NCBI RefSeq assembly: GCF_900119185.1
Contig: NZ_FPJE01000012.1
Span: forward strand, 62,001-126,000
Length of the DNA: 64,000 nt
DNA from: Sinomicrobium oceani
Lineage (GTDB): Bacteria; Bacteroidota; Bacteroidia; Flavobacteriales; Flavobacteriaceae
Reading direction: 5' to 3'
Below are positions 1-64,000 of the stretch, piece by piece (positions within the stretch are counted from its first letter, which is position 1; each line of letters starts with the position of its first letter). The position numbers and the translations under genes are program-made. The notes beneath the pieces were generated by a model that saw only the letters and a program-made list of their open reading frames with translations, was not told where the DNA came from and did no database searches.

Positions 1-372
1 GTGGAGTATAAAGGAACGGGAATTTTAAAACAGAAACAAACCATAAGGATCGAACCCGGGACCATGACGGTATATGAAAAGAGTACCGGAAGGATGATCT
101 CCGAAAAGGTCAATATAGAGGACTATTTTTCCTGGAAAGAGGGAGTGCTTATACTGCGCAACTGCAAATTGGGGGATATCGTGAAGAAGCTCTCCAGGTA
201 TTATAATATCGCTATAGAAATAGGAGATGAAGATCTTGCAAAGGAGACGTTTTCCGGGTATCTCGACCTTAAGGAAAGTGTAGAAAGTGTCATCAGCACT
301 ATCGGTAAAACCACGGATATCCGCTACTTTGCTACCGAAGAGAACAATAAATGGATTATTAACCAAAAATAG
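1..372 (+). CDS. FecR-family anti-sigma factor, C-terminal fragment (cut by window edge)
   Basis: Only the last ~120 residues are inside the window; the reading frame is open to base 1, so the GTG at base 1 is not a trustworthy start. The C-terminal half (about residues 40-120) has the pattern of the DUF4974 domain of FecR proteins: WKEGVLILRN, then a helix GDIVKKLSRYY, then FSGYLDLKESVESVISTI. It closely parallels the end of the complete FecR at 15719-16879. FecR proteins sit in the inner membrane, receive a signal from a TonB-dependent receptor and control an ECF sigma factor. It is followed by a SusC with an STN signalling domain, so it is the presumed regulator of locus 1; its sigma gene would lie left of the window. 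Confidence 0.85.
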   Translation: MEYKGTGILKQKQTIRIEPGTMTVYEKSTGRMISEKVNIEDYFSWKEGVLILRNCKLGDIVKKLSRYYNIAIEIGDEDLAKETFSGYLDLKESVESVISTIGKTTDIRYFATEENNKWIINQK

Positions 373-492
373 GATTATGAAACTGTAATTGTATACAAAG
401 AAACCGGAAGATGCGCCAACACCTCCCGGTAGAAAGAAATTAACCTTACTGTGCTTAACCAGTAAAAATTAATCAACAAACACAACAAAAGT

Positions 493-3400
493 ATGAATAA
501 AAATGCTAACCTCGGCTTCACGGGGGAGTTTCCCTTATGGAGATACTTGTGGACTGCAATGAAAACTTTTCTTCTCTTTATCTCGATCGGACTGTCATCG
601 GTCTATGCCAGTCATTCTTCCGCCCAGACCCGGTTGGATATGAATGTCAAAGAGCTTACCATCAGGGAAGTGTTCGAGGAAATACAGCAAAACAGCGAAT
701 ACATCTTCTTTTATAAAGACGGAACGCTCAACGATGATAAAAAAGTGTCTCTCACCGCTAAAGAAGCAACAGTAGAAGAGATATTGACCATACTTTTCGG
801 GAATACTGATCTTACTTATGAACTGGACGGAAGACAGGTGATCGTACGCAAGAAGCCGGCAAAAATACCGGAATCCGAGCGTGAATTTCAGGGGATAGAG
901 GTTTCCGGTAGTATAAAAGATCCGGAAGGTGTGCCGTTGGCCGGAGCCAATGTTCTGGAAAAGGGAACAACCCACGGGGTACAAACCGATTTTGACGGAA
1001 ATTATACCCTAACGGTCTCCGGGGAAGACGCCGTATTGCTCGTTTCTTATATGGGGTTCATCAGCAGGGAGGTTCCCGTAGCCGGGCAGACCGAAATAGA
1101 TATTACATTACAGGAGGATGTTTCCGATCTTGAGGAGGTTGTTGTCGTGGGTTATGGTACCCAGAAAAAAGTAAACCTTACCGGTGCGGTAAGCCAGGTT
1201 ACGGCAGAAGCTATTGAGAACCGTCCTGTGGCCAATATGGGGCAGGCTTTGCAAGGTGTACTTCCCAACCTGAACATCAATATTCCTAACGGAAATCCCA
1301 ATGCTACACCCTCTTTTAATGTGAGGGGAGGTACTTCATTATCCGGTAGTGAATTTGTCAACGGGTCACCTTTTGTCCTGGTAGACGGTGTACAGATGGA
1401 TATCAATATGCTGAACCCGGAAGATATAGAGAGCATTACCGTGCTTAAAGATGCCGCTTCCGCAGCAATCTACGGTGCCCGTGCAGCCAACGGAGTTGTT
1501 CTGGTAACCACAAAAAAAGGAAAAAAATCGCAAAAATCGCAGATCACCTATAGTAATTCCTTCCAGTTCAACCGCCCTTCGGCCCGTCCGGATCTGTTGG
1601 ATGCCTACACCATACAGGAGGCCGCTATAAAAGCAGTAGAATATGAAAACCGGACCCCTTCCGGTGATATGTATGACAAGCTTGACGCCATTCGGGCGTA
1701 TATGGACAATCCGCAGGAAACACCACCTTACATTATGAGCCCGGGAGGAAGCATTATATGGGTCGCCAATACAAGACCCTATGATGAGGCGGTGCGCAGT
1801 GCTTCGCCCATGATGAAGCACAACCTGAGCCTGCGCGGAGGATCGGAGAAAAACACGTATATGATATCGCTCGGATACCAGGATCAGGAAGGGATATACA
1901 AAATAAATACGGACAAGTTCAAAAGATATAATGTGCTGGTCAATGTAGGATCTGAAGTCAATGACTGGCTCGGTATGGACTACCAGGTATCCTGGAACAA
2001 CACCGTGTATAAAGAGCCGATCAGTCCCGGCGGAAAGGGAAGCTGGTGGTATGCCATGGCCCAGGAGCCCTTCCGCAATATCAATATGCCGGTTAAAACC
2101 TCTGCGGATTCTCCCGTAGGCGAGATGTACACGGATAATATTCTTTCTTTTATGAGTTATGGTTCCAACAGAAAAACCGTGAATGAGCGCTTGCTGATGA
2201 AGATAGCCCCTACGGTAAAACTCCTGGATGGCTGGAACCTGAAAGCTGATTTCTCATATATGTCCAGGAACTACAGAACAAAAGAAGTATTACCCGAATT
2301 GTGGCGGGTGGATACCGACTGGAACAACCTGACCAATGCACATACCAATCCTTCCTACATCGACAAGACGAGCGACCGTACCGATCAGTACACGCTCAAT
2401 GTGTATTCCAATTACGACGTATCGCTCGGAAAACACGATATCTCCCTGCTGGCCGGATTTAACCAGGAGTGGTTGAAGTATGAACACCTCAGGGGCAGGG
2501 GAGAAGGAATCCTGTCGCCCAATATTCCCGTGATCAATCAGACAACCGGAAATGAATATGCTTATGACGGAGAAAGTCATTGGGCCGTTAGGGGGGCGTT
2601 TTACCGGATAACTTACAATTATGATAATCGTTATTTACTGGAATCCAACGGAAGGTACGACGGAACGTCGAGGTTTCCGGCCGATCGGAGATTCAAGTTC
2701 TTCCCGTCCATTTCCGGGGCGTGGAGATTTTCGGAAGAGGCGTTTAGCGGATTCCTGAAACCCGTATTTGACGAACTGAAATTCAGGGCAAGTTACGGTA
2801 GTCTCGGTAACCAGAACGTAACCAATTATATCTATATTCCTTCGTATGGGACGGTATCCCAGGTACAACATTTGTTTGGTGGCATACGCCCCATAGGGAT
2901 CACTCCCCCGGGACTGGTAGATCCTAACCTGACCTGGGAAACATCGACAACCCTCGATTTCGGGATGGATATGGCGCTTTTTAATAACAGGCTGGGCCTT
3001 TCATTCGACTGGTACAGGAGAAAGACAACGGATATACTCATCGCCGGAGATAAATTCCCTGCTGTACTGGGAGCTTCCTCACCCACCAAAAACTCGGGAG
3101 CCATGCAAACCGAAGGCTGGGAGCTGGAAGTGAAGTGGCGCGACCAGTTTCGGTCCGGTTTCCGGTATGATGTAGCACTTAACCTCTGGGACTATCAAAG
3201 TAAAGTAGTGGCTTTTAACGGAAACCCGAATAAACTGCTGAGCACGTTATACGAAGGTCAGAAAATGGGAGAGATCTGGGGGTACGAAACTTCCGGGATT
3301 TTCCAGACCGAAGCAGAAATAGAAGCTGCTCCGAGCCAGCACCTGCTGAATTCTCAATGGTTCCCCGGAGATATCCGTTATACCGATCGGAACGGGGACG

Positions 3401-3936
3401 GTGAGATCAGCCCGGGTGAAAATACGGTGGATAATCCGGGAGACCGTAAAATCATCGGTAACAACACACCCCGCTATCAATTCGGATTTACGATGAACGC
3501 TTTCTGGAAAAATTTTGACCTGAATATCTTTTTCCAGGGCGTAGGGAAAAGAGATTACTGGATTGATGGCAATCAGAGTCTGTACTGGGGAGGATTGTCC
3601 AACGGGGCAGGGACCTGGGAGGTTTACAACAACACCTGGACTCCCGAGCGAAGAGATGCCCATTTTCCGGTATACAAGAACAAATCGGCAAACAGGCTGA
3701 CACAGACGAGGTTTATCCAGAACGCAGCTTATATACGACTGAAAAACCTTGCTATAGGATATACGCTACCCCGGGAGATCAGTGAGAAAATCCGGGTAGA
3801 ACGATTACGGTTGTCCGCTTCTGCCTATAACATCTGGGAATATACCAAAGTCCCTGACGTATTCGACCCCGAACTGATGAGTGCGGATTACCCCATGATG
3901 CGCTCTTTTGCACTTGGCTTACAGGTAACCTTTTAA
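493..3936 (+). CDS. SusC/RagA-family TonB-linked outer membrane transporter with STN domain (locus 1)
   Basis: An 1147-residue outer membrane TonB-dependent transporter that forms the barrel under a SusD lid and imports large oligomers. Layout: signal segment ending near SSAQT (residue 46; Met23 is an alternative start), STN/secretin-N signalling domain ~47-120, carboxypeptidase-like regulatory domain ~135-210 (TDFDGNYTL), TonB-box-like segment EEVVVVGYGTQKK ~213-226, plug domain with VLKDAASAAIYGARAANGVV, then a barrel ending in aromatic LGLQVTF. The STN domain is the part that signals to FecR, consistent with the FecR fragment just upstream (120 bp). SusD follows after 21 bp. Substrate is not readable from sequence; neighbouring proteases and glycosidases suggest glycopeptides or glycans. 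Confidence 0.95.
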   Translation: MNKNANLGFTGEFPLWRYLWTAMKTFLLFISIGLSSVYASHSSAQTRLDMNVKELTIREVFEEIQQNSEYIFFYKDGTLNDDKKVSLTAKEATVEEILTILFGNTDLTYELDGRQVIVRKKPAKIPESEREFQGIEVSGSIKDPEGVPLAGANVLEKGTTHGVQTDFDGNYTLTVSGEDAVLLVSYMGFISREVPVAGQTEIDITLQEDVSDLEEVVVVGYGTQKKVNLTGAVSQVTAEAIENRPVANMGQALQGVLPNLNINIPNGNPNATPSFNVRGGTSLSGSEFVNGSPFVLVDGVQMDINMLNPEDIESITVLKDAASAAIYGARAANGVVLVTTKKGKKSQKSQITYSNSFQFNRPSARPDLLDAYTIQEAAIKAVEYENRTPSGDMYDKLDAIRAYMDNPQETPPYIMSPGGSIIWVANTRPYDEAVRSASPMMKHNLSLRGGSEKNTYMISLGYQDQEGIYKINTDKFKRYNVLVNVGSEVNDWLGMDYQVSWNNTVYKEPISPGGKGSWWYAMAQEPFRNINMPVKTSADSPVGEMYTDNILSFMSYGSNRKTVNERLLMKIAPTVKLLDGWNLKADFSYMSRNYRTKEVLPELWRVDTDWNNLTNAHTNPSYIDKTSDRTDQYTLNVYSNYDVSLGKHDISLLAGFNQEWLKYEHLRGRGEGILSPNIPVINQTTGNEYAYDGESHWAVRGAFYRITYNYDNRYLLESNGRYDGTSRFPADRRFKFFPSISGAWRFSEEAFSGFLKPVFDELKFRASYGSLGNQNVTNYIYIPSYGTVSQVQHLFGGIRPIGITPPGLVDPNLTWETSTTLDFGMDMALFNNRLGLSFDWYRRKTTDILIAGDKFPAVLGASSPTKNSGAMQTEGWELEVKWRDQFRSGFRYDVALNLWDYQSKVVAFNGNPNKLLSTLYEGQKMGEIWGYETSGIFQTEAEIEAAPSQHLLNSQWFPGDIRYTDRNGDGEISPGENTVDNPGDRKIIGNNTPRYQFGFTMNAFWKNFDLNIFFQGVGKRDYWIDGNQSLYWGGLSNGAGTWEVYNNTWTPERRDAHFPVYKNKSANRLTQTRFIQNAAYIRLKNLAIGYTLPREISEKIRVERLRLSASAYNIWEYTKVPDVFDPELMSADYPMMRSFALGLQVTF

Positions 3937-3957
3937 CAACGTCTAAAACATTTTTCA

Positions 3958-5742
3958 ATGAAGAAACTATATATTATCCTGACACTGTGTACCGGGTTTT
4001 TTGTAGGGAGTTGCAACGATGATTTTATGGAGAGATATCCTCTCGATCAGATCACCGATGAAAACTTCTGGCAGACAGGAGAAGATCTCGAATTGTATTG
4101 TAACGATCTCTATGCCCAGTATATCCGAGGGTTCAGCTACGGATGGGGGCAGAATAACGTCAGCCCTTATGGGTATAACGAAGCCACTATTCCCTATGGA
4201 GATGTCATTACCGACAATGCAGCTCCGGATTCGTATTCGCGGGTAACGAACAATGAATACAACGGCCATATTACCGGAGGGAGCGGAAGCGGTGGCTGGA
4301 GCTGGGGAAATATGAGAAAACTCAATTATTTTCTCGACAATTATCAGCGGGGAGACGTCGATCCGGAAGTGAGAAATGTATATCTGGGTGAAGTGCTTTT
4401 CTTTAAGGCATGGGATTATTTCGAAAAAGTAAAGCTTTTTGGTAATGTACCCTGGTACAACCATGTTCTGGAGACCGATTCGGAAGAATTATATGCACCG
4501 CGTACCCCGAGAGCGGAAGTGATGGATTCCGTAATGAAAATACTCGATGATGCCATTGCCTACCTGCCGGAAAAAGGAGCACAAAAGCAAGGAAGGATCA
4601 ATAAAGATGTCGCTTTGCATCTCAAATCACGTATAGGACTTTTCGAAGGGACGTACCGGAAATATCACAATGAGCTCGGTCTTGATGGCAGCGCATTTCT
4701 GGAAGCCAGTGTAAAAGCTTCGGAAACGTTGATGGCCTCCGGATATTCTATATATACTACGGGAAATACCGATGCGGATTACAATGCGCTTTTCGCACAG
4801 TATTCTTATGCCGATAACCCGGAAATTATTCTGTGGAAAGAATATAGTGCCAATGAAAACCTGGGGGTAGCTTTCAGCAGGTATTACGCCCAAAACCTTC
4901 GTCATCGTCACGGAGCTACCCGGGATCTCGTGGATTCTTATTTGTGTATTGACGGGCAACCGATTGCGAACAGTCCCCTTTTCGAGGGAAAGGATTCCAT
5001 ACAACAGGAAATGCTCCATCGCGACCCGAGATTGCGGCAAACGATATGTAATTTCGGAGAATATGCCCTGGCCGAAGGAGCAATGGGAGCCGATAATGCT
5101 CCCTTGCCCAATATTCCCGGCCTTAGCGGGAACAAATGCCCCACGGGATACCGGGTCGGTAAATGGTTCTTTAATGAACCGGATGACTGGGGGCGACTTA
5201 CGAATGGTATGCAGGCCGCTCCCGTATTCCGCTATGCTGAAATTCTGCTCAATTATGCCGAAGCCAGGTATGAACTGGGGCAACTATCACAGGGTGTTAT
5301 AGACCAGACCATAAACGTGATAAGATCAAGGGTAAATATGCCTGCGCTGCAGTTGGGAAATATACCATCCGATCCGGTTTTGGACCAGGATTATGCGACC
5401 TATTGCGATTATATCCCCGAACCCGTACTTCGTGAGATACGCAGGGAAAGACGTATAGAACTGGCTTTTGAAAATTTCAGATGGGATGACCTGATGCGCT
5501 GGAAGGCAGGAAAATTTCTTGAAAAACCGGTAGAAGGTATCAAGTTTGTACAGGAACAATTCCCTTCCGTAGTCGTCGGGACCGATGTGTTTCTGAGCTC
5601 CGAAGGCTATATTTTACCGTATTTCCAGGTGCTGCCCGACGGACGTACCTGGGATGACCGGCAATACCTGTTCCCGATTCCCATAGAAGACCTGGTGCTC
5701 AATCCCGAACTGAAACAAAACCCGGACTGGGAATCGAACTAA
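3958..5742 (+). CDS. SusD/RagB-family nutrient-binding outer membrane lipoprotein (locus 1)
   Basis: A 594-residue surface lipoprotein that caps the SusC barrel and binds substrate. Lipobox VGSC with Cys19, followed by the typical NDDFMERYPLDQITDENFW opening. TPR-like helices follow (FFKAWDYFEKVKLFG, APRTPRAEVMDSVM), then RYAEILLNYAEARYELG and, near the end, the hallmark EIRRERRIELAFENFRWDDLMRW. It lies 21 bp behind susC, the normal operon arrangement. The paralogue in locus 2 is 549 residues and only moderately similar, so the two loci probably bind different ligands. Confidence 0.95.
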   Translation: MKKLYIILTLCTGFFVGSCNDDFMERYPLDQITDENFWQTGEDLELYCNDLYAQYIRGFSYGWGQNNVSPYGYNEATIPYGDVITDNAAPDSYSRVTNNEYNGHITGGSGSGGWSWGNMRKLNYFLDNYQRGDVDPEVRNVYLGEVLFFKAWDYFEKVKLFGNVPWYNHVLETDSEELYAPRTPRAEVMDSVMKILDDAIAYLPEKGAQKQGRINKDVALHLKSRIGLFEGTYRKYHNELGLDGSAFLEASVKASETLMASGYSIYTTGNTDADYNALFAQYSYADNPEIILWKEYSANENLGVAFSRYYAQNLRHRHGATRDLVDSYLCIDGQPIANSPLFEGKDSIQQEMLHRDPRLRQTICNFGEYALAEGAMGADNAPLPNIPGLSGNKCPTGYRVGKWFFNEPDDWGRLTNGMQAAPVFRYAEILLNYAEARYELGQLSQGVIDQTINVIRSRVNMPALQLGNIPSDPVLDQDYATYCDYIPEPVLREIRRERRIELAFENFRWDDLMRWKAGKFLEKPVEGIKFVQEQFPSVVVGTDVFLSSEGYILPYFQVLPDGRTWDDRQYLFPIPIEDLVLNPELKQNPDWESN

Positions 5743-5909
5743 TACGAGGCAAACAGCAGATTTTCCTGTAAAAGCATTTTTTAAAACCCTGTGTAAAACG
5801 GGCAGGTCTGCTATGGTCCGAATTATGATTTTTAATCCCACATTACCACGGCTTTACTCGGTAAAAGTCCTTTTAACCAACTATTGTACAACCTTTTAAA
5901 ACTTTAAAG

Positions 5910-6317
5910 ATGAAAAAAACAGTTTTTATTTTACTCGTTTCTTTTTTATGTCTGTCCTTCGGAAGCAAGGAAGATAGTGGAACAACAGAAAATTTACCAC
6001 AGGAAGAATTTACCGTTGTAGTGGAAGGATCAACCCAATATCCGTATAATAATCGTTTCAGATTACTTCACAACGGGGCTTATATAGACATATGTGACCC
6101 CGGCAGCCAGTTTTATATTCCTATTTCGGATGTGGAATGGGTTGTAGACATGGGAGCTGCAAGTGTTCGTCCGGGACAAGAAGATACCTGTACACCCAGT
6201 ATAGGAGTACAATGGGATAATACCACTCCACGCCCGTTTGTAGTAGGTGTCTATGTACAATTTACCTATGGGGGGCAATCTTATACGGCAGGGACAACAT
6301 ATACTGTAAATCCTTAG
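5910..6317 (+). CDS. Small exported protein of unknown function in locus 1
   Basis: A 135-residue protein with a hydrophobic N-terminal signal (KKTVFILLVSFLCLSFGSKED). The remainder is rich in Tyr, Thr, Gly and Val (FVVGVYVQFTYGGQSYTAGTTYTVNP), suggesting a small beta-sandwich, and has two Cys (ICDPG and DTCTP) that could form a disulfide. The signal ends LSFGSKEDS where neighbours have a lipobox such as LSC; TTC (Phe) and TGC (Cys) differ by one base, so a lost lipid anchor is possible. It sits between susD and the metzincin gene and has no counterpart in locus 2. I do not recognise the family; a small surface binding protein is only an inference. Confidence 0.65.
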   Translation: MKKTVFILLVSFLCLSFGSKEDSGTTENLPQEEFTVVVEGSTQYPYNNRFRLLHNGAYIDICDPGSQFYIPISDVEWVVDMGAASVRPGQEDTCTPSIGVQWDNTTPRPFVVGVYVQFTYGGQSYTAGTTYTVNP

Positions 6318-6393
6318 AGTATGATGTCATCCGGCTTCGGTAAACAAATCAAAGGAGATCTTAACCTTAATCAATAACCAAAACCTTTAAATT

Positions 6394-7776
6394 ATGAAGA
6401 CTATGTATAAATGGACATTGTCCGTAGTGCTATGGAGCGCCTTGTTCCTCACCTTTTCCTGCGATTTTCCGGAGGAAGGAGAAGAAGTTTTTCCAGAAGA
6501 ACCGACCCCCGGGTTTGTAACGCATCCGGAAAACCTGAATATCGTATATTTTGTTCCCACCGATAACCCCGCAGTAGCGGATTACGAAGAACGATTGAGT
6601 GAACTTCTCATTTATTTTCAGGACTATGTAAAATCGGAAATGGACCGTAACGGTTTCGGTCAGAAAACCTTCGGTCTCCCGGTAGATACGATCTATAACC
6701 GGGTAAAACTGGTAACTGTCCAGGGACAGCAGGACCAGGCTACTTACGACTACGGGAGCGGAAGTACGATTATCAGTGAGATCAATGCTTACAGACAAAA
6801 TCACCCGGAAGACTTCAGCAGCGAACACACCCTGATCATTCTTCCGCAACGTACCGACGGCGGAAGCCAGCCCTTTTACGGTTCCGGACGAAACTGTTTT
6901 GCGGTGGATAATCCCAATATCAAAGTAGAAGAAATACCGGTAACTTCCTCCAACCTTATCGGGGGAATGCTCCACGAACTCGGACACGGGCTCGGACTTT
7001 CACATAACAAAGCTACGGTAACCGAACAGCAGACCCTGGGAACTTCGCTTATGGGGTCGGGCAATACGACTTTTGGCAGGCAACCTACCTTTATCACCGA
7101 AGTAGATTGTGCAATTCTCAACAGGAACCAGATATTTCAGGCAGCTGCGGTAGCCGGTATTTACGAAGGAGCTACAACTGCGGTAAATCCGCAACTGAGT
7201 TTTGATGATACGACACAGAACCTTCATGTACAAGGAAGCTTTACCAGTGATAAGGCGGTGAGTGATATCCTGTTCTGGCTGGACCCTAATGTGAACAACG
7301 AGGGAACAGGGGTAAACAGGGATTACAATTCCGTGGGATGGCGAGGAACAATCCTGAGCGGCAATACCTATAGTATAAACCTGCCTGTACAGCAAATCCA
7401 GGATCACGGAGACTGGCCGTATGAACTCAAGGTGAAACTGCTTATGCAGAACGGAACCATAAAGACCCATACCTATTCTTTTGCCTTCGTAGATGGCGAA
7501 TACACTGTAAACACCAAAGTAGGGGTCTACCAGCATTCCAGCTACAACGGCTGGGGCGTAGAGCTGGAAGCGGGTTCGTACACCACAGCCCAGTTAACGG
7601 CTCTTGGTGGCGTAGATAATGATATCAGCTCCGTTAAAGTTCCCCTTGGCCTCAAAGTCACCCTCTTTTCCGAAGATAACTTTGCAGGAGATTCCTATGA
7701 GATCACTACCGGGAATGTTTCCTTCCTGTCGGCTTTTAACGACAAGACTTCTTCCATCATTGTAGAAACCCATTGA
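6394..7776 (+). CDS. Metzincin-type zinc metalloprotease lipoprotein with C-terminal beta/gamma-crystallin-like domain
   Basis: A 460-residue lipoprotein (TFSC, Cys23) with the metzincin zinc site HELGHGLGLSH at residues ~194-204 and a Met-turn SLMG at Met220. This matches zinc-dependent metalloprotease lipoproteins described in Bacteroides (BF0631-type, from memory). A beta-sandwich-like middle (~245-370) is followed by a last ~85 residues (VGVYQHSSYNGWG... TLFSEDNFAGDSYEI... SSIIVE) that read as a beta/gamma-crystallin-type fold, with two Greek-key-like repeats. The equivalent protease in locus 2 carries an F5/8C domain instead. It precedes the M60 protease by 62 bp, so both probably act on the same extracellular protein substrate. 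Confidence 0.88.
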   Translation: MKTMYKWTLSVVLWSALFLTFSCDFPEEGEEVFPEEPTPGFVTHPENLNIVYFVPTDNPAVADYEERLSELLIYFQDYVKSEMDRNGFGQKTFGLPVDTIYNRVKLVTVQGQQDQATYDYGSGSTIISEINAYRQNHPEDFSSEHTLIILPQRTDGGSQPFYGSGRNCFAVDNPNIKVEEIPVTSSNLIGGMLHELGHGLGLSHNKATVTEQQTLGTSLMGSGNTTFGRQPTFITEVDCAILNRNQIFQAAAVAGIYEGATTAVNPQLSFDDTTQNLHVQGSFTSDKAVSDILFWLDPNVNNEGTGVNRDYNSVGWRGTILSGNTYSINLPVQQIQDHGDWPYELKVKLLMQNGTIKTHTYSFAFVDGEYTVNTKVGVYQHSSYNGWGVELEAGSYTTAQLTALGGVDNDISSVKVPLGLKVTLFSEDNFAGDSYEITTGNVSFLSAFNDKTSSIIVETH

Positions 7777-7838
7777 GAAACAGGAACAACCCGTATTGAG
7801 ATATAACCCATTCTTAACCCATTAAAATAGGATAAACT

Positions 7839-9203
7839 ATGAAAACTTATGTGAGAAAAATGAAAGCCCTGATGTACTGCGGTATATGGTCTGTAGTTGC
7901 AGTATCCTGTGATTTTCCAACCGGGGGCAGCGACGATCTTCCGCAACCCGGAGACAGTATTCCCATAGAGGAAACACTCGGGGCCGATCGCCTGCAAACT
8001 TTCTATGAAGGCCCCACCCAGGGGCAGGTAAAAGAACGCCTGGCACAACGTGGAAATCACAATGATATGCTGCCCACCGGGTTTCATGTGGACCCTTTTG
8101 ATACGCTGAAAGTGACAGTAAACCGGCTCTCAGGTACCAGCATGCCGCAAGTGGTGGTAGGAACGCCTTTTCGGGACAATATAAGGCCGATAAGGACCTA
8201 TTACGATGTCGTTCAGGGAGAAAATATGTTTATTGCTGACGAATATGGAGGGACGGTGTATGTGCGCTACGTTACCACCGATACGCCCGATAGTTCCGCT
8301 GAGATCGAATTCGGTGAGGGGTTTAAAAAAGTCCCTTATTATATAAAAGGACAAACAACGAAGAGCGAGTGGCTGCAGATGCTGGATATTTTTGACGATG
8401 TCAGGGATGTTATGTTTGTAACGGATCACACCATGCTCACCGTGGGCCTCGAAGATGCCGTAACCTACCAGGAAGAAGACCAGGACCTTATGTGCGAGTA
8501 CCTGGACGATATTATGGAGGCTGAAGCTGCGATAAGCGGACTCGACGGATCGGCTCCGGTACATGAAAACAGGGAATATAAATTCCTGCTCACCGTACGC
8601 GATCCGGATGCGGGCGGATATATGGCAGCGAGTATTGCTCTTTATTTTACACAAGGTATTATAGACAGGTTGCTTATGCCGGAAAAACTCGGAGGAAGCA
8701 ACGGCTGGGGGCCCTGGCATGAAGCCGGACACGTGCATCAGCAGGCGGCCTGGACCTGGTCTGCCGTGGTAGAGTCTACGGTTAACATCTATGCACTGGC
8801 GGCCGAAAGAGCGTTCGGATTGTCGCCATCGAGAGTAAGTGTCAATGGGGAGTGGCCCGCTGTGGAGACATTTCTCTCGCTTCCGGATACGGACCGGAAC
8901 TTTAACGCATCGGTAGCCTCCAATGGTGTACGTATGGCCCTGTTCCACCAGTTATGGCTGGCATACGGAGATACTTTTTACAAGCAGTTACATAAAGAAA
9001 CCCGCGAAGAAAACCCGGATGCGGGTGACGATAATGACAGGATGCGGTATTTTATGCTGAAATCCTGTACGATATCCGGCAACGATCTGAGCGATTTTTT
9101 CCGGAAGTGGGGATTGCCGGTAGCGAACAGCGTTTATAACGAAATAGAAGCTCTGAACCTGCCAGCCCCAGGAGAAGACCTGACCTTATTGCGGGACGAA
9201 TAA
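7839..9203 (+). CDS. M60 (enhancin/mucinase-like) metalloprotease lipoprotein, without C-terminal binding domain
   Basis: A 454-residue surface lipoprotein (VSC, Cys24). The gluzincin motif HEAGH at 294-298 and Glu312 fit the M60 signature HExxH-x(8,28)-E, embedded in GWGPWHEAGHVHQQ. M60 peptidases cut proteins next to O-linked glycans, for example mucins. The N-terminal region has a beta-sandwich preceding the catalytic domain (TGFHVDPFDTLKV). It aligns along its whole length with the M60 protein at 23975-25753 but stops at NLPAPGEDLTLLRDE, just where the paralogue continues into an F5/8C domain. It is the last gene before a terminator-like hairpin at 9307-9338. Confidence 0.92.
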   Translation: MKTYVRKMKALMYCGIWSVVAVSCDFPTGGSDDLPQPGDSIPIEETLGADRLQTFYEGPTQGQVKERLAQRGNHNDMLPTGFHVDPFDTLKVTVNRLSGTSMPQVVVGTPFRDNIRPIRTYYDVVQGENMFIADEYGGTVYVRYVTTDTPDSSAEIEFGEGFKKVPYYIKGQTTKSEWLQMLDIFDDVRDVMFVTDHTMLTVGLEDAVTYQEEDQDLMCEYLDDIMEAEAAISGLDGSAPVHENREYKFLLTVRDPDAGGYMAASIALYFTQGIIDRLLMPEKLGGSNGWGPWHEAGHVHQQAAWTWSAVVESTVNIYALAAERAFGLSPSRVSVNGEWPAVETFLSLPDTDRNFNASVASNGVRMALFHQLWLAYGDTFYKQLHKETREENPDAGDDNDRMRYFMLKSCTISGNDLSDFFRKWGLPVANSVYNEIEALNLPAPGEDLTLLRDE

Positions 9204-9306
9204 CAGCTGTCCCGATGATACTGCTTTCCGTCGTATGTGCCGAAAAGAAAAGCAGGAAGATAAACTCGGATCCTATAAGATTTTGAGTTAGTTAGTTTAT
9301 TTCCAT

Positions 9307-9338
9307 GGCTCTCCTCCTTTTGATCCGGGAGGGGAGCC
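9307..9338 (+). terminator. Hairpin after the locus 1 protease genes
   Basis: Inverted repeat of 11 bp (9307-9317 with 9328-9338, one G-U wobble in the RNA) with a 10-nt loop. The following T-run is poor (TTATG), so it may be a weak terminator or a 3' end-stabilising hairpin separating the protease genes from the glycosidase operon. Confidence 0.5.
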
Positions 9339-9353
9339 TTATGTAAACATAAA

Positions 9354-9361
9354 TACTTTTG
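9354..9361 (+). promoter_or_regulatory. TAnnTTTG -7 element before the glycosidase operon
   Basis: TACTTTTG matches the Bacteroidetes -7 consensus TAnnTTTG and lies 68 bp before the GH2 start. No good -33 TTTG is visible at the usual spacing. The shared TGTGTTCG motif starts inside it (9360). Confidence 0.4.
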
Positions 9362-9377
9362 TGTTCGAACCCATTTT
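9360..9377 (+). repeat. TGTGTTCG motif, copy 1 (before GH2-GH20-GH29)
   Basis: TGTGTTCGAACCCATTTT, shared almost exactly with 14862-14880 (TGTGTTCGTACCCGTTTTT) and more loosely with 15699-15717. It stands between the hairpin ending locus 1 proteases and the glycosidase operon, so it may be a site read by the ECF sigma factor or another locus regulator. Confidence 0.45.
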
Positions 9378-9429
9378 GAAAATTACTTTATATATTGCAG
9401 AAATAACCTGACTAAATTTAACCGTTAAC

Positions 9430-11559
9430 ATGAAAATAAAACAGTATTGGACAGCAGAGAAGTTGACAGAAAGCGTTTTTCGGTCCGTTGCCGTATGTCA
9501 AAAAAAAATCCTTTCGAAGCGTATGATCTTTATGGGGCTTTGGCTCATGTGCATATCCTGCGGATTCGCACAGCAGCGGGAGGTTATCAATATCAATAAG
9601 GCATGGGAGTTCAAGAAGGGCGAGAAAGATTATGATCAAAGTATCAGCTTTATAGACCGTGAATGGGAAGATGTGGATATTCCCCATTCCTACAATAAAG
9701 AAGATATGCAACTCGGAAAGAACTTTTACACCGGGGATGGTTTTTACCGCAAAAAACTACACGTTAAAGAAACCTGGAGAGGGAAGCGGCTTTTTCTCCG
9801 CTTCGAAGGTGTAGGGTCGGTAGCTTCGCTCTATGTCAACGGGAGATATATGGGCAGTCATGAGGGAAGCTATTCGGCATTCGCTTTCGAGATTACGCAT
9901 AGTGTCGATTATGGCATAGACAATAGTATCGAAGTTAAGGTAAATAATGAAGCAAGGCCGGATGTTCTCCCTATAAATCATTTTCTTTTCCCTATCTATG
10001 GCGGAATTTATCGTCCTGTAAGCCTGATTATTACCGATAATATCAATATTGCGGTCACCGATCATGCCGCTTCCGGTATCTATATCACACAACAGGATGT
10101 ATCCCGTAAAAAGGCGGACATTACCGTAAAGGTTAAGCTGGAAAACAACCGGGAAGCAGCAGAGAAAGTTGTGCTGCAAACTGTTATCCGCGATGCCGAT
10201 GGCAAACAGGTAGCGAAGGAAGAGAACGAAGTTACCGTAGCCCCTCAGGGCATGACCATGGCCGGGCAGCATCTTACGGTACGTACCCCGCATCTGTGGC
10301 AGGGTGTTTACGATCCTTATCTGTATTCACTAACCACTTCCGTAAAAAGGGGAGGTAAAGAAACTGATGCCGTAACCCAGTCCCTTGGAATCCGGAAGTT
10401 CGAGCTTAAGGGCGGTGAAGGGATGTTCCTCAATGGCAAAAAATATCCGATGCACGGGGTAACCCGCCACCAGGACCGCTGGCAATACGGCAATGCGCTT
10501 TCCCCCGAACAGGAAAAGGAAGATATGGAACTCATCCGTGACATGGGGGCTACCACGATCCGCCTGGCTCATTACCAGCAATCCGATAACATATATGCAC
10601 TGGCTGATCAAATGGGCTTCCTGATCTGGGCCGAAATTCCCTTTGTCAATAATTACAGCGGGGAAGAAGCCGCCAATGCCAAACAGCAGTTTACCGAACT
10701 GATCCGGCAAAATTTCAATCATCCTTCCATATATATATGGGGGATGCACAATGAGGTGTATGCCAAAAACCCGGACGATTATGTTGCAGTACTAACCCGT
10801 GAACTCAATGATATTGCCAAAACCAATGATCCGGACAGGCTTACGGGAGCGGTAAGCGGATACGGGGATATGGACAAACCGGCAAACCTGGCGGGTGACG
10901 TACAGGGAATGAATCGCTATTACGGCTGGTACGAAGGAAAAATAGGAGACCTGGAAGATTGGGTAAGCAGGCTCGAAGAAGAATATCCGGCCTATAAAGT
11001 CGTACTGGCCGAATACGGTGCCGATGGCAATATGGACCAGGGGGCCGAAAAATTACCGGAAAACCGGAACCCGGTAAGCGGCACGTTCTTCCCGGAGAAT
11101 TACCAGACAGAAACGCACATACAACAATGGGCCATTATCGAAAAGCATCCGTACATCACGGCATCTTACCTGTGGAATATGTTCGAATTTGCCGTTCCTA
11201 TGTGGAACAGGGGAGGAGTAAATGCCCGGAACCTCAAAGGACTCATAACGTTTGACAGAAAAAGGAAAAAGGACGCTTTTTACTGGTATAAGGCCAACTG
11301 GAATCCGGAACCCATGATCTATCTGGCGAACAGGAGAGATGATAAACGTACCGAAGCCCATACCCGTGTTCAGGTATTCTCCAATCTCGGCGATATTGTA
11401 CTGACTGTGAACGGCAAAAAAGTACATGGCAGGGAAGGCGTTAATACAAAGCACCATGTATTTGACATAGAATTGCAAAAAGGTAACAATAGCATAGAAG
11501 CATACGGCAATGCAGGGGGGAAACGCCTCGGGGACCGTATGGAGTGGAATTTGGAATAG
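9430..11559 (+). CDS. Glycoside hydrolase family 2 protein (beta-galactosidase-like)
   Basis: A 709-residue exported exo-glycosidase. GH2 layout: sugar-binding jelly roll (~60-215; DIPHSYNKEDM, GSHEGSYSAFAFEIT), immunoglobulin-like domain (~220-330), and TIM barrel with acid/base Glu442 in WGMHNE and nucleophile Glu528 in VLAEYG. Family members remove beta-linked Gal, GlcA or Man; beta-galactosidase is most likely here but is not proven. The signal peptide is really MIFMGLWLMCISCGFAQQ beginning at 9523, so the 31-residue extension from the ATG at 9430 may be wrong. First gene of a tight operon (15 bp to GH20). Confidence 0.9.
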   Translation: MKIKQYWTAEKLTESVFRSVAVCQKKILSKRMIFMGLWLMCISCGFAQQREVININKAWEFKKGEKDYDQSISFIDREWEDVDIPHSYNKEDMQLGKNFYTGDGFYRKKLHVKETWRGKRLFLRFEGVGSVASLYVNGRYMGSHEGSYSAFAFEITHSVDYGIDNSIEVKVNNEARPDVLPINHFLFPIYGGIYRPVSLIITDNINIAVTDHAASGIYITQQDVSRKKADITVKVKLENNREAAEKVVLQTVIRDADGKQVAKEENEVTVAPQGMTMAGQHLTVRTPHLWQGVYDPYLYSLTTSVKRGGKETDAVTQSLGIRKFELKGGEGMFLNGKKYPMHGVTRHQDRWQYGNALSPEQEKEDMELIRDMGATTIRLAHYQQSDNIYALADQMGFLIWAEIPFVNNYSGEEAANAKQQFTELIRQNFNHPSIYIWGMHNEVYAKNPDDYVAVLTRELNDIAKTNDPDRLTGAVSGYGDMDKPANLAGDVQGMNRYYGWYEGKIGDLEDWVSRLEEEYPAYKVVLAEYGADGNMDQGAEKLPENRNPVSGTFFPENYQTETHIQQWAIIEKHPYITASYLWNMFEFAVPMWNRGGVNARNLKGLITFDRKRKKDAFYWYKANWNPEPMIYLANRRDDKRTEAHTRVQVFSNLGDIVLTVNGKKVHGREGVNTKHHVFDIELQKGNNSIEAYGNAGGKRLGDRMEWNLE

Positions 11560-11574
11560 TAAAAGACGTATCAC

Positions 11575-13173
11575 ATGAAGCATGCCGCACTATTTATGAT
11601 CCTCAACCTTTGGTGCCTTTCAGGTTTACCCGCGCAGACCTCCTGTCCGGTGATACCACTTCCTCTTGAGGCCGAACCGGGAACCGGAACTTTTGTTCTG
11701 GGCAGAAAGACACCGGTTAGATTCAATTCCGGACTCATCCGGGAAACAGTCGCTTATTTTAAGGCAGCACTCCTGGAGAAAACCGGAATTCCGCTGGCTG
11801 TGGAGAAAATAACCGGGAAAACCCCGGTTATAACATTCGAACTGGAGGAGGGTGATCCTTTGGCGCCTGATGAATCCTATACATTGCAGGTAACTACGGA
11901 AGGTATATCGGTAAGGGCAAAGACCCTTGCAGGTATGTTTAACGGTACCGTAAGTTTATTGCACCTGGCTTTAAATTCGCAGACCGACGGAGAGCGTATA
12001 GCTGTTGAAGCCTGGAATATCAGCGACAGCCCTGCATATTCGTGGAGAGGACTTATGCTCGATGTTTCCCGTTACTTTATCCCGAAGCCAAAGCTTCTGT
12101 CGCTTATCGACTGGATGGCATTTTATAAGCTCAATCATCTGCACCTTCACCTTACGGACGAACCGGCCTGGCGCCTCGAAATCAAAAAGTACCCGAGGCT
12201 GGCTGAGATCGGCGGACAGGGCGATTATAACGACCCGGACAAACCCGCACGGTATTATTCACAGCGGGATATCCTGCAGATCGTAAACTATGCTGCTTCC
12301 AGGAATATTACCGTGATCCCCGAAATAGATATGCCGGGACATGCCACGGCAGCGAACAGGGCCTACCCCGAATACAGCGGTGGAGGCAGTGAGAAACATC
12401 CCGAATTTACCTTTAACCCCGGAAAAGAAGAAACCTATACATACCTGGGGGACATATTACGGGAGACCCGGGCACTTTTCCCTTCCGGAATATTGCACCT
12501 CGGTGGCGATGAGGTAAGCTTCGGTAACGATAAGTGGTTGAATGATAAGGGAGTTTTAAAGAAGATGCAGGAAAATGGCTGGAAAGATGTAAAACAGGTA
12601 GAGCTCGGTTTTATGCGCCGCATGGCCGATACTGTTCTGGCCATGGGAGCCCGCATAGCGGCCTGGGACGAACTCGCCGAAACAGAACTTTCTGTGGATA
12701 AAACCATTATTTTCTGGTGGCGGCACGATAAGCCGGAGCAGTTATACAAAGCCCTGGAAAAAGGTTACCGGACCGTGATCTGTCCGCGATTACCCTATTA
12801 TTTCGATTTTGTCCAGGACAGTACACACCGGTCCGGAAGAACATGGAACGGAAAGTACAATGCACTGTACGATGTCTATTCGTTTTCGGTACGGGACCTG
12901 GCAAAGGGCGCCGATGCCAGTAAGGTACTCGGGGTACAGGCCAATCTCTGGACAGAAACCGTGACCGCAACGGAACGGGTGGATTATCTGTTGTTTCCGA
13001 GAATGGCAGCCCTCTCCGAATCGGCCTGGACGCGTGACCGCAAAAATTTTAAAGACTTCACGAACCGATTGAATAGCCACTTCAGATGGTACCAACAAGC
13101 AGGATTATATTATTACAACCCGGAAAATCCCGGGGAAACCCCGGAACCGGTTTATCCTAAAAAGAAAAACTAA
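11575..13173 (+). CDS. Glycoside hydrolase family 20 beta-N-acetylhexosaminidase
   Basis: A 532-residue exported enzyme (signal peptide ending GLPAQTS). N-terminal GH20b domain ~25-145, then the TIM barrel beginning with SWRGLMLDVSRYF, typical YKLNHLHLHLTDEPAWRLEIK, and catalytic Asp312-Glu313 in HLGGDEV. GH20 enzymes release terminal beta-GlcNAc or GalNAc by substrate-assisted catalysis using the Asp-Glu pair. Located between GH2 (15 bp) and GH29 (3 bp), so co-transcribed. Fits stepwise trimming of O- or N-glycans or of human-milk-type motifs. Confidence 0.95.
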   Translation: MKHAALFMILNLWCLSGLPAQTSCPVIPLPLEAEPGTGTFVLGRKTPVRFNSGLIRETVAYFKAALLEKTGIPLAVEKITGKTPVITFELEEGDPLAPDESYTLQVTTEGISVRAKTLAGMFNGTVSLLHLALNSQTDGERIAVEAWNISDSPAYSWRGLMLDVSRYFIPKPKLLSLIDWMAFYKLNHLHLHLTDEPAWRLEIKKYPRLAEIGGQGDYNDPDKPARYYSQRDILQIVNYAASRNITVIPEIDMPGHATAANRAYPEYSGGGSEKHPEFTFNPGKEETYTYLGDILRETRALFPSGILHLGGDEVSFGNDKWLNDKGVLKKMQENGWKDVKQVELGFMRRMADTVLAMGARIAAWDELAETELSVDKTIIFWWRHDKPEQLYKALEKGYRTVICPRLPYYFDFVQDSTHRSGRTWNGKYNALYDVYSFSVRDLAKGADASKVLGVQANLWTETVTATERVDYLLFPRMAALSESAWTRDRKNFKDFTNRLNSHFRWYQQAGLYYYNPENPGETPEPVYPKKKN

Positions 13174-13176
13174 AAC

Positions 13177-14619
13177 ATGAAAAGAACAACATTAATAGCA
13201 TTGTTGACTGCGTTCCTGACGCATTCGACATTTACGACGGCACAGACATCACCCGAAAAAAGAAATTCCGTAGCCCTGGAACACGGGGCACATCGACTCG
13301 GTAAACGTTCGGATACGTTTATGGAAACCTGGAGAAATTACGGATTGGGGCAGTTTATCCACTGGGGGGTGTATGCCATCCCGGGTGGCCATTGGGACGG
13401 AAAATACTATCCCGGTGCTGCCGAGTGGATACGCTCCTGGAAGGAAATGCCCAAGGATGCCTACGACAACCTTTACAAGCAGTTCGATCCCAAGGCATTT
13501 GATGCCGGGAAATGGGCGGATCAGGCAAAGGATATGGGGGCAAAGTACGTGATCATCACCACAAAACACCATGACGGCTTTTGTCTGTGGCCCAGTAAAT
13601 ATACCGATTATACCATCGCCAAAAGTCCTTATGGGAAAGACATTATAGGACAGCTCGTAGAGGCCTATGATGCCAGGGGGATCGATGTATATCTCTATTT
13701 CTCCATCATAGACTGGAACCATCCCGGATACCGTAGCAGTCTTAAAGATGATGCCGATCGCAAGGAGTACGAAACGTTCAAAACGTTTACCCGCAATCAG
13801 CTCGTGGAATTGCTTGAGCGCTACCCTTCTACCAAAGGGTTGTGGTTTGACGGAAGCTGGGATAAGGCCTGGATAGAACAGGCCGCTTTTGCAGACGAAT
13901 TGGGAAGAGAATTACGGGATATGGTCCCCGGACTGATTATCGGAAGCCGCTTCCGGGCCGATGAAAACGGCAATCGTCATTTCGATACGAATGGTGATAT
14001 GATGGGCGATTACGAACAGGGATGGGAACGGAAAATGCCGGAAACCATAGCAGATACTCATGGTAATGACTGGGACTGTGTGATGACGATTCCCGAAAAC
14101 CAGTGGGGATATCATTCCGATTGGAAAGGCCATGTAAAAACCGGAAACGAATTGATAGAAATGCTGGTGAAGGCCGTTGCCCTCGACGGTAATTTCGTGC
14201 TCAACTTCGGACCGGATGGCCAAGGAAACATCCGGCCGGAAGAAACACGCCTTGCTGCAGAAATGGGCGCATGGATGGATAAAAACCACGAGGTTATTTA
14301 CGGTTGCGGATACCTGGACTGGAAAAAGCAGGATTGGGGGTATTATACCGTAAACCGGAAAACAGGTAAAAAGTATATGGTCGTTTTTAATACCCCTGTT
14401 TCCGGGGCCCTCCGTGTAAAAACACCGTCCAAAACCAAATTGGAGACCGTGTATTTACTGGAAAACCCCGATGCGGATATCGCTATCGAAGAAATACACC
14501 GGAATGAGTATTTTATACATTACCAACCGGATACCCCATCAGATAAGCCCTTTGTCATTGTTATGGAAACTACAGGTTCCGCTTCGGATGAAGGACATTA
14601 TCAGAAGGCAAAGACCTGA
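13177..14619 (+). CDS. Glycoside hydrolase family 29 alpha-L-fucosidase
   Basis: A 480-residue exported enzyme (signal peptide ending TTAQTS). The barrel carries GQFIHWGVYAIPGGHW, TTKHHDGFCLWPSKYTDY and the GLWFDGSW motif with presumed nucleophile Asp225. GH29 enzymes release alpha-linked fucose with retention. A short C-terminal beta domain follows (~390-470). Last gene of the GH2-GH20-GH29 operon, 3 bp behind GH20, followed by a strong terminator at 14655. Fucose usually caps glycans, so this enzyme would act first. Confidence 0.95.
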   Translation: MKRTTLIALLTAFLTHSTFTTAQTSPEKRNSVALEHGAHRLGKRSDTFMETWRNYGLGQFIHWGVYAIPGGHWDGKYYPGAAEWIRSWKEMPKDAYDNLYKQFDPKAFDAGKWADQAKDMGAKYVIITTKHHDGFCLWPSKYTDYTIAKSPYGKDIIGQLVEAYDARGIDVYLYFSIIDWNHPGYRSSLKDDADRKEYETFKTFTRNQLVELLERYPSTKGLWFDGSWDKAWIEQAAFADELGRELRDMVPGLIIGSRFRADENGNRHFDTNGDMMGDYEQGWERKMPETIADTHGNDWDCVMTIPENQWGYHSDWKGHVKTGNELIEMLVKAVALDGNFVLNFGPDGQGNIRPEETRLAAEMGAWMDKNHEVIYGCGYLDWKKQDWGYYTVNRKTGKKYMVVFNTPVSGALRVKTPSKTKLETVYLLENPDADIAIEEIHRNEYFIHYQPDTPSDKPFVIVMETTGSASDEGHYQKAKT

Positions 14620-14654
14620 TTCGTATAATCCGGTCGACGAACCTGACAGGTGGC

Positions 14655-14698
14655 AAAACCCGTTTTTTTCCTTAAAAAAAGGAATTAAACGGGTTTTT
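14655..14698 (+). terminator. Intrinsic terminator after the glycosidase operon
   Basis: AAAACCCGTTT (14655-14665) pairs with AAACGGGTTTT further right, with an inner T/A-rich stem (TTCCTT against AAGGAA), followed by a T-run. It is 36 bp behind the fucosidase stop. The A-run on the other side would also allow function on the opposite strand. Confidence 0.85.
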
Positions 14699-14964
14699 GA
14701 TTTTATATAATTTTATGGGAAATAAGGAGATAGAAATGGAAAAATATTTTCTATATACGAAAAAAATCATATATTAGCCATGCTTTTTAAGAATTATTTA
14801 AGATTATTTACATAGAATTCTGCAACAGAAAGCCCTTTTTATCCATCGGTATGATTAAAAATGTGTTCGTACCCGTTTTTGATTTATAGAATTTTCCTTT
14901 AGGGATGAGTTGTAAATATAAGGGATAGCAACATGATCACAGTAATCGGAAGAATGTAAGACTC
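14699..14964. other. Gene-free A/T-rich leader region before the ECF sigma gene
   Basis: Part of a 345-bp gap (14620-14964). Apart from the terminator on its left and motif copy 2 at 14862 I see no ORF, RNA gene or repeat. It should hold the promoter that starts locus 2; no TAnnTTTG element with good spacing stands out. Confidence 0.5.
14862..14880 (+). repeat. TGTGTTCG motif, copy 2 (before the ECF sigma gene)
   Basis: TGTGTTCGTACCCGTTTTT, 85 bp before the sigma-factor start codon. It matches copy 1 over 8 leading bases, the ACCC core and the T-run, both followed by GA. Position before a sigma gene fits an autoregulatory promoter element. Confidence 0.45.
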
Positions 14965-15561
14965 ATGCATGCAAAAGAAAATAACCGGGAAGTAGCATTA
15001 GTGAAAGAGCTCACAAAACACAGTGAAGCAGCTTTTCGCCGTCTTTTCGAAATGTATAGCCATGAGGTGTTTGCATACGGTAAAAGCATTCTCAGATATG
15101 ATGTGTATGCCGAAGAAATGGTACAGGATGTCTTTCTTAAAATCTGGCTCAACAGAGCAACGCTCAATCCGGAACTTTCTTTCCGATCCTATATCTTTAC
15201 GATAACCAGGAATCTGGCCATTAATTTTCTGCACCGGGCCGCTAACGACCACAAATTGCGAAGGGAGATATTCTATGGCAGACAGGAAGTTTACAATCAG
15301 GGAGAAAATCGTATGGATGATGCATATTATAAAAAGATCGAACTTCTGGCGATAGCCAAGCTTCCGCCGAAAAGAAGACGAATTTTCGAATTATCCCGCA
15401 AAGAAGGTAAGAGCTATGAGGAAATAAGCAACGAGCTGGGAATCTCTGTCAGTACGGTGAAAAACCAGATGAGCAGCGCCCTGGAAACCATCCGGAATTT
15501 TCTCTTTTCTCATGGCGATGTCACTTTTATCATTGTTTTCCTACTTTTCGGGCTATCGTAA
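14965..15561 (+). CDS. ECF-type RNA polymerase sigma factor (FecI-like, locus 2)
   Basis: A 198-residue sigma-70-family factor. Region 2 is seen at ~20-95 (AAFRRLFEMYSHEVFAYG, EEMVQDVFLKIWLNR, FRSYIFTITRNLAINFLHR) and region 4 at ~125-185 (LPPKRRRIFELSRKEGKSYEEI, SVSTVKNQMSSALETIRNFL). The last 13 residues are strongly hydrophobic (TFIIVFLLFGLS), a tail often seen in Bacteroidetes FecI-like factors that may touch the membrane or FecR. FecR and a SusC with an STN domain follow, giving the classical cell-surface signalling cascade receptor-FecR-sigma. Confidence 0.95.
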   Translation: MHAKENNREVALVKELTKHSEAAFRRLFEMYSHEVFAYGKSILRYDVYAEEMVQDVFLKIWLNRATLNPELSFRSYIFTITRNLAINFLHRAANDHKLRREIFYGRQEVYNQGENRMDDAYYKKIELLAIAKLPPKRRRIFELSRKEGKSYEEISNELGISVSTVKNQMSSALETIRNFLFSHGDVTFIIVFLLFGLS

Positions 15562-15698
15562 AAAGTCTTTCCGATATCTTTATATGGTGTTGATTATCAG
15601 TTTTAAACACCTTGAGGAAAGATTGCTCTCCGAAAAAAATCAAAAAATATTCCCCAAAGAATAGTACTAAAGGAGTTTACAACTGTATTATATATAAA

Positions 15699-15717
15699 TG
15701 TGTTCGAAAACATTTTT
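15699..15717 (+). repeat. TGTGTTCG motif, copy 3 (just before fecR)
   Basis: TGTGTTCGAAAACATTTTT, ending one base before the ATG at 15719. Weaker match than copies 1 and 2 (AAAAC in place of ACCC). Its position argues that FecR starts at 15719 and not at the ATG at 15698. Confidence 0.35.
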
Positions 15718-15718
15718 A

Positions 15719-16879
15719 ATGGAAGATTCTGATAACATACGTTTACTTCTGGAAAAATACGTAGAGGGAAAGTGTTCTGCCGAAGAGATAGCAGAGGTGA
15801 TTGCGTATTTTAAAAGGGAAGGAAATCATGATGAATTTCCGGATGTATCTTTTGTAACAAGTACGTCCGGAGCTGTTCCGCGTCTGGATGCCGGGAAGAA
15901 CGAATTGATATTCCGGCAGGTATTGGCAGAAGCAGGAACGATAGAAAGGCGGCGGGCAAAAAGGAGGTCGCATAGAAAATATATGGTTATAGCTGCAACT
16001 TTACTTGTCGTGATTTCCTGTGGCAGTGTTTTTCTGAAGAATTATCTTTTACCTGTCGGTACGATACCTGAAGCTGCGAATGAAATTACGCTGGAGCTCG
16101 GCGACGGAAAAGTCCGGGTTATAGAAACAGCAAGTTCCGGGCAAGTTCGTAATGCATCGGGAAAAGTGGTGGGGCAACAGGAGAATAACAGGATATCATA
16201 TTCCGAAAAAAAGAGTAATACCGGTGAAATGGTATACAATACGATCAGGGTCCCCTACGGAAAGCGCTTTGATGTAAAACTCTCGGATGGTACGGTGGTT
16301 TATCTGAATTCCGGAACCTCTCTGAAATATCCCGAGTACTTTCCGGAAAGGGGAAAACGAAAGGTAGAACTTACCGGAGAAGCATTTTTTGAAGTCGCGG
16401 AAGATAAGGAGCGCCCCTTTATAGTACATACCGAGGGAGTGAATGTAAAGGTTTTCGGTACGCGCTTTAATGTTATGGCATATCCCGAAGACAACCTGGC
16501 TGATGTGGTGCTTGTAGAAGGTTCGGTAGGAATGTATGAAGGCAGATATGTTGAGGAGCAGGCTACCATACTCACGCCGGGGCATAAAGGAAGTTTCAGC
16601 AAGAGCGATAAGGAGACGGATGTGAGTCTTGTGGAAACTTCGGTGTACACATCCTGGATAGCGGGAGGACTCGTTTTTCGTCATATGACCTTTGAAAATA
16701 TGATGAAGAAACTTGAAAGGCAGTATGGCGTTCAGATCACCATAAAAAATAAAACCCTGGCCGGGGAAGAATTCAGTGCCAGTTTTGAACGGGAACCTAT
16801 AGAAGAAGTTCTCGAATACTTCAGGATCACATACGGGGTGCGTTATGAAACGGAAGGTCAGCACATCATTATAAACTAA
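15719..16879 (+). CDS. FecR-family anti-sigma factor (locus 2)
   Basis: About 386 residues from the ATG at 15719; a start at 15698 would add seven residues that overlap the TGTGTTCG motif. N-terminal cytoplasmic region (LLEKYVEGKCSAEEIAEVIAYF) that holds the sigma factor, one membrane span (YMVIAATLLVVISCGSVFL, ~85-105), periplasmic FecR domain (VPYGKRFDVKLSDGTVVYLNSG; FFEVAEDKERPFIV; VFGTRFNVMAYPED), and a C-terminal DUF4974 domain (FENMMKKLERQYGVQI) that contacts the receptor STN domain. It follows the sigma gene by 157 bp and precedes susC by 167 bp. Expected to keep the sigma factor inactive until the transporter reports substrate. Confidence 0.93.
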   Translation: MEDSDNIRLLLEKYVEGKCSAEEIAEVIAYFKREGNHDEFPDVSFVTSTSGAVPRLDAGKNELIFRQVLAEAGTIERRRAKRRSHRKYMVIAATLLVVISCGSVFLKNYLLPVGTIPEAANEITLELGDGKVRVIETASSGQVRNASGKVVGQQENNRISYSEKKSNTGEMVYNTIRVPYGKRFDVKLSDGTVVYLNSGTSLKYPEYFPERGKRKVELTGEAFFEVAEDKERPFIVHTEGVNVKVFGTRFNVMAYPEDNLADVVLVEGSVGMYEGRYVEEQATILTPGHKGSFSKSDKETDVSLVETSVYTSWIAGGLVFRHMTFENMMKKLERQYGVQITIKNKTLAGEEFSASFEREPIEEVLEYFRITYGVRYETEGQHIIIN

Positions 16880-16898
16880 CATTTAAAACTCAAAAATT

Positions 16899-16922
16899 AT
16901 GAAACAAGTATCAGGAGGTTAG
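16899..16922 (+). other. Seven-codon mini-ORF in the susC leader of locus 2
   Basis: ATG AAA CAA GTA TCA GGA GGT TAG (MKQVSGG) with an A-rich upstream stretch typical of start sites here. It lies 20 bp after the fecR stop and about 40 bp before a hairpin. It could be a leader peptide or chance. Confidence 0.25.
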
Positions 16923-16962
16923 TCTTTGTCCGCAAGCAGAGAAGCCATTTCACAATACATAA

Positions 16963-16994
16963 AAATCGGAAAATGTTGGGCCATTTCCCGATTT
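16963..16994 (+). promoter_or_regulatory. Hairpin in the fecR-susC leader of locus 2
   Basis: 12 of 13 bases pair between 16963-16975 and 16982-16994 (single A-C mismatch) with a 6-nt loop TTGGGC. It is not followed by a T-run, so it is more likely a processing or stability element that sets susC level apart from fecR than a simple terminator. Confidence 0.5.
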
Positions 16995-17046
16995 GCAGAA
17001 AGGTGATTCAATCAAAATTTAACCACACTTAAACACGATTAAAGGT

Positions 17047-20000
17047 ATGAAAAAAAATCTTTCCGAAAGGAAGGGCAGGATGCTGTATGTCAAATTCAAA
17101 GCAAAGATCAGGATCAGCACGATACTGTTGAGCATCGTACTTGCAACAGCACAGGCCAATACTTCCTATTCTCAGAAAAGCAGGGTTACCCTGGACATGA
17201 ACGATATTACCATAGCACACTTCATAGATGCTGTAGAAGGCCGGAGCGACTATCATTTTGTATACAAAACAAAGGAAGTAGATCTCGAACGTAAAGTATC
17301 CGTTAAAGCGATTGATGAAGACATCACTTCGATACTCGACCGGGTGTTCGTAAATACGGGAACGGTGTATCGTATTGTGAAGAAACAAATATTTCTTACG
17401 GCCGGTAAAACGGAAAAAAAGCAGGAAGACCGTTCGATAACAAACCAGGAGCTCCGGGTGAGCGGGATGGTAAAAGATGAAAACGGGACGGCCCTTCCCG
17501 GGGTTTCTGTCATAGAGAAGGGCACACAGAACGGTACGTCAACCGATTTTGACGGAAATTACGAGCTGTCGGTTTCCGGATCCGGAACGGTATTATCATT
17601 CAGTTACATCGGGTTCGTGACCCAGAATGTTACTGTCGGGCAGGAGACAGTCATGGATGTGGTACTTAAGGAAGATATATCCGAATTGGATGAGGTTATT
17701 GTTGTGGCCTACGGTACACAGAAAAAGGAGAATCTTACCGGTGCAGTTGTGTCGGTAAGCAGCGAGAAACTTGCTAACAGGCCAGTGGCTTCTACGCAGA
17801 ATGCACTTCAGGGAATTGCACCGGGTGTTACTGTATTGCAACGTCCCGGAGACGTGGGGAGAAATTCGGACGGAACCAGCGGTAATACCGGAGGGATAAC
17901 TATCAGGGGTCGAAGCAATCTGGGGTCTCCGGGTCCTATGTATATCATAGACGGTATTCCCGCTACGTCCCAGGAATTTGCTTCTTTGAATGCCAATGAT
18001 ATTGCCAATATGTCCGTGCTGAAAGACGCTTCTTCGGCGGCGCTTTACGGCTCCCGTGCTGCAAATGGCGTTATCGTAGTTACCACCAATAGAGGTGGGG
18101 GAGAGAAAGCGACCATACAGTTCAATACCAGTTACGGATGGCAGTCTGCGACAAAATTACCTCAATACACCAACGCAGCCGATTATGCTGCTTTATATAA
18201 TGAGGCGCTTGGAAATGCAGGTAGAGATCCGTTCTATACCCCCGATCAGATCCGGAAGTTTGCCGATGGTTCCGAGCCCGATCTTTACCCGGATACGAAC
18301 TGGTACAAAACCGTTCTTCACGCTGCCGCACCGCAAAAAGAAGCCAGTTTGAGCATTAGTGCTCCGGGAAAAGTCACCAATTACTATCTCGGACTCACCT
18401 ACTTTGACCAGGAATCTCTCATTCCGGGAAAAAAGCAGGATCGTATTGTCGCCAAATTGAATACCGAAAGTAATATTGTTGAGGATATATTGAAGGTTGG
18501 TACAAACTTTTCATTTATAAAACAGGATTTCGACCGCGATGGTGGAAATATGAGTTGGATAGAACTCAACAGATCGCTGCCTACGTCAGTAGTACGTCAG
18601 TCCAACGGGGAATGGGGATCGGTAGACGGAGGGGTGGTCAATGCCCAGACGGCACAACGCAATCAGCTCCGTATTCTGGAAGAAGGAGGAAGTGGCTGGG
18701 ACAGGGATAATTATCTCCAGCTCGCAGCCAATGCCTCGCTGACACCCCTTGAGGGATTGTCTGTTAACGGATTAACATCCCTCAAATATACCCATTCCAA
18801 TTCCTGGTCTTTTACAAGCACTATAGATCCTATAAATAACTTTCTCACCGGGGCCCCTATAAATTCTACAAGGGTAACACCTAACGAAATGACAGAATAC
18901 TGGCGTAAACGGCAGGAGTTCCTTATTCAGGGAACCGTAGATTACGAGCGTCGTTTCGCAGAAGACCATTATGCGAAGATCACATTGGGAGCAAGCCAGG
19001 AAAGCAATATTTATCGAACGGCATTTATAGGAAGGAAGAATTTTCCGAATAACGATATGGAGACTGTTGGCAGTGGTTCCGGAAATGCGGAAGACATCAG
19101 TTCGGACAGTGATGGGCAAGCTAACAGGAGCAACCAGGAGGAATGGGCCATGCGTTCCTTTTTCGGGAGGCTGAATTACACGTTTGCAGACAGGTATCTT
19201 CTCGAGGCTAATACGCGTATAGATTATTCTTCCCGTTTTCACCCCGATCAAAGACGGGCGGTCTTCCCTTCTTTTTCTGCAGGCTGGATCGTTTCCCGGG
19301 AGTCTTTCATGAATAATATTTCCTGGCTGGATTACCTGAAGGTCCGTGGTTCATGGGGATCACTGGGAAACCAGAATGTCGTACGAATAGGTAATTACTT
19401 TGATGTACTCAATGTGGATTATGCCTATAATTTCGAAGATACCGCTCAGGGCGGGGCCTGGCAGAGTAGCGGATCTAACATTTCCGCAACCTGGGAAAAG
19501 GTAAAGATGCTGGATATCGGTCTTGATATTAATCTGTTTGGGAACAGGGTAAGTATAGTCACCGATTATTATGTAAAGAAAACAGAAGGTATACTCACAC
19601 AGTTACCCGTACTTCGTACATACGGATTTCCGGATAGCGGAATTCCTTATGTCAATGCTGCCGAAACCCGTAACCGGGGATTTGAATTTGCCGTTAATTA
19701 TTCCGACCGGATCGGGGAACATTTTAGATTTACCGTAGGCGGTAACCTCTCTACCATAGATAATGAGATTCTGAGCCTGGGACAGGGAGTACAAGAGCGG
19801 ATAAGCAGTTACTGGATAGAACGGGTCGGCGGATCAGTCGGGGATTTTTACGGTTATAAAGCCGATGGGTTGTTCCGTGATGCTGCCGATGTGGAAAACC
19901 ATGCCTACCAGTCCGCAGCAACGGCCCCGGGAGATATCAAATACAGAGATATCAACGGGGATGGGGTTATCAACGAAGAGGATCGTACAGTCATAGGTAA

Positions 20001-20496
20001 TGATGTTCCCTGGTTTAATTATGGCTTTAACCTGAGTGCGGAGTACAAAGGCATTAGCCTGGAAGTGCTTACTTACGGTGTGGGAAATGTCAAAACGTAC
20101 CTGGCCAACGAAGCCTCTTTTCCCTTCTTTAACGGAGCAGGGGTAAAAGAAGAATTGAAAAATCGCTGGACTACTGAAAACCCCGATCCGGACGCAGATT
20201 TCCCCAGACTTCTGTTATCCCAGGACGGAACACAGAACTACAATAACATTTCTTCGTTCTGGCTCTTTAACGGGGCATACTTCCGGGTGCGTTCCATTAC
20301 CCTGGGGTATACGTTTCCGGAAGAAATCAGCAAAAAACTGGGAATGAAGATGCTTCGTGTTTACGGTACGTCAAATAATCCGCTCACTTTTATGGCCGAT
20401 AAACGCCTGGCAGATTACGATCCGGAACTATCCTCCGGAAGAGGTGGATATCCCGGGATCAAAACCTTTTCCCTCGGATTCAATTTCAGATTTTAA
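17047..20496 (+). CDS. SusC/RagA-family TonB-linked outer membrane transporter with STN domain (locus 2)
   Basis: An 1149-residue paralogue of the transporter at 493-3936. Signal segment to about residue 43 (ANTSYSQ), STN domain ~45-115 (LDMNDITIAHFIDAVEGRSDYHFVY), carboxypeptidase-like regulatory domain ~135-210 (STDFDGNYELSVSG), TonB-box-like EVIVVAYGTQKKENLTGAV near 216-232, plug with VLKDASSAALYGSRAANGVI, then a barrel ending FSLGFNFRF. It is expected to import the ligand and also signal to the FecR/sigma pair just upstream. SusD follows after 30 bp. Confidence 0.95.
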   Translation: MKKNLSERKGRMLYVKFKAKIRISTILLSIVLATAQANTSYSQKSRVTLDMNDITIAHFIDAVEGRSDYHFVYKTKEVDLERKVSVKAIDEDITSILDRVFVNTGTVYRIVKKQIFLTAGKTEKKQEDRSITNQELRVSGMVKDENGTALPGVSVIEKGTQNGTSTDFDGNYELSVSGSGTVLSFSYIGFVTQNVTVGQETVMDVVLKEDISELDEVIVVAYGTQKKENLTGAVVSVSSEKLANRPVASTQNALQGIAPGVTVLQRPGDVGRNSDGTSGNTGGITIRGRSNLGSPGPMYIIDGIPATSQEFASLNANDIANMSVLKDASSAALYGSRAANGVIVVTTNRGGGEKATIQFNTSYGWQSATKLPQYTNAADYAALYNEALGNAGRDPFYTPDQIRKFADGSEPDLYPDTNWYKTVLHAAAPQKEASLSISAPGKVTNYYLGLTYFDQESLIPGKKQDRIVAKLNTESNIVEDILKVGTNFSFIKQDFDRDGGNMSWIELNRSLPTSVVRQSNGEWGSVDGGVVNAQTAQRNQLRILEEGGSGWDRDNYLQLAANASLTPLEGLSVNGLTSLKYTHSNSWSFTSTIDPINNFLTGAPINSTRVTPNEMTEYWRKRQEFLIQGTVDYERRFAEDHYAKITLGASQESNIYRTAFIGRKNFPNNDMETVGSGSGNAEDISSDSDGQANRSNQEEWAMRSFFGRLNYTFADRYLLEANTRIDYSSRFHPDQRRAVFPSFSAGWIVSRESFMNNISWLDYLKVRGSWGSLGNQNVVRIGNYFDVLNVDYAYNFEDTAQGGAWQSSGSNISATWEKVKMLDIGLDINLFGNRVSIVTDYYVKKTEGILTQLPVLRTYGFPDSGIPYVNAAETRNRGFEFAVNYSDRIGEHFRFTVGGNLSTIDNEILSLGQGVQERISSYWIERVGGSVGDFYGYKADGLFRDAADVENHAYQSAATAPGDIKYRDINGDGVINEEDRTVIGNDVPWFNYGFNLSAEYKGISLEVLTYGVGNVKTYLANEASFPFFNGAGVKEELKNRWTTENPDPDADFPRLLLSQDGTQNYNNISSFWLFNGAYFRVRSITLGYTFPEEISKKLGMKMLRVYGTSNNPLTFMADKRLADYDPELSSGRGGYPGIKTFSLGFNFRF

Positions 20497-20526
20497 CCTC
20501 TTATTAATGGTATAAAGCGTAAAAAA

Positions 20527-22176
20527 ATGAAAAAGACAATACTATATATGGGAACAGTGCTGCTGATGCTTACCGTATCCTGTTCCGATGATTTTCTGGA
20601 GAGACCACCCCTTGATGATGTTTCGGAAGAAACCTTCTGGAAAACAGAAGAAGACCTGTACAAAGCGGTAAACGGTGTTTACAGCCAGTTACCGGCAGAA
20701 GGTTTTATCTACGATGACGGAGCCTCCGATAACGCCCATGCCCAGTATCCATGGGAAAGTACAGCAACTGTGGTTTCTGCCGGAAGTATTATTACGGCGG
20801 ATGATGCCGGATGGAATTATGAAGATAAACGTCGTTGTAATTACTTCCTGGAAAATGCGGACGCCGTGGAAAACGCCGATCCGGATTTGCTGAACAGGTA
20901 TAAAGCCGAAGTCCGTTTTATCCGGGCGTACTCTTATTTCAGGATGATGTGTAAGTTCGGTGATATTCCTTTAGTAACCAGTACGCTGGATATAGAAGAT
21001 GTAAATATTCCCCGGACACCGAGGGCCGAAGTCCTGGATTTTATCATAACCGAACTGGAAGATATCTCCGAAATGCTGCCGGTTACTTATGCCGGAGGAA
21101 AACCTGACGAAAAGGGGAGAATTACCAGGGGGGCTGCCCTGGCCCTTAAAGCGAGGGTACACCTTTACGAGGGACAATGGGAGGCTGCTGTCGGTGCCGC
21201 AGAGAAGGTAATGAATCTGGGAATTTACGAGTTGTTCAAAATCGATTCGGAAAGTGAAAGCGATTTGAAGGACAATTACGACGAATGGGTAGATTTTGAC
21301 GGTGAAGAAGACAGGAACAACTTCAGGCTGGGATTACGTAGTTACGAAGCACTTTTTCACGAAGAATATGAGGGAAACAGTGAAGTGATCCTGGACAGGC
21401 AGCGTATAGCACAGATCGATGATAATTTTCTAAACACTTATCTGCCGCCAGGTTCTATCGGCGGATGGAGTTCCGTGACCCCGACACAGGAACTGGTAAA
21501 CAGCTATGAAAGTTATAAGACCGGCGAACCGGCGGAGCTCCCTTCTGCAGAACAAAGAGCAACCTGGTATGATAATGATAATCCGGAGTTCAGAGAAGAA
21601 TTCCGAAACCGTGATCCGCGGTTATATGCTACCATTATGTTTCCGGGATCACCTTGGAATGCGATAGAAGACGATTTTACTTTCGAGTGGATACAGGGAG
21701 CCTCCAATATGTCCCAGACCGGGTATAATTTCAGAAAGCTGGTAGACCCTAAGATATACCGCGAAAATATCGGAAACTATACGAATGTGATCCTCCTCCG
21801 TTATGCCGAAGTCTTACTGACCTATGCCGAGGCCAGAAACGAATGGAGTGGGCCGGACGCTACAATATATGATGCTTTGGATGATATCAGGCAGAGATCC
21901 GGAATGCCCCCGGTGGATCGTAATTTATACAATACCCGTGAGAAATTGCGCGAATTTATCCGTAATGAACGCAGGGTAGAGCTTGCCCTGGAAGGACATC
22001 GCTATATGGATATCAGAAGATGGCAGATTGCCCCACAGGTCATGAAGGATATCAAAAACCTGAGGAATACTGTTGCACAGGACCGTGTGTGGGATGACAA
22101 ATTATATCTTATGCCCGTACCACAATCGCAACGCGATTTGTCTGATAACCTGCTGGAACAGAATCCGGGATATTGA
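20527..22176 (+). CDS. SusD/RagB-family nutrient-binding outer membrane lipoprotein (locus 2)
   Basis: A 549-residue surface lipoprotein (lipobox TVSC, Cys19; then SDDFLERPPLDDVSEETFW). TPR-type helices (KAEVRFIRAYSYFRMM; IPRTPRAEVLDFIITEL), RYAEVLLTYAEARNEW, and the C-terminal hallmark NERRVELALEGHRYMDIRRW. Partner of the SusC 30 bp upstream. A strong terminator at 22238 separates it from the protease genes, so these are probably expressed at a lower level or from their own promoter. Confidence 0.95.
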   Translation: MKKTILYMGTVLLMLTVSCSDDFLERPPLDDVSEETFWKTEEDLYKAVNGVYSQLPAEGFIYDDGASDNAHAQYPWESTATVVSAGSIITADDAGWNYEDKRRCNYFLENADAVENADPDLLNRYKAEVRFIRAYSYFRMMCKFGDIPLVTSTLDIEDVNIPRTPRAEVLDFIITELEDISEMLPVTYAGGKPDEKGRITRGAALALKARVHLYEGQWEAAVGAAEKVMNLGIYELFKIDSESESDLKDNYDEWVDFDGEEDRNNFRLGLRSYEALFHEEYEGNSEVILDRQRIAQIDDNFLNTYLPPGSIGGWSSVTPTQELVNSYESYKTGEPAELPSAEQRATWYDNDNPEFREEFRNRDPRLYATIMFPGSPWNAIEDDFTFEWIQGASNMSQTGYNFRKLVDPKIYRENIGNYTNVILLRYAEVLLTYAEARNEWSGPDATIYDALDDIRQRSGMPPVDRNLYNTREKLREFIRNERRVELALEGHRYMDIRRWQIAPQVMKDIKNLRNTVAQDRVWDDKLYLMPVPQSQRDLSDNLLEQNPGY

Positions 22177-22237
22177 TAAAAAACGTAAAAACAGATTAGA
22201 ATGGGCCGGATTGCCGGTTCAGAGTTAGTTCGTTGAG

Positions 22238-22273
22238 AAACCACCTCCTGCCAGTTGACGGGAGGTGGTTTTT
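22238..22273 (+). terminator. Intrinsic terminator after susD of locus 2
   Basis: Perfect 11-bp stem AAACCACCTCC / GGAGGTGGTTT (22238-22248 with 22261-22271), 12-nt loop, then T-run. It lies inside the locus, between susD and the metzincin gene. Confidence 0.88.
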
Positions 22274-22338
22274 AACCCCGAATGGAATTTCCCTTATCAT
22301 ACTACCTGTGAAAAATTTAACCACTAAACATTATAATT

Positions 22339-23919
22339 ATGAAAACAAACACCATTTTCAGTGTAATAGCTTGCTTGGCTATGGTTTTATTTTATTCCTG
22401 CGTACCGGACGATGCTGTTCCGGAACACTCGGGAAATCCTGAAGAACCTGTTTTTTCTTCGGAACATCCTTATAATCTCAATGTCATATACTTTGTTTCG
22501 AATGATCGGGAAGTGAATGCGGACTATGAGCAACGGATCAGTAAAATTATGCTCGAAGGGCAGCGTTTTTTTGCGGACTGGATGGAACACTGGGGCTATG
22601 GTTCCAAAACGTTCGGGTTGCTCAGGGATGAAAATATGCAGCGTGTAAAAATACATCTTATCCATGGAACAAAGAGTTCTGACAGTTACCCTTACGAGGG
22701 TGGAGCTTCTGCTGTAAAAGAAGAAGTAGAGGCCTATTTTTCGGAACATCCGGAAGAAAAAACCAGTGATCATAACCTCATTATCTGTGCTGTAAACGAG
22801 AAGCTTGATGAAGGAGAAGACATGGAAGTTGGCGTTCCTTTTTACGGGATAGGCAGAGATGCTTATGCCCTCGATTATCCTGGAATGAGTTATGACAATC
22901 TCGGTGTGGGGGGAGATGTGGGCTGGAAAGCAACAGTATGGATAGGAGGGTTGTATCATGAAATGGGACATGGACTGAACCTTCCGCATTGCGGTTCGAA
23001 GGTAAGCGAATCCGAAAGTGATGATTACGGTACGTCGCTTATGGGGGCAGGTAATTCCACATTTGGTATCAGTCCTACTTTCCTGGCACAATCCAGTGCA
23101 GCCATAGTGAATAACTGTCAGGTTTTCTCTGAAGAGAACGGAATGTTTTATACGGATACAAATGCATATATAGACAGATTGAGTGCCGGTTATGAAAATG
23201 GTGATATTATCGTTACCGGATCTTATGTGAGTGATGTTCCGGTGACTGATATTACGTATTATCATAAAGTCGGCACAGACTCCGGGGGATACCGGGCCAT
23301 AACATGGGTAGGAGAACCTACCGGAGAACAAAGCTTTCAAATGAGAATGCCCATATCCGAATTTCAGGAAAGGGGAAATGAGGAATATACGTTTAGCATT
23401 ATTCTCCATCACGAAAACGGAAACAATACCTGGACTGATTTTAGCTATGCTTTTCAATCGGATATTCCGGATATCCATATAAGTATCGGACAGCAAAATG
23501 TATATGACAAAACAAATTGGCAGATAATTGATGTTAGTTCCGAGGAAACCGTAAATGAAAACGGAGCGGTTGCCCATGTACTGGACGGAAACCCCCAGAC
23601 CTACTGGCATTCCCGCTGGAATACGGATACGCCCGGATATCCTCATTATTTCGTAGTAGATATGAAAGAAGAACTTCAGTCAAAGGGATTTGTTATATAC
23701 CAGAGAGTAGGAAGGCGTGCCATCAATGCATATGAAATAGAAGTAAGCAGCGATAGTATGGCCTGGGAAACCCTGGCAGAAGGTTCATTGGAGGATACTT
23801 ATGAACAGGTGATAACACTTGCCGGGGAAACGAAATTCCGTTATTTCCGTTTTACCGCAAAATCCTCTCATGACGGGGAACCGTTTGCTGCGTTGGCAGA
23901 GATCGGCGTATATCACTGA
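22339..23919 (+). CDS. Metzincin-type zinc metalloprotease lipoprotein with C-terminal F5/8C (CBM32-like) domain
   Basis: A 526-residue lipoprotein (FYSC, Cys21) paralogous to the protein at 6394-7776. Zinc site HEMGHGLNLPH at ~207-217 and Met-turn SLMG at Met235, followed by a beta-rich middle domain. The last ~135 residues from NWQIIDVSSEE to EIGVYH form an F5/8-type C (discoidin) domain, with WHSRW and the conserved ending FAALAEIGVY. Such domains commonly bind galactose or N-acetylhexosamine. The domain closely resembles that of the neighbouring M60 protease, so both enzymes are probably targeted to the same glycan. Confidence 0.9.
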   Translation: MKTNTIFSVIACLAMVLFYSCVPDDAVPEHSGNPEEPVFSSEHPYNLNVIYFVSNDREVNADYEQRISKIMLEGQRFFADWMEHWGYGSKTFGLLRDENMQRVKIHLIHGTKSSDSYPYEGGASAVKEEVEAYFSEHPEEKTSDHNLIICAVNEKLDEGEDMEVGVPFYGIGRDAYALDYPGMSYDNLGVGGDVGWKATVWIGGLYHEMGHGLNLPHCGSKVSESESDDYGTSLMGAGNSTFGISPTFLAQSSAAIVNNCQVFSEENGMFYTDTNAYIDRLSAGYENGDIIVTGSYVSDVPVTDITYYHKVGTDSGGYRAITWVGEPTGEQSFQMRMPISEFQERGNEEYTFSIILHHENGNNTWTDFSYAFQSDIPDIHISIGQQNVYDKTNWQIIDVSSEETVNENGAVAHVLDGNPQTYWHSRWNTDTPGYPHYFVVDMKEELQSKGFVIYQRVGRRAINAYEIEVSSDSMAWETLAEGSLEDTYEQVITLAGETKFRYFRFTAKSSHDGEPFAALAEIGVYH

Positions 23920-23974
23920 TAATAATGCTGTTTTACAGCCCGGATCCTATTATTAACCCTTAATCCAAATACTT

Positions 23975-25753
23975 ATGAAATGTTCTTATGAAAAACTAAA
24001 GTGGTTTGTATTGTTCCTGGTCATTGCCGGGAGCATATTTTCCTGTGACGTACCCTCCGCAAACGAACCGGAAGAACCCTCGGTTCCCGGTGAAGAAGAG
24101 ATTACTGCCGAAGGGGTCCTGGAGTTTGAAGAAACACCTTCCGGAACGGCAGAGGCCGCAAGATTGGGACAATCGAACCCGGCCTCTGATTTTTTGCCTA
24201 CAGGTTTTTATCTTCCGCCGGATACCGAACTGGTGGTAAAGGTCGATCCCGTAGCGTCCGGGAGCGGAACACCGGTATTGCTCATCGGGTCGTATTCCCG
24301 GTATGAAGCCAAGTGGAATCCGACACAAGTTTCATTGACAGCAGGTATCAATACGATAACCGGAGACGAATACGGTGGTATAATATACGTGAGATATCAT
24401 GCCGGCGAAGGTAGTGCGGCCTCCGGAAAAGTCCGTATCGAATTTATGAACGGGCATCAGCCCATGCCGTATTTCGTTTACGGAGAAACGACCAACGGGC
24501 AGTGGCAGACCATGCTCGATACCTGGACGGAAGCTCCGGATGTACTTCTGGTAAGCAATAAGGCTATGATCGTAGCATCAAGGGATAAGGCCTTGGAATA
24601 CCGCGATGAAGATCAGAACAGCTTGCTTGCCATTGCAGAACAGATACTGGATGCGGAAGCAGCAATAAGCGGTCTCGACGGTTCTGCTCCGGAACATCAA
24701 AGAAATGTACATCGTCTGTTGATGACCGAAACCGATATGGAAGACACATTCATGGCTGCTACATGGTACCGGACCTGGTATCACAGGGATGTTGTCAATA
24801 ACATCCTTACGGTAGAAGGACTCGGACAGGATGGATGGGGTCCCTGGCATGAACTGGGACACATGCACCAACAGGGATCCTGGACCTGGGACGGACTGGG
24901 AGAAGTTACGGTTAACATCTATTCCCTCGCTGCGGAAAGAGCCATGGGGGTAACTCCTTCCCGGCTGGTGAGGGATGGAGTCTGGTATGCGGTGACAGAT
25001 TATCTTGCGCTTCCCGATGAAGAACGGGACTTTAACAGTAGTGCTGCCGGACTGTTTGTAAGGCTCGGAATGTTTCAGCAATTGTGGTTGGCCTACGGAG
25101 ACAGTTTTTTTCAGCAGTTGCATAAGGAGACACGGGAAGAACAGGCGGATCCGGGGAGCACGGAAGCAAAAATGCGCTATTTTATGCTGAAAACATGTGA
25201 GATCACCGGAAACGATCTTGGAGAATTTTTCCGGAAATGGGGATTGAAGGTCAGTTCGTCCGTTTATGATGAGATATCGGCATTGAACCTTCCTGCTCCT
25301 GAAGAAGATCTTACAAAACTCACCGATGATCCGGACTGGGAAAGCAGATGGCTCATTGCCGGTTACAGCTCGCAGGAAACGGGAGGCGAAAATGGTAGAG
25401 CTTCTAATGCCATAGACGGAGATCCGGCTACATACTGGCATTCGCAATGGTCGGGAGATAACCCTGCAGTGTACCCGCATTATATAGCAGTGGACATGAA
25501 AGAAGTAACCACCCTAAACGGTTTTACACTGACACAGCGTGACGGACAGCGCAAAGTGAAGGATATAGAATTGCAGGTAAGCAATGACAACAATAATTGG
25601 GAAAGTATCGGTGATTATGTGCTGGATGACACCGAAATGGCCCAAAACATAGATTTGCCGGAAAGCAGATCGTTCCGGTATTTTAAAGTAATTATGAAAT
25701 CTGCCTACGACGGACTTCAATTTGCTGCATTGGCAGAAGTTACGGTATATTGA
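23975..25753 (+). CDS. M60 (enhancin/mucinase-like) metalloprotease lipoprotein with C-terminal F5/8C domain
   Basis: A 592-residue surface lipoprotein (FSC, Cys24). The catalytic motif HELGH at 292-296 with Glu310 fits the M60 signature, within GWGPWHELGHMHQQ. An F5/8C domain occupies ~453-592 (DWESRWLIAGYSSQE ... FAALAEVTVY). M60 enzymes cleave the backbone of O-glycosylated proteins and often carry carbohydrate-binding domains. It lies 55 bp after the metzincin gene and is followed by a terminator, closing locus 2. Confidence 0.93.
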   Translation: MKCSYEKLKWFVLFLVIAGSIFSCDVPSANEPEEPSVPGEEEITAEGVLEFEETPSGTAEAARLGQSNPASDFLPTGFYLPPDTELVVKVDPVASGSGTPVLLIGSYSRYEAKWNPTQVSLTAGINTITGDEYGGIIYVRYHAGEGSAASGKVRIEFMNGHQPMPYFVYGETTNGQWQTMLDTWTEAPDVLLVSNKAMIVASRDKALEYRDEDQNSLLAIAEQILDAEAAISGLDGSAPEHQRNVHRLLMTETDMEDTFMAATWYRTWYHRDVVNNILTVEGLGQDGWGPWHELGHMHQQGSWTWDGLGEVTVNIYSLAAERAMGVTPSRLVRDGVWYAVTDYLALPDEERDFNSSAAGLFVRLGMFQQLWLAYGDSFFQQLHKETREEQADPGSTEAKMRYFMLKTCEITGNDLGEFFRKWGLKVSSSVYDEISALNLPAPEEDLTKLTDDPDWESRWLIAGYSSQETGGENGRASNAIDGDPATYWHSQWSGDNPAVYPHYIAVDMKEVTTLNGFTLTQRDGQRKVKDIELQVSNDNNNWESIGDYVLDDTEMAQNIDLPESRSFRYFKVIMKSAYDGLQFAALAEVTVY

Positions 25754-25776
25754 TATGCTTAACCTATAATGTTTGT

Positions 25777-25807
25777 AAAGGCCCGGAGATGATCCCGGGC
25801 CTTTTTT
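25777..25807 (+). terminator. Intrinsic terminator closing locus 2
   Basis: AAAGGCCCGG (25777-25786) pairs with CCGGGCCTTT across an 8-nt loop, followed by a T-run, 24 bp after the M60 stop codon. Confidence 0.92.
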
Positions 25808-26008
25808 ACTTACTGAAAACCAGGAACTCCGGTTGCAGTATCGCAATTTTATCCCGGGTATTAGCCATAAGATTTTTTGCGATTATGGTCAGGGATCCGG
25901 AACGGCGGTGTTCCCGGTACCCGGCGTCACAACAGGTACATGATGCAGATGAGGACATAGTTATTTGTTTTTTGAGGTTAGCATATTCCGGTGCCGGCCC
26001 GAAGGCGT

Positions 26009-26662
26009 TTACCGGTTAACATATTTTTCGACCGATCCGGGAATTTCGATGCCCGGCGGAAGTAAAGGGTCACTGACGGGAGTTTCCATAACTTCGGTTA
26101 CCGGGATGACCCCGGCCCATAGCGGAAGTAGATGGTCTTCTTTATCGTCGACAACGCCTTCTGCACGTATTTTGGCAGAGGCCGTGTCTATGCTTATCTC
26201 CAGAACGCGTGTGGCACGGAGTTCTTTGTCGTTGGGCTGCCTGACGTGATCCCAGTGATCCGGAACCATATGATTGATAATATACCGGAGTGCATGCATT
26301 TTTTCCGTGTCATCTTCTACGGCCCGGACACTCCCGAATATATTGACCGACCTGTAATTGGCCGAATGATGAAATGCCGAACGGGCCAGTACCAGTCCGT
26401 CGAGGCGGGTGACCGATACACAGGCTTTTTCCGCTTCGAGCAAACAGGCCATCATCCGGTTTTTCAGCGAACCGTGTATGTAAAGTTTGTCTCCGTCGCG
26501 TCCGTAAGCCGTAGGGATCACAAGAGCCTGACCCTGCCAGATATAGGCGATATGGCACAAAAAAGTATCGTCGAGAATACGGTATATTTGTTCCTGGTCG
26601 TAGGTAGCTCTTTTCGGGCCACGGGTGACTTTGTTCAGAGCGGAGATGTTGTAATCGGACAT
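26009..26662 (-). CDS. Pyridoxamine 5'-phosphate oxidase-family flavin protein (NimA-like)
   Basis: A 217-residue cytoplasmic protein with the split-barrel FMN-binding fold. Seen: RILDDTFLCHIAYIWQGQALVIPTAYGRDGDKLYIHGSLKNRMM, then VCVSVTRLDG-like strand and SANYRSVNIFGSVRAVED, a pattern of the Pyridox_ox_2/NimA-related group. These are FMN-dependent reductases or oxidases of uncertain substrate and not true PdxH. It follows osmC on the same strand (102 bp) and is probably under the divergent MocR-type regulator at 27365. Confidence 0.85.
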   Translation of the reverse strand: MSDYNISALNKVTRGPKRATYDQEQIYRILDDTFLCHIAYIWQGQALVIPTAYGRDGDKLYIHGSLKNRMMACLLEAEKACVSVTRLDGLVLARSAFHHSANYRSVNIFGSVRAVEDDTEKMHALRYIINHMVPDHWDHVRQPNDKELRATRVLEISIDTASAKIRAEGVVDDKEDHLLPLWAGVIPVTEVMETPVSDPLLPPGIEIPGSVEKYVNR

Positions 26663-26764
26663 AACATGTCTGTTTTAAGATTGTGGTTTTACTTTACCGG
26701 CTACGGTTCCGTTTTTCTGCCCGTATTTATCCGGTGTGGTTTTCTGGGTATCCCCGGAAAACTA

Positions 26765-27250
26765 TTAGGTATAGGGATGTTCTTCGATGAGTGTTATGGC
26801 TTCGTGGCGTACGGGAAAATTACACGAGTTGGCAATAAAACACAGTTTACCTGCCTGGTGGTGCAGGTCGTTCACCTTGGCTTCCATAGACTTTTCACGT
26901 ATAGTAACCCTGGGACGTAGGGTAACACAGGTAAAGTGCCCGCCACCGTCTGCCGTTTCCTTCATAAAGCCTGTCGCCCCGTCCTCATAAGCCGTAACGA
27001 CCACTCCGGCCTGCGAACACAGATGTAAAAACCAGAGCATGTGGCAGGAGGCTATGGAGGCTACGAGAAGTTCTTCCGGGTTATGACGCGATGCATCTCC
27101 GCGGAATGCAGGATCGGAAGAACCGCTAATAGCTGCTTTGCCCTCGCATATAATCCTGTGATTACGGTTATAGGAACGATAATCGGTGGTACCGGACCCC
27201 TCATTTCCTGTCCATTCTACAAGGGTTTGATATTCATGTGTTTTACTCAT
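26765..27250 (-). CDS. OsmC-family protein
   Basis: About 161 residues from the ATG at 27250; a longer frame to 27304 would add 18 residues that overlap the promoter element at 27302, so the shorter start is preferred. OsmC/Ohr-fold features: NPEELLVASIASCHMLWFLHLCSQAGVVV with one redox Cys in the SCHM helix start, and a second Cys in KLCFIANSCNFPV. OsmC proteins reduce organic hydroperoxides. Divergent from the MocR regulator; likely co-transcribed with the flavin protein gene at 26009. Confidence 0.88.
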   Translation of the reverse strand: MSKTHEYQTLVEWTGNEGSGTTDYRSYNRNHRIICEGKAAISGSSDPAFRGDASRHNPEELLVASIASCHMLWFLHLCSQAGVVVTAYEDGATGFMKETADGGGHFTCVTLRPRVTIREKSMEAKVNDLHHQAGKLCFIANSCNFPVRHEAITLIEEHPYT

Positions 27251-27301
27251 CTTTTTATATTGTCGATAGATGTTTAACCCGAAAATTTTGATTTGTTTAT
27301 T

Positions 27302-27309
27302 CAAAAGTA
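27302..27309 (-). promoter_or_regulatory. TAnnTTTG -7 element for osmC
   Basis: Minus strand TACTTTTG, giving a leader of about 45 nt before the ATG at 27250. It lies 20 bp from the nearer of the two direct repeats, so a regulator bound there could control both directions. Confidence 0.5.
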
Positions 27310-27329
27310 GTAGTTTTATGGGGTGTTTT

Positions 27330-27364
27330 AGTGGTCCGGTTTTGATATATAAAGTAGTCCGGTT
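27330..27364. promoter_or_regulatory. Direct-repeat operator for the MocR-type regulator
   Basis: AGTGGTCCGGTT (27330-27341) and AGTAGTCCGGTT (27353-27364) differ at one of 12 bases and start 23 bp apart. The second repeat ends at the base before the ATG of the regulator gene. GntR/aminotransferase regulators such as GabR and PdxR bind direct repeats in divergent promoters, which is just this arrangement. Confidence 0.6.
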
Positions 27365-28873
27365 ATGATTCCTTACAAAACGATTATCCGATTAGATAAA
27401 AAATCCTGTACTCCCTTGTACATCCAGTTGTGTAACCAGTTGATACAACTGATCAAATGTGGAGTTCTACCGCCTTCTTCCAGACTTCCCGGAACACGGT
27501 GGATGTCGGACACGCTTGGTATTCACCGAAAAACGGTGATTGCGGCTTATGACGAACTGGTCACCCAGGGATGGACGGAAGCCTCACCGGCCAGGGGAAC
27601 ATTCGTAAACAGCTTACTTCCCATTGTGGAAAAACGTCCTATACCCGGGGAAAAATGGGGGGAGGATACGCTCAAAATACAGCAGACTTCCGGCTTCTCC
27701 TTCGTACATCGAAAACACCTGGACAGCACCGATGCCAGGTTTCCGGAGGAAGGGCTCATCGTATTTGACGATGGTGTCCCGGACAACCGGATTGCCCCTA
27801 TTGAGGAGATTGCCAGAGCATACCGGAATGTTGCGCGAAAATCCTATAACCGGAAACATTTGTCTTATGGTTCGGTTTACGGCAACAGGGAACTCCGGGA
27901 AGCTTTGGCCGCTTACCTCAATGATACAAGAGGGTTGCATACCACTCCGGAGAATATACTGATAACCAGGGGAAGCCAGATGGGGATCTACCTGTCGGCG
28001 AGGTTGCTTCTTGGAGAAGGCGGTATCATGGTGGTTGGGGAGACCAATTACAGGTCGGCCAATAAGGTGTTTACAGAAGCGGGAGGGAAACTGGAGCGTA
28101 TCCGCGTAGACGAGTGTGGTATCGTTACGGACGATGTAGAGAAAATATGCAGGAGCAGAAAGATCAGTGGTGTATATGTCACTTCTCATCACCACCATCC
28201 TACCACGGTTACACTTTCTGCAAACCGGAGAATGCACCTGCTGGAACTGTCAAAGAAATACGGTTTTGCTATTGTAGAAGACGATTACGATTATGATTTT
28301 CACTACAGCAATGCTCCTATTTTGCCCCTGGCCAGCAGTGATACGGGGGGAAATGTTATTTATATAGGAGCTTTGTGCAAGATCGTGGCCCCGGCCATAC
28401 GTGTGGGATATATGGTGGCGCCGCAGGATTTTACAGACGAAGCTTCACGGTTACGAAGGGTGATCGACAGACAGGGCGATCCGTTACTGGAACTCACACT
28501 TGCCCATATGTTCCGTGACGGAGAGATACAGCGGCATAGTAAGAAAGCCCTGAAAATGTACCACGAACGCCGGAACCTCTTTTGTTCCCTGCTCCGGAAA
28601 AAACTGCACTGTTATTTCGATTTTCAGACTCCGGAAGGGGGGATGGCCGTATGGGTACGGTTGCGCGGTAATTATTCATGGGATGAAATAAAAGAAGAAG
28701 CCCTGAAGAACGGCTTGCGGATCGGGGGCTCCTGCGGAGATGAAAACGATCCTGTCGAACCTCCTTACCCCGGCACACGTATGGGATTCGCTTCCCTGAA
28801 TACGGATGAGATCCGGGAAGCCATCGGGCGCCTTGAGAAAACCATGAAGAGTATAGGCGAAAAGGCGCTCTGA
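27365..28873 (+). CDS. MocR/PdxR-type GntR-family transcriptional regulator with aminotransferase domain
   Basis: A 502-residue chimera. N-terminal GntR winged helix (~10-80: PLYIQLCNQLIQLIKCGVL, SRLPGTRWMSDTLGIHRKTV) followed by a class I aminotransferase-like domain with EDDYDYDFHY and GALCKIVAPAIRVGY, whose Lys339 is in the PLP-Schiff-base position. These regulators sense PLP or PLP-amine adducts. Divergent from osmC and the pyridoxamine-oxidase-like gene, which suggests it controls them. PdxR is a possible name, but no PLP-synthesis pair (pdxST) is adjacent, so I leave the symbol blank. Confidence 0.92.
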   Translation: MIPYKTIIRLDKKSCTPLYIQLCNQLIQLIKCGVLPPSSRLPGTRWMSDTLGIHRKTVIAAYDELVTQGWTEASPARGTFVNSLLPIVEKRPIPGEKWGEDTLKIQQTSGFSFVHRKHLDSTDARFPEEGLIVFDDGVPDNRIAPIEEIARAYRNVARKSYNRKHLSYGSVYGNRELREALAAYLNDTRGLHTTPENILITRGSQMGIYLSARLLLGEGGIMVVGETNYRSANKVFTEAGGKLERIRVDECGIVTDDVEKICRSRKISGVYVTSHHHHPTTVTLSANRRMHLLELSKKYGFAIVEDDYDYDFHYSNAPILPLASSDTGGNVIYIGALCKIVAPAIRVGYMVAPQDFTDEASRLRRVIDRQGDPLLELTLAHMFRDGEIQRHSKKALKMYHERRNLFCSLLRKKLHCYFDFQTPEGGMAVWVRLRGNYSWDEIKEEALKNGLRIGGSCGDENDPVEPPYPGTRMGFASLNTDEIREAIGRLEKTMKSIGEKAL

Positions 28874-28954
28874 TTCCTGGGATATGGACCTCAGATTTTT
28901 TAATTCTTTCTTGCTTTTTTATCCTCAAAAAGTAAATATGGAAAACGGTTTCCA

Positions 28955-28992
28955 TAAAAAAACCGCCTGAATAATATCAGACGGTTTTTTTT
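28955..28992. terminator. Bidirectional terminator between convergent genes
   Basis: A-run, ACCGCCTGA pairing with TCAGACGGT (one mismatch) and T-run. It ends the regulator gene on + and the receptor gene on -. Confidence 0.85.
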
Positions 28993-29027
28993 ATATATCA
29001 TTTTTTCCGGTTGGAATGAAGGGAACT

Positions 29028-31463
29028 TTAACCTTCGAATCCTCCCATGTCATCATCGCCGTTACCGCCTCGCTGGCCTCTTTCGCGTTCCTTTTTGTTG
29101 GGCTGATTGAAGCGATAGGTGAAAGACAGCGTAAACTGTCGCTCTCTCCATTGGTTTTCACTTTCCCTGAGGAAGGTCTCGGTGGTGGTATCCGTGCGCA
29201 TTTTTCGCGAGTTGAAAAGATCACTTACGTTAAGTGAAACCGTTCCTTTATCCTTGAGAATATCCTTGCTGAATGCCAGGTTGGTAGAAAACATTCCCTG
29301 GTTTTCGTTCTGTGAGTTCCGGGAAGGGCCACGGTAAAACAATACTGTCTGAAAATCGACTTTCCACGGGAGATTTACCTTGGAGTTGAGCCGTGTAAAC
29401 CAGCTGGTATTGTCCGCATCAAAGCTCTGATCATTATAACTACCTCTGAGTTCGGAACGGAAGATATTGAGGTCGGTATTCAGTCTCCACCAACGGAAAG
29501 GCGAATACATGACGGCAAATTCCAAGCCGTAGCGGCTGTCAGTCGCCAGGTTGATGGGCGTACGTCGCAGTATAGGGTCGCCTTCATTGGTCAGCTCACC
29601 GGTGGCTTCACTGATAAACTGGAATACATCGGTAGCATGCTGATAATACACGGAAGTGTTGAAAGTAACATGCTGCCATTGCTTGAGATAACCTATGTCG
29701 AAAACATCGGAATAGCTGGGATCGAGATCGGGATTCCCCTCAAAAAAGTTGGTCTTGCTCTCCCTGGAAGGGAAAGGGTTGAGAAAACGCGACCACGGAC
29801 GTCTGATACGGCGGTTATAGCCGAGTGTTACGGTTTCGTTCTCGCCGACTTCATATCCTAAATTGACGGTAGGGAACAGTTTGCTATAGTTCTTTTTGGC
29901 ATCGAGGTCGTAGCCTTCCACGGCCACGGAAATATCGGTGATCTCCGTACGAAGCCCGAGTAAGACATTCATTTTGCCGAAGAACTTGGTGCCGTATTGT
30001 ACGTAAAAGGCATGGACATCCTGGGTGTAGTCAAACAGGTTGGTCAGATCCTGGTTGAGAAAAAAGTCGCCGTTGGCATCCTGGTTTTCAACCCGGTAAT
30101 CGTTGGACATGTCCATAAGTTCACCACGGTACCCGGCTTCGAACTGGGTATTTTCTCCTATGGGATAAACATAATCGGCCTGCAACAGTATATTCCGCTG
30201 GTCTTCGAGAGTGCTCAGTCTTTCGAAAACCGTGGAGTCGACGGGCATCGTGGTATGTTCCCTGATCAGGGAACGCTCGTCTTCCTTGTTGTCACTGTGC
30301 TGTAACATTACCGAGAGTTCATGCCCGTCCTCGTTGAATTTATGGATGTAGTTGAGGTTGAATTCTATGGTCTTGTCCAGTTCGTCCTCCGAAGTGTTAC
30401 GGAAAACGTGGCTGGTGAGTTCGCGGTCTGCATTGAACTTGTCCGTATAGTTCCGGGTAGTATTATCACCGTCGTTATTGCGGAAAAATACCGAACCTAC
30501 GATAGAGTTTTTATCATCGATATCATATTCGATACCGAAGTTGGAGTTGAAGGAATTCCGTTTCCTGTTGCGTTCCCGGGTTTCGTTGAGAAACCTGTTC
30601 GGAATAGTATCCGAAAGATATTGTGTCCTGTCGAAGGAATTCCCCGGAGAATCCCTGTAGTTATATCCTGTTGTCGTAAAGAAATTGAACTTCCCGGTAC
30701 GATAGTTCAGGTTGGCAGAGATCCCGTGATTATCCGGGGTACCGGTATTGGCCACAAAAGATCCGTTAAAACCGCTCAGCTTTCCTTTTTTAAGGATAAT
30801 ATTCAGAATTCCACCTGTTCCCTGGGCATCATATCTGGCGGAAGGGCTGGTAATGACTTCTACTTTTTCAATGGCATCCGAGGGTAATTGCTGTAATACC
30901 TGGGTAGCACTTTGCCCTACCATACTGGAAGGCCTCCCGTTGATAAGAATACGAACGTCATCGTTTCCGCGCAGGCTGACGTTCCCTTCTGCATCGACAG
31001 AGACCGAGGGCACATTATCGAGAACATCCGATACGGTACCACCGCGTGTGGTGAGGTCCTGTCCGACATTGTATATTTTTTTATCCAGTCGTAATTCTAC
31101 CGTGGTTCGCTGGCCTACGACTTCTACTTCATCGAGTTGCGCGATATCGAGAGAAAGCGGGATAACACCGAAATCCCTGGATTTGGTGATGGATTGATTT
31201 TTTAGTGTGAAGGGGCGGTAAGAAATGAATTCTACACTGATGTCATAGTTTCCGGGGCTTACTGTTACATTGAATTTTCCATCCAAATCGGTCATCCCTC
31301 CGGTAACAATATCAGGATCGTCAAGGCTTTTGAGAACCAGAGTGGCAAATTCCAGGGGTTCCTGTGTTTCTTCATCGACGACCGTCCCCGTGAGTGTGAC
31401 CGAATTTTGGGCAAAAGAGTATTGCAAAAGGAAAATACTCAGTAATAATAAGAATTTTTTCAT
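29028..31463 (-). CDS. TonB-dependent outer membrane receptor, beta-barrel family (OMP_b-brl_3 type)
   Basis: An 811-residue outer membrane protein. Signal peptide ending FAQNS (~19), carboxypeptidase-like regulatory domain ~22-105 (VTLTGTVVDEETQEPLEFATLVL), plug domain with SVSLRGNDDVRILINGRPSSM and EVITSPSARYDAQGTGGILNIILKK, then the barrel with TVNLGYEVGENETVTLGYNRRI. The end is unusual: after the last strand (FTLSFTYRFNQ) there is a charged, Gly-rich tail PNKKERERGQRGGNGDDDMGGFEG. No SusD partner, so it is not a glycan uptake pair. Ligand unknown. Confidence 0.9.
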   Translation of the reverse strand: MKKFLLLLSIFLLQYSFAQNSVTLTGTVVDEETQEPLEFATLVLKSLDDPDIVTGGMTDLDGKFNVTVSPGNYDISVEFISYRPFTLKNQSITKSRDFGVIPLSLDIAQLDEVEVVGQRTTVELRLDKKIYNVGQDLTTRGGTVSDVLDNVPSVSVDAEGNVSLRGNDDVRILINGRPSSMVGQSATQVLQQLPSDAIEKVEVITSPSARYDAQGTGGILNIILKKGKLSGFNGSFVANTGTPDNHGISANLNYRTGKFNFFTTTGYNYRDSPGNSFDRTQYLSDTIPNRFLNETRERNRKRNSFNSNFGIEYDIDDKNSIVGSVFFRNNDGDNTTRNYTDKFNADRELTSHVFRNTSEDELDKTIEFNLNYIHKFNEDGHELSVMLQHSDNKEDERSLIREHTTMPVDSTVFERLSTLEDQRNILLQADYVYPIGENTQFEAGYRGELMDMSNDYRVENQDANGDFFLNQDLTNLFDYTQDVHAFYVQYGTKFFGKMNVLLGLRTEITDISVAVEGYDLDAKKNYSKLFPTVNLGYEVGENETVTLGYNRRIRRPWSRFLNPFPSRESKTNFFEGNPDLDPSYSDVFDIGYLKQWQHVTFNTSVYYQHATDVFQFISEATGELTNEGDPILRRTPINLATDSRYGLEFAVMYSPFRWWRLNTDLNIFRSELRGSYNDQSFDADNTSWFTRLNSKVNLPWKVDFQTVLFYRGPSRNSQNENQGMFSTNLAFSKDILKDKGTVSLNVSDLFNSRKMRTDTTTETFLRESENQWRERQFTLSFTYRFNQPNKKERERGQRGGNGDDDMGGFEG

Positions 31464-31615
31464 TACTTGGGTGAGTTACTTTTTTAAGGTTTTTTTAGTT
31501 AGATCGTAAAAGTAGGTCAAGGTTTAAGGGCATTTGGTTAAATGTTTGTTAAATGTAAAATTTAACACTTAAGGCTGTAAACCCTTTGTTTTATTGGAGA
31601 TAACGCAAAAAATAA

Positions 31616-31637
31616 CCGCCGCGTTTAAACGCGGCGG
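31616..31637 (-). terminator. Terminator of pruA (perfect palindrome)
   Basis: 22-bp perfect palindrome CCGCCGCG TTTAAA CGCGGCGG, followed on the minus strand by TTATTTTTT. It is 36 bp after the pruA stop codon. Confidence 0.88.
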
Positions 31638-31672
31638 CGGTCCTTTATATTTCGTATAACCTGAACCGGGAA

Positions 31673-33298
31673 TTATCCCAGGAAAGGGTAACGATAGTCT
31701 TCCGGAGAGACAAAAGTTTCCTTGATAAGTCTCGGGGATGCCCATCGCAGCAGGTTGAGCATGGAACCGGCCTTATCATTGGTTCCGGAAGCCCGTGCAC
31801 CCCCGAAGGGTTGTTGTCCTACGACAGCACCGGTAGGTTTGTCGTTGATATAGAAGTTACCTGCACTGTTCTGCAATGCTTTGGTAGCCTCGTCTATGGC
31901 ATAACGGTCTCGGGAGAATACCGCACCTGTTAGTCCGTATTCCGAAGTGTTGTCTACCAGTTGCAGGGTTTCCTTCCAGTCCTCGTCTTTATAGACATAA
32001 ACGGTAACCACGGGGCCAAAGAGCTCTGTAGTCATGGTTTTGTATTTCGGATTGGTGGTGAGGATAACGGTGGGTTTTATAAAATACCCCTTGGATTTGT
32101 CGTAATCTCCACCGATGATCACTTCTGCATCACTGTCGGCTTTAGCCTGATCGATATAGCTGGCCAGTTTATCAAACGAACCTTCGTGGATCACTGCGTT
32201 GATGAAGTTATTCATGTCTTCCGGTGAACCCATTTTAAAGGATTCTACATCTGCTTTTACAAAATCGAGTACTTCCTGCGCAATAGATTCGGGCAGATAT
32301 ACTCTCGAGGCCGCACTACATTTTTGTCCCTGGAACTCAAAAGCACCCCGGGAGATCGCCGTAGCCACCTGTTTGGGCCTGGAATCGGGATGAGCGATGA
32401 TAAAATCTTTTCCGCCTGTTTCCCCGACGATCCTCGGATAGGTTTTATACGTGTGAATATTAGCTCCTATCTTGGCCCAGATATTCTTAAATACATTGGT
32501 CGACCCGGTGAAGTGTATCCCTGTAAAATCGGGGCTTGCCAGTACCGTATCCGTAATCATGGCCGGATCACCGTACACGACATTGATAACGCCGTCAGGT
32601 ACGCCGGCTTCCCTGAAAACATCGACGATAACCTTGGCAGAGAATATCTGACTGTCACTGGGTTTCCAAACCACAACATTACCCATCATGGCAGCACTTG
32701 CAGGAAGGTTACCGGCAATGGCGGTAAAGTTGAACGGCGTTATGGCATAGACGAATCCTTCGAGCGGACGATATTCCACACGGTTCCATACCCCTTCGGA
32801 AGATTCGGGCTGATCGTTGTATATCTGGGTCATGTATTCGACATTAAACCTCAGGAAGTCTACGATCTCACAAGCGGAGTCTATTTCGGCCTGGTGTATG
32901 TTTTTGGATTGTGCTATCATCGTAGCAGCGTTCATCTTTGCCCTGTACGGTCCCGCGATAAGGTCTGCGGCACGAAGGAAAACGGCAGCGCGTTGTTCCC
33001 AGGTAAGTGCGGCCCATTGCGTACGGGCTTCCAATGCTGTAGCTATAGCTTTTTCTATATGTGACTTTTCGGCAAGGTGGTATTTCCCGACCACATGCTG
33101 ATGATCATGCGGTGGTGTAATAGACTTCGTATTTCCGGTACGGATCTCCTCGTTACCTATATACAGCGGGATATCTTCCGATCCGTTGAAATACGTCTTA
33201 TACTGATTTAACACCTCTTCTCTTTCCGGGCTCCCGGGGGCGTATGACTTTACGGGTTCATTGACCGCCACAGGAACGTGAAAAAAACCTTTTCCCAT
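31673..33298 (-). CDS. pruA: L-glutamate gamma-semialdehyde (1-pyrroline-5-carboxylate) dehydrogenase
   Basis: A 541-residue NAD-dependent aldehyde dehydrogenase, the usual length of monofunctional P5C dehydrogenases. Seen: WEQRAAVFLRAADLIAG, YAITPFNFTAIAGNLPASAAMMGN, catalytic Glu in IVGETGGKDF and catalytic Cys in FEFQGQKCSAASRVY, followed by FGPVVTVYVY. It oxidises the proline catabolic intermediate to glutamate. No proline dehydrogenase is adjacent, as is common in this phylum. It has its own promoter element (33384) and a terminator. Confidence 0.95.
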   Translation of the reverse strand: MGKGFFHVPVAVNEPVKSYAPGSPEREEVLNQYKTYFNGSEDIPLYIGNEEIRTGNTKSITPPHDHQHVVGKYHLAEKSHIEKAIATALEARTQWAALTWEQRAAVFLRAADLIAGPYRAKMNAATMIAQSKNIHQAEIDSACEIVDFLRFNVEYMTQIYNDQPESSEGVWNRVEYRPLEGFVYAITPFNFTAIAGNLPASAAMMGNVVVWKPSDSQIFSAKVIVDVFREAGVPDGVINVVYGDPAMITDTVLASPDFTGIHFTGSTNVFKNIWAKIGANIHTYKTYPRIVGETGGKDFIIAHPDSRPKQVATAISRGAFEFQGQKCSAASRVYLPESIAQEVLDFVKADVESFKMGSPEDMNNFINAVIHEGSFDKLASYIDQAKADSDAEVIIGGDYDKSKGYFIKPTVILTTNPKYKTMTTELFGPVVTVYVYKDEDWKETLQLVDNTSEYGLTGAVFSRDRYAIDEATKALQNSAGNFYINDKPTGAVVGQQPFGGARASGTNDKAGSMLNLLRWASPRLIKETFVSPEDYRYPFLG

Positions 33299-33383
33299 TT
33301 CTCAGATTAATTTTAAGCGTTTAGTGTATCTTTTTTGCGCCCCGACAGGGCAGGAAATATTGTGTAAATGGACAATATGCAGC

Positions 33384-33391
33384 CAAAGGTA
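33384..33391 (-). promoter_or_regulatory. TAnnTTTG -7 element for pruA
   Basis: Minus strand TACCTTTG, with the start codon 85 bp downstream. No convincing -33 element. Confidence 0.4.
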
Positions 33392-33534
33392 ATAAATAGC
33401 AAAGGGTTAGAAGAGCATTTAACAAAGAAATTTCACAAGGGGTGTGAAGGCTTTCGTAAACCGTAAAATACAAACGTTCCCCCCATTTCGGGAAGGGTTT
33501 GAAAGATGACGAATGCCGGCAGGTCCTGTAAAGT

Positions 33535-33930
33535 TTATTCGAAATCGAGGCTGGCCGAATTCACGCAGTACCGTGTTCCGGTCTCTGTAGGACCATCGTC
33601 AAAGACATGTCCCAGATGCCCGCCGCAATTTGCACAGCGTATCTCGGTGCGGATCATACCGTGTGAGGTATCTTTCAGGTACTCGATAGTACCGTCGATA
33701 GCTTTGTCAAAACTGGGCCATCCGCAACCACTCCGGAATTTATGTGTGCTTTCGAACAAAGGTGTTTTACAGGCAGCACAACAATAGGTGCCATTTTCGA
33801 AATGCAGGTTGTAGGCTCCGGAATGTGGAAATTCGGTACCTCCCCGGCGGAGTACCCGGTAGGCTTCCGGGGAAAGCTCGGCTTTCCATTCGTCTTCGGA
33901 TTTATGTATGGGGTACTCTGTGTTGGACAT
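33535..33930 (-). CDS. msrB: Peptide-methionine (R)-S-oxide reductase
   Basis: A 131-residue cytoplasmic repair enzyme reducing methionine-R-sulfoxide. Zinc-binding pairs Cys51/Cys54 (CAAC) and Cys99/Cys102 (CANC), catalytic Cys122 in RYCVNSASL, plus the family signature SGCGWPSF with HGMIRTEI and GHLGHVF. Single-domain form, not fused to MsrA. No neighbouring redox gene on the same strand except by proximity; the upstream gap carries an A/T-rich stretch without a clean promoter match. Confidence 0.97.
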   Translation of the reverse strand: MSNTEYPIHKSEDEWKAELSPEAYRVLRRGGTEFPHSGAYNLHFENGTYCCAACKTPLFESTHKFRSGCGWPSFDKAIDGTIEYLKDTSHGMIRTEIRCANCGGHLGHVFDDGPTETGTRYCVNSASLDFE

Positions 33931-33976
33931 GATCAGTACATAAAAGAGTTTATAATTTAAAGATATAAAAAATAAA

Positions 33977-34004
33977 GCCGACTAAAAAAAATTGATTGGT
34001 CGGC
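33977..34004 (-). terminator. Terminator after the lipoprotein gene
   Basis: On the minus strand AAGGCCGAC pairs with GTCGGCTTT (one G-U wobble) over a 16-nt A/T loop, followed by ATTTTTTAT. It is 46 bp behind the lipoprotein stop. Confidence 0.7.
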
Positions 34005-34050
34005 CTTAAATTTTGATTTGAACTTTTTTATCTTCAGATAAAGGTCAAAA

Positions 34051-34590
34051 TTAATTTTTAATTTCGATTTGTTTGATTTGCTCTGGGTTCAAAGCTTTTA
34101 AAACTTCATCGAAATTGGAAACATTCAGACCTTGGGCATCCGGATTGGGGATGATTACAATTCTGAAAATCTGATCTTGGGTATATTCTGATGCTAAACC
34201 GGATAAATCAAAATTCCCATCTATAAAAATTTCCGTATCTATGTAATTATGCTCAAAGGTGTAGTAAAAAGTGCCCTCATCCGGAGTGTAAGTGAGAGGA
34301 AGAAGAGCCCACGAATCGGCTGTAGTACCATCATTAAACTCTACACTGCCCTGGAGCCTATAGACAAGAACAGCATCAGTATCGAGTATTTCAAAATCTG
34401 TCTCATCTGCGAAATTTATTATTGCAGAGTATAAATTTGTAGCCGGATCATAGGAAAGATCAACAGGGCCTGCTTCAAATATATGACCGTTCAGGCCATC
34501 CAACCCGTCCTGTCCGGGAGGTCCCTGATCTCCTTCACAGGAAACAAAAACCAGTGCGCTTACCAATACTAATGCAAGAATTTTTTTCAT
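34051..34590 (-). CDS. Lipoprotein with short collagen-like segment, unknown function
   Basis: A 179-residue lipoprotein (lipobox VSC, Cys18). Directly after the Cys are six Gly-X-Y triplets (GDQ GPP GQD GLD GLN GHI), a linker seen in several Bacteroidetes surface lipoproteins. The body is acidic and beta-rich (DAVLVYRLQGSVEFNDGT, YYTFEHNYIDTEIFIDGNFDL). Its codons are visibly more A/T-rich than those of its neighbours, so recent transfer is possible. It lies 12 bp after the hydrolase gene and is probably co-transcribed with it. I cannot assign a function. Confidence 0.75.
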   Translation of the reverse strand: MKKILALVLVSALVFVSCEGDQGPPGQDGLDGLNGHIFEAGPVDLSYDPATNLYSAIINFADETDFEILDTDAVLVYRLQGSVEFNDGTTADSWALLPLTYTPDEGTFYYTFEHNYIDTEIFIDGNFDLSGLASEYTQDQIFRIVIIPNPDAQGLNVSNFDEVLKALNPEQIKQIEIKN

Positions 34591-34602
34591 CGCTTTTTCG
34601 TT

Positions 34603-35478
34603 TTAAATTTCGTTAAAGTTAATAATTTTCTCTATTACCCTGGTGTCGCCGAGAATTTTTCTATGTCCCAGCCCTTCCGTAATCATCAATTCTCCTTTGT
34701 TCAGATGCTGTACGATGTGTTTTGCGGCACTCAGGGGTACATCTTTGTCTTCTTTGTCATGGATAACAAGAACGGGGATATGAACATCACGGGCTGCGAT
34801 GCTGGCAGAGAGCTGGTTTATGTCAAATCCTACACGCTGGTCAAAAGAGGTTTTGAGATTGTGCCCGATTTCCGGTTTGAGCCCGAGGGTTTTTACAAAA
34901 TCGACAGCGATATCCGATACCATATCTCCGGCACCGATGATTACGGCCTTCCTGGCCTGTAATCCTCTTTTTAAGGCATTGAGTACCGTCATTCCCCCGA
35001 GAGAGTGCCCGATAGCGATATCGAACGGTCCGTATTTTTCTTCGAGAAACAGGACCGCATCTATAAATTCGGACATATTGGATGTTTTTCCGGCTGCTTT
35101 TCCATGTGCCGGTGCATCAAAACTTATGGTGGTATAACCTTGCCGGACCAGGGTATCGGCAATTTTGACGAGTTGTGTACCCCGGCCGCTCCAGCCGTGG
35201 ACGAGCAATGCTTTTTTAGCTCCCTTACCGTATGTGTATACCACGATTTCCTTTTGGAGACCGGGGACGGTTTCCCTGGTTTGCGTACTTTCCTCATCCA
35301 TGTGTTGTTCCCGTTTCGGGAGTTTGTACTTTAATGGCGTGGTAAAGAGCCTGGTCGCAAATTTTGTAGCCAGGGCAGGAGACATCGATTGCAGAAATTT
35401 ACCGGTGTATTTAATCGAACTCGGTATTTCTACAGACTGCCGGTATTGCTCTTTGTTGGCCTTATCTTCCATAATCAA
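34603..35478 (-). CDS. Alpha/beta hydrolase
   Basis: A 291-residue serine hydrolase. Oxyanion region LLVHGWSGRGTQ (~91-102), nucleophile elbow GHSLGG with Ser159, acid VLVIHDKEDKDVP and catalytic His near the end in EGLGHRKIL. Between the strands is SFDAPAHGKA. The N-terminal ~60 residues (FLQSMSPALATKFATRLFTTP) resemble those of Bacteroidetes alpha/beta hydrolases of unknown substrate. No signal peptide. First gene of a likely two-gene unit with the lipoprotein. Confidence 0.9.
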   Translation of the reverse strand: MIMEDKANKEQYRQSVEIPSSIKYTGKFLQSMSPALATKFATRLFTTPLKYKLPKREQHMDEESTQTRETVPGLQKEIVVYTYGKGAKKALLVHGWSGRGTQLVKIADTLVRQGYTTISFDAPAHGKAAGKTSNMSEFIDAVLFLEEKYGPFDIAIGHSLGGMTVLNALKRGLQARKAVIIGAGDMVSDIAVDFVKTLGLKPEIGHNLKTSFDQRVGFDINQLSASIAARDVHIPVLVIHDKEDKDVPLSAAKHIVQHLNKGELMITEGLGHRKILGDTRVIEKIINFNEI

Positions 35479-35551
35479 AGGATTAAAAGGTGCAAGTTAA
35501 GCCATTGTTTTCAGGATTCCATACACCGGAAGAGGTTTAACAATACGTCGT

Positions 35552-36880
35552 TTATCCGGGTTTTTCGGTTTTTCGGTTTTTTTTCTGATGCTTTTTGTCG
35601 ATTTCGGTAAGGGTTTTGCCCCGGTCCCTGCCGTAAAAAAGGTGTTTGGGACTTCCGATGATCTGTGCCGAATAAATACCGGAATGCCCGGAAAACAAAT
35701 AGGCGGTTACACAGGCCAGGGCTATAAAGACCCCGCTTTCGATACCGAAGAGTTCAATGCCCATAATGGTACAGGCGATAGGGGTATTGGTAGCACCGGA
35801 AAATACGGCTACGAATCCCATTCCGGCCAGAAGGGCTGCCGGAAGCGGAATAAACAGGGCCAGTGCATTTCCGAGGGTAGCCCCGATAAAGAACAAGGGG
35901 GTTACTTCCCCTCCTTTGAAGCCTGCTCCCAGCGTAAATGCCGTAAAGAGTATTTTAAGCAGAAAATCGTAAGGAGGAAGCTGGTTTTCGAAAGCCTCCA
36001 CAATAGTGGGGATACCCAGCCCTATGTATTTTGTAGTCCCTATAAAATAAACAACAACAGCGAGAACCGCTCCTCCGACGACAGGTCGTAATGGCGGATA
36101 TTTTATTCCCGAACCAAAAAGGGCACTGAAAAAATGGGTAGACCGGGAAAACAGTAAAGCAGCCAGGCCGAAAATAATGCCTGCACATACGGCCCAGAGC
36201 AGAAAAGGCAATTGCATGTCGGGGACGAGGTCCACGTGATAATGGGTGTGTTCCACCTGCCACCAACGGCAGGCATAATCGGCAATTACAGCCGTGATAA
36301 AACTGGGAAGCAGGGCTTCGTAGCGCATTCTCCCGATAACCAGGACCTCAAGTGCAAAAATAGCCCCGGCGAGAGGTGTGCCGAAAACGGAGGCAAATCC
36401 GGCACTGATCCCGATGACCAAAAGGATTTTCCGGTCCCTGGGCCGCAGCCGGAATATCCGGGTAAACTGGTCGGCAATGGCTCCGCCCATCTGTACTGCC
36501 GTACCTTCCCGTCCGGCAGAACCACCGAAAAAGTGTGTGGCTACCGTACCAAAAAGTACAAGAGGGGCCATTTTGAGCGGAATAATCTGTTTCGGACTGT
36601 GAAACTCCTCCAGGAGCTGGTTGTTGCCTTTTACTACGTCCTGCCCCCAGTAATGATAGCTAAACCCGATGAGTAGTCCGCCAAAAGGTAATAACCATAT
36701 AATCCAGGTATGGGTTTCGCGGAAATCGGTAGCCCATTGCAATGAAAATAAGAGAAGGGCAGAAGCCGATCCGGCCAGAATACCTACCAGGGCAGATAAT
36801 ATGATCCACTTACCGATAAAAAATAAGGAAGGGAGTTGTTCTACGGAACGCAGCTTTCGGGAAACTTCTTGTCTGGTCAT
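35552..36880 (-). CDS. CLC-family transporter, probably fluoride/proton antiporter (CLC-F)
   Basis: A 442-residue inner membrane protein with many spans. The gating glutamate Glu125 is in GSAGREGTAVQMG, as in all CLC exchangers. The first chloride-coordinating motif GSGIP of chloride-type CLCs is absent; the corresponding stretch reads KGNNQLLEEFHSP. Substitutions of this kind are known in fluoride-specific CLC-F proteins. The leader contains a fluoride riboswitch (36941-36995), which is strong independent support. It would export F- in exchange for protons to protect enolase and pyrophosphatase. Chloride transport remains possible only if the riboswitch call is wrong. Confidence 0.93.
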   Translation of the reverse strand: MTRQEVSRKLRSVEQLPSLFFIGKWIILSALVGILAGSASALLLFSLQWATDFRETHTWIIWLLPFGGLLIGFSYHYWGQDVVKGNNQLLEEFHSPKQIIPLKMAPLVLFGTVATHFFGGSAGREGTAVQMGGAIADQFTRIFRLRPRDRKILLVIGISAGFASVFGTPLAGAIFALEVLVIGRMRYEALLPSFITAVIADYACRWWQVEHTHYHVDLVPDMQLPFLLWAVCAGIIFGLAALLFSRSTHFFSALFGSGIKYPPLRPVVGGAVLAVVVYFIGTTKYIGLGIPTIVEAFENQLPPYDFLLKILFTAFTLGAGFKGGEVTPLFFIGATLGNALALFIPLPAALLAGMGFVAVFSGATNTPIACTIMGIELFGIESGVFIALACVTAYLFSGHSGIYSAQIIGSPKHLFYGRDRGKTLTEIDKKHQKKNRKTEKPG

Positions 36881-36888
36881 GAATAGTA

Positions 36889-36948
36889 CCTGTTATAAAT
36901 TACACATGAAATGCCATGCACCACTGTGGTGATGGTCACGATAACAGG
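36889..36948 (-). promoter_or_regulatory. Expression platform of the fluoride riboswitch
   Basis: The aptamer 3' end CCUGUUAU (36948-36941) is perfectly complementary to AUAACAGG (36896-36889), which ends 8 nt before the start codon. Pairing would block the start region; it shares two bases with the aptamer pseudoknot strand GGCGCC, so the two folds should exclude each other. Predicts fluoride-activated translation. Small hairpins (CACCA/UGGUG and CAUG/CAUG) lie between. Confidence 0.6.
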
Positions 36949-36995
36949 CGCCATTATCCCTTGTAAAAGGGCGGTTCAGGGCAGACACCATTGCC
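36941..36995 (-). promoter_or_regulatory. Fluoride (crcB-type) riboswitch aptamer
   Basis: On the minus strand the RNA reads GGCA AUGGUGUC UGCC, CUGAACCGCC, then hairpin CCCUU UUAC AAGGG, then AUAAUGGCGCCUG. This matches the fluoride aptamer: P2 36992-36995 with 36980-36983, P3 36958-36971, and the loop strand GGUGUC (36989-36984) pairs with GGCGCC (36952-36947) to form the pseudoknot. Conserved AACCGCC and UAAUGGCGCCU parts are present. It is directly in front of the CLC gene. Confidence 0.9.
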
Positions 36996-37012
36996 ACTGA
37001 TTTTACAGTGTT

Positions 37013-37020
37013 CAAAATTA
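37013..37020 (-). promoter_or_regulatory. TAnnTTTG -7 element for the riboswitch-CLC transcript
   Basis: Minus strand TAATTTTG, 18 bp before the aptamer, fitting a transcript that starts just ahead of it. It lies between the lactonase stop codon and the aptamer. Confidence 0.45.
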
Positions 37021-37036
37021 GTTAAAATTTCGGAAT

Positions 37037-38233
37037 CTACGGATAAAATTTAATACAAACCGGGGTGTTCACTGCTGTTTCGGAAGCGTATTCCAGTTTT
37101 CCGGTGTTTTCATCGATAGTAAACCGGGCAATATTCCCGGAATTCTGATTGGCTGCATACAGTGTTTTTCCGGAAGGATGGATGGCGAAATTCCGAGGGA
37201 ATTTTCCGTGAACAGGTTGAAACTGCACGACAGATAATTTCCCGTTTTCCGGGTGTATGGCATAGACCACAATACTGTCGTCACCGCGGTTGGAGCCATA
37301 GAGGAATCTCCCGTTGGGATGTATATGGATGTCCGCACCACTGCTGGTTCCTTTAAAATCTTCCGGTAATGTGGATAGGGTTTGTATTTCGGAGAGAATT
37401 CCTGTTTCACTGTCAAACGCATAAGCGTTAACGGTATTGTCGAGCTCATTGATAAGATATGCGTATTTACCGTTTGGATGAAATGCGATATGACGAGGTC
37501 CGGCCCCGGGTCTGGTGGCTACGAACCCATCGGAAAGCGGAAGGAGTTTATGTTGTTCACGGTCTATCCGGAACGTCCATATTTTATCACTGCCCAGGTC
37601 GGGGACATAGGCAAAGCGATTATCGGGGGAAAGAAAAAGAGAATGCGGGTGCGATTCGGCTTGTCTGCCTTTATCCGGTCCGGAACCGTGTAACTGCACG
37701 GCATCTACAGGTGTGAGCATTCCTTTTTTGTCTCGTTTATACATTTTTACCACACCGCCGGCATAATTCACGGCAAAGACATAATCGCCCTTCCTGTCAA
37801 GTCCCACATAGCAGGGAGCCTTGGCATCCGTGGATATTTCCTGTAGATGTACCGGGTTCCGGAAATCGCTGAGGTCATAGACATGTACAGCACCGATTTC
37901 CCCTTCCCTGCCAACTTCGCTCACCACATACAGGTTGTTGCGGTCTGGCGAAACGGCGAGGTATGACGGATTGGTGACTTCTGCGGCTACTTTTTGTTTT
38001 AGCAGGGAGGCGTCATCTTCGTTGCGTTTCAGTAAATAAACCCCTTCGGCCTGCCCGTTGACAAAACCTTCGTCGCGGGTGTACGTACCTACAAAAGCAT
38101 AGGAAGCTTCTCGGGGCATAACTGCTGTGAGGCCTTTTTCGGGATCCGAAGACTTCTCAGTTTTATTTTTTTTTTCCTTACATGCCATTAGTACCAGGGA
38201 ACACGTAACGAGAAAGACTACTTTTTTTATCAT
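37037..38233 (-). CDS. Lactonase-family beta-propeller lipoprotein (6-phosphogluconolactonase-like)
   Basis: A 398-residue protein with a lipobox (LMAC, Cys18) and a seven-bladed propeller of the COG2706 type: repeated strands such as FVGTYTRDEGF, NPSYLAVSPDRNNLYVVSEV, GPRHIAFHPNGKYAYLINELDN, DIHIHPNGRFLYGSNRGDDSI and NFAIHPSGKTLYAANQNSGNI. Some members hydrolyse 6-phosphogluconolactone or muconolactone, but a secreted or lipid-anchored form points to another lactone or a binding role. It lies 13 bp behind the VOC gene, in the same orientation. Confidence 0.88.
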   Translation of the reverse strand: MIKKVVFLVTCSLVLMACKEKKNKTEKSSDPEKGLTAVMPREASYAFVGTYTRDEGFVNGQAEGVYLLKRNEDDASLLKQKVAAEVTNPSYLAVSPDRNNLYVVSEVGREGEIGAVHVYDLSDFRNPVHLQEISTDAKAPCYVGLDRKGDYVFAVNYAGGVVKMYKRDKKGMLTPVDAVQLHGSGPDKGRQAESHPHSLFLSPDNRFAYVPDLGSDKIWTFRIDREQHKLLPLSDGFVATRPGAGPRHIAFHPNGKYAYLINELDNTVNAYAFDSETGILSEIQTLSTLPEDFKGTSSGADIHIHPNGRFLYGSNRGDDSIVVYAIHPENGKLSVVQFQPVHGKFPRNFAIHPSGKTLYAANQNSGNIARFTIDENTGKLEYASETAVNTPVCIKFYP

Positions 38234-38246
38234 GAGGAAGATCGAT

Positions 38247-38636
38247 TTAATATCTGTGTTTCTTTATATCCTGCCCGAATGTCAACAGATTGTTATCAGG
38301 ATCGAGTATAGAAAATTCCCGTTGTCCCCATAACTTGTTTTCCAGCGCCCCATTCGGATGGATACTTATATTTCTTTCCAGCAATTGCTGGTACAAGGCA
38401 TCAATAGTATCGGTTCTGATATAAACCTGTCCGTAATTTTCTTTCGGATCAAGATCGACGAATTCAAAAAAATGAAGCTGAACGCTGTCTTTCTCTATCA
38501 TGAGATAACCTTCGAAATCGGCCTGTCCGAATTCTTTAAAACCGAGTTTACGCAGATAAAAATCTCTGGTTTGATTTTTGTTTCGCATGGGTAATTTCGG
38601 GTGAATAGCTTTGAGCATATCATAGTTGTTCTGCAT
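38247..38636 (-). CDS. VOC-superfamily (glyoxalase/bleomycin-resistance-like) protein
   Basis: A 129-residue cytoplasmic protein with the paired beta-alpha-beta-beta-beta units: LPMRNKNQTRDFYLRKLGFKEFG ... SVQLHFFEF, then QVYIRTDTIDALYQQL ... FSILDPDNNLLTFGQ. Resembles bleomycin-binding proteins that bind drugs as dimers, or small VOC enzymes. Met6 is an alternative start. It precedes the lactonase by 13 bp. Confidence 0.88.
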   Translation of the reverse strand: MQNNYDMLKAIHPKLPMRNKNQTRDFYLRKLGFKEFGQADFEGYLMIEKDSVQLHFFEFVDLDPKENYGQVYIRTDTIDALYQQLLERNISIHPNGALENKLWGQREFSILDPDNNLLTFGQDIKKHRY

Positions 38637-38691
38637 GTGACCGAAAGGTGTAAAACCCGGATTTTACATCGGTAACTCGTATTGATATGTT

Positions 38692-38699
38692 CAAAAATA
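38692..38699 (-). promoter_or_regulatory. TAnnTTTG -7 element for the VOC-lactonase unit
   Basis: Minus strand TATTTTTG, 55 bp before the VOC start codon. Upstream -33 element not evident. Confidence 0.4.
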
Positions 38700-38895
38700 G
38701 GTAATTTTTGTATAAGATCTTTACGACGGATGTGTTTCATAGTTTTCCGGAAGGTTAATTCCTGCGCGATGAGGGAAAATACGGCGTTTAAAATTGCAGA
38801 ATGTCTTAATTTTTAATATATTGCAAAAGTAAATAATTCAATATTTGATTTGGTATACCTTTTTTTTAACCTTAATTTTTAAATTTTAGTTAGTT

Positions 38896-39282
38896 ATGTC
38901 ATTTAAAGCAACTTTAGAAGTAGGCGGTAAAAAAGTAAACATTTTACACGCAAACTACGATCTGGCACAAGAAGTAGATGCCACAGGACGACCATCTTCC
39001 GTAACGCGCGGAGGAAGAATATATTTAACTGTTGAATCTTCCGGAGACTCTTTCTTTTTTGAGTGGATGACCAACAATTTCGAACGTAAAAACGGTGTTA
39101 TCACCTATATTAAGCGGGATACCGATGCCAAACTCAGGGAAGTACACTTTACCGAAGGGTATCTCGTAAAATACAAAGAAAATTTCGAGGCTGCAGGGAG
39201 AAATCCCCTGACGGAAACGTTTACCATTTCGTGTCGTATGATCTCCAGCGGAGGCGGAGAACATGTCAACGAATGGGTGTAA
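38896..39282 (+). CDS. tssD: Type VI secretion Hcp tube protein, Bacteroidetes TssD type (copy 1)
   Basis: A 128-residue protein of the TssD family: MSFKATLEVGGKKVNILHANY, then RPSSVTRGGRIYLTVESSG, FFEWMTNNFERKNGVITYIKRD and KLREVHFTEGYLVKYKENF. TssD hexamers stack into the secreted tube of T6SS-iii systems and carry effectors. No tube or sheath assembly genes (tssBC, tssK, tssH) lie nearby, so this copy is part of an effector module for a system elsewhere. It has its own terminator at 39337. The second copy at 39578 is diverged. Confidence 0.95.
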   Translation: MSFKATLEVGGKKVNILHANYDLAQEVDATGRPSSVTRGGRIYLTVESSGDSFFFEWMTNNFERKNGVITYIKRDTDAKLREVHFTEGYLVKYKENFEAAGRNPLTETFTISCRMISSGGGEHVNEWV

Positions 39283-39336
39283 GCACACTTTCCCCGATCT
39301 GATATTATTTATATAGAAGATCAAATCAAATGTTGC

Positions 39337-39371
39337 ACAGGGGAGGTGCCGAAACTTCCCCTGTATTTTTT
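39337..39371 (+). terminator. Intrinsic terminator after tssD copy 1
   Basis: ACAGGGGAGGT pairs with ACTTCCCCTGT (11 bp, one G-U wobble), 6-nt loop, T-run. It makes this tssD a separate transcript. Confidence 0.9.
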
Positions 39372-39577
39372 AAGATTCTTTCCCGGACAATACTAATCGA
39401 TCAGGATACGAAAAGATCCCTTTCTTACTCCTGAAGCTTTTGAACAAGGTATGTGTTGTATGCAGAAGTCCAATCCGTGTGGATATTACAGTCTTCTCCA
39501 ACAGTACCTCTGAATGTGATGCATATTTATGTAACGATCGGTATATTGTAAGAAACGATTAAAATCAGCTTCAAATC

Positions 39578-39973
39578 ATGAGTTTTTTATCAAAATTTGC
39601 TTTGGACGGACAGGAGATGAACGTACTTGACTACGAAATCATGTTCGACCAGGATTCGGATATCAGCGATAAACCGTCTTCCGATCCCCGTGGCGGAAAA
39701 ATACGTCTTGTCGTAGAACTGACCAGGAGTACGATGCTTTACGAATGGATGATCAGCAGTTCGCAAACCAAGAACGGCAGGATTATCTTTTACAAACGGG
39801 ATGCCCTGAGCAAGCTGCGCGAAGTGGAGTTCAGACACGGTTATTGTCTGAATTATCGCGAGCGGTTTTCTGCCGACAGCGATAAACCCTTGCGGGTGCA
39901 GATCCTTATTTCTGCCAGAGAAATAGTAATTAACAGTATTCCTTTTACTAAAAACTGGGCTTTACGAACATAA
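39578..39973 (+). CDS. tssD: Type VI secretion Hcp tube protein, TssD type (copy 2, diverged)
   Basis: A 131-residue paralogue of the tube protein at 38896: MSFLSKFALDGQEMNVLDYEI, then DKPSSDPRGGKIRLVVELTRS, YEWMISSSQTKNGRIIFYKRD and KLREVEFRHGYCLNYRERF. The order of segments is the same but the sequence differs widely. Diverged Hcp proteins in such islands usually load a specific effector. Its only operon neighbour is the unknown gene at 39996, 22 bp on, which is the candidate cargo or co-factor. Confidence 0.93.
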   Translation: MSFLSKFALDGQEMNVLDYEIMFDQDSDISDKPSSDPRGGKIRLVVELTRSTMLYEWMISSSQTKNGRIIFYKRDALSKLREVEFRHGYCLNYRERFSADSDKPLRVQILISAREIVINSIPFTKNWALRT

Positions 39974-39995
39974 CACTACTTTAATTTACAGCATT

Positions 39996-40559
39996 ATGAA
40001 TGATGCCCTGACACAAAGATTACTTCGGATAACAGCAGATCATCATCAGCGACCGATGCTGATGACCGGGCATCGTCATGTCTGTCGGGATCCACTCGCA
40101 GAAGAAGTTTATGACGATGCATTGTATAGTATGGAAAATAATATGCCGGATATTATGAACGATCCCTACGACCGGAGCGAGGAAAAATTCGGAGTTACGA
40201 CACGGGAAGAGGTTATTGTGGTTGTACCCGGAAGGTTGAACAGGGAGCAGGTTATTAAACTACATATCTGCACGGATAGCAGTGATATGCTAAACCATAT
40301 AGAAAATAATACCAGGCGGCTGAGGTCATGGTTAAAAGGTTGCTTTTCAGGTTCCGAAATCCCCTGGCAGATCAGTAGAATGCAAAAGCAGTATATGTCC
40401 GGGTTGGGAAAATCTCCGGAGACGGTTATGACCTTGACAGCTACAGGTATTGAGGGTCGTAATACGGATACCGGCAGGAATACCCGTTTATCTTTTTACC
40501 GTGGAAATGTGGCAAAAGATGCTCGAAGTATAAACCTGCGTTACGCTGGAAGAAATTAA
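39996..40559 (+). CDS. Unknown 187-residue protein linked to tssD copy 2
   Basis: No signal peptide or membrane span. Starts MNDALTQRLLRITADHHQRP and includes FGVTTREEVIVVVPGRLNREQV, a beta-strand then helix, and a basic C-terminal half (RRLRSWLKGCF, MQKQYMSGLG, GNVAKDARSINLRYAGRN). I do not recognise the family. It follows tssD copy 2 by 22 bp and is closed by a terminator, so the two form one transcript. That placement suggests a Hcp-loaded effector or a chaperone, but no toxin motif or immunity gene is visible. Confidence 0.7.
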   Translation: MNDALTQRLLRITADHHQRPMLMTGHRHVCRDPLAEEVYDDALYSMENNMPDIMNDPYDRSEEKFGVTTREEVIVVVPGRLNREQVIKLHICTDSSDMLNHIENNTRRLRSWLKGCFSGSEIPWQISRMQKQYMSGLGKSPETVMTLTATGIEGRNTDTGRNTRLSFYRGNVAKDARSINLRYAGRN

Positions 40560-40919
40560 AGCTTTATACAACCGAAACCGGTAGTAGAGCGACATTAAAC
40601 AGATTGGAGTAAAACCAGCATGAAGCATAACCCTTACACCGTTGGCGAGATATACGCATTACTCACAATGTGGATAAGTGTTATGGGGTCTTGTGTCGGG
40701 AAAATTGTCTTATAATATGATCTCAAGGCCGGGTACGACCGGTTTTTCCGATATAGATAAAAGATATGTCTTTCTTCATGTAGGGATTGATGTGAAAGAT
40801 ACTGCAAACTAAATTGTTATAAATAATGAAAGCGAGAAACAGCCTTTTATGATTGTTTTGATAAAAAACTAAAGAAACGCCCCGAATTATATAGAAAACA
40901 TGAACCAAAAATAACAGCT
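40560..40919. other. 360-bp region between tssD2 operon and vgrG
   Basis: Contains the terminator at 40725 and a possible 31-codon ORF (40620-40715, MKHNPYTVGEIYALLTMWIS...) with a GGAG 10 bp ahead of its ATG. No homology recognised for it. The right part (40750-40919) is A/T-rich and presumably holds the vgrG promoter, without a clear TAnnTTTG match. Confidence 0.35.
40725..40747 (+). terminator. Terminator-like hairpin before vgrG
   Basis: AAGGCCGG pairs with CCGGTTTT (four G-C, two G-U, two A-U) over a 6-nt loop, followed by T's. It ends transcription from the tssD2 unit. Confidence 0.65.
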
Positions 40920-42710
40920 ATGGCTACTCAAACCAGTGTAAAGATCCGTATAGACGGTGAAGATGTCATCGAGTTTGATAACCTCGAAATAACCCAGCAG
41001 ATTCACGGACATCATACGTTCTCCTTTGTCGAAATATTTAACAAGGGGTTCTCTCAGAATGCGCTCGACAGGATGCAGCGCTATATCGGTTGCATGGCCT
41101 ATATCGAAATTGTTCCCAAAAATTTTGCTGCCGGAGAAGCACATGTCTTTCACGGGGTCGTGACGGATGCCAGTCTTGCACGTGCCGGAGGTGATGCGGG
41201 GGGAATTGTGATCTCCGGTCACAGTCCCACCGTGTATATGGACGGGATACCCCGCACCCGGAACTTTGTAGGCGATAGCTTTTCCAAGATCATTCATGAA
41301 GTGACCCGTTCGCATACGGGAAAGGTGAAATTCAGCCAGAATGCGGAAGACGAACAACCGGATTATATCGTGCAGTACAAAGAAAGTGATTTCGATTTTC
41401 TGCGAAGACTGGCACAGAAAAAAGGGCATTGGTTTTATTTTAACGGGGAAGAGCTCATTTTCGGAAAACCCCGTGGAAAACAGGTGTCACTGGAATACGG
41501 GCATACGCTGGAGGAGTTCGACATCCGGGTTAGTGCGCGTCCCCTGGGATTCCGGTATTCGGGTTATGAAGCTACCGCAGCGGAGGTACAACAGGCCCGT
41601 TCTTCGGAACTACAAAAGAATTTTCAGGGCGTATTACAACATATGGTAGAAATGTCCGAAAAAATGTATCCCGAAGGAGAAACAGGATTGTACTATCACC
41701 ATCCCATCTCGGAAGGAAACGCGCGTAATCATTTGCTGGACAGGGTGAAGATCCAGCGAAGGGGTAAAGAGGCACGCCTCGTTATGGCTACCGGTATATC
41801 CGAGGATACCCGGTTCCGTATCGGGGACATTATCGGTATCAAGGAACCTAAATTCGGACTTACACAAAACCCGAGTGATCTGGTCCAGGAAAAGTATTAC
41901 GGGAATTATTATGTCATAACGTTACATCATCACTGTGACGGAAAGGGGAATTACAGTAATGATTTCACTGCGGTCCCCGATTCGGTAGACGTACCTCCCT
42001 ATACCGACATTTTTGCTCCGCCTGTAGCAGAGACCCAATCTGCCGTAGTGACGGATAATAACGACCCGAAAGGTTTGGGAAGGGTTAAAGTGAAATTTCA
42101 CTGGGATTATGAGAGCCCGTGGATACGCATGGTACAACCGCACGGCGGGGGGAATAAAGGATTTTATTTTATTCCGGAAGTGGGAGAAGAAGTACAGGTG
42201 GCTTTCGAAGGAGGTAATGCCGAGAAACCTTATATCACAGGGACACTCTATAATGGCGGACAATCGAGCGGATATGCCACTGCCGAAAACGATTTTAAGG
42301 TCATCCATACCCGCAGCGGCCACATTATTAAACTCAGTGATGCCCAGGGAGCGGAAAGCATTACGATTACGGATAAGAACAAGAACACTATTTTTATCGA
42401 TACCGTAGGAAATAATATCGATATTACCGCTAATGAAACCATGACCCTGAATGCTAAAAATATGCAGATCAATGTCGAAGAAGACATGGATATACAGGTG
42501 GGAAATAACAAGTCGGAAATAGTGACCAACGATTGCATGTTCAGAGCCAACAATCAGGATATAAAAGTTAACGAAGAGATCAAAATACTCAGTACTACCT
42601 ACAGGCAACAGGCACAGGAAATAGCTACCGATACCAGTGGAGAGATCAAGACCAATGCAGGTGGACTCATCACTATTGCCAGTGCGGAGGGTGTGGATTA
42701 CGGAGAATAA
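40920..42710 (+). CDS. vgrG: Type VI secretion spike protein VgrG
   Basis: A 596-residue protein with the gp27-like base (VIEFDNLEITQQIHGHHTFSF, FDFLRRLAQKKGHWFYFNGEELIFG), a gp5-like OB fold at ~375-445 (DPKGLGRVKVKFHWDYESPWIRM, GEEVQVAFEGGNAEKPYITG) and a beta-helix tip of repeated strands (TITDKNKNTIFIDTVGNNIDITANETMTL). It stops at DYGE without an extra effector domain. The trimer forms the puncturing spike and carries effectors through the PAAR-like tip protein encoded at 46110. First gene of a five-gene unit. Confidence 0.97.
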   Translation: MATQTSVKIRIDGEDVIEFDNLEITQQIHGHHTFSFVEIFNKGFSQNALDRMQRYIGCMAYIEIVPKNFAAGEAHVFHGVVTDASLARAGGDAGGIVISGHSPTVYMDGIPRTRNFVGDSFSKIIHEVTRSHTGKVKFSQNAEDEQPDYIVQYKESDFDFLRRLAQKKGHWFYFNGEELIFGKPRGKQVSLEYGHTLEEFDIRVSARPLGFRYSGYEATAAEVQQARSSELQKNFQGVLQHMVEMSEKMYPEGETGLYYHHPISEGNARNHLLDRVKIQRRGKEARLVMATGISEDTRFRIGDIIGIKEPKFGLTQNPSDLVQEKYYGNYYVITLHHHCDGKGNYSNDFTAVPDSVDVPPYTDIFAPPVAETQSAVVTDNNDPKGLGRVKVKFHWDYESPWIRMVQPHGGGNKGFYFIPEVGEEVQVAFEGGNAEKPYITGTLYNGGQSSGYATAENDFKVIHTRSGHIIKLSDAQGAESITITDKNKNTIFIDTVGNNIDITANETMTLNAKNMQINVEEDMDIQVGNNKSEIVTNDCMFRANNQDIKVNEEIKILSTTYRQQAQEIATDTSGEIKTNAGGLITIASAEGVDYGE

Positions 42711-42726
42711 AAAATAACAGAACGTT

Positions 42727-44178
42727 ATGGAAACCTCAAATTCTATCGTATTAATAGCAGAAAGAGCAGATACTCCGCAGGAAGAACCGGTAAATGTGTT
42801 CAGTGGTGTGCAGGTGCAGTCTTCCCGGGTTTATGTCGGAGATTCCAGTTATGAAGAACATCTTTCGGAAGATGCTGTCAATGTAACGGTCGGTGTGTTT
42901 TTTGACGGAACCTGGAATAACAGGAATAATACCGATACCAGGCTGGAACATGAAAAAAGACAGCAAAACCAACCTTTCGATGCCAGTCTTGCCGATAAAT
43001 ACATAGCAGGAGAAAACAGTTTTGAGAACTATCATTCCAACGTAGCGCGGCTGGAACCTTTTTATGAGATTATCAATGAAGAAAAACAGAAGCAACTGGC
43101 CATTTATATCGAAGGTATAGGTACGGAAGACTATGAAAAAGACACTACTTTCGGAGGGGGATTCGGAACGGGAAGCGCAGGAATTCGTCCTAAGGTCCAT
43201 AAAGCCTGTGAAAAGATCGTAGAGAACATAGGCCAGAGAAATCTTTTTGAAATTGATTTACTGGTTCTGGATACCTACGGATTCAGCCGGGGAGCGGCTG
43301 CTGCACGAAACTTTGTGCACGAAGTCACCCGGAAAGAAGGTGACATCAAACAGGTTATACAGGGGAATCCCCGTACACCCCCGCAAATTATCAGGTATGC
43401 GGCAGACAGTGGCGCTTTGGGAGAAGCGTTGCTCGAAGAAGGGATTGAGGTAAAGATGATCGTCGTACGTTTTGTCGGACTCTATGATACCGTGGCCTCT
43501 TATGGGCTGATTCACAGTAATGATACGCAGGAACTGAGTCTGGATGCGATAAAAAAAGCCAGGAATACTTTTCAACTGGCTGCTGCAGACGAACACCGTG
43601 TGAATTTCAGCCTCACCAATATCGCAAGCACCGGGGGGAAGGGAACGGAAAAGTCACTTCCGGGAATGCATTCCGATATCGGAGGAGGGTATCCGGATAC
43701 GACCGATGAGGAATGTTTCCTAAACCGGAATGCTTCCATAGCTAATCTCGAAGCCGATCGCGATTTTCTCATCGCACAAGGTTGGTACCGGCCGGAAGAG
43801 ATTGCTATAAATACGTTTTGGGGAAACCTTCATGGAAATCGGGTTGGCGTCAGTGGAAAGTACGGAGATATCCCTTTACATATTATGGCCGAATTCAGTA
43901 TAGATAAAAAAGTGGTTATAGATCTGTCCAAACTCAGCAGAAAACATACGGTTACGGGGGAGCTAAGGAATATAAAATCCCGTTTGGATGCCTATGTGAA
44001 AGGAGAACAGGGACCGATGATTTTCGAAAATGCCGAAGACAGGGAATTATTGAGATGGTTGAGAAACAGGTACCTGCATTTTTCGGCACATTACAGTAAC
44101 TGGCTTCCCGGCCCGGCATCGGTTATGCGCCCCAACTGGGAAAACGGCCAGAGAAAGCGTGTCATACATAACGGATAG
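42727..44178 (+). CDS. DUF2235 alpha/beta hydrolase, Tle1-like type VI phospholipase effector
   Basis: A 483-residue protein without signal peptide. FFDGTWNNRNN at the start of the DUF2235 fold, nucleophile in YGFSRGAA (Ser187, GxSxG), and aspartate in HSDIGGGY (Asp317). DUF2235 proteins beside VgrG are the Tle1 group of secreted phospholipases that destroy competitor membranes. It is 16 bp behind vgrG, and the DUF2931 lipoprotein follows after 8 bp, the usual effector-then-immunity order. Catalysis is not tested here. Confidence 0.92.
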   Translation: METSNSIVLIAERADTPQEEPVNVFSGVQVQSSRVYVGDSSYEEHLSEDAVNVTVGVFFDGTWNNRNNTDTRLEHEKRQQNQPFDASLADKYIAGENSFENYHSNVARLEPFYEIINEEKQKQLAIYIEGIGTEDYEKDTTFGGGFGTGSAGIRPKVHKACEKIVENIGQRNLFEIDLLVLDTYGFSRGAAAARNFVHEVTRKEGDIKQVIQGNPRTPPQIIRYAADSGALGEALLEEGIEVKMIVVRFVGLYDTVASYGLIHSNDTQELSLDAIKKARNTFQLAAADEHRVNFSLTNIASTGGKGTEKSLPGMHSDIGGGYPDTTDEECFLNRNASIANLEADRDFLIAQGWYRPEEIAINTFWGNLHGNRVGVSGKYGDIPLHIMAEFSIDKKVVIDLSKLSRKHTVTGELRNIKSRLDAYVKGEQGPMIFENAEDRELLRWLRNRYLHFSAHYSNWLPGPASVMRPNWENGQRKRVIHNG

Positions 44179-44186
44179 GTATAAGG

Positions 44187-45221
44187 ATGCAAGCAGACAG
44201 ATTAAAACAACGGATAGTTATAATACTCACTACAGGAATATTTTCCTGTACAAGCCAGATTCCAATGGAAAAATATGAATGGATACCTTCGGTAAATGCA
44301 CCCAAAAATTATCCTGCAGAAGTGTACAGGGGAAGATTTATTGCAAGGGACGGGGAAGTACGTATTCCTGCCGGACATACGCTGGGTGCCAAAAACGGAC
44401 AGGACTGGGGAATGCCCGGCCCTGCCCATTATGCCGGCAATGACTTTCATGAAGTCCCGGAAGCTTTGGAAATTACGTGGTTGTCTTACCGGGAAAACAA
44501 GTTTTATACTGGTCGTTTTCCACTTCCGGAAGATACGATAAACAGACTGTTTAAGAAGGGCTTCGAAGATCGAAAGGGGAGGCAGAAAAGCTATACGGTG
44601 ATCAATGTAGGAATGGCCCCGGGAGGAAAGGTTGCCGTGTGGCTGGCCGGAAGTGGTAAAAAGGTGGAAATAGGATGGTTCCAGGCTAAGGATACCTTAC
44701 TGACGGCGGAAGAATTTATGCCCGGTTCTGCGGTGTCCCTGGAAGAACACATTCGCAGTACTATAGCCGAAGATGTGGAGGCCTCGGAAGTAGAGCAACG
44801 TATTCCCTACGAACAATGGGAAACGTACAGGAAGCGATATCTGTGGTATCCGGAATTGGATTTTGAAGATAAAAAAAATACCGTAGAGGAAGTACTCATT
44901 ACTTTTTATAACGGTGAAGATCTCTTTACAACGGGTAATAATCCGGAACTTTCTGTATATGAGGAAAGAGCAGTACCCAAACATATCCTGGTTACCTGGA
45001 AAGATGAGCAGGAGAACCGGTACAGGTTAAAAACAGATTTTGATGAACAGGAAATATTCGGGGTTTTCAGGAAGGCTTTCGGGGATTCTGAAGAGGATCG
45101 GCTTCCGTTATTGATCCGCGTAGCTAAAGGAAGCAGGGATGCCCGGATCTTTTTTCGAGGAAAAGAGGAAGAAATACCGGTAAACAAAGCAGATCTGAAA
45201 CTCTATCCTGTTTCTAAATAG
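44187..45221 (+). CDS. DUF2931-like lipoprotein, candidate immunity to the Tle1-like effector
   Basis: A 344-residue lipoprotein (lipobox FSC, Cys21), starting 8 bp after the phospholipase gene. The two halves resemble each other: ITWLSYRENKFYTGRFPLPEDTINRLFKKGFED and HILVTWKDEQENRYRLKTDFDEQEIFGVFRKAFGD each pair a strand, a basic turn and an amphipathic helix, consistent with an internal duplication. DUF2931 lipoproteins often neighbour DUF2235 effectors. An exported immunity protein facing the envelope fits an enzyme that attacks phospholipids. Confidence 0.85.
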   Translation: MQADRLKQRIVIILTTGIFSCTSQIPMEKYEWIPSVNAPKNYPAEVYRGRFIARDGEVRIPAGHTLGAKNGQDWGMPGPAHYAGNDFHEVPEALEITWLSYRENKFYTGRFPLPEDTINRLFKKGFEDRKGRQKSYTVINVGMAPGGKVAVWLAGSGKKVEIGWFQAKDTLLTAEEFMPGSAVSLEEHIRSTIAEDVEASEVEQRIPYEQWETYRKRYLWYPELDFEDKKNTVEEVLITFYNGEDLFTTGNNPELSVYEERAVPKHILVTWKDEQENRYRLKTDFDEQEIFGVFRKAFGDSEEDRLPLLIRVAKGSRDARIFFRGKEEEIPVNKADLKLYPVSK

Positions 45222-45229
45222 ATAAGTAT

Positions 45230-46117
45230 ATGAACGTTACGGAATCCGGAACAACCACATATAAACTTCAGCATTGTACGGAACCCGGAGAGTATCATTA
45301 TGAGGTTCGTATAGCGTCTGAGGTCCGCAAAGGGAAACGTTCCTTTTTTTCCGGGATGAAAATGCGATATGTCCTGCAGTGCCAGGGATATTTCAATACC
45401 GGAACATTGCGGTACCGATTGTTTTGTAAAGAGAAGGTTCCTGTAGATCCGAAAGGGTTTCCTCTGAAAAAGCTATCGAAAGCCATGCAGCTGGCACTCC
45501 GGATCACAGCGATAAACGACGATCTTGTCTTTCATGTGAGCCCGGCTATGAAAATACTGCAGTTGGAAAATCCGGAAGAAGTACGGGAGAAATGGAAAGG
45601 GCTGAGACCCGGTCTGGAAAGCCGCTATCCCGATCTGGGAAAAAGTATTACCGATTTCGAATGGCAGCTGAAAGACGAGAACATACAGCGGTGTTATACG
45701 GAAGATACCTTATTCCGGTTCCTTTTCCCTGCCATATTCGGAACGTCCTATTCCGAACGTTTCCGGGAAGGAGAAACTTTTATGTACCACAACGCGATCG
45801 AAGAGGTATCCCTTCCTGTGGCTCACAAGGCCAGGCTGCAGGATTTTTATCGTATTCTCGACTCCGGTAAATTGGAGTTCGAAGGTGTATTGCAAGCCGA
45901 CCATAAAGATTTTCCGCGAAAGCGACTGAATATGCTGTTAGGAGAGCTTGCAGACGAAGGCAGTCAGCACAGCCTGATATTTGAAAACAAAGGATATTAC
46001 GACCTGAAACCCAGGTCGGGAATAATTAAAGGCGGAGCGATGCAAACCCGGATTGCTATCGGCCGGATTTATAAGAAAGAAACGGAAATCGACTTAAAAC
46101 TTTTGGAAGATGAGTAA
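45230..46117 (+). CDS. Unknown 295-residue protein in the VgrG operon
   Basis: No signal peptide. Beta-rich start (YKLQHCTEPGEYHYEVRIASEVRKGKRSFFSGMKMRYVLQC, GYFNTGTLRYRLFCKEKVPVD), helical middle (KKLSKAMQLALRI, VREKWKGLRPGLESRYPDL), and end LLEDE. It overlaps the DUF4280 gene by 8 bp and follows the immunity lipoprotein by 8 bp, so translation is coupled. I do not recognise it. Placed between immunity and PAAR-like gene, it may be an adaptor or chaperone that loads the effector onto the spike, or a second effector. Confidence 0.8.
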   Translation: MNVTESGTTTYKLQHCTEPGEYHYEVRIASEVRKGKRSFFSGMKMRYVLQCQGYFNTGTLRYRLFCKEKVPVDPKGFPLKKLSKAMQLALRITAINDDLVFHVSPAMKILQLENPEEVREKWKGLRPGLESRYPDLGKSITDFEWQLKDENIQRCYTEDTLFRFLFPAIFGTSYSERFREGETFMYHNAIEEVSLPVAHKARLQDFYRILDSGKLEFEGVLQADHKDFPRKRLNMLLGELADEGSQHSLIFENKGYYDLKPRSGIIKGGAMQTRIAIGRIYKKETEIDLKLLEDE

Positions 46118-46544
46118 CAAGATCTACGTATGCGACGGAGCTGTCCTGCAGTGTGACCAGGGATTCAATCCGGCGAAACTCAAAGTAACGGAAAACAGCA
46201 AAATAAGGGTACAGGGTAAGCTGAAAGCCACGGATATGGACAGGCAGGTACCCCAGACTTTTGGTAAATGTAAACTCAAGCCTAAAAGTAGCGATTATTT
46301 ACCGTGTTCGCCTGCCCTTCAAAAATGGACGAAGACAAGTAGCAAAACCACTTTGGGAAAACACAAAAAGTTTTTGTTCAACGATTCCGAATGTATGTGC
46401 AGTACCGGAGGAAAAATAACAATTATCGATACGTTGCAGATAGATAGTGCCGGTAGTGTCGTGGAAGAATTTACCCAAATAGCCCGGATGCTTCCGGGAG
46501 CTATGTTGGGAGTCAGTCAGTCACCTGAAGTTTCGGATCGTTAA
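46110..46544 (+). CDS. DUF4280 PAAR-like type VI tip protein
   Basis: A 144-residue protein with Cys-rich DUF4280 pattern: KIYVCDGAVLQCDQG, TFGKCKLKP, YLPCSPALQKW and SECMCSTGGKITI. DUF4280 acts like PAAR, a pointed tip on VgrG that connects effectors. It overlaps the preceding gene by 8 bp. Last gene of the unit vgrG-effector-immunity-unknown-PAAR. Confidence 0.93.
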   Translation: MSNKIYVCDGAVLQCDQGFNPAKLKVTENSKIRVQGKLKATDMDRQVPQTFGKCKLKPKSSDYLPCSPALQKWTKTSSKTTLGKHKKFLFNDSECMCSTGGKITIIDTLQIDSAGSVVEEFTQIARMLPGAMLGVSQSPEVSDR

Positions 46545-46742
46545 TGCAGCTATTTACGGGATAGCTACCTGAAATAAAAATTTATCAGCTGACGGAAAGT
46601 TTTTAAAATTAATGGGCATTGTGTAAAAGTTGTGATTCAGGTAGTAATCTTTATAAACTGTATGCTCCCAAAGAAAACTGTAAAAGACAGGGAACAACCT
46701 ACATCGTAAAACCGTAATTGATGTTATCTGCTTCCCGAATGT

Positions 46743-47486
46743 TTAGGTTAACTGGTAATTCTCCATGATAAACTGCGTGGCAAATCCCATTTTTACATAC
46801 AATCCTTTTCCCATGGAGGAGGCCTGTAAAGTAGCAGTTTTGGCTCCCTTGCTCCGGGCGATGTTGAGCACGCTATTCATGATTTCCCCGGCAAACCCGT
46901 TTCTCCGCATTTCCGGAATAATACCTACACCGTGTATCCCTGCAATGCTACCCGTATAATGTAGTATGGCCGTGCCAACAGGCTTGTGCTGATAATAGGC
47001 TATATAGAAGTCTGTGTGTTCCGGTGCTGCCCGGAGTATATGGTCTGCGATGCGATATCCGAATGCTTTGGGATACAGGCTGGCCCAGCTTCTCGCTTCA
47101 TAGGCATCGGATACCGGTCGTATATCAAGGCGATGAAGTTGGGGAAGTTCCTGCTCCAGGGGCATGGACATCCCGACTTGTTCGAAAGTCCTGATGAAAC
47201 CGTGTTGCGCCAACAATGCTTTCGGAATCCCGCCGTAAATATCCCAACACGGAAAGGTCAGCTTTTGCGGTACGGAGCGGATGATCCTTGAGATATTTTC
47301 TACATCCCCGGGTGTATGTATTCCTTTGTGCCATATCCGGTTGGGCCAGTCCGAGTCCGGTATCAGGGCATAATCAAATGCGCTTCCCGGATGATACGAT
47401 CCGGCATTAGAACTTACGGTGGCCCACAGGGAGGTCAGGTTTTGGATGTTGGCTTCTGCAATACGTATGTTTTGTGGTGTGGTCAT
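46743..47486 (-). CDS. GNAT-family N-acetyltransferase
   Basis: A 247-residue protein with a C-terminal GNAT domain (~115-247): DFYIAYYQHKPVGTAILHY, IHGVGIIPEMRRNGFAGEIMNSVLNIARSKGAKTATLQASSMGKGLYVKMGF, whose RRNGFAGEI is the acetyl-CoA loop. The N-terminal half is poorly conserved. Substrate unknown. Last of a run of four minus-strand genes, 2 bp after the YdcZ-type transporter. Confidence 0.88.
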   Translation of the reverse strand: MTTPQNIRIAEANIQNLTSLWATVSSNAGSYHPGSAFDYALIPDSDWPNRIWHKGIHTPGDVENISRIIRSVPQKLTFPCWDIYGGIPKALLAQHGFIRTFEQVGMSMPLEQELPQLHRLDIRPVSDAYEARSWASLYPKAFGYRIADHILRAAPEHTDFYIAYYQHKPVGTAILHYTGSIAGIHGVGIIPEMRRNGFAGEIMNSVLNIARSKGAKTATLQASSMGKGLYVKMGFATQFIMENYQLT

Positions 47487-47488
47487 GT

Positions 47489-47938
47489 CTATTTCAGATT
47501 AATTAATAAAATTCCTGTGAGCATAGCTAATATTCCGAAGACCCTTTTTGTGGTAAGCGGTTCGGAAGGAAGATGCAACCATCCGAAATGCCCTGCGATA
47601 ACCGCAAAGATCAGTTGGCCGCACAACCCGAGGGATATCATGGTGGAAACTCCCAGTTTTGGGATCGTATAATAATACAGGCTGATTCCGAATACCGAAA
47701 ATAATCCGCCGGTGAACCAGAGGTAAAAAGGAATTTGGCGAAGCGTTTCGCTGTCGGGAAACTTCTTTATACTTATGGCAGCCAGTACGACGGCAAACAG
47801 CATACTGAAGAAAAAAGCCATAACCGAGGCGAGTAAGGGATTTTTGAGCAATACGCCCAGACGGGCATTATATCCTCCCTGTATAGCGAGGAATATACCG
47901 CCTAAAAAAGCCAGTGCGGATAATGAGAACTGATTCAT
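47489..47938 (-). CDS. DMT-superfamily transporter, YdcZ/DUF606 type
   Basis: A 149-residue inner membrane protein with five hydrophobic segments (LSALAFLGGIFLAIQGGYNARL, LASVMAFFFSMLFAVVLAA, LWFTGGLFSVFGISLYYYT, MISLGLCGQLIFAVIAGHF, FGILAMLTGILLINL). It matches the single-repeat YdcZ family, which work as dimers; substrates mostly unknown. Tightly packed: 2 bp before GNAT, 3 bp after the nitroreductase gene. Confidence 0.9.
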   Translation of the reverse strand: MNQFSLSALAFLGGIFLAIQGGYNARLGVLLKNPLLASVMAFFFSMLFAVVLAAISIKKFPDSETLRQIPFYLWFTGGLFSVFGISLYYYTIPKLGVSTMISLGLCGQLIFAVIAGHFGWLHLPSEPLTTKRVFGILAMLTGILLINLK

Positions 47939-47941
47939 ATT

Positions 47942-48571
47942 TTACCAGGTTATGAATAATTCATCCAAAGGCTTTCGCACTTTAGGGAGGTGTTGTGTAA
48001 GGTCTCCGGCAGCACGATACCCGATGGGGATGACCAGTGAAGCCCGCAGCCCCATAGCGGATAGTCCGAGCATACGGTCGTAGGCTTCGGAGTCAAACCC
48101 CTCCATAGGACAGGTATCTATCCGGAGTTCCGCACAGGCAGCAAGCAGGTTTCCCAGCACGATATAGGTTTGCCGTACATTCCATTCTTTACGTTCCCTA
48201 TCTGGCTTTTCAAGCAATTTCCCGGTTACGAAATCACCGTAGTCTTTTAAATCTTCGGAGGTGATTTTCTGAACGGAAGCACGGAGTTTTATATAATCAT
48301 CCACATGTTTCCGGTTTGCTTCCAGGTAATGGCATAGAATCAGCAGATGAGAAGCTTCCGTAACCTGTCTTTGATTCCAGGACGCGGGGAGTAATTTCCT
48401 GCGTAGTACCGGATCGGAAACGATACACACTTTGTAAAGCTGTAATCCGTAAGAAGTTGCAGACAGGCTGATGGCTTCTTTGATCCGTTCGATATTTTCC
48501 GGGGAAACTTTCTTTGACGGATCGAATTTTTTGGTGGCATAACGCCACTTCAGATTTTCTGTGAGTAACAT
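47942..48571 (-). CDS. Nitroreductase-family NAD(P)H oxidoreductase (NfsB-like)
   Basis: A 209-residue FMN enzyme. Seen: LKWRYATKKFDPSKKVSPENIERIKEAISLSATSYGLQLYKVCIV at the N-terminus, GNLLAACAELRIDTCPMEGFD in the middle, and GLRASLVIPIGYRA near the end. Members reduce nitroaromatics and quinones. It is 114 bp downstream of a Crp-family regulator that probably controls it. Confidence 0.9.
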   Translation of the reverse strand: MLLTENLKWRYATKKFDPSKKVSPENIERIKEAISLSATSYGLQLYKVCIVSDPVLRRKLLPASWNQRQVTEASHLLILCHYLEANRKHVDDYIKLRASVQKITSEDLKDYGDFVTGKLLEKPDRERKEWNVRQTYIVLGNLLAACAELRIDTCPMEGFDSEAYDRMLGLSAMGLRASLVIPIGYRAAGDLTQHLPKVRKPLDELFITW

Positions 48572-48685
48572 ACCTTGGTTTTATTTGTTTAGCTTTAGGA
48601 TTACCGGTAAACAAGTATCAATGCATCGGGACAAAATTAATCCCGGGTGATGAGGTATGCCTTTACATAGGTTGATTCTGCCGTT

Positions 48686-49282
48686 TTATTTTAATTTTTT
48701 TCGTATCCGGCTGAGCTGGGTAGGGGTAATCCCGAGATGGGAAGCGATATGCAGTTTGGGAATACGCTGATCTATATCGGGATGTTTTTCGAGCAGTTTG
48801 AGGTATCGTTCGGTCGCGTTTTCCATGACCAGGGATATTTCCTGCTGTTCTTTTTCTATAATCCAGTTTTTCTCAATATAGGCAATATAGAAGTTCCGGA
48901 TATCTGGATTTTCATGGATAAGCTTCCGGTAACTGCTATACGCTATATTTATAAGTACGGTGTCTTCGAGGGCTTCTATGGCAAAATAGGAAGGGGAGTG
49001 TTGTAGTAAAGAAACTTTGGAAGCTGCAAAACGGCCTTCCATAAACAGATTTTTATTATAGACATTCCCATCTTTATCCGTAAAGTACGTGCGTAGTGCT
49101 CCTTTACAGATAAAGTGCAGGTATTTTGCGATCTGTCCTTCCCTGAGCAGTGTTTCTCCTTTTTTCAGTTCCCGAAACCGGGTAATAGATTGTAAGGCAT
49201 TCCAGGCAGGGTCGGAAAGCGGGACATAGCTTTCTATAGCTGCTCGCAGGGTGATCATATAGTGTTCATAAGCTGTTGTCAT
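48686..49282 (-). CDS. Crp/Fnr-family transcriptional regulator
   Basis: A 198-residue protein with an N-terminal cyclic-nucleotide-binding fold (~25-120: KKGETLLREGQIAKYLHFICKGALRTYFTDKDG) and a short C-terminal HTH ending LHIASHLGITPTQLSRIRKKLK, which lacks the wing extension of Crp. No FeS-cluster cysteines, so it is not a classical Fnr. It heads the unit with nitroreductase, YdcZ-type transporter and GNAT. Confidence 0.9.
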   Translation of the reverse strand: MTTAYEHYMITLRAAIESYVPLSDPAWNALQSITRFRELKKGETLLREGQIAKYLHFICKGALRTYFTDKDGNVYNKNLFMEGRFAASKVSLLQHSPSYFAIEALEDTVLINIAYSSYRKLIHENPDIRNFYIAYIEKNWIIEKEQQEISLVMENATERYLKLLEKHPDIDQRIPKLHIASHLGITPTQLSRIRKKLK

Positions 49283-49343
49283 ACGTCAGGGATATAACGG
49301 TAAAAATACGACAGCCGCACGGTTCGGTAAAATGCAGATCTTT

Positions 49344-50042
49344 TTAAAGTAGCGAGAGACATACTATGGCGGAGAGAATGGCTGTTCCGAAACTGAGTAG
49401 CGTGCCGATAAGAATATACTCCGTAAGTTTCCGGTCTTTTGCCTGGGTAAGATCGCTGAACCGGAATATCGACTTGGCGGCGATGAGGAAGCCGACACCT
49501 TCCCAGTGACCACTTACGATAAATACAAATACCAGCAGGCGTTCCAGTATGCCTATATATTTCCCGGCATTTTCGAGGGAATCGTCCTTCTCCATTTCCG
49601 TTTTCGGAGTGTAGACGGAGATTATGACTTTGATGATGATGGAAGTAGGAAAGGTAAGGAACAACGCTCCCGTGAGGAGAAGCAGTTGTTTTGCGGACCA
49701 TGAAAATGCAGGAGGTGCTCCGAGCATAAGGCACCACATGATAAAAATAACAAGGAGGTGTAATAGCTGATCGGCAAAAAAAAGGAACCTTTTGTTACCC
49801 GGGCGCTGCAATAAAAGTTTGGCGGCATCGATAAAAAAATGGGTAATACCGATGATTACGGGAATATACCAGAATGTAATGTCCCATAAAAAGAGAAATG
49901 TCAGCAGGGCATGCAGCAGCGCATGAATGTAAAGCTTGCCCGAAGCGAGTTTCTTCTCTTCTTTCTCTTTGACCCAGCGATCGGATTGGAGTATGAAATC
50001 GCCGATAAGATGGGCCAGTAACAGTTTTAGTAATAGAACCAT
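49344..50042 (-). CDS. DUF3307 membrane protein
   Basis: A 232-residue inner membrane protein with about seven spans and the DUF3307 start LKLLLAHLIGDFILQSDRWVKEKEEKKLASGKLYIHALLHALLTFL. His and Asp residues in the first span pair are typical of the family. Function unknown. It lies 44 bp after satD; the satD/DUF3307 pairing recurs in many genomes, implying a shared job. Confidence 0.88.
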   Translation of the reverse strand: MVLLLKLLLAHLIGDFILQSDRWVKEKEEKKLASGKLYIHALLHALLTFLFLWDITFWYIPVIIGITHFFIDAAKLLLQRPGNKRFLFFADQLLHLLVIFIMWCLMLGAPPAFSWSAKQLLLLTGALFLTFPTSIIIKVIISVYTPKTEMEKDDSLENAGKYIGILERLLVFVFIVSGHWEGVGFLIAAKSIFRFSDLTQAKDRKLTEYILIGTLLSFGTAILSAIVCLSLL

Positions 50043-50086
50043 AAGGTAAAGTTTTCAGGATTTGTCGGGGGCGGGCAGGATAGAGA

Positions 50087-50701
50087 TCAGGTAATTCCGT
50101 CCGCCTTTTTTCTATACATACGGTCGAGGGCCATAATTTCATCGAGGTATGCTCTTTTTTGTCGTTCGCTTACGGTGTTTTGCCGGATACCGATCAGATC
50201 TCCGAGTTCCTGCTGTGAGAGATCCGGATGATCCATACTCAGTTTCACGATTTCCGCAGAGTTGGGTGTCCAGTTGTCCATAGCGATAAGTCCGAGACGA
50301 AAAAATAGATTGAGGTCATCATCCGTTTCCTGTACCCCCGTTTTTATAGCGAGGTTTCTTTTCTCTTTCTTCAGGGTTTCAAACAATTCTCCCGAAAACA
50401 CAAAGGCTTGTCCGTTCGATTCGGAAATAGTTGCTCCTTCGTGTGTTTTGTCTCCTATACCTATGGCCATACGCACGTCGAGATCTTTGATTTCCTTGAG
50501 ACATGCCTTGAGGTAAACGGTGGTCCGGAAGGCTTTGCGATAATCCTGTACCTCTACCTGGAAACTGTCGCCCCGGAATATTTCCCAGTATTTGGGACCC
50601 GAAGCAATATGGGCTAAGGCCTCTTTAAGCACCGTAAGCCATGTCGCCGGAGATGAAACACCCCGGGAATTGATAATATCTCCTGTTATAACACTGGTCA
50701 T
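50087..50701 (-). CDS. SatD-family protein with C-terminal helix-turn-helix
   Basis: A 204-residue protein. N-terminal part (SVITGDIINSRG, IFRGDSFQVEVQDY, KACLKEIKDLDVRMAIGIGDKT) matches SatD, named from Streptococcus acid tolerance but biochemically unexplained. The C-terminus has a HTH (LSQQELGDLIGIRQNTVSERQKRAYLDEIMAL, ~160-195), so it may bind DNA. Immediately upstream is a 28-bp-period operator array beginning 9 bp before its start codon, the likely target for autoregulation. DUF3307 follows. Confidence 0.88.
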   Translation of the reverse strand: MTSVITGDIINSRGVSSPATWLTVLKEALAHIASGPKYWEIFRGDSFQVEVQDYRKAFRTTVYLKACLKEIKDLDVRMAIGIGDKTHEGATISESNGQAFVFSGELFETLKKEKRNLAIKTGVQETDDDLNLFFRLGLIAMDNWTPNSAEIVKLSMDHPDLSQQELGDLIGIRQNTVSERQKRAYLDEIMALDRMYRKKADGIT

Positions 50702-50709
50702 ATCACAAA

Positions 50710-50813
50710 TATCAATTAAAAAAGCGATAAAAGCAAATATCGTTTTAAAGAACGATATTTTTGATTATCGTGTAATAAGGCGATATTTGCCTTTATCGTT
50801 AAATAAAACGATA
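50710..50813. repeat. Four-unit tandem palindrome array (28-bp period) upstream of satD
   Basis: Units TATC(G/A)-N10-CGATA start at 50710, 50738, 50766 and 50794, exactly 28 bp apart, each 20 bp with 8-bp spacers. Units 2 and 4 are extended palindromes TATCGTT-N6-AACGATA. Unit 1 (TATCA) is degenerate. The array fills the 120-bp gap between the satD start and the thioesterase stop codon. It is an operator cluster, probably for the SatD HTH. Confidence 0.8.
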
Positions 50814-50821
50814 TGGAGTGA

Positions 50822-51370
50822 TTAATCGGTGAGATTTATTTTTACTTTATATTTTTTCGAAATATCATCCGGGCCGGTAGTCAGGTGAACCGTAGAGGCA
50901 TGTGCTTTTCTTTCCTTGCGGAGTTCTATGCGTTTGATACTTTTGTGAAAACGTTGCAATTCTTTATCAGAGCGGATGATGACTCCCGGTACATCTACAT
51001 TATTACCCTTATCGTCTTTGGCTACCATGGTAAAATAGGAAGAATTACAGTGTTTTACATTTCCGGTCTGTATATTTTCGGCTTCTACACGGATGCCTAC
51101 GATCATAGAAGAGTTTCCTGTAAAGTTAATGGAGGCCTTCAGGGTAACAAGTTCGCCGACTTCGATTGGTTTCAGAAAGTCGACGGTATCTACCGAAGCG
51201 GTTACACAATAGGCTCCGGAATGTTTGGAAGCACATGCAAAGGCAATCTGATCCAGAAGGGATAAGACATAGCCTCCGTGAATTTTTCCACTGAAATTGG
51301 TATGCGAAGGGAGCATCAGTACCGAAAGCGTTACTTCCGATTCTGCTACGGTCTTGAACATAGTCGTCAT
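50822..51370 (-). CDS. Acyl-CoA thioesterase (hotdog fold)
   Basis: A 182-residue cytoplasmic enzyme. Hotdog helix region HTNFSGKIHGGYVLSLLDQIAFACASKHSG with conserved Asp in the LLDQ segment, followed by VTASVDTVDFLKPIEVGELVTLKASINFTGNSSMIVGIRVEAENI. Matches YciA/ACOT-type enzymes hydrolysing acyl-CoA. Met4 is an alternative start. 2 bp after the membrane-anchored protein gene. Confidence 0.92.
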   Translation of the reverse strand: MTTMFKTVAESEVTLSVLMLPSHTNFSGKIHGGYVLSLLDQIAFACASKHSGAYCVTASVDTVDFLKPIEVGELVTLKASINFTGNSSMIVGIRVEAENIQTGNVKHCNSSYFTMVAKDDKGNNVDVPGVIIRSDKELQRFHKSIKRIELRKERKAHASTVHLTTGPDDISKKYKVKINLTD

Positions 51371-51372
51371 AT

Positions 51373-51741
51373 TTAGAATTTTCTTTGGTGCGGAGAGGGT
51401 TCTTCGACAACACTGGTCACAAAATATTTGGTATCACCAAGCCAGAAAAAAGTTGTCATACGTTCTACATAATCTACTTTGACATAGCGTCCCTGTAGTT
51501 CTTTCAGATCTTCTATAACTTCCTTGTCTCCGGGCAATACCGAAAAGCTGAAGATCTGGGCACCTGAAATGCCCTGACTGATTTCGCCTTCCCATGTTTT
51601 TACCATGACCCCTTTATGACTTATTTTGATGAGTTCCCCCGAACGTACCCCGGTACTGTAGGGAACGAAATAGATAAAAGCATAATAGATGAGGAAGAGT
51701 GCTACGACAGATAGCAGGACGATAATAGCGGCTTTTTTCAT
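51373..51741 (-). CDS. Small membrane-anchored protein, unknown function
   Basis: A 122-residue protein with one N-terminal span (IIVLLSVVALFLIYYAFIYFV) and an extracytoplasmic SH3-like beta domain (GVRSGELIKISHKGVMVKTWEGEISQGI, FSFSVLPGDKEVIEDLKELQGRYVKVDYVE). Similar small proteins are frequent in Bacteroidetes and are sometimes mislabelled 6-phosphogluconate dehydrogenase; there is no such domain here. Packed 2 bp before the thioesterase, 27 bp after rmuC. Confidence 0.82.
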   Translation of the reverse strand: MKKAAIIVLLSVVALFLIYYAFIYFVPYSTGVRSGELIKISHKGVMVKTWEGEISQGISGAQIFSFSVLPGDKEVIEDLKELQGRYVKVDYVERMTTFFWLGDTKYFVTSVVEEPSPHQRKF

Positions 51742-51768
51742 ATATGCACAGGTAAAGTTTTACAGGTG

Positions 51769-53097
51769 TTATTCTTCTTCTTCGATTTCTCCGGCCCGTT
51801 TGACAATGGCTTCGGGCAGGGACTTTTTGGCTTTGGCCCCCATTTTTTTCAGTTTCTCTATGCTGGTGATAATATTGCCACGGCCTTCGAAGAGTTTGTT
51901 CATGGCTCCTTTATACTCGATTTTGGCTTCGTCCATCTTTTTACCCACTTTGGTCAGGTCGGTGATCAATCCTTCGAATTTATCGTACAGGGCTCCTGCC
52001 TGCCGGGCTATTTCGATGGCATTACGCTGCTGTTTTTCGTTGTTCCACATGGTGTCTATGGTACGTAATGTAGCCAGCAGGGTAGAGGGTGTGACGATAA
52101 CAATATTTTTGTCAAAAGCTTTGTTGTATAGCGAATTGTCCTGGTTTACCGCTATGGCAAATGCAGGTTCTATGGGAATAAACATCAGTACAAAATCCGG
52201 ACTTTCCATTTCATACAGATCCTCGTATTTTTTATCGGACAGCTGCTCTATATGGCGTTTTATAGAGTTGACATGTTCTTTCATAAACAACTCTTTCTGG
52301 TCGTCATCCGCATTGACAAAGCGTTCGTAAGCCGTTAGCGATACTTTGGAGTCTATGATCATTTTTTTACCGTCCGGAAGATGGATGATCACGTCGGGCA
52401 GTACCCGCGACCCGTCTTCTTTGGTAAAACTTTGCTGGATTTCGTATTCGCGCCCTTTTTCGAGACCGCTTTTCTCCAGTACGCGTTCCAGAACAAGTTC
52501 TCCCCAGTTCCCCTGCATTTTGCTGTCTCCTTTCAGGGCCCTTGTCAGATTTTCCGCTTCCTGGGTTATTTTAAGGTTCTGATTTTGCAGATGTATAAGC
52601 TGTTCGCGTAATGCGGAATGGATACTGATGCTTTCTTTCTGGCTCTCTTCTACCTTTTTCTCGAAAAGCAGTATTTTTTCCTGCAGGGGAGTGAGTATGT
52701 TTTTGATGTTTTCCCGGTTCTGCAGCGTGAATTTATTACTTTTTTCATCCAGGATTTTATTGGCCAGGTTTTCGAATTCCCGGGTGAATTTTTCCTGGAG
52801 TTTTTCTACTTCTTCTTTTTGTTCTTCATTCTTTTGCCGAAGGTTGTCGAGCTCGGCTTCCCTTCGGGCGAGTTGCAATCCGGTAGCTTCCTTCTCGCGG
52901 GCGATATCCGCTTTTTCACTATGCAGTTTTTCCAGGTCCTGACGAAGTCCGCTGAGTGCAGCCTGTAACTGCTGTTCTCTTTCGGTCCAGGTGCTCATAC
53001 GGGTTTTGGACTTCAGCCCCTGTATGTATATACCGATGAATACACCTGCAACGGCAGCGACAATGGCGATGATAAAAAGAAGTAAGCTTTCAGGCAT
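51769..53097 (-). CDS. rmuC: DNA recombination protein RmuC homologue
   Basis: A 442-residue protein: N-terminal membrane span (LLLFIIAIVAAVAGVFIGIYIQG), long coiled coil ~35-160 (REQQLQAALSGLRQDLEKL...), and RmuC domain (MQGNWGELVLERVLEKSGLEKGREYEIQ, PDVIIHLPDGKKMIIDSKVSLTAYERF, PDFVLMFIPIEPAFAIA, NIVIVTPSTLLATLRTIDTMW). RmuC limits inversions and rearrangements by acting on DNA structures. C-terminus is Glu-rich (EIEEEE). Confidence 0.95.
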   Translation of the reverse strand: MPESLLLFIIAIVAAVAGVFIGIYIQGLKSKTRMSTWTEREQQLQAALSGLRQDLEKLHSEKADIAREKEATGLQLARREAELDNLRQKNEEQKEEVEKLQEKFTREFENLANKILDEKSNKFTLQNRENIKNILTPLQEKILLFEKKVEESQKESISIHSALREQLIHLQNQNLKITQEAENLTRALKGDSKMQGNWGELVLERVLEKSGLEKGREYEIQQSFTKEDGSRVLPDVIIHLPDGKKMIIDSKVSLTAYERFVNADDDQKELFMKEHVNSIKRHIEQLSDKKYEDLYEMESPDFVLMFIPIEPAFAIAVNQDNSLYNKAFDKNIVIVTPSTLLATLRTIDTMWNNEKQQRNAIEIARQAGALYDKFEGLITDLTKVGKKMDEAKIEYKGAMNKLFEGRGNIITSIEKLKKMGAKAKKSLPEAIVKRAGEIEEEE

Positions 53098-53132
53098 TGG
53101 GATTGCTGTTTTGTAATAGGATAATGATGTTC

Positions 53133-53140
53133 CAAAGATA
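53133..53140 (-). promoter_or_regulatory. TAnnTTTG -7 element for rmuC
   Basis: Minus strand TATCTTTG, 35 bp before the rmuC start. No good -33. Confidence 0.45.
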
Positions 53141-53187
53141 GAATTTTTCCCGGTATGTACGGAGGTGTTCTAAAAAGAAAGACGTGT

Positions 53188-53991
53188 TTACCGGATACGG
53201 AAAGTTCCGGTATTCGGGTCGAATTCGATGAGGTCAGGTGGAAAGAGTTCCCGGAAAGTTCCACGTTCGATCAGTTCGCAGGGCGTTCCGAAATCGGCTC
53301 TTTGCCCGAGCATAACCAGCATTTTATCACAAAGCTGGATAGAAAGATCAATTTCGTGTGAAGAGTACAATATACTCTTTTGTGTTGTGTGGGCCAGGTC
53401 GCGGAGGAGCTTCAGTATATAGGTCTTGTGGTACACATCGAGGTGTGTAGTGGGTTCGTCGAGGATAACCAGTGAGGTATCCTGAGCGATAGCCCGGGCT
53501 ATCATAACTTTTTGAAACTGTCCGTCGCTCAATGTATAACACTTTTTGTGCTGTAGAGTTTCGAGATGGAGCAGGGTAATGGCTTCCCTGACTTTGCGGG
53601 TATCCTCGGCAGTGAGATTGCCTATCCAGTTGGTATAAGGTTGCCTTCCCAGGGCAATGGTTTCGGCAACGGTAAGGTTGCGGGAAGGTATTTGTTCGGT
53701 GAGCACGAGGCTTATTTCCTGTGCCAGTCGGATATTGCTGTAGCTGTCCAGGGTTTTTCCGGAGAGGGTTAGTGTTCCGGACAGTGCGGACTGTATTTTG
53801 GAAAGCGTTCGCAGTAAGGTGGATTTTCCGATCCCGTTGGCTCCTATGACGGCGGTAAGTTCTCCCCGGCTGAGTTCGAACGATATGTCGCGGGCGATGG
53901 TCGTAGTTGCTTTTCGGGAAAGATAACCGATAGCGAGTTTTTCTGCCCGTAAAACCGGATGTCCGGTGATGGATGTCATAGCTGTGGTCAT
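53188..53991 (-). CDS. ABC transporter ATP-binding protein, FecE/BtuD type
   Basis: A 267-residue ATPase: Walker A GANGIGKST at 50-58, signature LSDGQFQKV, Walker B LVILDEPT, then the H-loop SSHEIDLSIQLCDKMLV. Group FecE/FhuC/BtuD, which power import of iron-siderophores, haem or cobalamin. The permease lies 24 bp upstream and the binding protein beyond that, a complete importer in the order binding protein-permease-ATPase. Confidence 0.95.
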   Translation of the reverse strand: MTTAMTSITGHPVLRAEKLAIGYLSRKATTTIARDISFELSRGELTAVIGANGIGKSTLLRTLSKIQSALSGTLTLSGKTLDSYSNIRLAQEISLVLTEQIPSRNLTVAETIALGRQPYTNWIGNLTAEDTRKVREAITLLHLETLQHKKCYTLSDGQFQKVMIARAIAQDTSLVILDEPTTHLDVYHKTYILKLLRDLAHTTQKSILYSSHEIDLSIQLCDKMLVMLGQRADFGTPCELIERGTFRELFPPDLIEFDPNTGTFRIR

Positions 53992-54015
53992 AGGAAGTCC
54001 CTTTTTTCTTTCGCT

Positions 54016-55038
54016 TTAAAAAATCATTTTTTTCTTTCGTACCAATAACCAGATCACTACCGGTGCTCCTACGATCGAAGTGATCGCATTGATGGGCATG
54101 GTATGTTCGCTTGCCGGCCACTGTGCGATAGTATCGCAGATGAGCATCAGTACTGCACCGTAAAGGATAACGGCAGGTAGCAGGATACGATGATTGGTCG
54201 TGTTAAAAACCTGCCGGGTAAGGTGCGGTACCGCAAGACCTATAAAAGCAACCGGTCCGGCAAAAGCGGTGATACTTCCGGCAAGGAGACTTGTTGCTCC
54301 TATGATGAGCAGACGGCTCTGCCTGATGTTGGTTCCCATACTTCGCGCATAATTTTCACCGAGTAGCAATGCATTAAGGCTTTTTAATGCAGCGATGCTC
54401 ATCAGTATACCGGTCGAAAGGATTATGAAAAGCAGCAAAAGTTCATTCCAGCTCATATTTCCCAGGCTGCCGAAAGACCAGAAGATATACTGTTGTAATT
54501 TTTCGGCACTGCTGAAATAAGACAATACACCGACCACAGCAGAAGTTATACTCCCAAACATCAATCCTATAATGAGTATGGCCATCGTATCGCGCACTCT
54601 CAGGGAAACGGAGATAACGGCCAGGAGCACAAGAAAACTACCTGCTGTGGCAGCGATGGCAAAAACGGTACTGCTCAGAAACACCGAAATCCCCAGTGTG
54701 GCTGCTCCCATAATAAGTATAGCGACCCCGAGACTTGCTCCGGAACTTATACCCAGTACAAACGGACCGGCCAGGGGATTTCGGAACAGGGTTTGCATCA
54801 GCAATCCGCTTACCGCAAGCCCGGCGCCTGTCAGCACGGCCATAACGGCTTTCGGAAGGCGATAGTTCAGTACGATATAGGTCCAGGATGGTTTTTCGGT
54901 CTCTCCGCCAAGCAATACGGATAAGATCTGGGAAAACGGAATACGGACCGATCCCATGCTGATGTTCGTGAGAAAACACAGCAGGAGCAATAAGGAAAAC
55001 AGTATAAATGGGATTTTGTATGATCGTACTGCAGGCAA
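54016..55038 (-). CDS. FecCD-family ABC transporter permease
   Basis: A 340-residue inner membrane protein with about ten spans. Family marks: LNYRLPKAVMAVLTGAGLAVSGLLMQTLFRNPLAGPFVLGISSGASLGVA at the N-terminal side, SLNALLLGENYARSMGTNI, and AFAGPVAFIGLAVPHLTR with the coupling helix. One gene forming a homodimer, as in BtuC. 11 bp after the binding-protein gene. Confidence 0.95.
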   Translation of the reverse strand: MPAVRSYKIPFILFSLLLLLCFLTNISMGSVRIPFSQILSVLLGGETEKPSWTYIVLNYRLPKAVMAVLTGAGLAVSGLLMQTLFRNPLAGPFVLGISSGASLGVAILIMGAATLGISVFLSSTVFAIAATAGSFLVLLAVISVSLRVRDTMAILIIGLMFGSITSAVVGVLSYFSSAEKLQQYIFWSFGSLGNMSWNELLLLFIILSTGILMSIAALKSLNALLLGENYARSMGTNIRQSRLLIIGATSLLAGSITAFAGPVAFIGLAVPHLTRQVFNTTNHRILLPAVILYGAVLMLICDTIAQWPASEHTMPINAITSIVGAPVVIWLLVRKKKMIF

Positions 55039-55049
55039 ACCGATTGTTT

Positions 55050-56186
55050 TTAAGGGTTCAGGGGCTTAAAGAAAAAAGGCTCGTAGTCCGGGAGCTTGTC
55101 CGGATGGAAAATGCGGATCAGGTCTTTCAGGATAATATCCGGACGATTCGGTCCCAGTTCAAAATACAGCATACCGATGCCATCCCCTTTGGTCTTGCTG
55201 TAGGTATATATGGTTTTATTCTGAAAGGGTTTGAACTGCGTATAATGCGGATTGGCTTTTTCCAAAGCCGTATAGCTGTCAAAAAGGGTAGGCGATATCC
55301 AGAAATCGGCCGGAGCGGCTTTGTCCAGCACACTTTCCATGCTGAGGAATAAACTGCCGGTATCTTCCGTATCGGCCCAGGGATAACTCCCCCCGGCATC
55401 TTTTATAAACTGTGCAGCCCAGCTTTTCCCTCCCGGTAATATCCACACGGCTTTGTGCATGGCTCCGCTAAGTACCACAGGCCTTTCTTTTATATCCTGC
55501 GTAAGTGCCCTGGCCCTGGAATATTCACTTTCGATATGAGCAAAAATACGGTCTGCCTCTGCCTGTTTATCAAAAAACGGAGCAAAGAATTTAATCCATT
55601 CGGCTTTTCCAAGTGGTGTTTCTTCCACCCAGTCCGCGTTGAAAACTACCGGGATTCCGGAGTTTTTTATCGTTTCGTAAGCTTTGTTATTCGTGTCCAG
55701 TGCAAAACCTATAACGACATCCGGCTGTAGATCAAGCAGCATCTCGGTATTGATACTTTCGTTATTTCCAAGCTCTTTGACGCGTCCTTCGTCGACATTT
55801 TTCCTGGTTTTTTCGGAAGAAATATATTTTGTGGAGGGAAAACCTGTTAGCCGGTCTTCGACCCCGAGGGCTTCGAGGGAAGGAATATGCGTAGTGGAAG
55901 TAACCACGAGACTTTGTATCGGAACATTTATTTTAAGATCATAATCAAGATTTTCCGGTACATCGGCCCCTTTTTCCGTAAGCAGATAAGTAATTCCTTT
56001 TTTGGCATCGGGCCAGGGCGTACGGACTTCGACAAGCGTATAGCCATCAAAACGGGTAATACGGAATCCTTTTGCATATTTTATGGAAACCTCTGTTCCT
56101 TCCGGAGCAGATTCCTGTTGTTTTTCACCCTTACAAGAAAACAGTAAAAGGCCGAAAAACAGGCAAATGGTAAAGCTTCTTATCAT
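55050..56186 (-). CDS. ABC transporter substrate-binding lipoprotein (iron-complex/cobalamin type)
   Basis: A 378-residue lipoprotein (lipobox LFSC, Cys18) of the two-lobed helical-backbone class: STTHIPSLEALGVEDRLTGFPSTKYISS, STINTEM-type stretch SINTEMLLDLQPDVVIGFALD, and SSG-like GGSYPWADTEDTGSLFLSMESVLDKAAPADFWI. The cargo (siderophore, haem or cobalamin) is not readable; no cobalamin riboswitch lies upstream. First gene of the importer operon. Confidence 0.93.
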   Translation of the reverse strand: MIRSFTICLFFGLLLFSCKGEKQQESAPEGTEVSIKYAKGFRITRFDGYTLVEVRTPWPDAKKGITYLLTEKGADVPENLDYDLKINVPIQSLVVTSTTHIPSLEALGVEDRLTGFPSTKYISSEKTRKNVDEGRVKELGNNESINTEMLLDLQPDVVIGFALDTNNKAYETIKNSGIPVVFNADWVEETPLGKAEWIKFFAPFFDKQAEADRIFAHIESEYSRARALTQDIKERPVVLSGAMHKAVWILPGGKSWAAQFIKDAGGSYPWADTEDTGSLFLSMESVLDKAAPADFWISPTLFDSYTALEKANPHYTQFKPFQNKTIYTYSKTKGDGIGMLYFELGPNRPDIILKDLIRIFHPDKLPDYEPFFFKPLNP

Positions 56187-56437
56187 AGTTCAAAAGTAAG
56201 ATAAATTATGCAATATACCGGGATTTGAAGACAGGGCCAATGCAGGATGTGTGAAAAAAGCAGCAGGGTGATCTGGTTTCCCGGGTGGAAAAATACAATA
56301 CTAACAAAAGTGTGCTTCGGAAATTCCGGAAGCGGAGTTAACCCTTTGTTAAATCTCTTACGTAGACTCCGAATGTTTGTGTATTTTAGCACGAAAGTTT
56401 CTAATTGACTAAAATAATCACTTAAACCACAAACGAA

Positions 56438-58378
56438 ATGATGAGACACTTATTGGAAAAAGTCCTCGTGGTTATTGCTTTGTTCTCTATGAGTGCGTAT
56501 GCACAGCAGCCGGGCGATAACAATCAGGGACTGTTTGACGAATTCATGTTTAACCGGGGGAATACATACCGATCTGCTTCGGGGGTTCCGGGACCGGAAT
56601 ACTGGCAGAACGGCGCCGATTATAAAATTGAAGCGGAACTCGATGACCAGACCAATTACCTGAAAGGAAAAATAACGATCACATATCATAACAATAGCCC
56701 GGAGCCTCTCGATTTTATCTGGCTTCAGATGGATCAGAACCGTTTTATGGAAGATTCCAGGGGAACACTGACTACACCAGTAGAAGGAAACAGGTATTCC
56801 GGTGATGTGGACGGAGGGTATAAAGTATCCGAAGTTTCCGCAAAAACCGGGCGCAGGGGTAAAACCTCTTCACGATATATCATTACAGACACCCGTATGC
56901 AGGTTTTCTTTAACGAACCTGTTCCCGCAAAAGGTGGGGAAGCCACGGTTTCGATGAATTTCGAGTTTAAGATCCCCGAAAAGGGGATGGACAGAATGGG
57001 GCGCCTGAATATGAAAAAAGGAGAAGTGTATTCTATGGCACAATGGTACCCGAGAGTCGCTGTTTTTGATGATATCAAAGGATGGAATGTGGAACCTTAT
57101 CTGGGGGCAGGTGAGTTTTACCTGGAATACGGCGATTTCGATTATAAAGTTACCGTTCCTTACGATCATATCGTAGTGGGGTCCGGAGAACTGGTAAATG
57201 CGGGAGATGTGCTCACCAAAGAACAGCAGAACCGTATGAAAGAAGCTGCAGGAAGCGATAAGACCGTGTATATCGTAAAGCCCGAAGAAGTAGGAAATAC
57301 TACAGTAACGAGGCCTAAACAGGATGGCAAAATTACCTGGCATTTTAAAATGAAAAACTCCAGGGATATTGCTTTTGCAAGCTCTAAGGCATTTATATGG
57401 GATGCGGCCCGTATCAACCTGCCAAGCGGGAAAAAGGCTATGGCCCAGTCGGTCTATACCGATGAGAGTGATGGCGAGATGGCATGGACACGCTCTACCG
57501 AATACACTAAAGCTTCTATAGAACACTATTCCAACATGTGGTACGAATATCCTTATCCGGTAGCCGTGAACGTTGCTTCCAACGTAGGCGGTATGGAGTA
57601 TCCCGGAATTGTATTCTGTGGGTATAAGGCAAAAACTGCCGGGCTGTGGGGAGTTACCGATCATGAATTCGGACATATATGGTTTCCGATGATCGTAGGG
57701 AGTAACGAAAGATTGTATGCATGGATGGATGAAGGGTTCAATACTTTTATCAACCATTACAGTACCCTGAACTTTAACAAAGGCGAATACCCTTCAAGAC
57801 TTGAAGCCAGAAGGCTCGTAGGATGGCTTACCGACAAAGGACGCGAAAGTATTTCCACCTACCCGGATGTGGTACAGAGCCAAAACCTTGGAATGGTTGC
57901 TTATTATAAGCCTGCCATAGGCCTGAAAATGCTGCGTGAGTATATTCTCGGACATGAGCGTTTCGACAATGCCTTCAAAGCGTATATCAATGCCTGGGCT
58001 TACAAGCACCCGCAGCCATCGGACTTTTTTAATATTGTGGAGAATGTTGCCGGTGAAAACCTGAACTGGTTCTGGAAAGGATGGTTCTACGGTAATGAAA
58101 ATATAGATCTTTCCATGGATGGAGTACGTCCGGTAGACGGAGGATACCTGCTTAATTTTGGCAATCGTGGCGGACTTCCGATGCCCGTTGTTTTTGAAGT
58201 AACATACTCAGACGGAAGCAAGGAAACCAAGACATTGCCCGTAGAAGTATGGCAACGTGGTGCGGAGTGGACACACTTACTGCAAACTACCAAAGAGATC
58301 AGAAAAATAGAGATAGATCCCGGAAAAGAATTGCCGGACAGCAATATTTCCAATAATACCTGGCCTTCCGAATTTTAG
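56438..58378 (+). CDS. M1-family metallopeptidase (aminopeptidase-like), exported
   Basis: A 646-residue exported peptidase, signal peptide ending SAYAQQPG. N-terminal M1 beta saddle (IEAELDDQTNYLKGKITITYHNNSPEPLDFIWLQM), zinc site HEFGH at 409-413 with Glu432 in DEGFNTF (HExxH-x18-E), and GGMEYPGIVF as the GAMEN-like exopeptidase loop. C-terminal beta domain ~545-640. No T9SS sorting domain visible. Likely digests peptides in the periplasm. Own terminator downstream. Confidence 0.93.
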   Translation: MMRHLLEKVLVVIALFSMSAYAQQPGDNNQGLFDEFMFNRGNTYRSASGVPGPEYWQNGADYKIEAELDDQTNYLKGKITITYHNNSPEPLDFIWLQMDQNRFMEDSRGTLTTPVEGNRYSGDVDGGYKVSEVSAKTGRRGKTSSRYIITDTRMQVFFNEPVPAKGGEATVSMNFEFKIPEKGMDRMGRLNMKKGEVYSMAQWYPRVAVFDDIKGWNVEPYLGAGEFYLEYGDFDYKVTVPYDHIVVGSGELVNAGDVLTKEQQNRMKEAAGSDKTVYIVKPEEVGNTTVTRPKQDGKITWHFKMKNSRDIAFASSKAFIWDAARINLPSGKKAMAQSVYTDESDGEMAWTRSTEYTKASIEHYSNMWYEYPYPVAVNVASNVGGMEYPGIVFCGYKAKTAGLWGVTDHEFGHIWFPMIVGSNERLYAWMDEGFNTFINHYSTLNFNKGEYPSRLEARRLVGWLTDKGRESISTYPDVVQSQNLGMVAYYKPAIGLKMLREYILGHERFDNAFKAYINAWAYKHPQPSDFFNIVENVAGENLNWFWKGWFYGNENIDLSMDGVRPVDGGYLLNFGNRGGLPMPVVFEVTYSDGSKETKTLPVEVWQRGAEWTHLLQTTKEIRKIEIDPGKELPDSNISNNTWPSEF

Positions 58379-58403
58379 GATTCGGAAGAATCGGTTATAA
58401 AGT

Positions 58404-58437
58404 AAAAACGCGGGATCCGAAGAGCCCGCGTTTTTTT
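58404..58437. terminator. Bidirectional terminator between the M1 peptidase and rsmD
   Basis: AAAAACGCGGG pairs with CCCGCGTTTTT over a 10-nt loop, T-run after. It serves both convergent genes. Confidence 0.9.
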
Positions 58438-58449
58438 ATGCCTTTTTTG

Positions 58450-59049
58450 TTACACTATTCTAAGGGGAGATTTTTCCTGGTTTTCTTCCTCCTCATCGCT
58501 TTCATCTTCATCCGGCCATTCAAAAAAACTGAATACGCAGTTTCCGTATTTTCTTGCAAAACTGAAAAAGGGAAGGTGTTCCATATTAGTGAATTTGGAA
58601 TGTTCGACAATGAGAAAACCTTCTTCCTCGAGGAGTTCATTGGCAAAGACCAGTTCGGGTATTTTTGCAAATTCCTCATGGGACATATCATAAGGCGGAT
58701 CAGCAAAAATAATATCCGTGCCGGAACGCGATTTGTCGAGAAACCGGAAGACATCACTCCTGATCACCCGAAGGGGCATATCGAGCTCCTTTGATGTTTT
58801 CTGTATAAATTGTATACATCCTGCATGCATATCCACGCAGGTAATGGAATGAGCTCCGCGGCTGGCAAATTCATAACTGATATTGCCCGTACCCGAAAAC
58901 AGATCGAGAACCGAAACGTCCTGAAGGTAGAAATGATTTTCGAGAATATTGAAAAGCGCTTCCTTGGCGACATCCGTAGTAGGACGTACAGGTAGTTTTT
59001 TCGGAGCCATTAATCTTTTTCCGCGGTATTTTCCCGAGATGATTCGCAT
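58450..59049 (-). CDS. rsmD: 16S rRNA (guanine(966)-N2)-methyltransferase RsmD
   Basis: A 199-residue SAM-dependent methyltransferase: MRIISGKYRGKRL start, PTTDVAKEALFNIL, SAM-binding VLDLFSGTGNISYEFASRGA, and catalytic DPPY in TDIIFADPPYDM. Methylates G966 of 16S rRNA. Ends with an acidic Glu-rich stretch (DEDESDEEEENQEKSPLRIV), unusual for the family and possibly a local extension. It begins 1 bp after the DUF3822 gene ends. Confidence 0.96.
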   Translation of the reverse strand: MRIISGKYRGKRLMAPKKLPVRPTTDVAKEALFNILENHFYLQDVSVLDLFSGTGNISYEFASRGAHSITCVDMHAGCIQFIQKTSKELDMPLRVIRSDVFRFLDKSRSGTDIIFADPPYDMSHEEFAKIPELVFANELLEEEGFLIVEHSKFTNMEHLPFFSFARKYGNCVFSFFEWPDEDESDEEEENQEKSPLRIV

Positions 59050-59050
59050 G

Positions 59051-59881
59051 CTAAAAAGAATTTAAGGAAATAAATTCCCGGTGAGGTTCCAGTAATTCCA
59101 GTCCCCCGGTTTGTTGATATTTACAGTAATTTCTGCCGAAGCGGATGTTTCTGATATAAGTATATACCATGTCGAATAGCGGATCGCCTTCCGCGATATC
59201 CCCGAGGAAATATAGCGGGAATACTTCGGGATCGAGTTCGAGTTGCTCGGCCGTAAACAGGATGTAGTAAATGAAATCTTCTTTATTGGTGTAGTGAAAT
59301 GTATTGTAAAGAAGCAGTTTTTTACGGTCTGTCACCACGATCTCAAAATGCTCTTTTTCTACATGCACATACATGGTAGTCTCTTCTTCCGTGTAGTTTT
59401 GCAACAGGCTCTCTACCAATACGGTAGAGAAATGACGGTATTCGAACTCTCCGAAACGGTCAAAAATGTAGTTATTGATATTTACAAAGGGAATATACAC
59501 ATTGATGAGCCCCAATGTTCCGATATCATCGTAGGTGATAAAATCGGTTTCGAATATCTTCACATTAAATTTCAGGTATTCTGCAAGGTGTTTCTCGCTG
59601 AAAATGGGTTGGGGAACCAATGCAGAAAGGTTATTGTCGTGTATGACATGTACCTTTTTAAAAGGTTGATCGAGAATGTCCGGTCCGTCGAATATTTTTT
59701 CGGTTTCCCTGAGCATGGCCTGCGGAGTACCGGCATCGGAAAAGGAGTGCCGCTCCAGGGCAAAGATGGTTTTGCTGAGACCGTCCAGGATACAAAAAGA
59801 AAGTCCACTCAAGCTTACCTGAATGGACAATTCGTTATAATTTGTTGTAGGATATGTGCTACTTTCTCTTTTTAGAGTCAT
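59051..59881 (-). CDS. DUF3822 protein (actin/hexokinase-like fold, unknown function)
   Basis: A 276-residue cytoplasmic protein: ELSIQVSLSGLSFCILDGLSKTIFALERHSF near the start, VIHDNNLSALVPQPIFSEKHLAEYLKFNVKIFETDFITYDDI in the middle, and HVEKEHFEIVVTDRKKLLLYNTFHYTNKEDFIYYILFTAEQL. DUF3822 is a Bacteroidetes-specific family with an ASKHA-like look. It lies beside rsmD in many flavobacteria. Its start overlaps the previous gene by 23 bp. Confidence 0.9.
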   Translation of the reverse strand: MTLKRESSTYPTTNYNELSIQVSLSGLSFCILDGLSKTIFALERHSFSDAGTPQAMLRETEKIFDGPDILDQPFKKVHVIHDNNLSALVPQPIFSEKHLAEYLKFNVKIFETDFITYDDIGTLGLINVYIPFVNINNYIFDRFGEFEYRHFSTVLVESLLQNYTEEETTMYVHVEKEHFEIVVTDRKKLLLYNTFHYTNKEDFIYYILFTAEQLELDPEVFPLYFLGDIAEGDPLFDMVYTYIRNIRFGRNYCKYQQTGGLELLEPHREFISLNSF

Positions 59882-60509
59882 AGATCATTGGCCAGTTACC
59901 TGTTGTTTTCACTTCATCCATAGAACCTACGATGATTTCCGGACCGTTAACATCATCCACAGAGATGACCTGCTTTTCTTTAGCAACGAGAGCTTTGGGC
60001 TGATCGTGGAGTATAACACTCTTATCTACTTTAGCTTCGAAAACAGCAGCCTGAAAACCACTTCTGCTTATTGTTCCGGCTTTCATGGCAAATTGCTCAT
60101 CGCCGGTAGCATAAGGAACTTTAGCGAGGTTTTTATAACTGTCGGAGTTTTTAAACAGCGAATCTTTCACGGAAACAAAACCTAAAGTATCGATGATTTT
60201 TCCCTCTTTTGGCATGTCAATACGATATACCGGATCGTATTCTACCCAACTTGTGTCTCGTTGCGTAGTAATAGCGAATTCCGCAGTATCTATAAACGTA
60301 ATCAGACTATTGAAATCTTTGGCGAATTTACCGGTAACAGCTCTGTATGCTTCCTGTGAATCCCTGATGTCTTTCAGTTTGTCAATAACCTTGGCATAAC
60401 GTTCTTTTTTCACTTTATCAAATTCTATAGGGTCGTTAACGGACCTGTAAATTTTGTAGGCGAAGAAAATACTCAGAAGCCATAAAGCAATTTGTATCGC
60501 TGTTTTCAT
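59859..60509 (-). CDS. Membrane-anchored protein upstream of DUF3822, unknown function
   Basis: A 216-residue protein with a single N-terminal span (AIQIALWLLSIFFAYKIYRSV) and a soluble part rich in Lys and Asp: DKVKKERYAKVIDKLKDIRDSQEAYRAVTGKFAKDFNSLITFIDTAEFAIT is helical, followed by beta stretches. I do not recognise a named family. It overlaps the DUF3822 gene by 23 bp, so the two are translationally coupled. Possibly an assembly or scaffold partner. Confidence 0.8.
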   Translation of the reverse strand: MKTAIQIALWLLSIFFAYKIYRSVNDPIEFDKVKKERYAKVIDKLKDIRDSQEAYRAVTGKFAKDFNSLITFIDTAEFAITTQRDTSWVEYDPVYRIDMPKEGKIIDTLGFVSVKDSLFKNSDSYKNLAKVPYATGDEQFAMKAGTISRSGFQAAVFEAKVDKSVILHDQPKALVAKEKQVISVDDVNGPEIIVGSMDEVKTTGNWPMIYDSKKRK

Positions 60510-60545
60510 TTTAATCTTTTGATTTTAGTTTAAAGAGGTTTTACG

Positions 60546-60553
60546 CAAAACTA
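60546..60553 (-). promoter_or_regulatory. TAnnTTTG -7 element for the DUF3822/rsmD unit
   Basis: Minus strand TAGTTTTG, 36 bp before the start of the membrane-anchored protein. Confidence 0.5.
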
Positions 60554-60735
60554 CAATTTTTTTTTATTCGGAAAAGTTTTTCCCATTAAAAATGAGTTTG
60601 ACTTTCAAAACTTGAAAAATTGTATAATATGATTACAAAAACTATACCTTTCCCGGTTTAATTCTTAAAAATCTTTATTTTTTTTAATAAGGTGATGTAT
60701 GCGTATGATGATCTGGCTAATCCTAAATCAATTTG

Positions 60736-60743
60736 TACTTTTG
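60736..60743 (+). promoter_or_regulatory. TAnnTTTG -7 element for the RecD-like gene
   Basis: TACTTTTG, 19 bp before the ATG at 60763. This argues against a TTG start at 60733, which would lie inside the promoter. Confidence 0.5.
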
Positions 60744-60762
60744 GCAAAAGAAGTACTTTCGT

Positions 60763-62190
60763 ATGGATGCACCTTTGTTTTATCGAACCGTAATCAAAAC
60801 CTTTCCGCATAGTCCGACCCTGAAACAGGAGATGGCATTGCAACAGTTATCGGAGTATATTTTTTCGGTGTCGAAAGACAGGCTGTTCCTGCTCAAAGGA
60901 TATGCGGGTACCGGAAAAACGACTATTATAGGTGCCCTGGTAGAAAATATGCGGGGCAATTTTAAAAAGACCGTTCTGCTTGCACCAACCGGAAGGGCGG
61001 CAAAGGTGATCACTTCGTACGCGGGCACCACGGCTTTTACGATTCATAAGAAAATATATTTTCCGAAGAAGGAAAAAGGTGGCGGAGTGAAATTCGTACT
61101 GCAGCCCAATAAACACAGAGACACCTTATTTATCGTAGATGAAGCATCGATGATACCGGACCTGCCGGGCGATTCCAAACTTTTCGAGAACGGATCGCTT
61201 CTCGACGATCTTATGTATTATGTGTATTCCGGCTACAACTGTAAATTGATGCTCATCGGGGATACGGCCCAGCTTCCCCCGGTAAATCTCGATATCAGCC
61301 CTGCACTCGATGAAAATACCCTTTCCTTACATTATAACAAGGAGGTGAATAAGGTGGAGCTCGATGAAGTCGTGCGGCAGCAACTGGATTCCGGTATATT
61401 GTATAATGCCACCAATATAAGAGAATGCCTGTCCGGGGACAGTTCTTTTGATTTTAAGTTCGAGCTCAGCGGCTTTAAAGATATGGTCAGGCTCACCGAC
61501 GGGTACGACATTCAGAATGCCATAGATGAAGCGTATGGCCATAGCGGAAAGGAAGAAACAGCTATCATTGTCCGGTCAAACAAAAGAGCAAACCTCTATA
61601 ATCAGCAGATCAGGGGGCGCATTCTTTTTCTCGATAACGAACTGGCCACAGGAGATTATCTTATGGTCGTGAAAAACAATTATTTCTGGGTAAAAGCAAC
61701 CAGTGAAGCCGGTTTTATTGCTAACGGGGATATTATAGAAGTACTGGAGATCTTTGCGATAAAGGAACTTTACGGGTTTAAGTTTGCAGAAGTAAAAGTG
61801 CGTATGGTGGATTATCCGGATATGCCACCGCTGGAGACCGTATTACTGCTCGATACGATAGATGCCGAAACCCCTTCGCTGTCCTATGAAGATTCCAACA
61901 GGCTGTACCAGGAAGTGATGAAGGACTACGAAGAAGAAACCGCCAAATACAAAAAATTCCTGAAAGTAAAGAATAACAAGTATTTTAATGCTTTGCAGGT
62001 TAAATTTTCCTATGCGATTACCTGTCATAAAAGCCAGGGCGGGCAATGGGATACCGTATTTATAGAGCAGCCTTATCTGCCCGATGGTATAACAAGAGAT
62101 TATCTGCGCTGGTTGTATACGGCAGTAACCCGTGCGAGGCGTAAAGTATATCTCATAGGATTTAAAGACGACTTTTTTATAGAAGAATGA
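60763..62190 (+). CDS. ATP-dependent RecD-like DNA helicase (exonuclease V alpha-like)
   Basis: About 475 residues from the ATG at 60763. SF1B helicase motifs in order: Walker A GYAGTGKTT, motif II LFIVDEASMI, motif III LMLIGDTAQLPPVN, then near the end SYAITCHKSQGGQWDTVFIEQ (motif V) and RWLYTAVTRARRKVYLIGF (motif VI). It lacks the N-terminal and OB domains of full RecD2, so a short RecD-like (Pif1/RecD group) helicase. DUF4126 follows by 39 bp. Confidence 0.92.
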   Translation: MDAPLFYRTVIKTFPHSPTLKQEMALQQLSEYIFSVSKDRLFLLKGYAGTGKTTIIGALVENMRGNFKKTVLLAPTGRAAKVITSYAGTTAFTIHKKIYFPKKEKGGGVKFVLQPNKHRDTLFIVDEASMIPDLPGDSKLFENGSLLDDLMYYVYSGYNCKLMLIGDTAQLPPVNLDISPALDENTLSLHYNKEVNKVELDEVVRQQLDSGILYNATNIRECLSGDSSFDFKFELSGFKDMVRLTDGYDIQNAIDEAYGHSGKEETAIIVRSNKRANLYNQQIRGRILFLDNELATGDYLMVVKNNYFWVKATSEAGFIANGDIIEVLEIFAIKELYGFKFAEVKVRMVDYPDMPPLETVLLLDTIDAETPSLSYEDSNRLYQEVMKDYEEETAKYKKFLKVKNNKYFNALQVKFSYAITCHKSQGGQWDTVFIEQPYLPDGITRDYLRWLYTAVTRARRKVYLIGFKDDFFIEE

Positions 62191-62229
62191 TTTCTTATTT
62201 TTGAGGATAGCTATTGAAAAACTCAGGGA

Positions 62230-62802
62230 ATGGATACCGGAACAATTGTCAGTATTTTTTTGGGAGTCGGACTGGCCGCAAGTGTTGGCTTCAGAGTGTT
62301 TTTGCCACTTCTCGTACTGGGAATGGCATCTCATTTCGGTCTGTGGGAACTCAATGAGAGCTGGCGGTGGATAGGTAGTATCCCCGCGCTTACGATATGG
62401 GGTGTCGCCGTAATTGCCGAGATATTCGCATACTATATTCCCTGGGTGGACAACCTGCTCGACAGTATAGCTCTTCCGCTGGCCGGGATAGCCGGTACGC
62501 TTGCCGTGGTGTCTACCGCTGCCGGAATGGATCCTGCTATGACCTGGACCATTGCATTGATAGCCGGGGGAGGTACGGCAGCAGCCATTAAAGGAGCATC
62601 CTCTGCGACAAGACTGACCTCTTCCGTAACAACGGCCGGCTTTGGTAATCCGATCCTCTCTACTATAGAAACTATAATCTCGGCAGTCTTATCCGTGCTT
62701 TCCGTGCTGCTTCCCGTCATAGCTATTATTCTGGTGATTATTATTCTCTTTATGGTGTTGAGGTTTTACAACAGGATTCGGCCGGGGAGAAAAGCAAAAT
62801 AA
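62230..62802 (+). CDS. DUF4126 membrane protein
   Basis: A 190-residue membrane protein with about five spans and Gly/Ala-rich patches: SIFLGVGLAASVGFRVFLPLLVLGMASHFG, LAGIAGTLAVVSTAAGMDPAMTWTIALIAGGGTAAAIKGASSATRLTSS, and a C-terminal VLSVLLPVIAIILVIIILFMV. Function unknown. Confidence 0.9.
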   Translation: MDTGTIVSIFLGVGLAASVGFRVFLPLLVLGMASHFGLWELNESWRWIGSIPALTIWGVAVIAEIFAYYIPWVDNLLDSIALPLAGIAGTLAVVSTAAGMDPAMTWTIALIAGGGTAAAIKGASSATRLTSSVTTAGFGNPILSTIETIISAVLSVLSVLLPVIAIILVIIILFMVLRFYNRIRPGRKAK

Positions 62803-62885
62803 CCGCTGGATAGGTTTAAAAGGGAGACAGCCCTAATTTCCCGTAAAACAGGATGCAATAATTTTCGGAACTGGACGGAAATAAT

Positions 62886-62893
62886 TATTTTTG
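62886..62893 (+). promoter_or_regulatory. TAnnTTTG -7 element before kdsB
   Basis: TATTTTTG, leaving a leader of about 125 nt before kdsB that contains two terminator-like hairpins. Confidence 0.4.
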
Positions 62894-62917
62894 ATCCTTT
62901 AAATCCGGAAATATCCG

Positions 62918-62940
62918 AACAGCAGTACGCTGTTTTTCTT
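62918..62940 (+). terminator. Terminator-like hairpin in the kdsB leader (proximal)
   Basis: AACAGC (62918-62923) pairs with GCTGTT (62929-62934), 5-nt loop, then TTTCTTT. Confidence 0.55.
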
Positions 62941-62961
62941 TCAGAGAAACAGGCAGCGACG

Positions 62962-62992
62962 ACCCGCAAACAGAATTTCGGGTTTTCTTTTT
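62962..62992 (+). terminator. Terminator-like hairpin in the kdsB leader (distal)
   Basis: ACCCG (62962-62966) pairs with CGGGT (62979-62983), then TTTCTTTTT. It is 32 bp before the kdsB start. Confidence 0.5.
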
Positions 62993-63023
62993 GATATAAA
63001 TTCCGCTTATTCGACAATATCGT

Positions 63024-63752
63024 ATGAAGATCATAGCTATGATACCGGCGCGTTATGCCGCTACACGTTTTCCTGCCAAGCTGATGCAGGACCTCAATGG
63101 TAAACCCGTAATTCTGCGGACGTACGAAGCTACGGTAGCCACGGGCCTTTTTGATGATGTCTTTGTGGTCACCGACAGCGATATCATTTATAAAGAGATT
63201 ACCGGTAACGGAGGAAAGGCCGTAATGAGTATAAAAGAACATGAGTGCGGAAGTGACAGGATAGCCGAAGCCGTGGAAAACCTGGACGTGGATATTGTGG
63301 TTAATGTTCAGGGAGACGAGCCGTTTACCGAACGGGAAAGTCTCGGTAAGGTGATTGAAGTGTTTCGGGACGACCCCGATAAAGAGATCGATCTGGCCTC
63401 ACTGATGACCGAGATCAGGGACTGGGACGAAATAAACAATCCCAATATGGTAAAAGTGATTGTCGATCACCGGAATTTTGCACTTTATTTTTCACGTTCC
63501 CCCATACCCTATCCGAGGGCAAAGGATGCAGGGGCAAGGTATTTTAAACACAAAGGAGTGTATGCATTCCGTAAAAGTGCGATTATGGATTTCTATCGTT
63601 TACCGATGCTACCCCTTGAAGCATCTGAAAAGATCGAAGCTATACGATATCTGGAATACGGGAAAAAAATAAAAATGGTAGAAACCGGGGTAGGAGGTAT
63701 CGAAATAGATACTCCGGAAGATCTCGAACGCGCCAAAAAAGCATGGAAGTGA
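63024..63752 (+). CDS. kdsB: 3-deoxy-manno-octulosonate cytidylyltransferase
   Basis: A 242-residue cytoplasmic enzyme activating Kdo with CTP for LPS core synthesis. Typical start [51 protein letters not shown] and [14 protein letters not shown]. Length fits the family. It overlaps the next gene by 10 bp. Confidence 0.96.
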
Positions 63753-64000
63753 AATACAAAGGAATAAAAGTCATCGGTTTTGATGCGGACGATACGCTCT
63801 GGGTTAACGAAACTTATTTCAGGGAAACCGAACAGAAATTCGCCCGCCTGCTATCGCAGTACGAAACCGAAAACAAGGTAGATCAGGAATTGTTTAAAAC
63901 AGAGATCAGTAATCTCGAATTATATGGCTACGGGATCAAGGGGTTTGTATTGTCTATGATAGAAAGTGCCATAGATCTTTCCAACGGGAAAATTAATACT
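63743..64000 (+). CDS. HAD-family hydrolase, N-terminal fragment (cut by window edge)
   Basis: 86 codons from ATG 63743 to the window end, open throughout. [26 protein letters not shown] shows HAD motif I (DxDxT) as DADDT, giving the nucleophile aspartate; a helical cap region begins ([18 protein letters not shown]). Overlaps kdsB by 10 bp, so translation is coupled. Probably a phosphatase; possibly Kdo-related by position only. Confidence 0.85.

Follow-up and report, generated by a model that had tools for sequence, protein, structure and literature searches.

Two SusCD loci of Sinomicrobium oceani, each with an OgpA-like metzincin and an M60 peptidase, and their probable role in the use of O-glycosylated proteins

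We analysed a window of 64,000 nucleotides from Sinomicrobium oceani (contig NZ_FPJE01000012.1, positions 62,001 to 126,000), which opens within the first of two SusCD loci (Table 1). An earlier note, made from the sequence alone, had described a FecR-SusC-SusD-metzincin-M60 series occurring twice in the same order with an ECF sigma gene ahead of the second, and open reading frames and Pfam matches bear this out, with all genes on the forward strand (1-9203 and 14965-25753; sigma gene 14965-15561). Locus 1 also has an ECF sigma gene, located upstream of the window (L003 11341-11937), and its complete FecR gene lies at L003 13338-14372. With respect to the features that define a PUL, both loci contain tandem susC-susD genes and linked ECF sigma and FecR regulators, and linked glycan-active enzymes were found in locus 1 only. 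These are the GH2, GH20 and GH29 glycosidases, which run in the same direction and are separated from the genes before them by 226, 15 and 3 bases; they lie within the region that the earlier note covered and were overlooked there. Its view that the system is built on proteases and not glycosidases therefore holds for locus 2, where no glycosidase was found among the genes at 14965-25753 (open reading frames and Pfam), but not for locus 1. The STN domain is present in the SusC of locus 1; in the SusC of locus 2 it falls below the Pfam cut-off (22.5 vs 28.4 bits). The locus 2 SusD had 3qnk as its top PDB match (E = 1.5e-58), and also matched 5cjz, the BT4246 SusD structure (E = 9.2e-22).

Table 1 Features of locus 1 and locus 2, with positions in the window.
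Feature	Position	Strand	Evidence
FecR-like anti-sigma gene, 3' end, locus 1	1..372	+	FecR_C E 2.1e-15
SusC-type TonB-dependent transporter with STN signalling domain, locus 1	493..3936	+	Plug, barrel, STN above Pfam cut-off
SusD-type protein, locus 1	3958..5742	+	SusD_RagB E 1.2e-44; signal-peptide-end Cys by eye
135-aa protein, signal-peptide-like start	5910..6317	+	ORF between SusD and metzincin of locus 1
OgpA-like metzincin, locus 1, probable lipoprotein, C-terminal beta-gamma-crystallin domain	6394..7776	+	6z2d E 1.6e-53; Protein S domain 1prr E 1.8e-25
M60 peptidase, locus 1, probable lipoprotein	7839..9203	+	Peptidase_M60 E 1.5e-41; HEAGH at residue 294
GH2 glycosidase (beta-galactosidase/glucuronidase type)	9430..11559	+	Pfam GH2 N, middle, C; top PDB match 3fn9 E 1.1e-229
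GH20 beta-hexosaminidase	11575..13173	+	E 2.6e-100
GH29 alpha-L-fucosidase	13177..14619	+	E 7.3e-75; top PDB match 6hzy E 1.8e-147
ECF sigma factor, locus 2	14965..15561	+	TIGR02985 above cut-off; Pfam
FecR-like anti-sigma factor, locus 2	15698..16879	+	FecR + FecR_C
SusC-type transporter, locus 2	17047..20496	+	Pfam
SusD-type protein, locus 2	20527..22176	+	SusD_RagB E 2.1e-53
OgpA-like metzincin, locus 2, probable lipoprotein, C-terminal F5/8C (CBM32-like) module	22339..23919	+	6z2d E 1.5e-58; sialidase module 2bzd E 5.1e-17; Pfam F5_F8_type_C
M60 peptidase, locus 2, probable lipoprotein, C-terminal F5/8C (CBM32-like) module	23975..25753	+	Peptidase_M60 E 2e-52; F5_F8_type_C
Terminator-like hairpin past locus 2	25777..25804	+	10-pair stem, 7 GC, then T-run

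The 135-aa protein had no match in Pfam or NCBIfam, nor in the PDB to E = 10, and its structure model had a pLDDT of 46. Its single relative in the scanned loci was found in G002 (L019), where it is placed after the M60 gene. The terminator-like hairpin is a consensus match only, with 27 such sites in the window against 19.1 expected, and a promoter scan found 20 sites against 30.9 in shuffled sequence. Just upstream of the window lies a GH88/GH43 locus which also contains a DUF4861 gene and a GDSL esterase gene. Elsewhere, the genome has three BNR_2 matches, two of them strong.

Both metzincins scored below the Pfam cut-off (best PF12044, 19.9 and 19.1 bits vs 27) and were assigned by their PDB matches to OgpA (6z2d). 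The TIGR03952-type identity given to them in the earlier note was ruled out, as neither protein matches any NCBIfam model at E = 0.001. Judged by sequence, both are relatives of OgpA, the Akkermansia O-glycopeptidase. Both keep the zinc site HEXXHxxxxxH (HELGHGLGLSH in locus 1), the model of the locus 1 metzincin has the OgpA fold (6z2q: E = 1.2e-32, TM 0.84 of target), and all 10 aligned OgpA relatives carry a cysteine where the signal peptide ends. The glycan pocket of OgpA (Y116, F166, K198, W199, N235 and Y236) is only partly conserved: locus 2 keeps four of the six residues (Y116, F166, W199 and N235, with V198 and S236) and locus 1 keeps three (Y116, F166 and N235, with N198, L199 and T236). 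Neither thus has the full core-1 pocket, which is a trait of the OgpA enzyme and not of the wider family; the same sites vary among 69 rows with F5/8C modules, and in OgpA K198 contacts the glycan solely through main-chain atoms (PMC7518263). Because of these changes we do not claim the core-1 specificity of OgpA for either metzincin, and the glycan that is read, or even the need for a glycan, may differ.

The M60 assignments were well above the cut-off for PF13402 (143.2 bits in locus 1 and 178.8 bits in locus 2 vs 25.8), and the HEXXH motif reads HEAGH in locus 1 and HELGH in locus 2, which places both proteins in family M60. After 4fca and 5ev7, both match solved O-glycopeptidases of Bacteroides caccae in the PDB, and both may cleave in an O-glycan-dependent manner. 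No binding module was found in the locus 1 M60. By eye or alignment, the signal-peptide-end cysteine is present in both M60s and both SusDs. The O-glycoprotein target named in the earlier note is supported, since both proteases fall in groups whose tested members cut O-glycoproteins.

The two series had also been called paralogous; the copies are just 22-44% identical gene by gene, so that the term stands for an old divergence. A recent tandem duplication was ruled out, as orthologues within the genus are 50-90% identical (the 135-aa protein, at 34%, is an outlier). In quick trees without bootstrap, for which the program flagged long branches, the locus 1 metzincin grouped in a clade with beta-gamma-crystallin domains (bgCrys; 12 rows, SH-aLRT 100) and that of locus 2 in another with Belliella, Pedobacter, Sphingobacterium, Mediterranea and Dysgonomonas (10 rows, SH-aLRT 98). 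The M60 of locus 1 grouped with G582 and Sphingobacterium genes (14 rows, support 99) and that of locus 2 with other Sphingobacterium genes (6 rows, support 99). On these comparisons of sequence, the loci are old, separate lineages. Locus 1, with its metzincin and M60 genes adjacent, was found in 3 of 5 other genomes of the genus, with genes 57-90% identical, which is more than chance would give; GH20 is also in locus 1 of G005 and is missing from that of G002 and G003. In locus 2 the pair is not fixed: the second M60 is absent from G002, and the second OgpA from G005.

We searched samples of 395 and 151 genomes plus a set of 72, with M60 counted by the Pfam model; neighbourhood counts, among them that of GH29 in OgpA loci, used models built from the window's own genes and may miss distant M60, GH and Sus genes. 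Co-occurrence of the two proteases in other genomes, which had been offered as a check, was found by genome: in one family M60 was present in 9 of 14 OgpA genomes vs 23 of 137 others. Side by side, however, they are rare outside the genus. Of the 124 OgpA genes in the 72 genomes, four had M60 no more than 3 kb away, three of them in Sinomicrobium; in the sample of one family this was so for 1 of 19. The adjacent pairs outside the genus came from one genome of another family (G582), with SusCD-OgpA(bgCrys)-M60 in the order seen here followed by GH29-GH20-GH29, and from one Dysgonomonas. In the latter, M60 precedes OgpA among pectin-type genes (GH28, pectinesterase, two GH88, GH2 and GH29), and no SusC or SusD was found in the stretch examined, although such a gene may be present past the left edge, where a DUF5123 protein is encoded. 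Three further arrangements were not counted as pairs. In two of them, from Sphingobacterium (L075 and L091), the genes are on opposite strands with 7-8 kb between them, and both M60 matches and one OgpA match of G494 carry a stop; in the third, from Zhouia (L082), the distance is 9.7 kb. Among the nearest outside M60 genes (six stretches from Sphingobacterium and one from Pedobacter), SusC and SusD stood beside M60 only in L216. The rarity of adjacent pairs rules out a widespread class and, together with published SusCD loci that contain M60 (BT4240-50 and those of B. caccae), leaves unsupported the proposed distinct class, set apart from the PUL scheme.

Of the new features, the firmest is a clade of OgpA proteins with a terminal beta-gamma-crystallin domain, usually found in SusCD loci with a fucosidase. 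GH29 was present in 7 of 10 named bgCrys-OgpA loci, from Bacteroidota and Balneolota, vs 3 of 69 others, and M60 is optional (5 of 15 loci). The pocket of this clade is altered: K198 of OgpA is replaced by N, and W199 by L or Y. It is possible, and we put it forward tentatively, that the clade marks a conserved type of glycoprotein-uptake locus (SusCD, bgCrys OgpA, optional M60, and fucosidase/hexosaminidase/GH2) in both phyla, in which the metzincin might read a non-core-1 O-glycan, OgpA and M60 might cleave a single fucosylated glycoprotein in the manner of two scissors that differ in glycan specificity, and the peptide might be imported as food too. O-glycopeptidases are sought after as tools for reading mucin-type glycoproteins, and this clade, with its changed pocket and recurrent fucosidase partner, makes a possible new cleavage specificity directly testable. 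Locus 1 sets both tested O-glycopeptidase families side by side in a flavobacterial SusCD locus; the tested enzymes described in the reports consulted come from gut bacteria (PMC7518263, PMC13355702).

We consider it probable that both loci are SusCD systems for taking up O-glycosylated proteins. Two zinc proteases of unrelated families, an OgpA-type metzincin and an M60, would sit at the cell surface as lipoproteins and cut O-glycoproteins beside their O-glycans, each complementing the other, and SusC and SusD would import the resulting glycopeptides. A glycoprotein-derived ligand signal would be relayed by the SusC STN domain via FecR to the ECF sigma factor, turning the locus on. Once in the periplasm, the glycans would be trimmed by the exo-glycosidases of locus 1 (fucosidase, hexosaminidase and GH2). 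For locus 2, which lacks glycosidases, this task would fall to locus 1 or to other genes; the locus 2 proteases bear galactose-binding-type modules instead. Counting against the O-glycoprotein reading, no alpha-GalNAc-cleaving enzyme was identified in locus 1 or 2. We also counted against it the pocket changes, the missing GH20 in G002 and G003, the lack of a locus 2 glycosidase, the unfixed pair in locus 2, the presence of SusC/SusD beside only one of seven outside M60s, the pectin-type setting in Dysgonomonas and the GH88/GH43 locus upstream.

It is unlikely, in our judgement, that the proteases only strip protein off a complex animal matrix to give the glycan enzymes of these and other loci access to the sugar, with a cargo that is mainly glycan and not glycopeptide. 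Such proteoglycan or mixed-glycan foraging would suit the third OgpA gene of the genome, which lies in a SusC-SusD-OgpA locus with two heparinase II/III genes (L022), the PL8 lyase in the S. weinanense counterpart of that locus (L021), and a PL8 lyase elsewhere in the S. oceani genome; the authors who described a chondroitin PUL of B. caccae gave this interpretation for its putative M60 genes (PMC12269599). However, Pfam matched neither a lyase nor a sulfatase in loci 1 and 2, and locus 2 shows no glycan enzyme, so that little but protease products is left for its transporter. That the targets are plant or algal cell-wall glycoproteins, with the neighbouring pectin-type genes serving the same diet, seems quite improbable. 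The Dysgonomonas pair and the locus directly upstream of the window fit such a diet, as do the many surveyed genera which we take to be soil and water genera, their records carrying no habitat. Against this, GH20, GH29 and GH2 together suit GalNAc/GlcNAc glycans, and the members of both protease families tested in the available reports need mucin-type O-glycans (PMC7518263, PMC13355702). The Dysgonomonas pair itself differs in gene order and in its surroundings without SusC/SusD in the stretch examined. Predation on, or recycling of, the O-glycosylated protein coat of other Bacteroidota is highly improbable, for although general O-glycosylation, often with fucose, occurs in Bacteroides and flavobacteria and GH29 is linked with OgpA of the bgCrys clade, these glycans are not known to be GalNAc-linked, and we saw no sequence evidence here for bacterial substrates.

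Among known systems, OgpA (AMUC_1119) of Akkermansia muciniphila shares sequence (E = 1e-53 to 1e-58), zinc site and, for locus 1, fold with the metzincins described here, which differ in the partly changed pocket, the added beta-gamma-crystallin or F5/8C module and the SusCD setting; flavobacterial homologues had already been noted in Zhouia, Imtechella, Elizabethkingia and Chryseobacterium (PMC7518263). AMUC_1438 is a more distant metzincin O-glycopeptidase which also has a binding module, with 20-21% identity in the fold match and strict Tn specificity (PMC9513282). The M60 O-glycopeptidases of B. caccae belong to the same family M60 and to a gut organism for which 15 of 16 M60 genes are reported as parts of PULs, and the portion of that report available to us does not mention an OgpA partner (PMC13355702). 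In the chondroitin PUL of this species, BcPUL25, M60-like genes of O-glycopeptidase type occur within a glycan PUL, but its lyase and GH88 set is closer to the third OgpA locus of S. oceani (PMC12269599). The B. thetaiotaomicron PUL BT4240-50, for which a working model is published, differs in having one protease, GH109, a GalNAc kinase and a CBM32 binding protein, and the available part of the account does not describe an OgpA-type metzincin, GH20 or GH29 for it (PMC11992087); the locus 1 genes gave no Pfam match to a GH109 or GalNAc kinase domain. If glycopeptides are imported in S. oceani, this would offer another setting in which to study what becomes of the peptide, a question left open for BT4240-50. 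The systems are alike in SusCD, an M60 surface lipoprotein, GH2 and ECF sigma/anti-sigma regulators, a set which is complete in locus 1, and our model, in which glycopeptide import would precede periplasmic trimming, follows by analogy the one proposed for BT4240-50 (PMC11992087).

We found that the gene order FecR-SusC-SusD-metzincin-M60 occurs twice on the + strand of the window (G000:C22:62001-126000, in a genome of 5.02 Mb), as the earlier note had described from the bare sequence. ORFs and Pfam confirmed this order, except for the two metzincins, which score below every Pfam cut-off and were assigned from PDB matches. The same note had proposed a core of proteases rather than glycosidases; the proteases stand, but Pfam placed GH2, GH20 and GH29 genes after the first M60, and these had been overlooked, as had a 135-aa ORF. 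The terminator scan listed no terminator-like hairpin on the + strand between 14619 and 14965. Both M60 genes of the genome lie within the window, and there are three genes in the genome resembling OgpA, the Akkermansia muciniphila O-glycopeptidase.

Features of the two protease loci and their surroundings (positions in the window, or in the fetched stretch L003 where named)
Feature	Position	Strand	Remarks
Locus 1, FecR to M60	1-9203	+	
135-aa ORF			ahead of the locus 1 metzincin
GH2, GH20, GH29	9430-14619	+	downstream of the locus 1 M60; gaps of 226, 15 and 3 bases
Locus 2	14965-25753	+	
Terminator-like hairpin	25777-25804		after the locus 2 M60; terminator scan
ECF sigma gene of locus 1	L003 11341-11937		upstream of the window
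SusCD locus with DUF4861, GH88, GH43 and GDSL esterase	L003 1383-11023		ends shortly before the locus 1 ECF gene
OMP_b-brl_3-type TonB-dependent receptor	29028-31463		distinct from the SusC genes
VgrG-like gene (Phage_base_V, Phage_GPD), Tle1-like phospholipase, DUF2931 protein and unknown protein, consecutive	40920-46117		probable effector set of a type VI secretion system

The metzincins of locus 1 and locus 2 (OgpA1 and OgpA2) matched OgpA of A. muciniphila in a PDB sequence search (E 1.6e-53 and 1.5e-58, respectively) and both have complete zinc sites. Neither has an NCBIfam match and they are therefore not of the TIGR03952 type that had been suggested. The AlphaFold model of OgpA1 (22 sequences, pLDDT 80.9, weaker from residue 371 onward with block means of 36-83) had OgpA structures as its top fold matches (E 1.2e-32, TM 0.84 of target), with AMUC_1438 second, and its C-terminal domain, in the weaker part of the model, matched bacterial beta-gamma-crystallins. 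OgpA2 carries an F5/8C module resembling that of a bacterial sialidase (PDB search). The M60 proteins of locus 1 and locus 2 (M60_1 and M60_2) scored 143 and 179 bits against a Pfam cut-off of 25.8, and their best PDB matches were 4fca and 5ev7, followed by B. caccae O-glycopeptidases.

Duplication in place was rejected as the origin of the two loci, because OgpA1 and OgpA2, and likewise M60_1 and M60_2, fall in different clades, and the copies share 22-44% identity gene by gene vs 50-90% for orthologues within the genus (exception: the 135-aa ORF, 34%). In the OgpA tree, OgpA1 groups with every beta-gamma-crystallin form in the set, giving one domain change on the tree. Orthologues of locus 1 were found in G002, G003 (matching Sinomicrobium pectinilyticum) and G005 (matching S. 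weinanense), with OgpA-M60 adjacency kept in all four genomes having the locus; its GH20 is present in the source genome and G005 and absent from G002 and G003. Genome searches found no OgpA match and no M60 in the congener G001, and only a distant OgpA relative in G004. Locus 2 has orthologues in G003 and partial ones in G002 and G005, and its OgpA-M60 pair is not fixed across the genus: in G002 OgpA2 is followed by a third ECF/FecR/SusC/SusD set, without a second M60, and G005 retains the locus 2 SusCD without OgpA2. This third set, missing from the window, comes after locus 2 both in S. weinanense and in G002 (L206, L207, L018). As the M60_2 orthologue of G005 (74%) comes after the third SusCD set, and G002 is without a second M60, M60_2 may belong to that set, since lost from the source genome and G003; insertion of the set in G002 and G005 is equally possible.

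We also examined how common the pair is. In a phylum sample of 395 genomes, own included, 9 had M60 and 9 had OgpA matches at E 0.001, just 3 of which covered most of the model. When named genomes were scanned and the best 80 of the 83 relatives retained, 79 OgpA loci emerged; all but L037 (78 loci) lie in 72 genomes that could be searched, and 38 of these 72 had M60. M60 lay within 3 kb of 4 of the 124 OgpA matches of >700 bases in the 72 genomes (S. pectinilyticum twice, S. weinanense and Dysgonomonas hofstadii) and within 10 kb of 7; random placement would put 0.85 of 89 M60 matches within 10 kb, although the Sinomicrobium cases are from the query's own genus. In a sample of 151 genomes from the family that includes G396 (Rhinopithecimicrobium faecis; probably Sphingobacteriaceae), 32 had M60, 14 had a near full-length OgpA match and 17 had any match at E 0.001. 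M60 was present in 9/14 OgpA genomes vs 23/137 others (Fisher p 0.0003, uncorrected for kinship, with the sample centre G396 having both). An M60 adjoined only 1 of 19 near full-length OgpA genes in these 14 genomes, that of G582, where the order SusC-SusD-SusC-SusD-OgpA(beta-gamma-crystallin)-M60-GH29-GH20-GH29 was verified with Pfam; G639 has SusC-SusD-SusC-SusD-OgpA(beta-gamma-crystallin)-GH29-GH20-GH29-GH2, without M60. M60 adjoins OgpA in just 5 of the 15 beta-gamma-crystallin loci inspected, which were those of the window, G002, G003, G005, G582, G639 and G636 plus 8 named ones from other genera. The pair thus recurs but is rare, and M60 acts like an optional insert. The co-occurrence envisaged by the earlier note holds by genome in the G396 family, and side by side in G582 and Dysgonomonas, but such adjacency is rare outside the genus. 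SusC and SusD stood beside M60 in 1 of 7 stretches around related M60 genes outside the genus (L216). In D. hofstadii (L084 311-20765), M60 precedes OgpA; a hybrid two-component regulator, GH88, GH2 and GH29 stand downstream of the pair, and pectin-type genes and a DUF5123 protein upstream.

The C-terminal module in the 79 named OgpA loci, 72 of which were longer than 19 kb, was beta-gamma-crystallin in 10, F5/8C in 61 and neither in 8; SusC was detected in 48 and SusD in 38. SusD lay ≤ 1.2 kb upstream of OgpA in 7/10 beta-gamma-crystallin loci vs 8/69 others, and GH29 was found in the fetched flanks of 7/10 vs 3/69 (one of the 3 being the locus 1 GH29, adjacent to L026); several of these loci are close relatives and the p-values for these contrasts therefore exaggerate their strength. 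The 7 loci with GH29 are spread over Sinomicrobium, Echinicola, Pedobacter, Rhinopithecimicrobium and Fodinibius (Balneolota); GH29 was not found around the beta-gamma-crystallin OgpA of L092, L097 and L104, nor of L212 of G636, which is outside the 79.

ECF/FecR/STN signalling is established for SusC-type transporters of this sort, and acidic residues after the lipoprotein cysteine would be consistent with surface export in Bacteroidota. The signal-peptide cysteine was invariant in 10/10 aligned OgpA relatives, and both M60s and both SusDs have, by eye, the same type of N-terminus. GH20 and GH29 apparently start with ordinary signal peptides (by eye), and their N-termini seem to be as expected of periplasmic enzymes. 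These features fit with the model for BT4240-50 in excerpts of PMC11992087, in which M60 cleaves at the surface, glycopeptides enter via SusCD and periplasmic enzymes carry out trimming. By analogy, the proteases would cut at the surface, SusCD would take in glycopeptides and GH20 and GH29 would trim these in the periplasm. According to the same excerpts, binding of glycopeptides by the SusD of BT4240-50 was not demonstrated. In PDB searches, the locus 2 SusD matched the BT4246 structure 5cjz (E 9.2e-22; top match 3qnk), and 5cjz was absent from the matches of the locus 1 SusD at E 1e-5.

The third OgpA-like gene of the source genome (L022 4552-15233, G000:C30) stands after SusC-SusD and before two heparinase II/III genes, and its S. 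weinanense counterpart (L021) stands before a PL8 lyase; proteases of the OgpA type may have a role in proteoglycan loci. M60 genes inside PULs (PMC13355702, PMC12269599) and flavobacterial OgpA homologues (PMC7518263) are already known. Among the titles and abstract beginnings searched, none described an OgpA-M60 pair within a SusCD locus or an OgpA bearing a beta-gamma-crystallin domain.

Glycan-pocket residues of OgpA were mapped from an excerpt of PMC7518263 onto our alignment of OgpA relatives. The pocket reads Y116 F166 N198 L199 N235 T236 in OgpA1 and Y116 F166 V198 W199 N235 S236 in OgpA2. Among beta-gamma-crystallin rows, W199 occurred in 0/13 and N198 in 12/13 (one S. weinanense gene entered twice), and among F5/8C rows W199 occurred in 43/69 and K198 in 32/69; K198 of OgpA touches the glycan through its main chain only, according to the excerpt. 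The pocket residues are there termed conserved across the homologues aligned, whereas the same residues are variable in our wider alignment.
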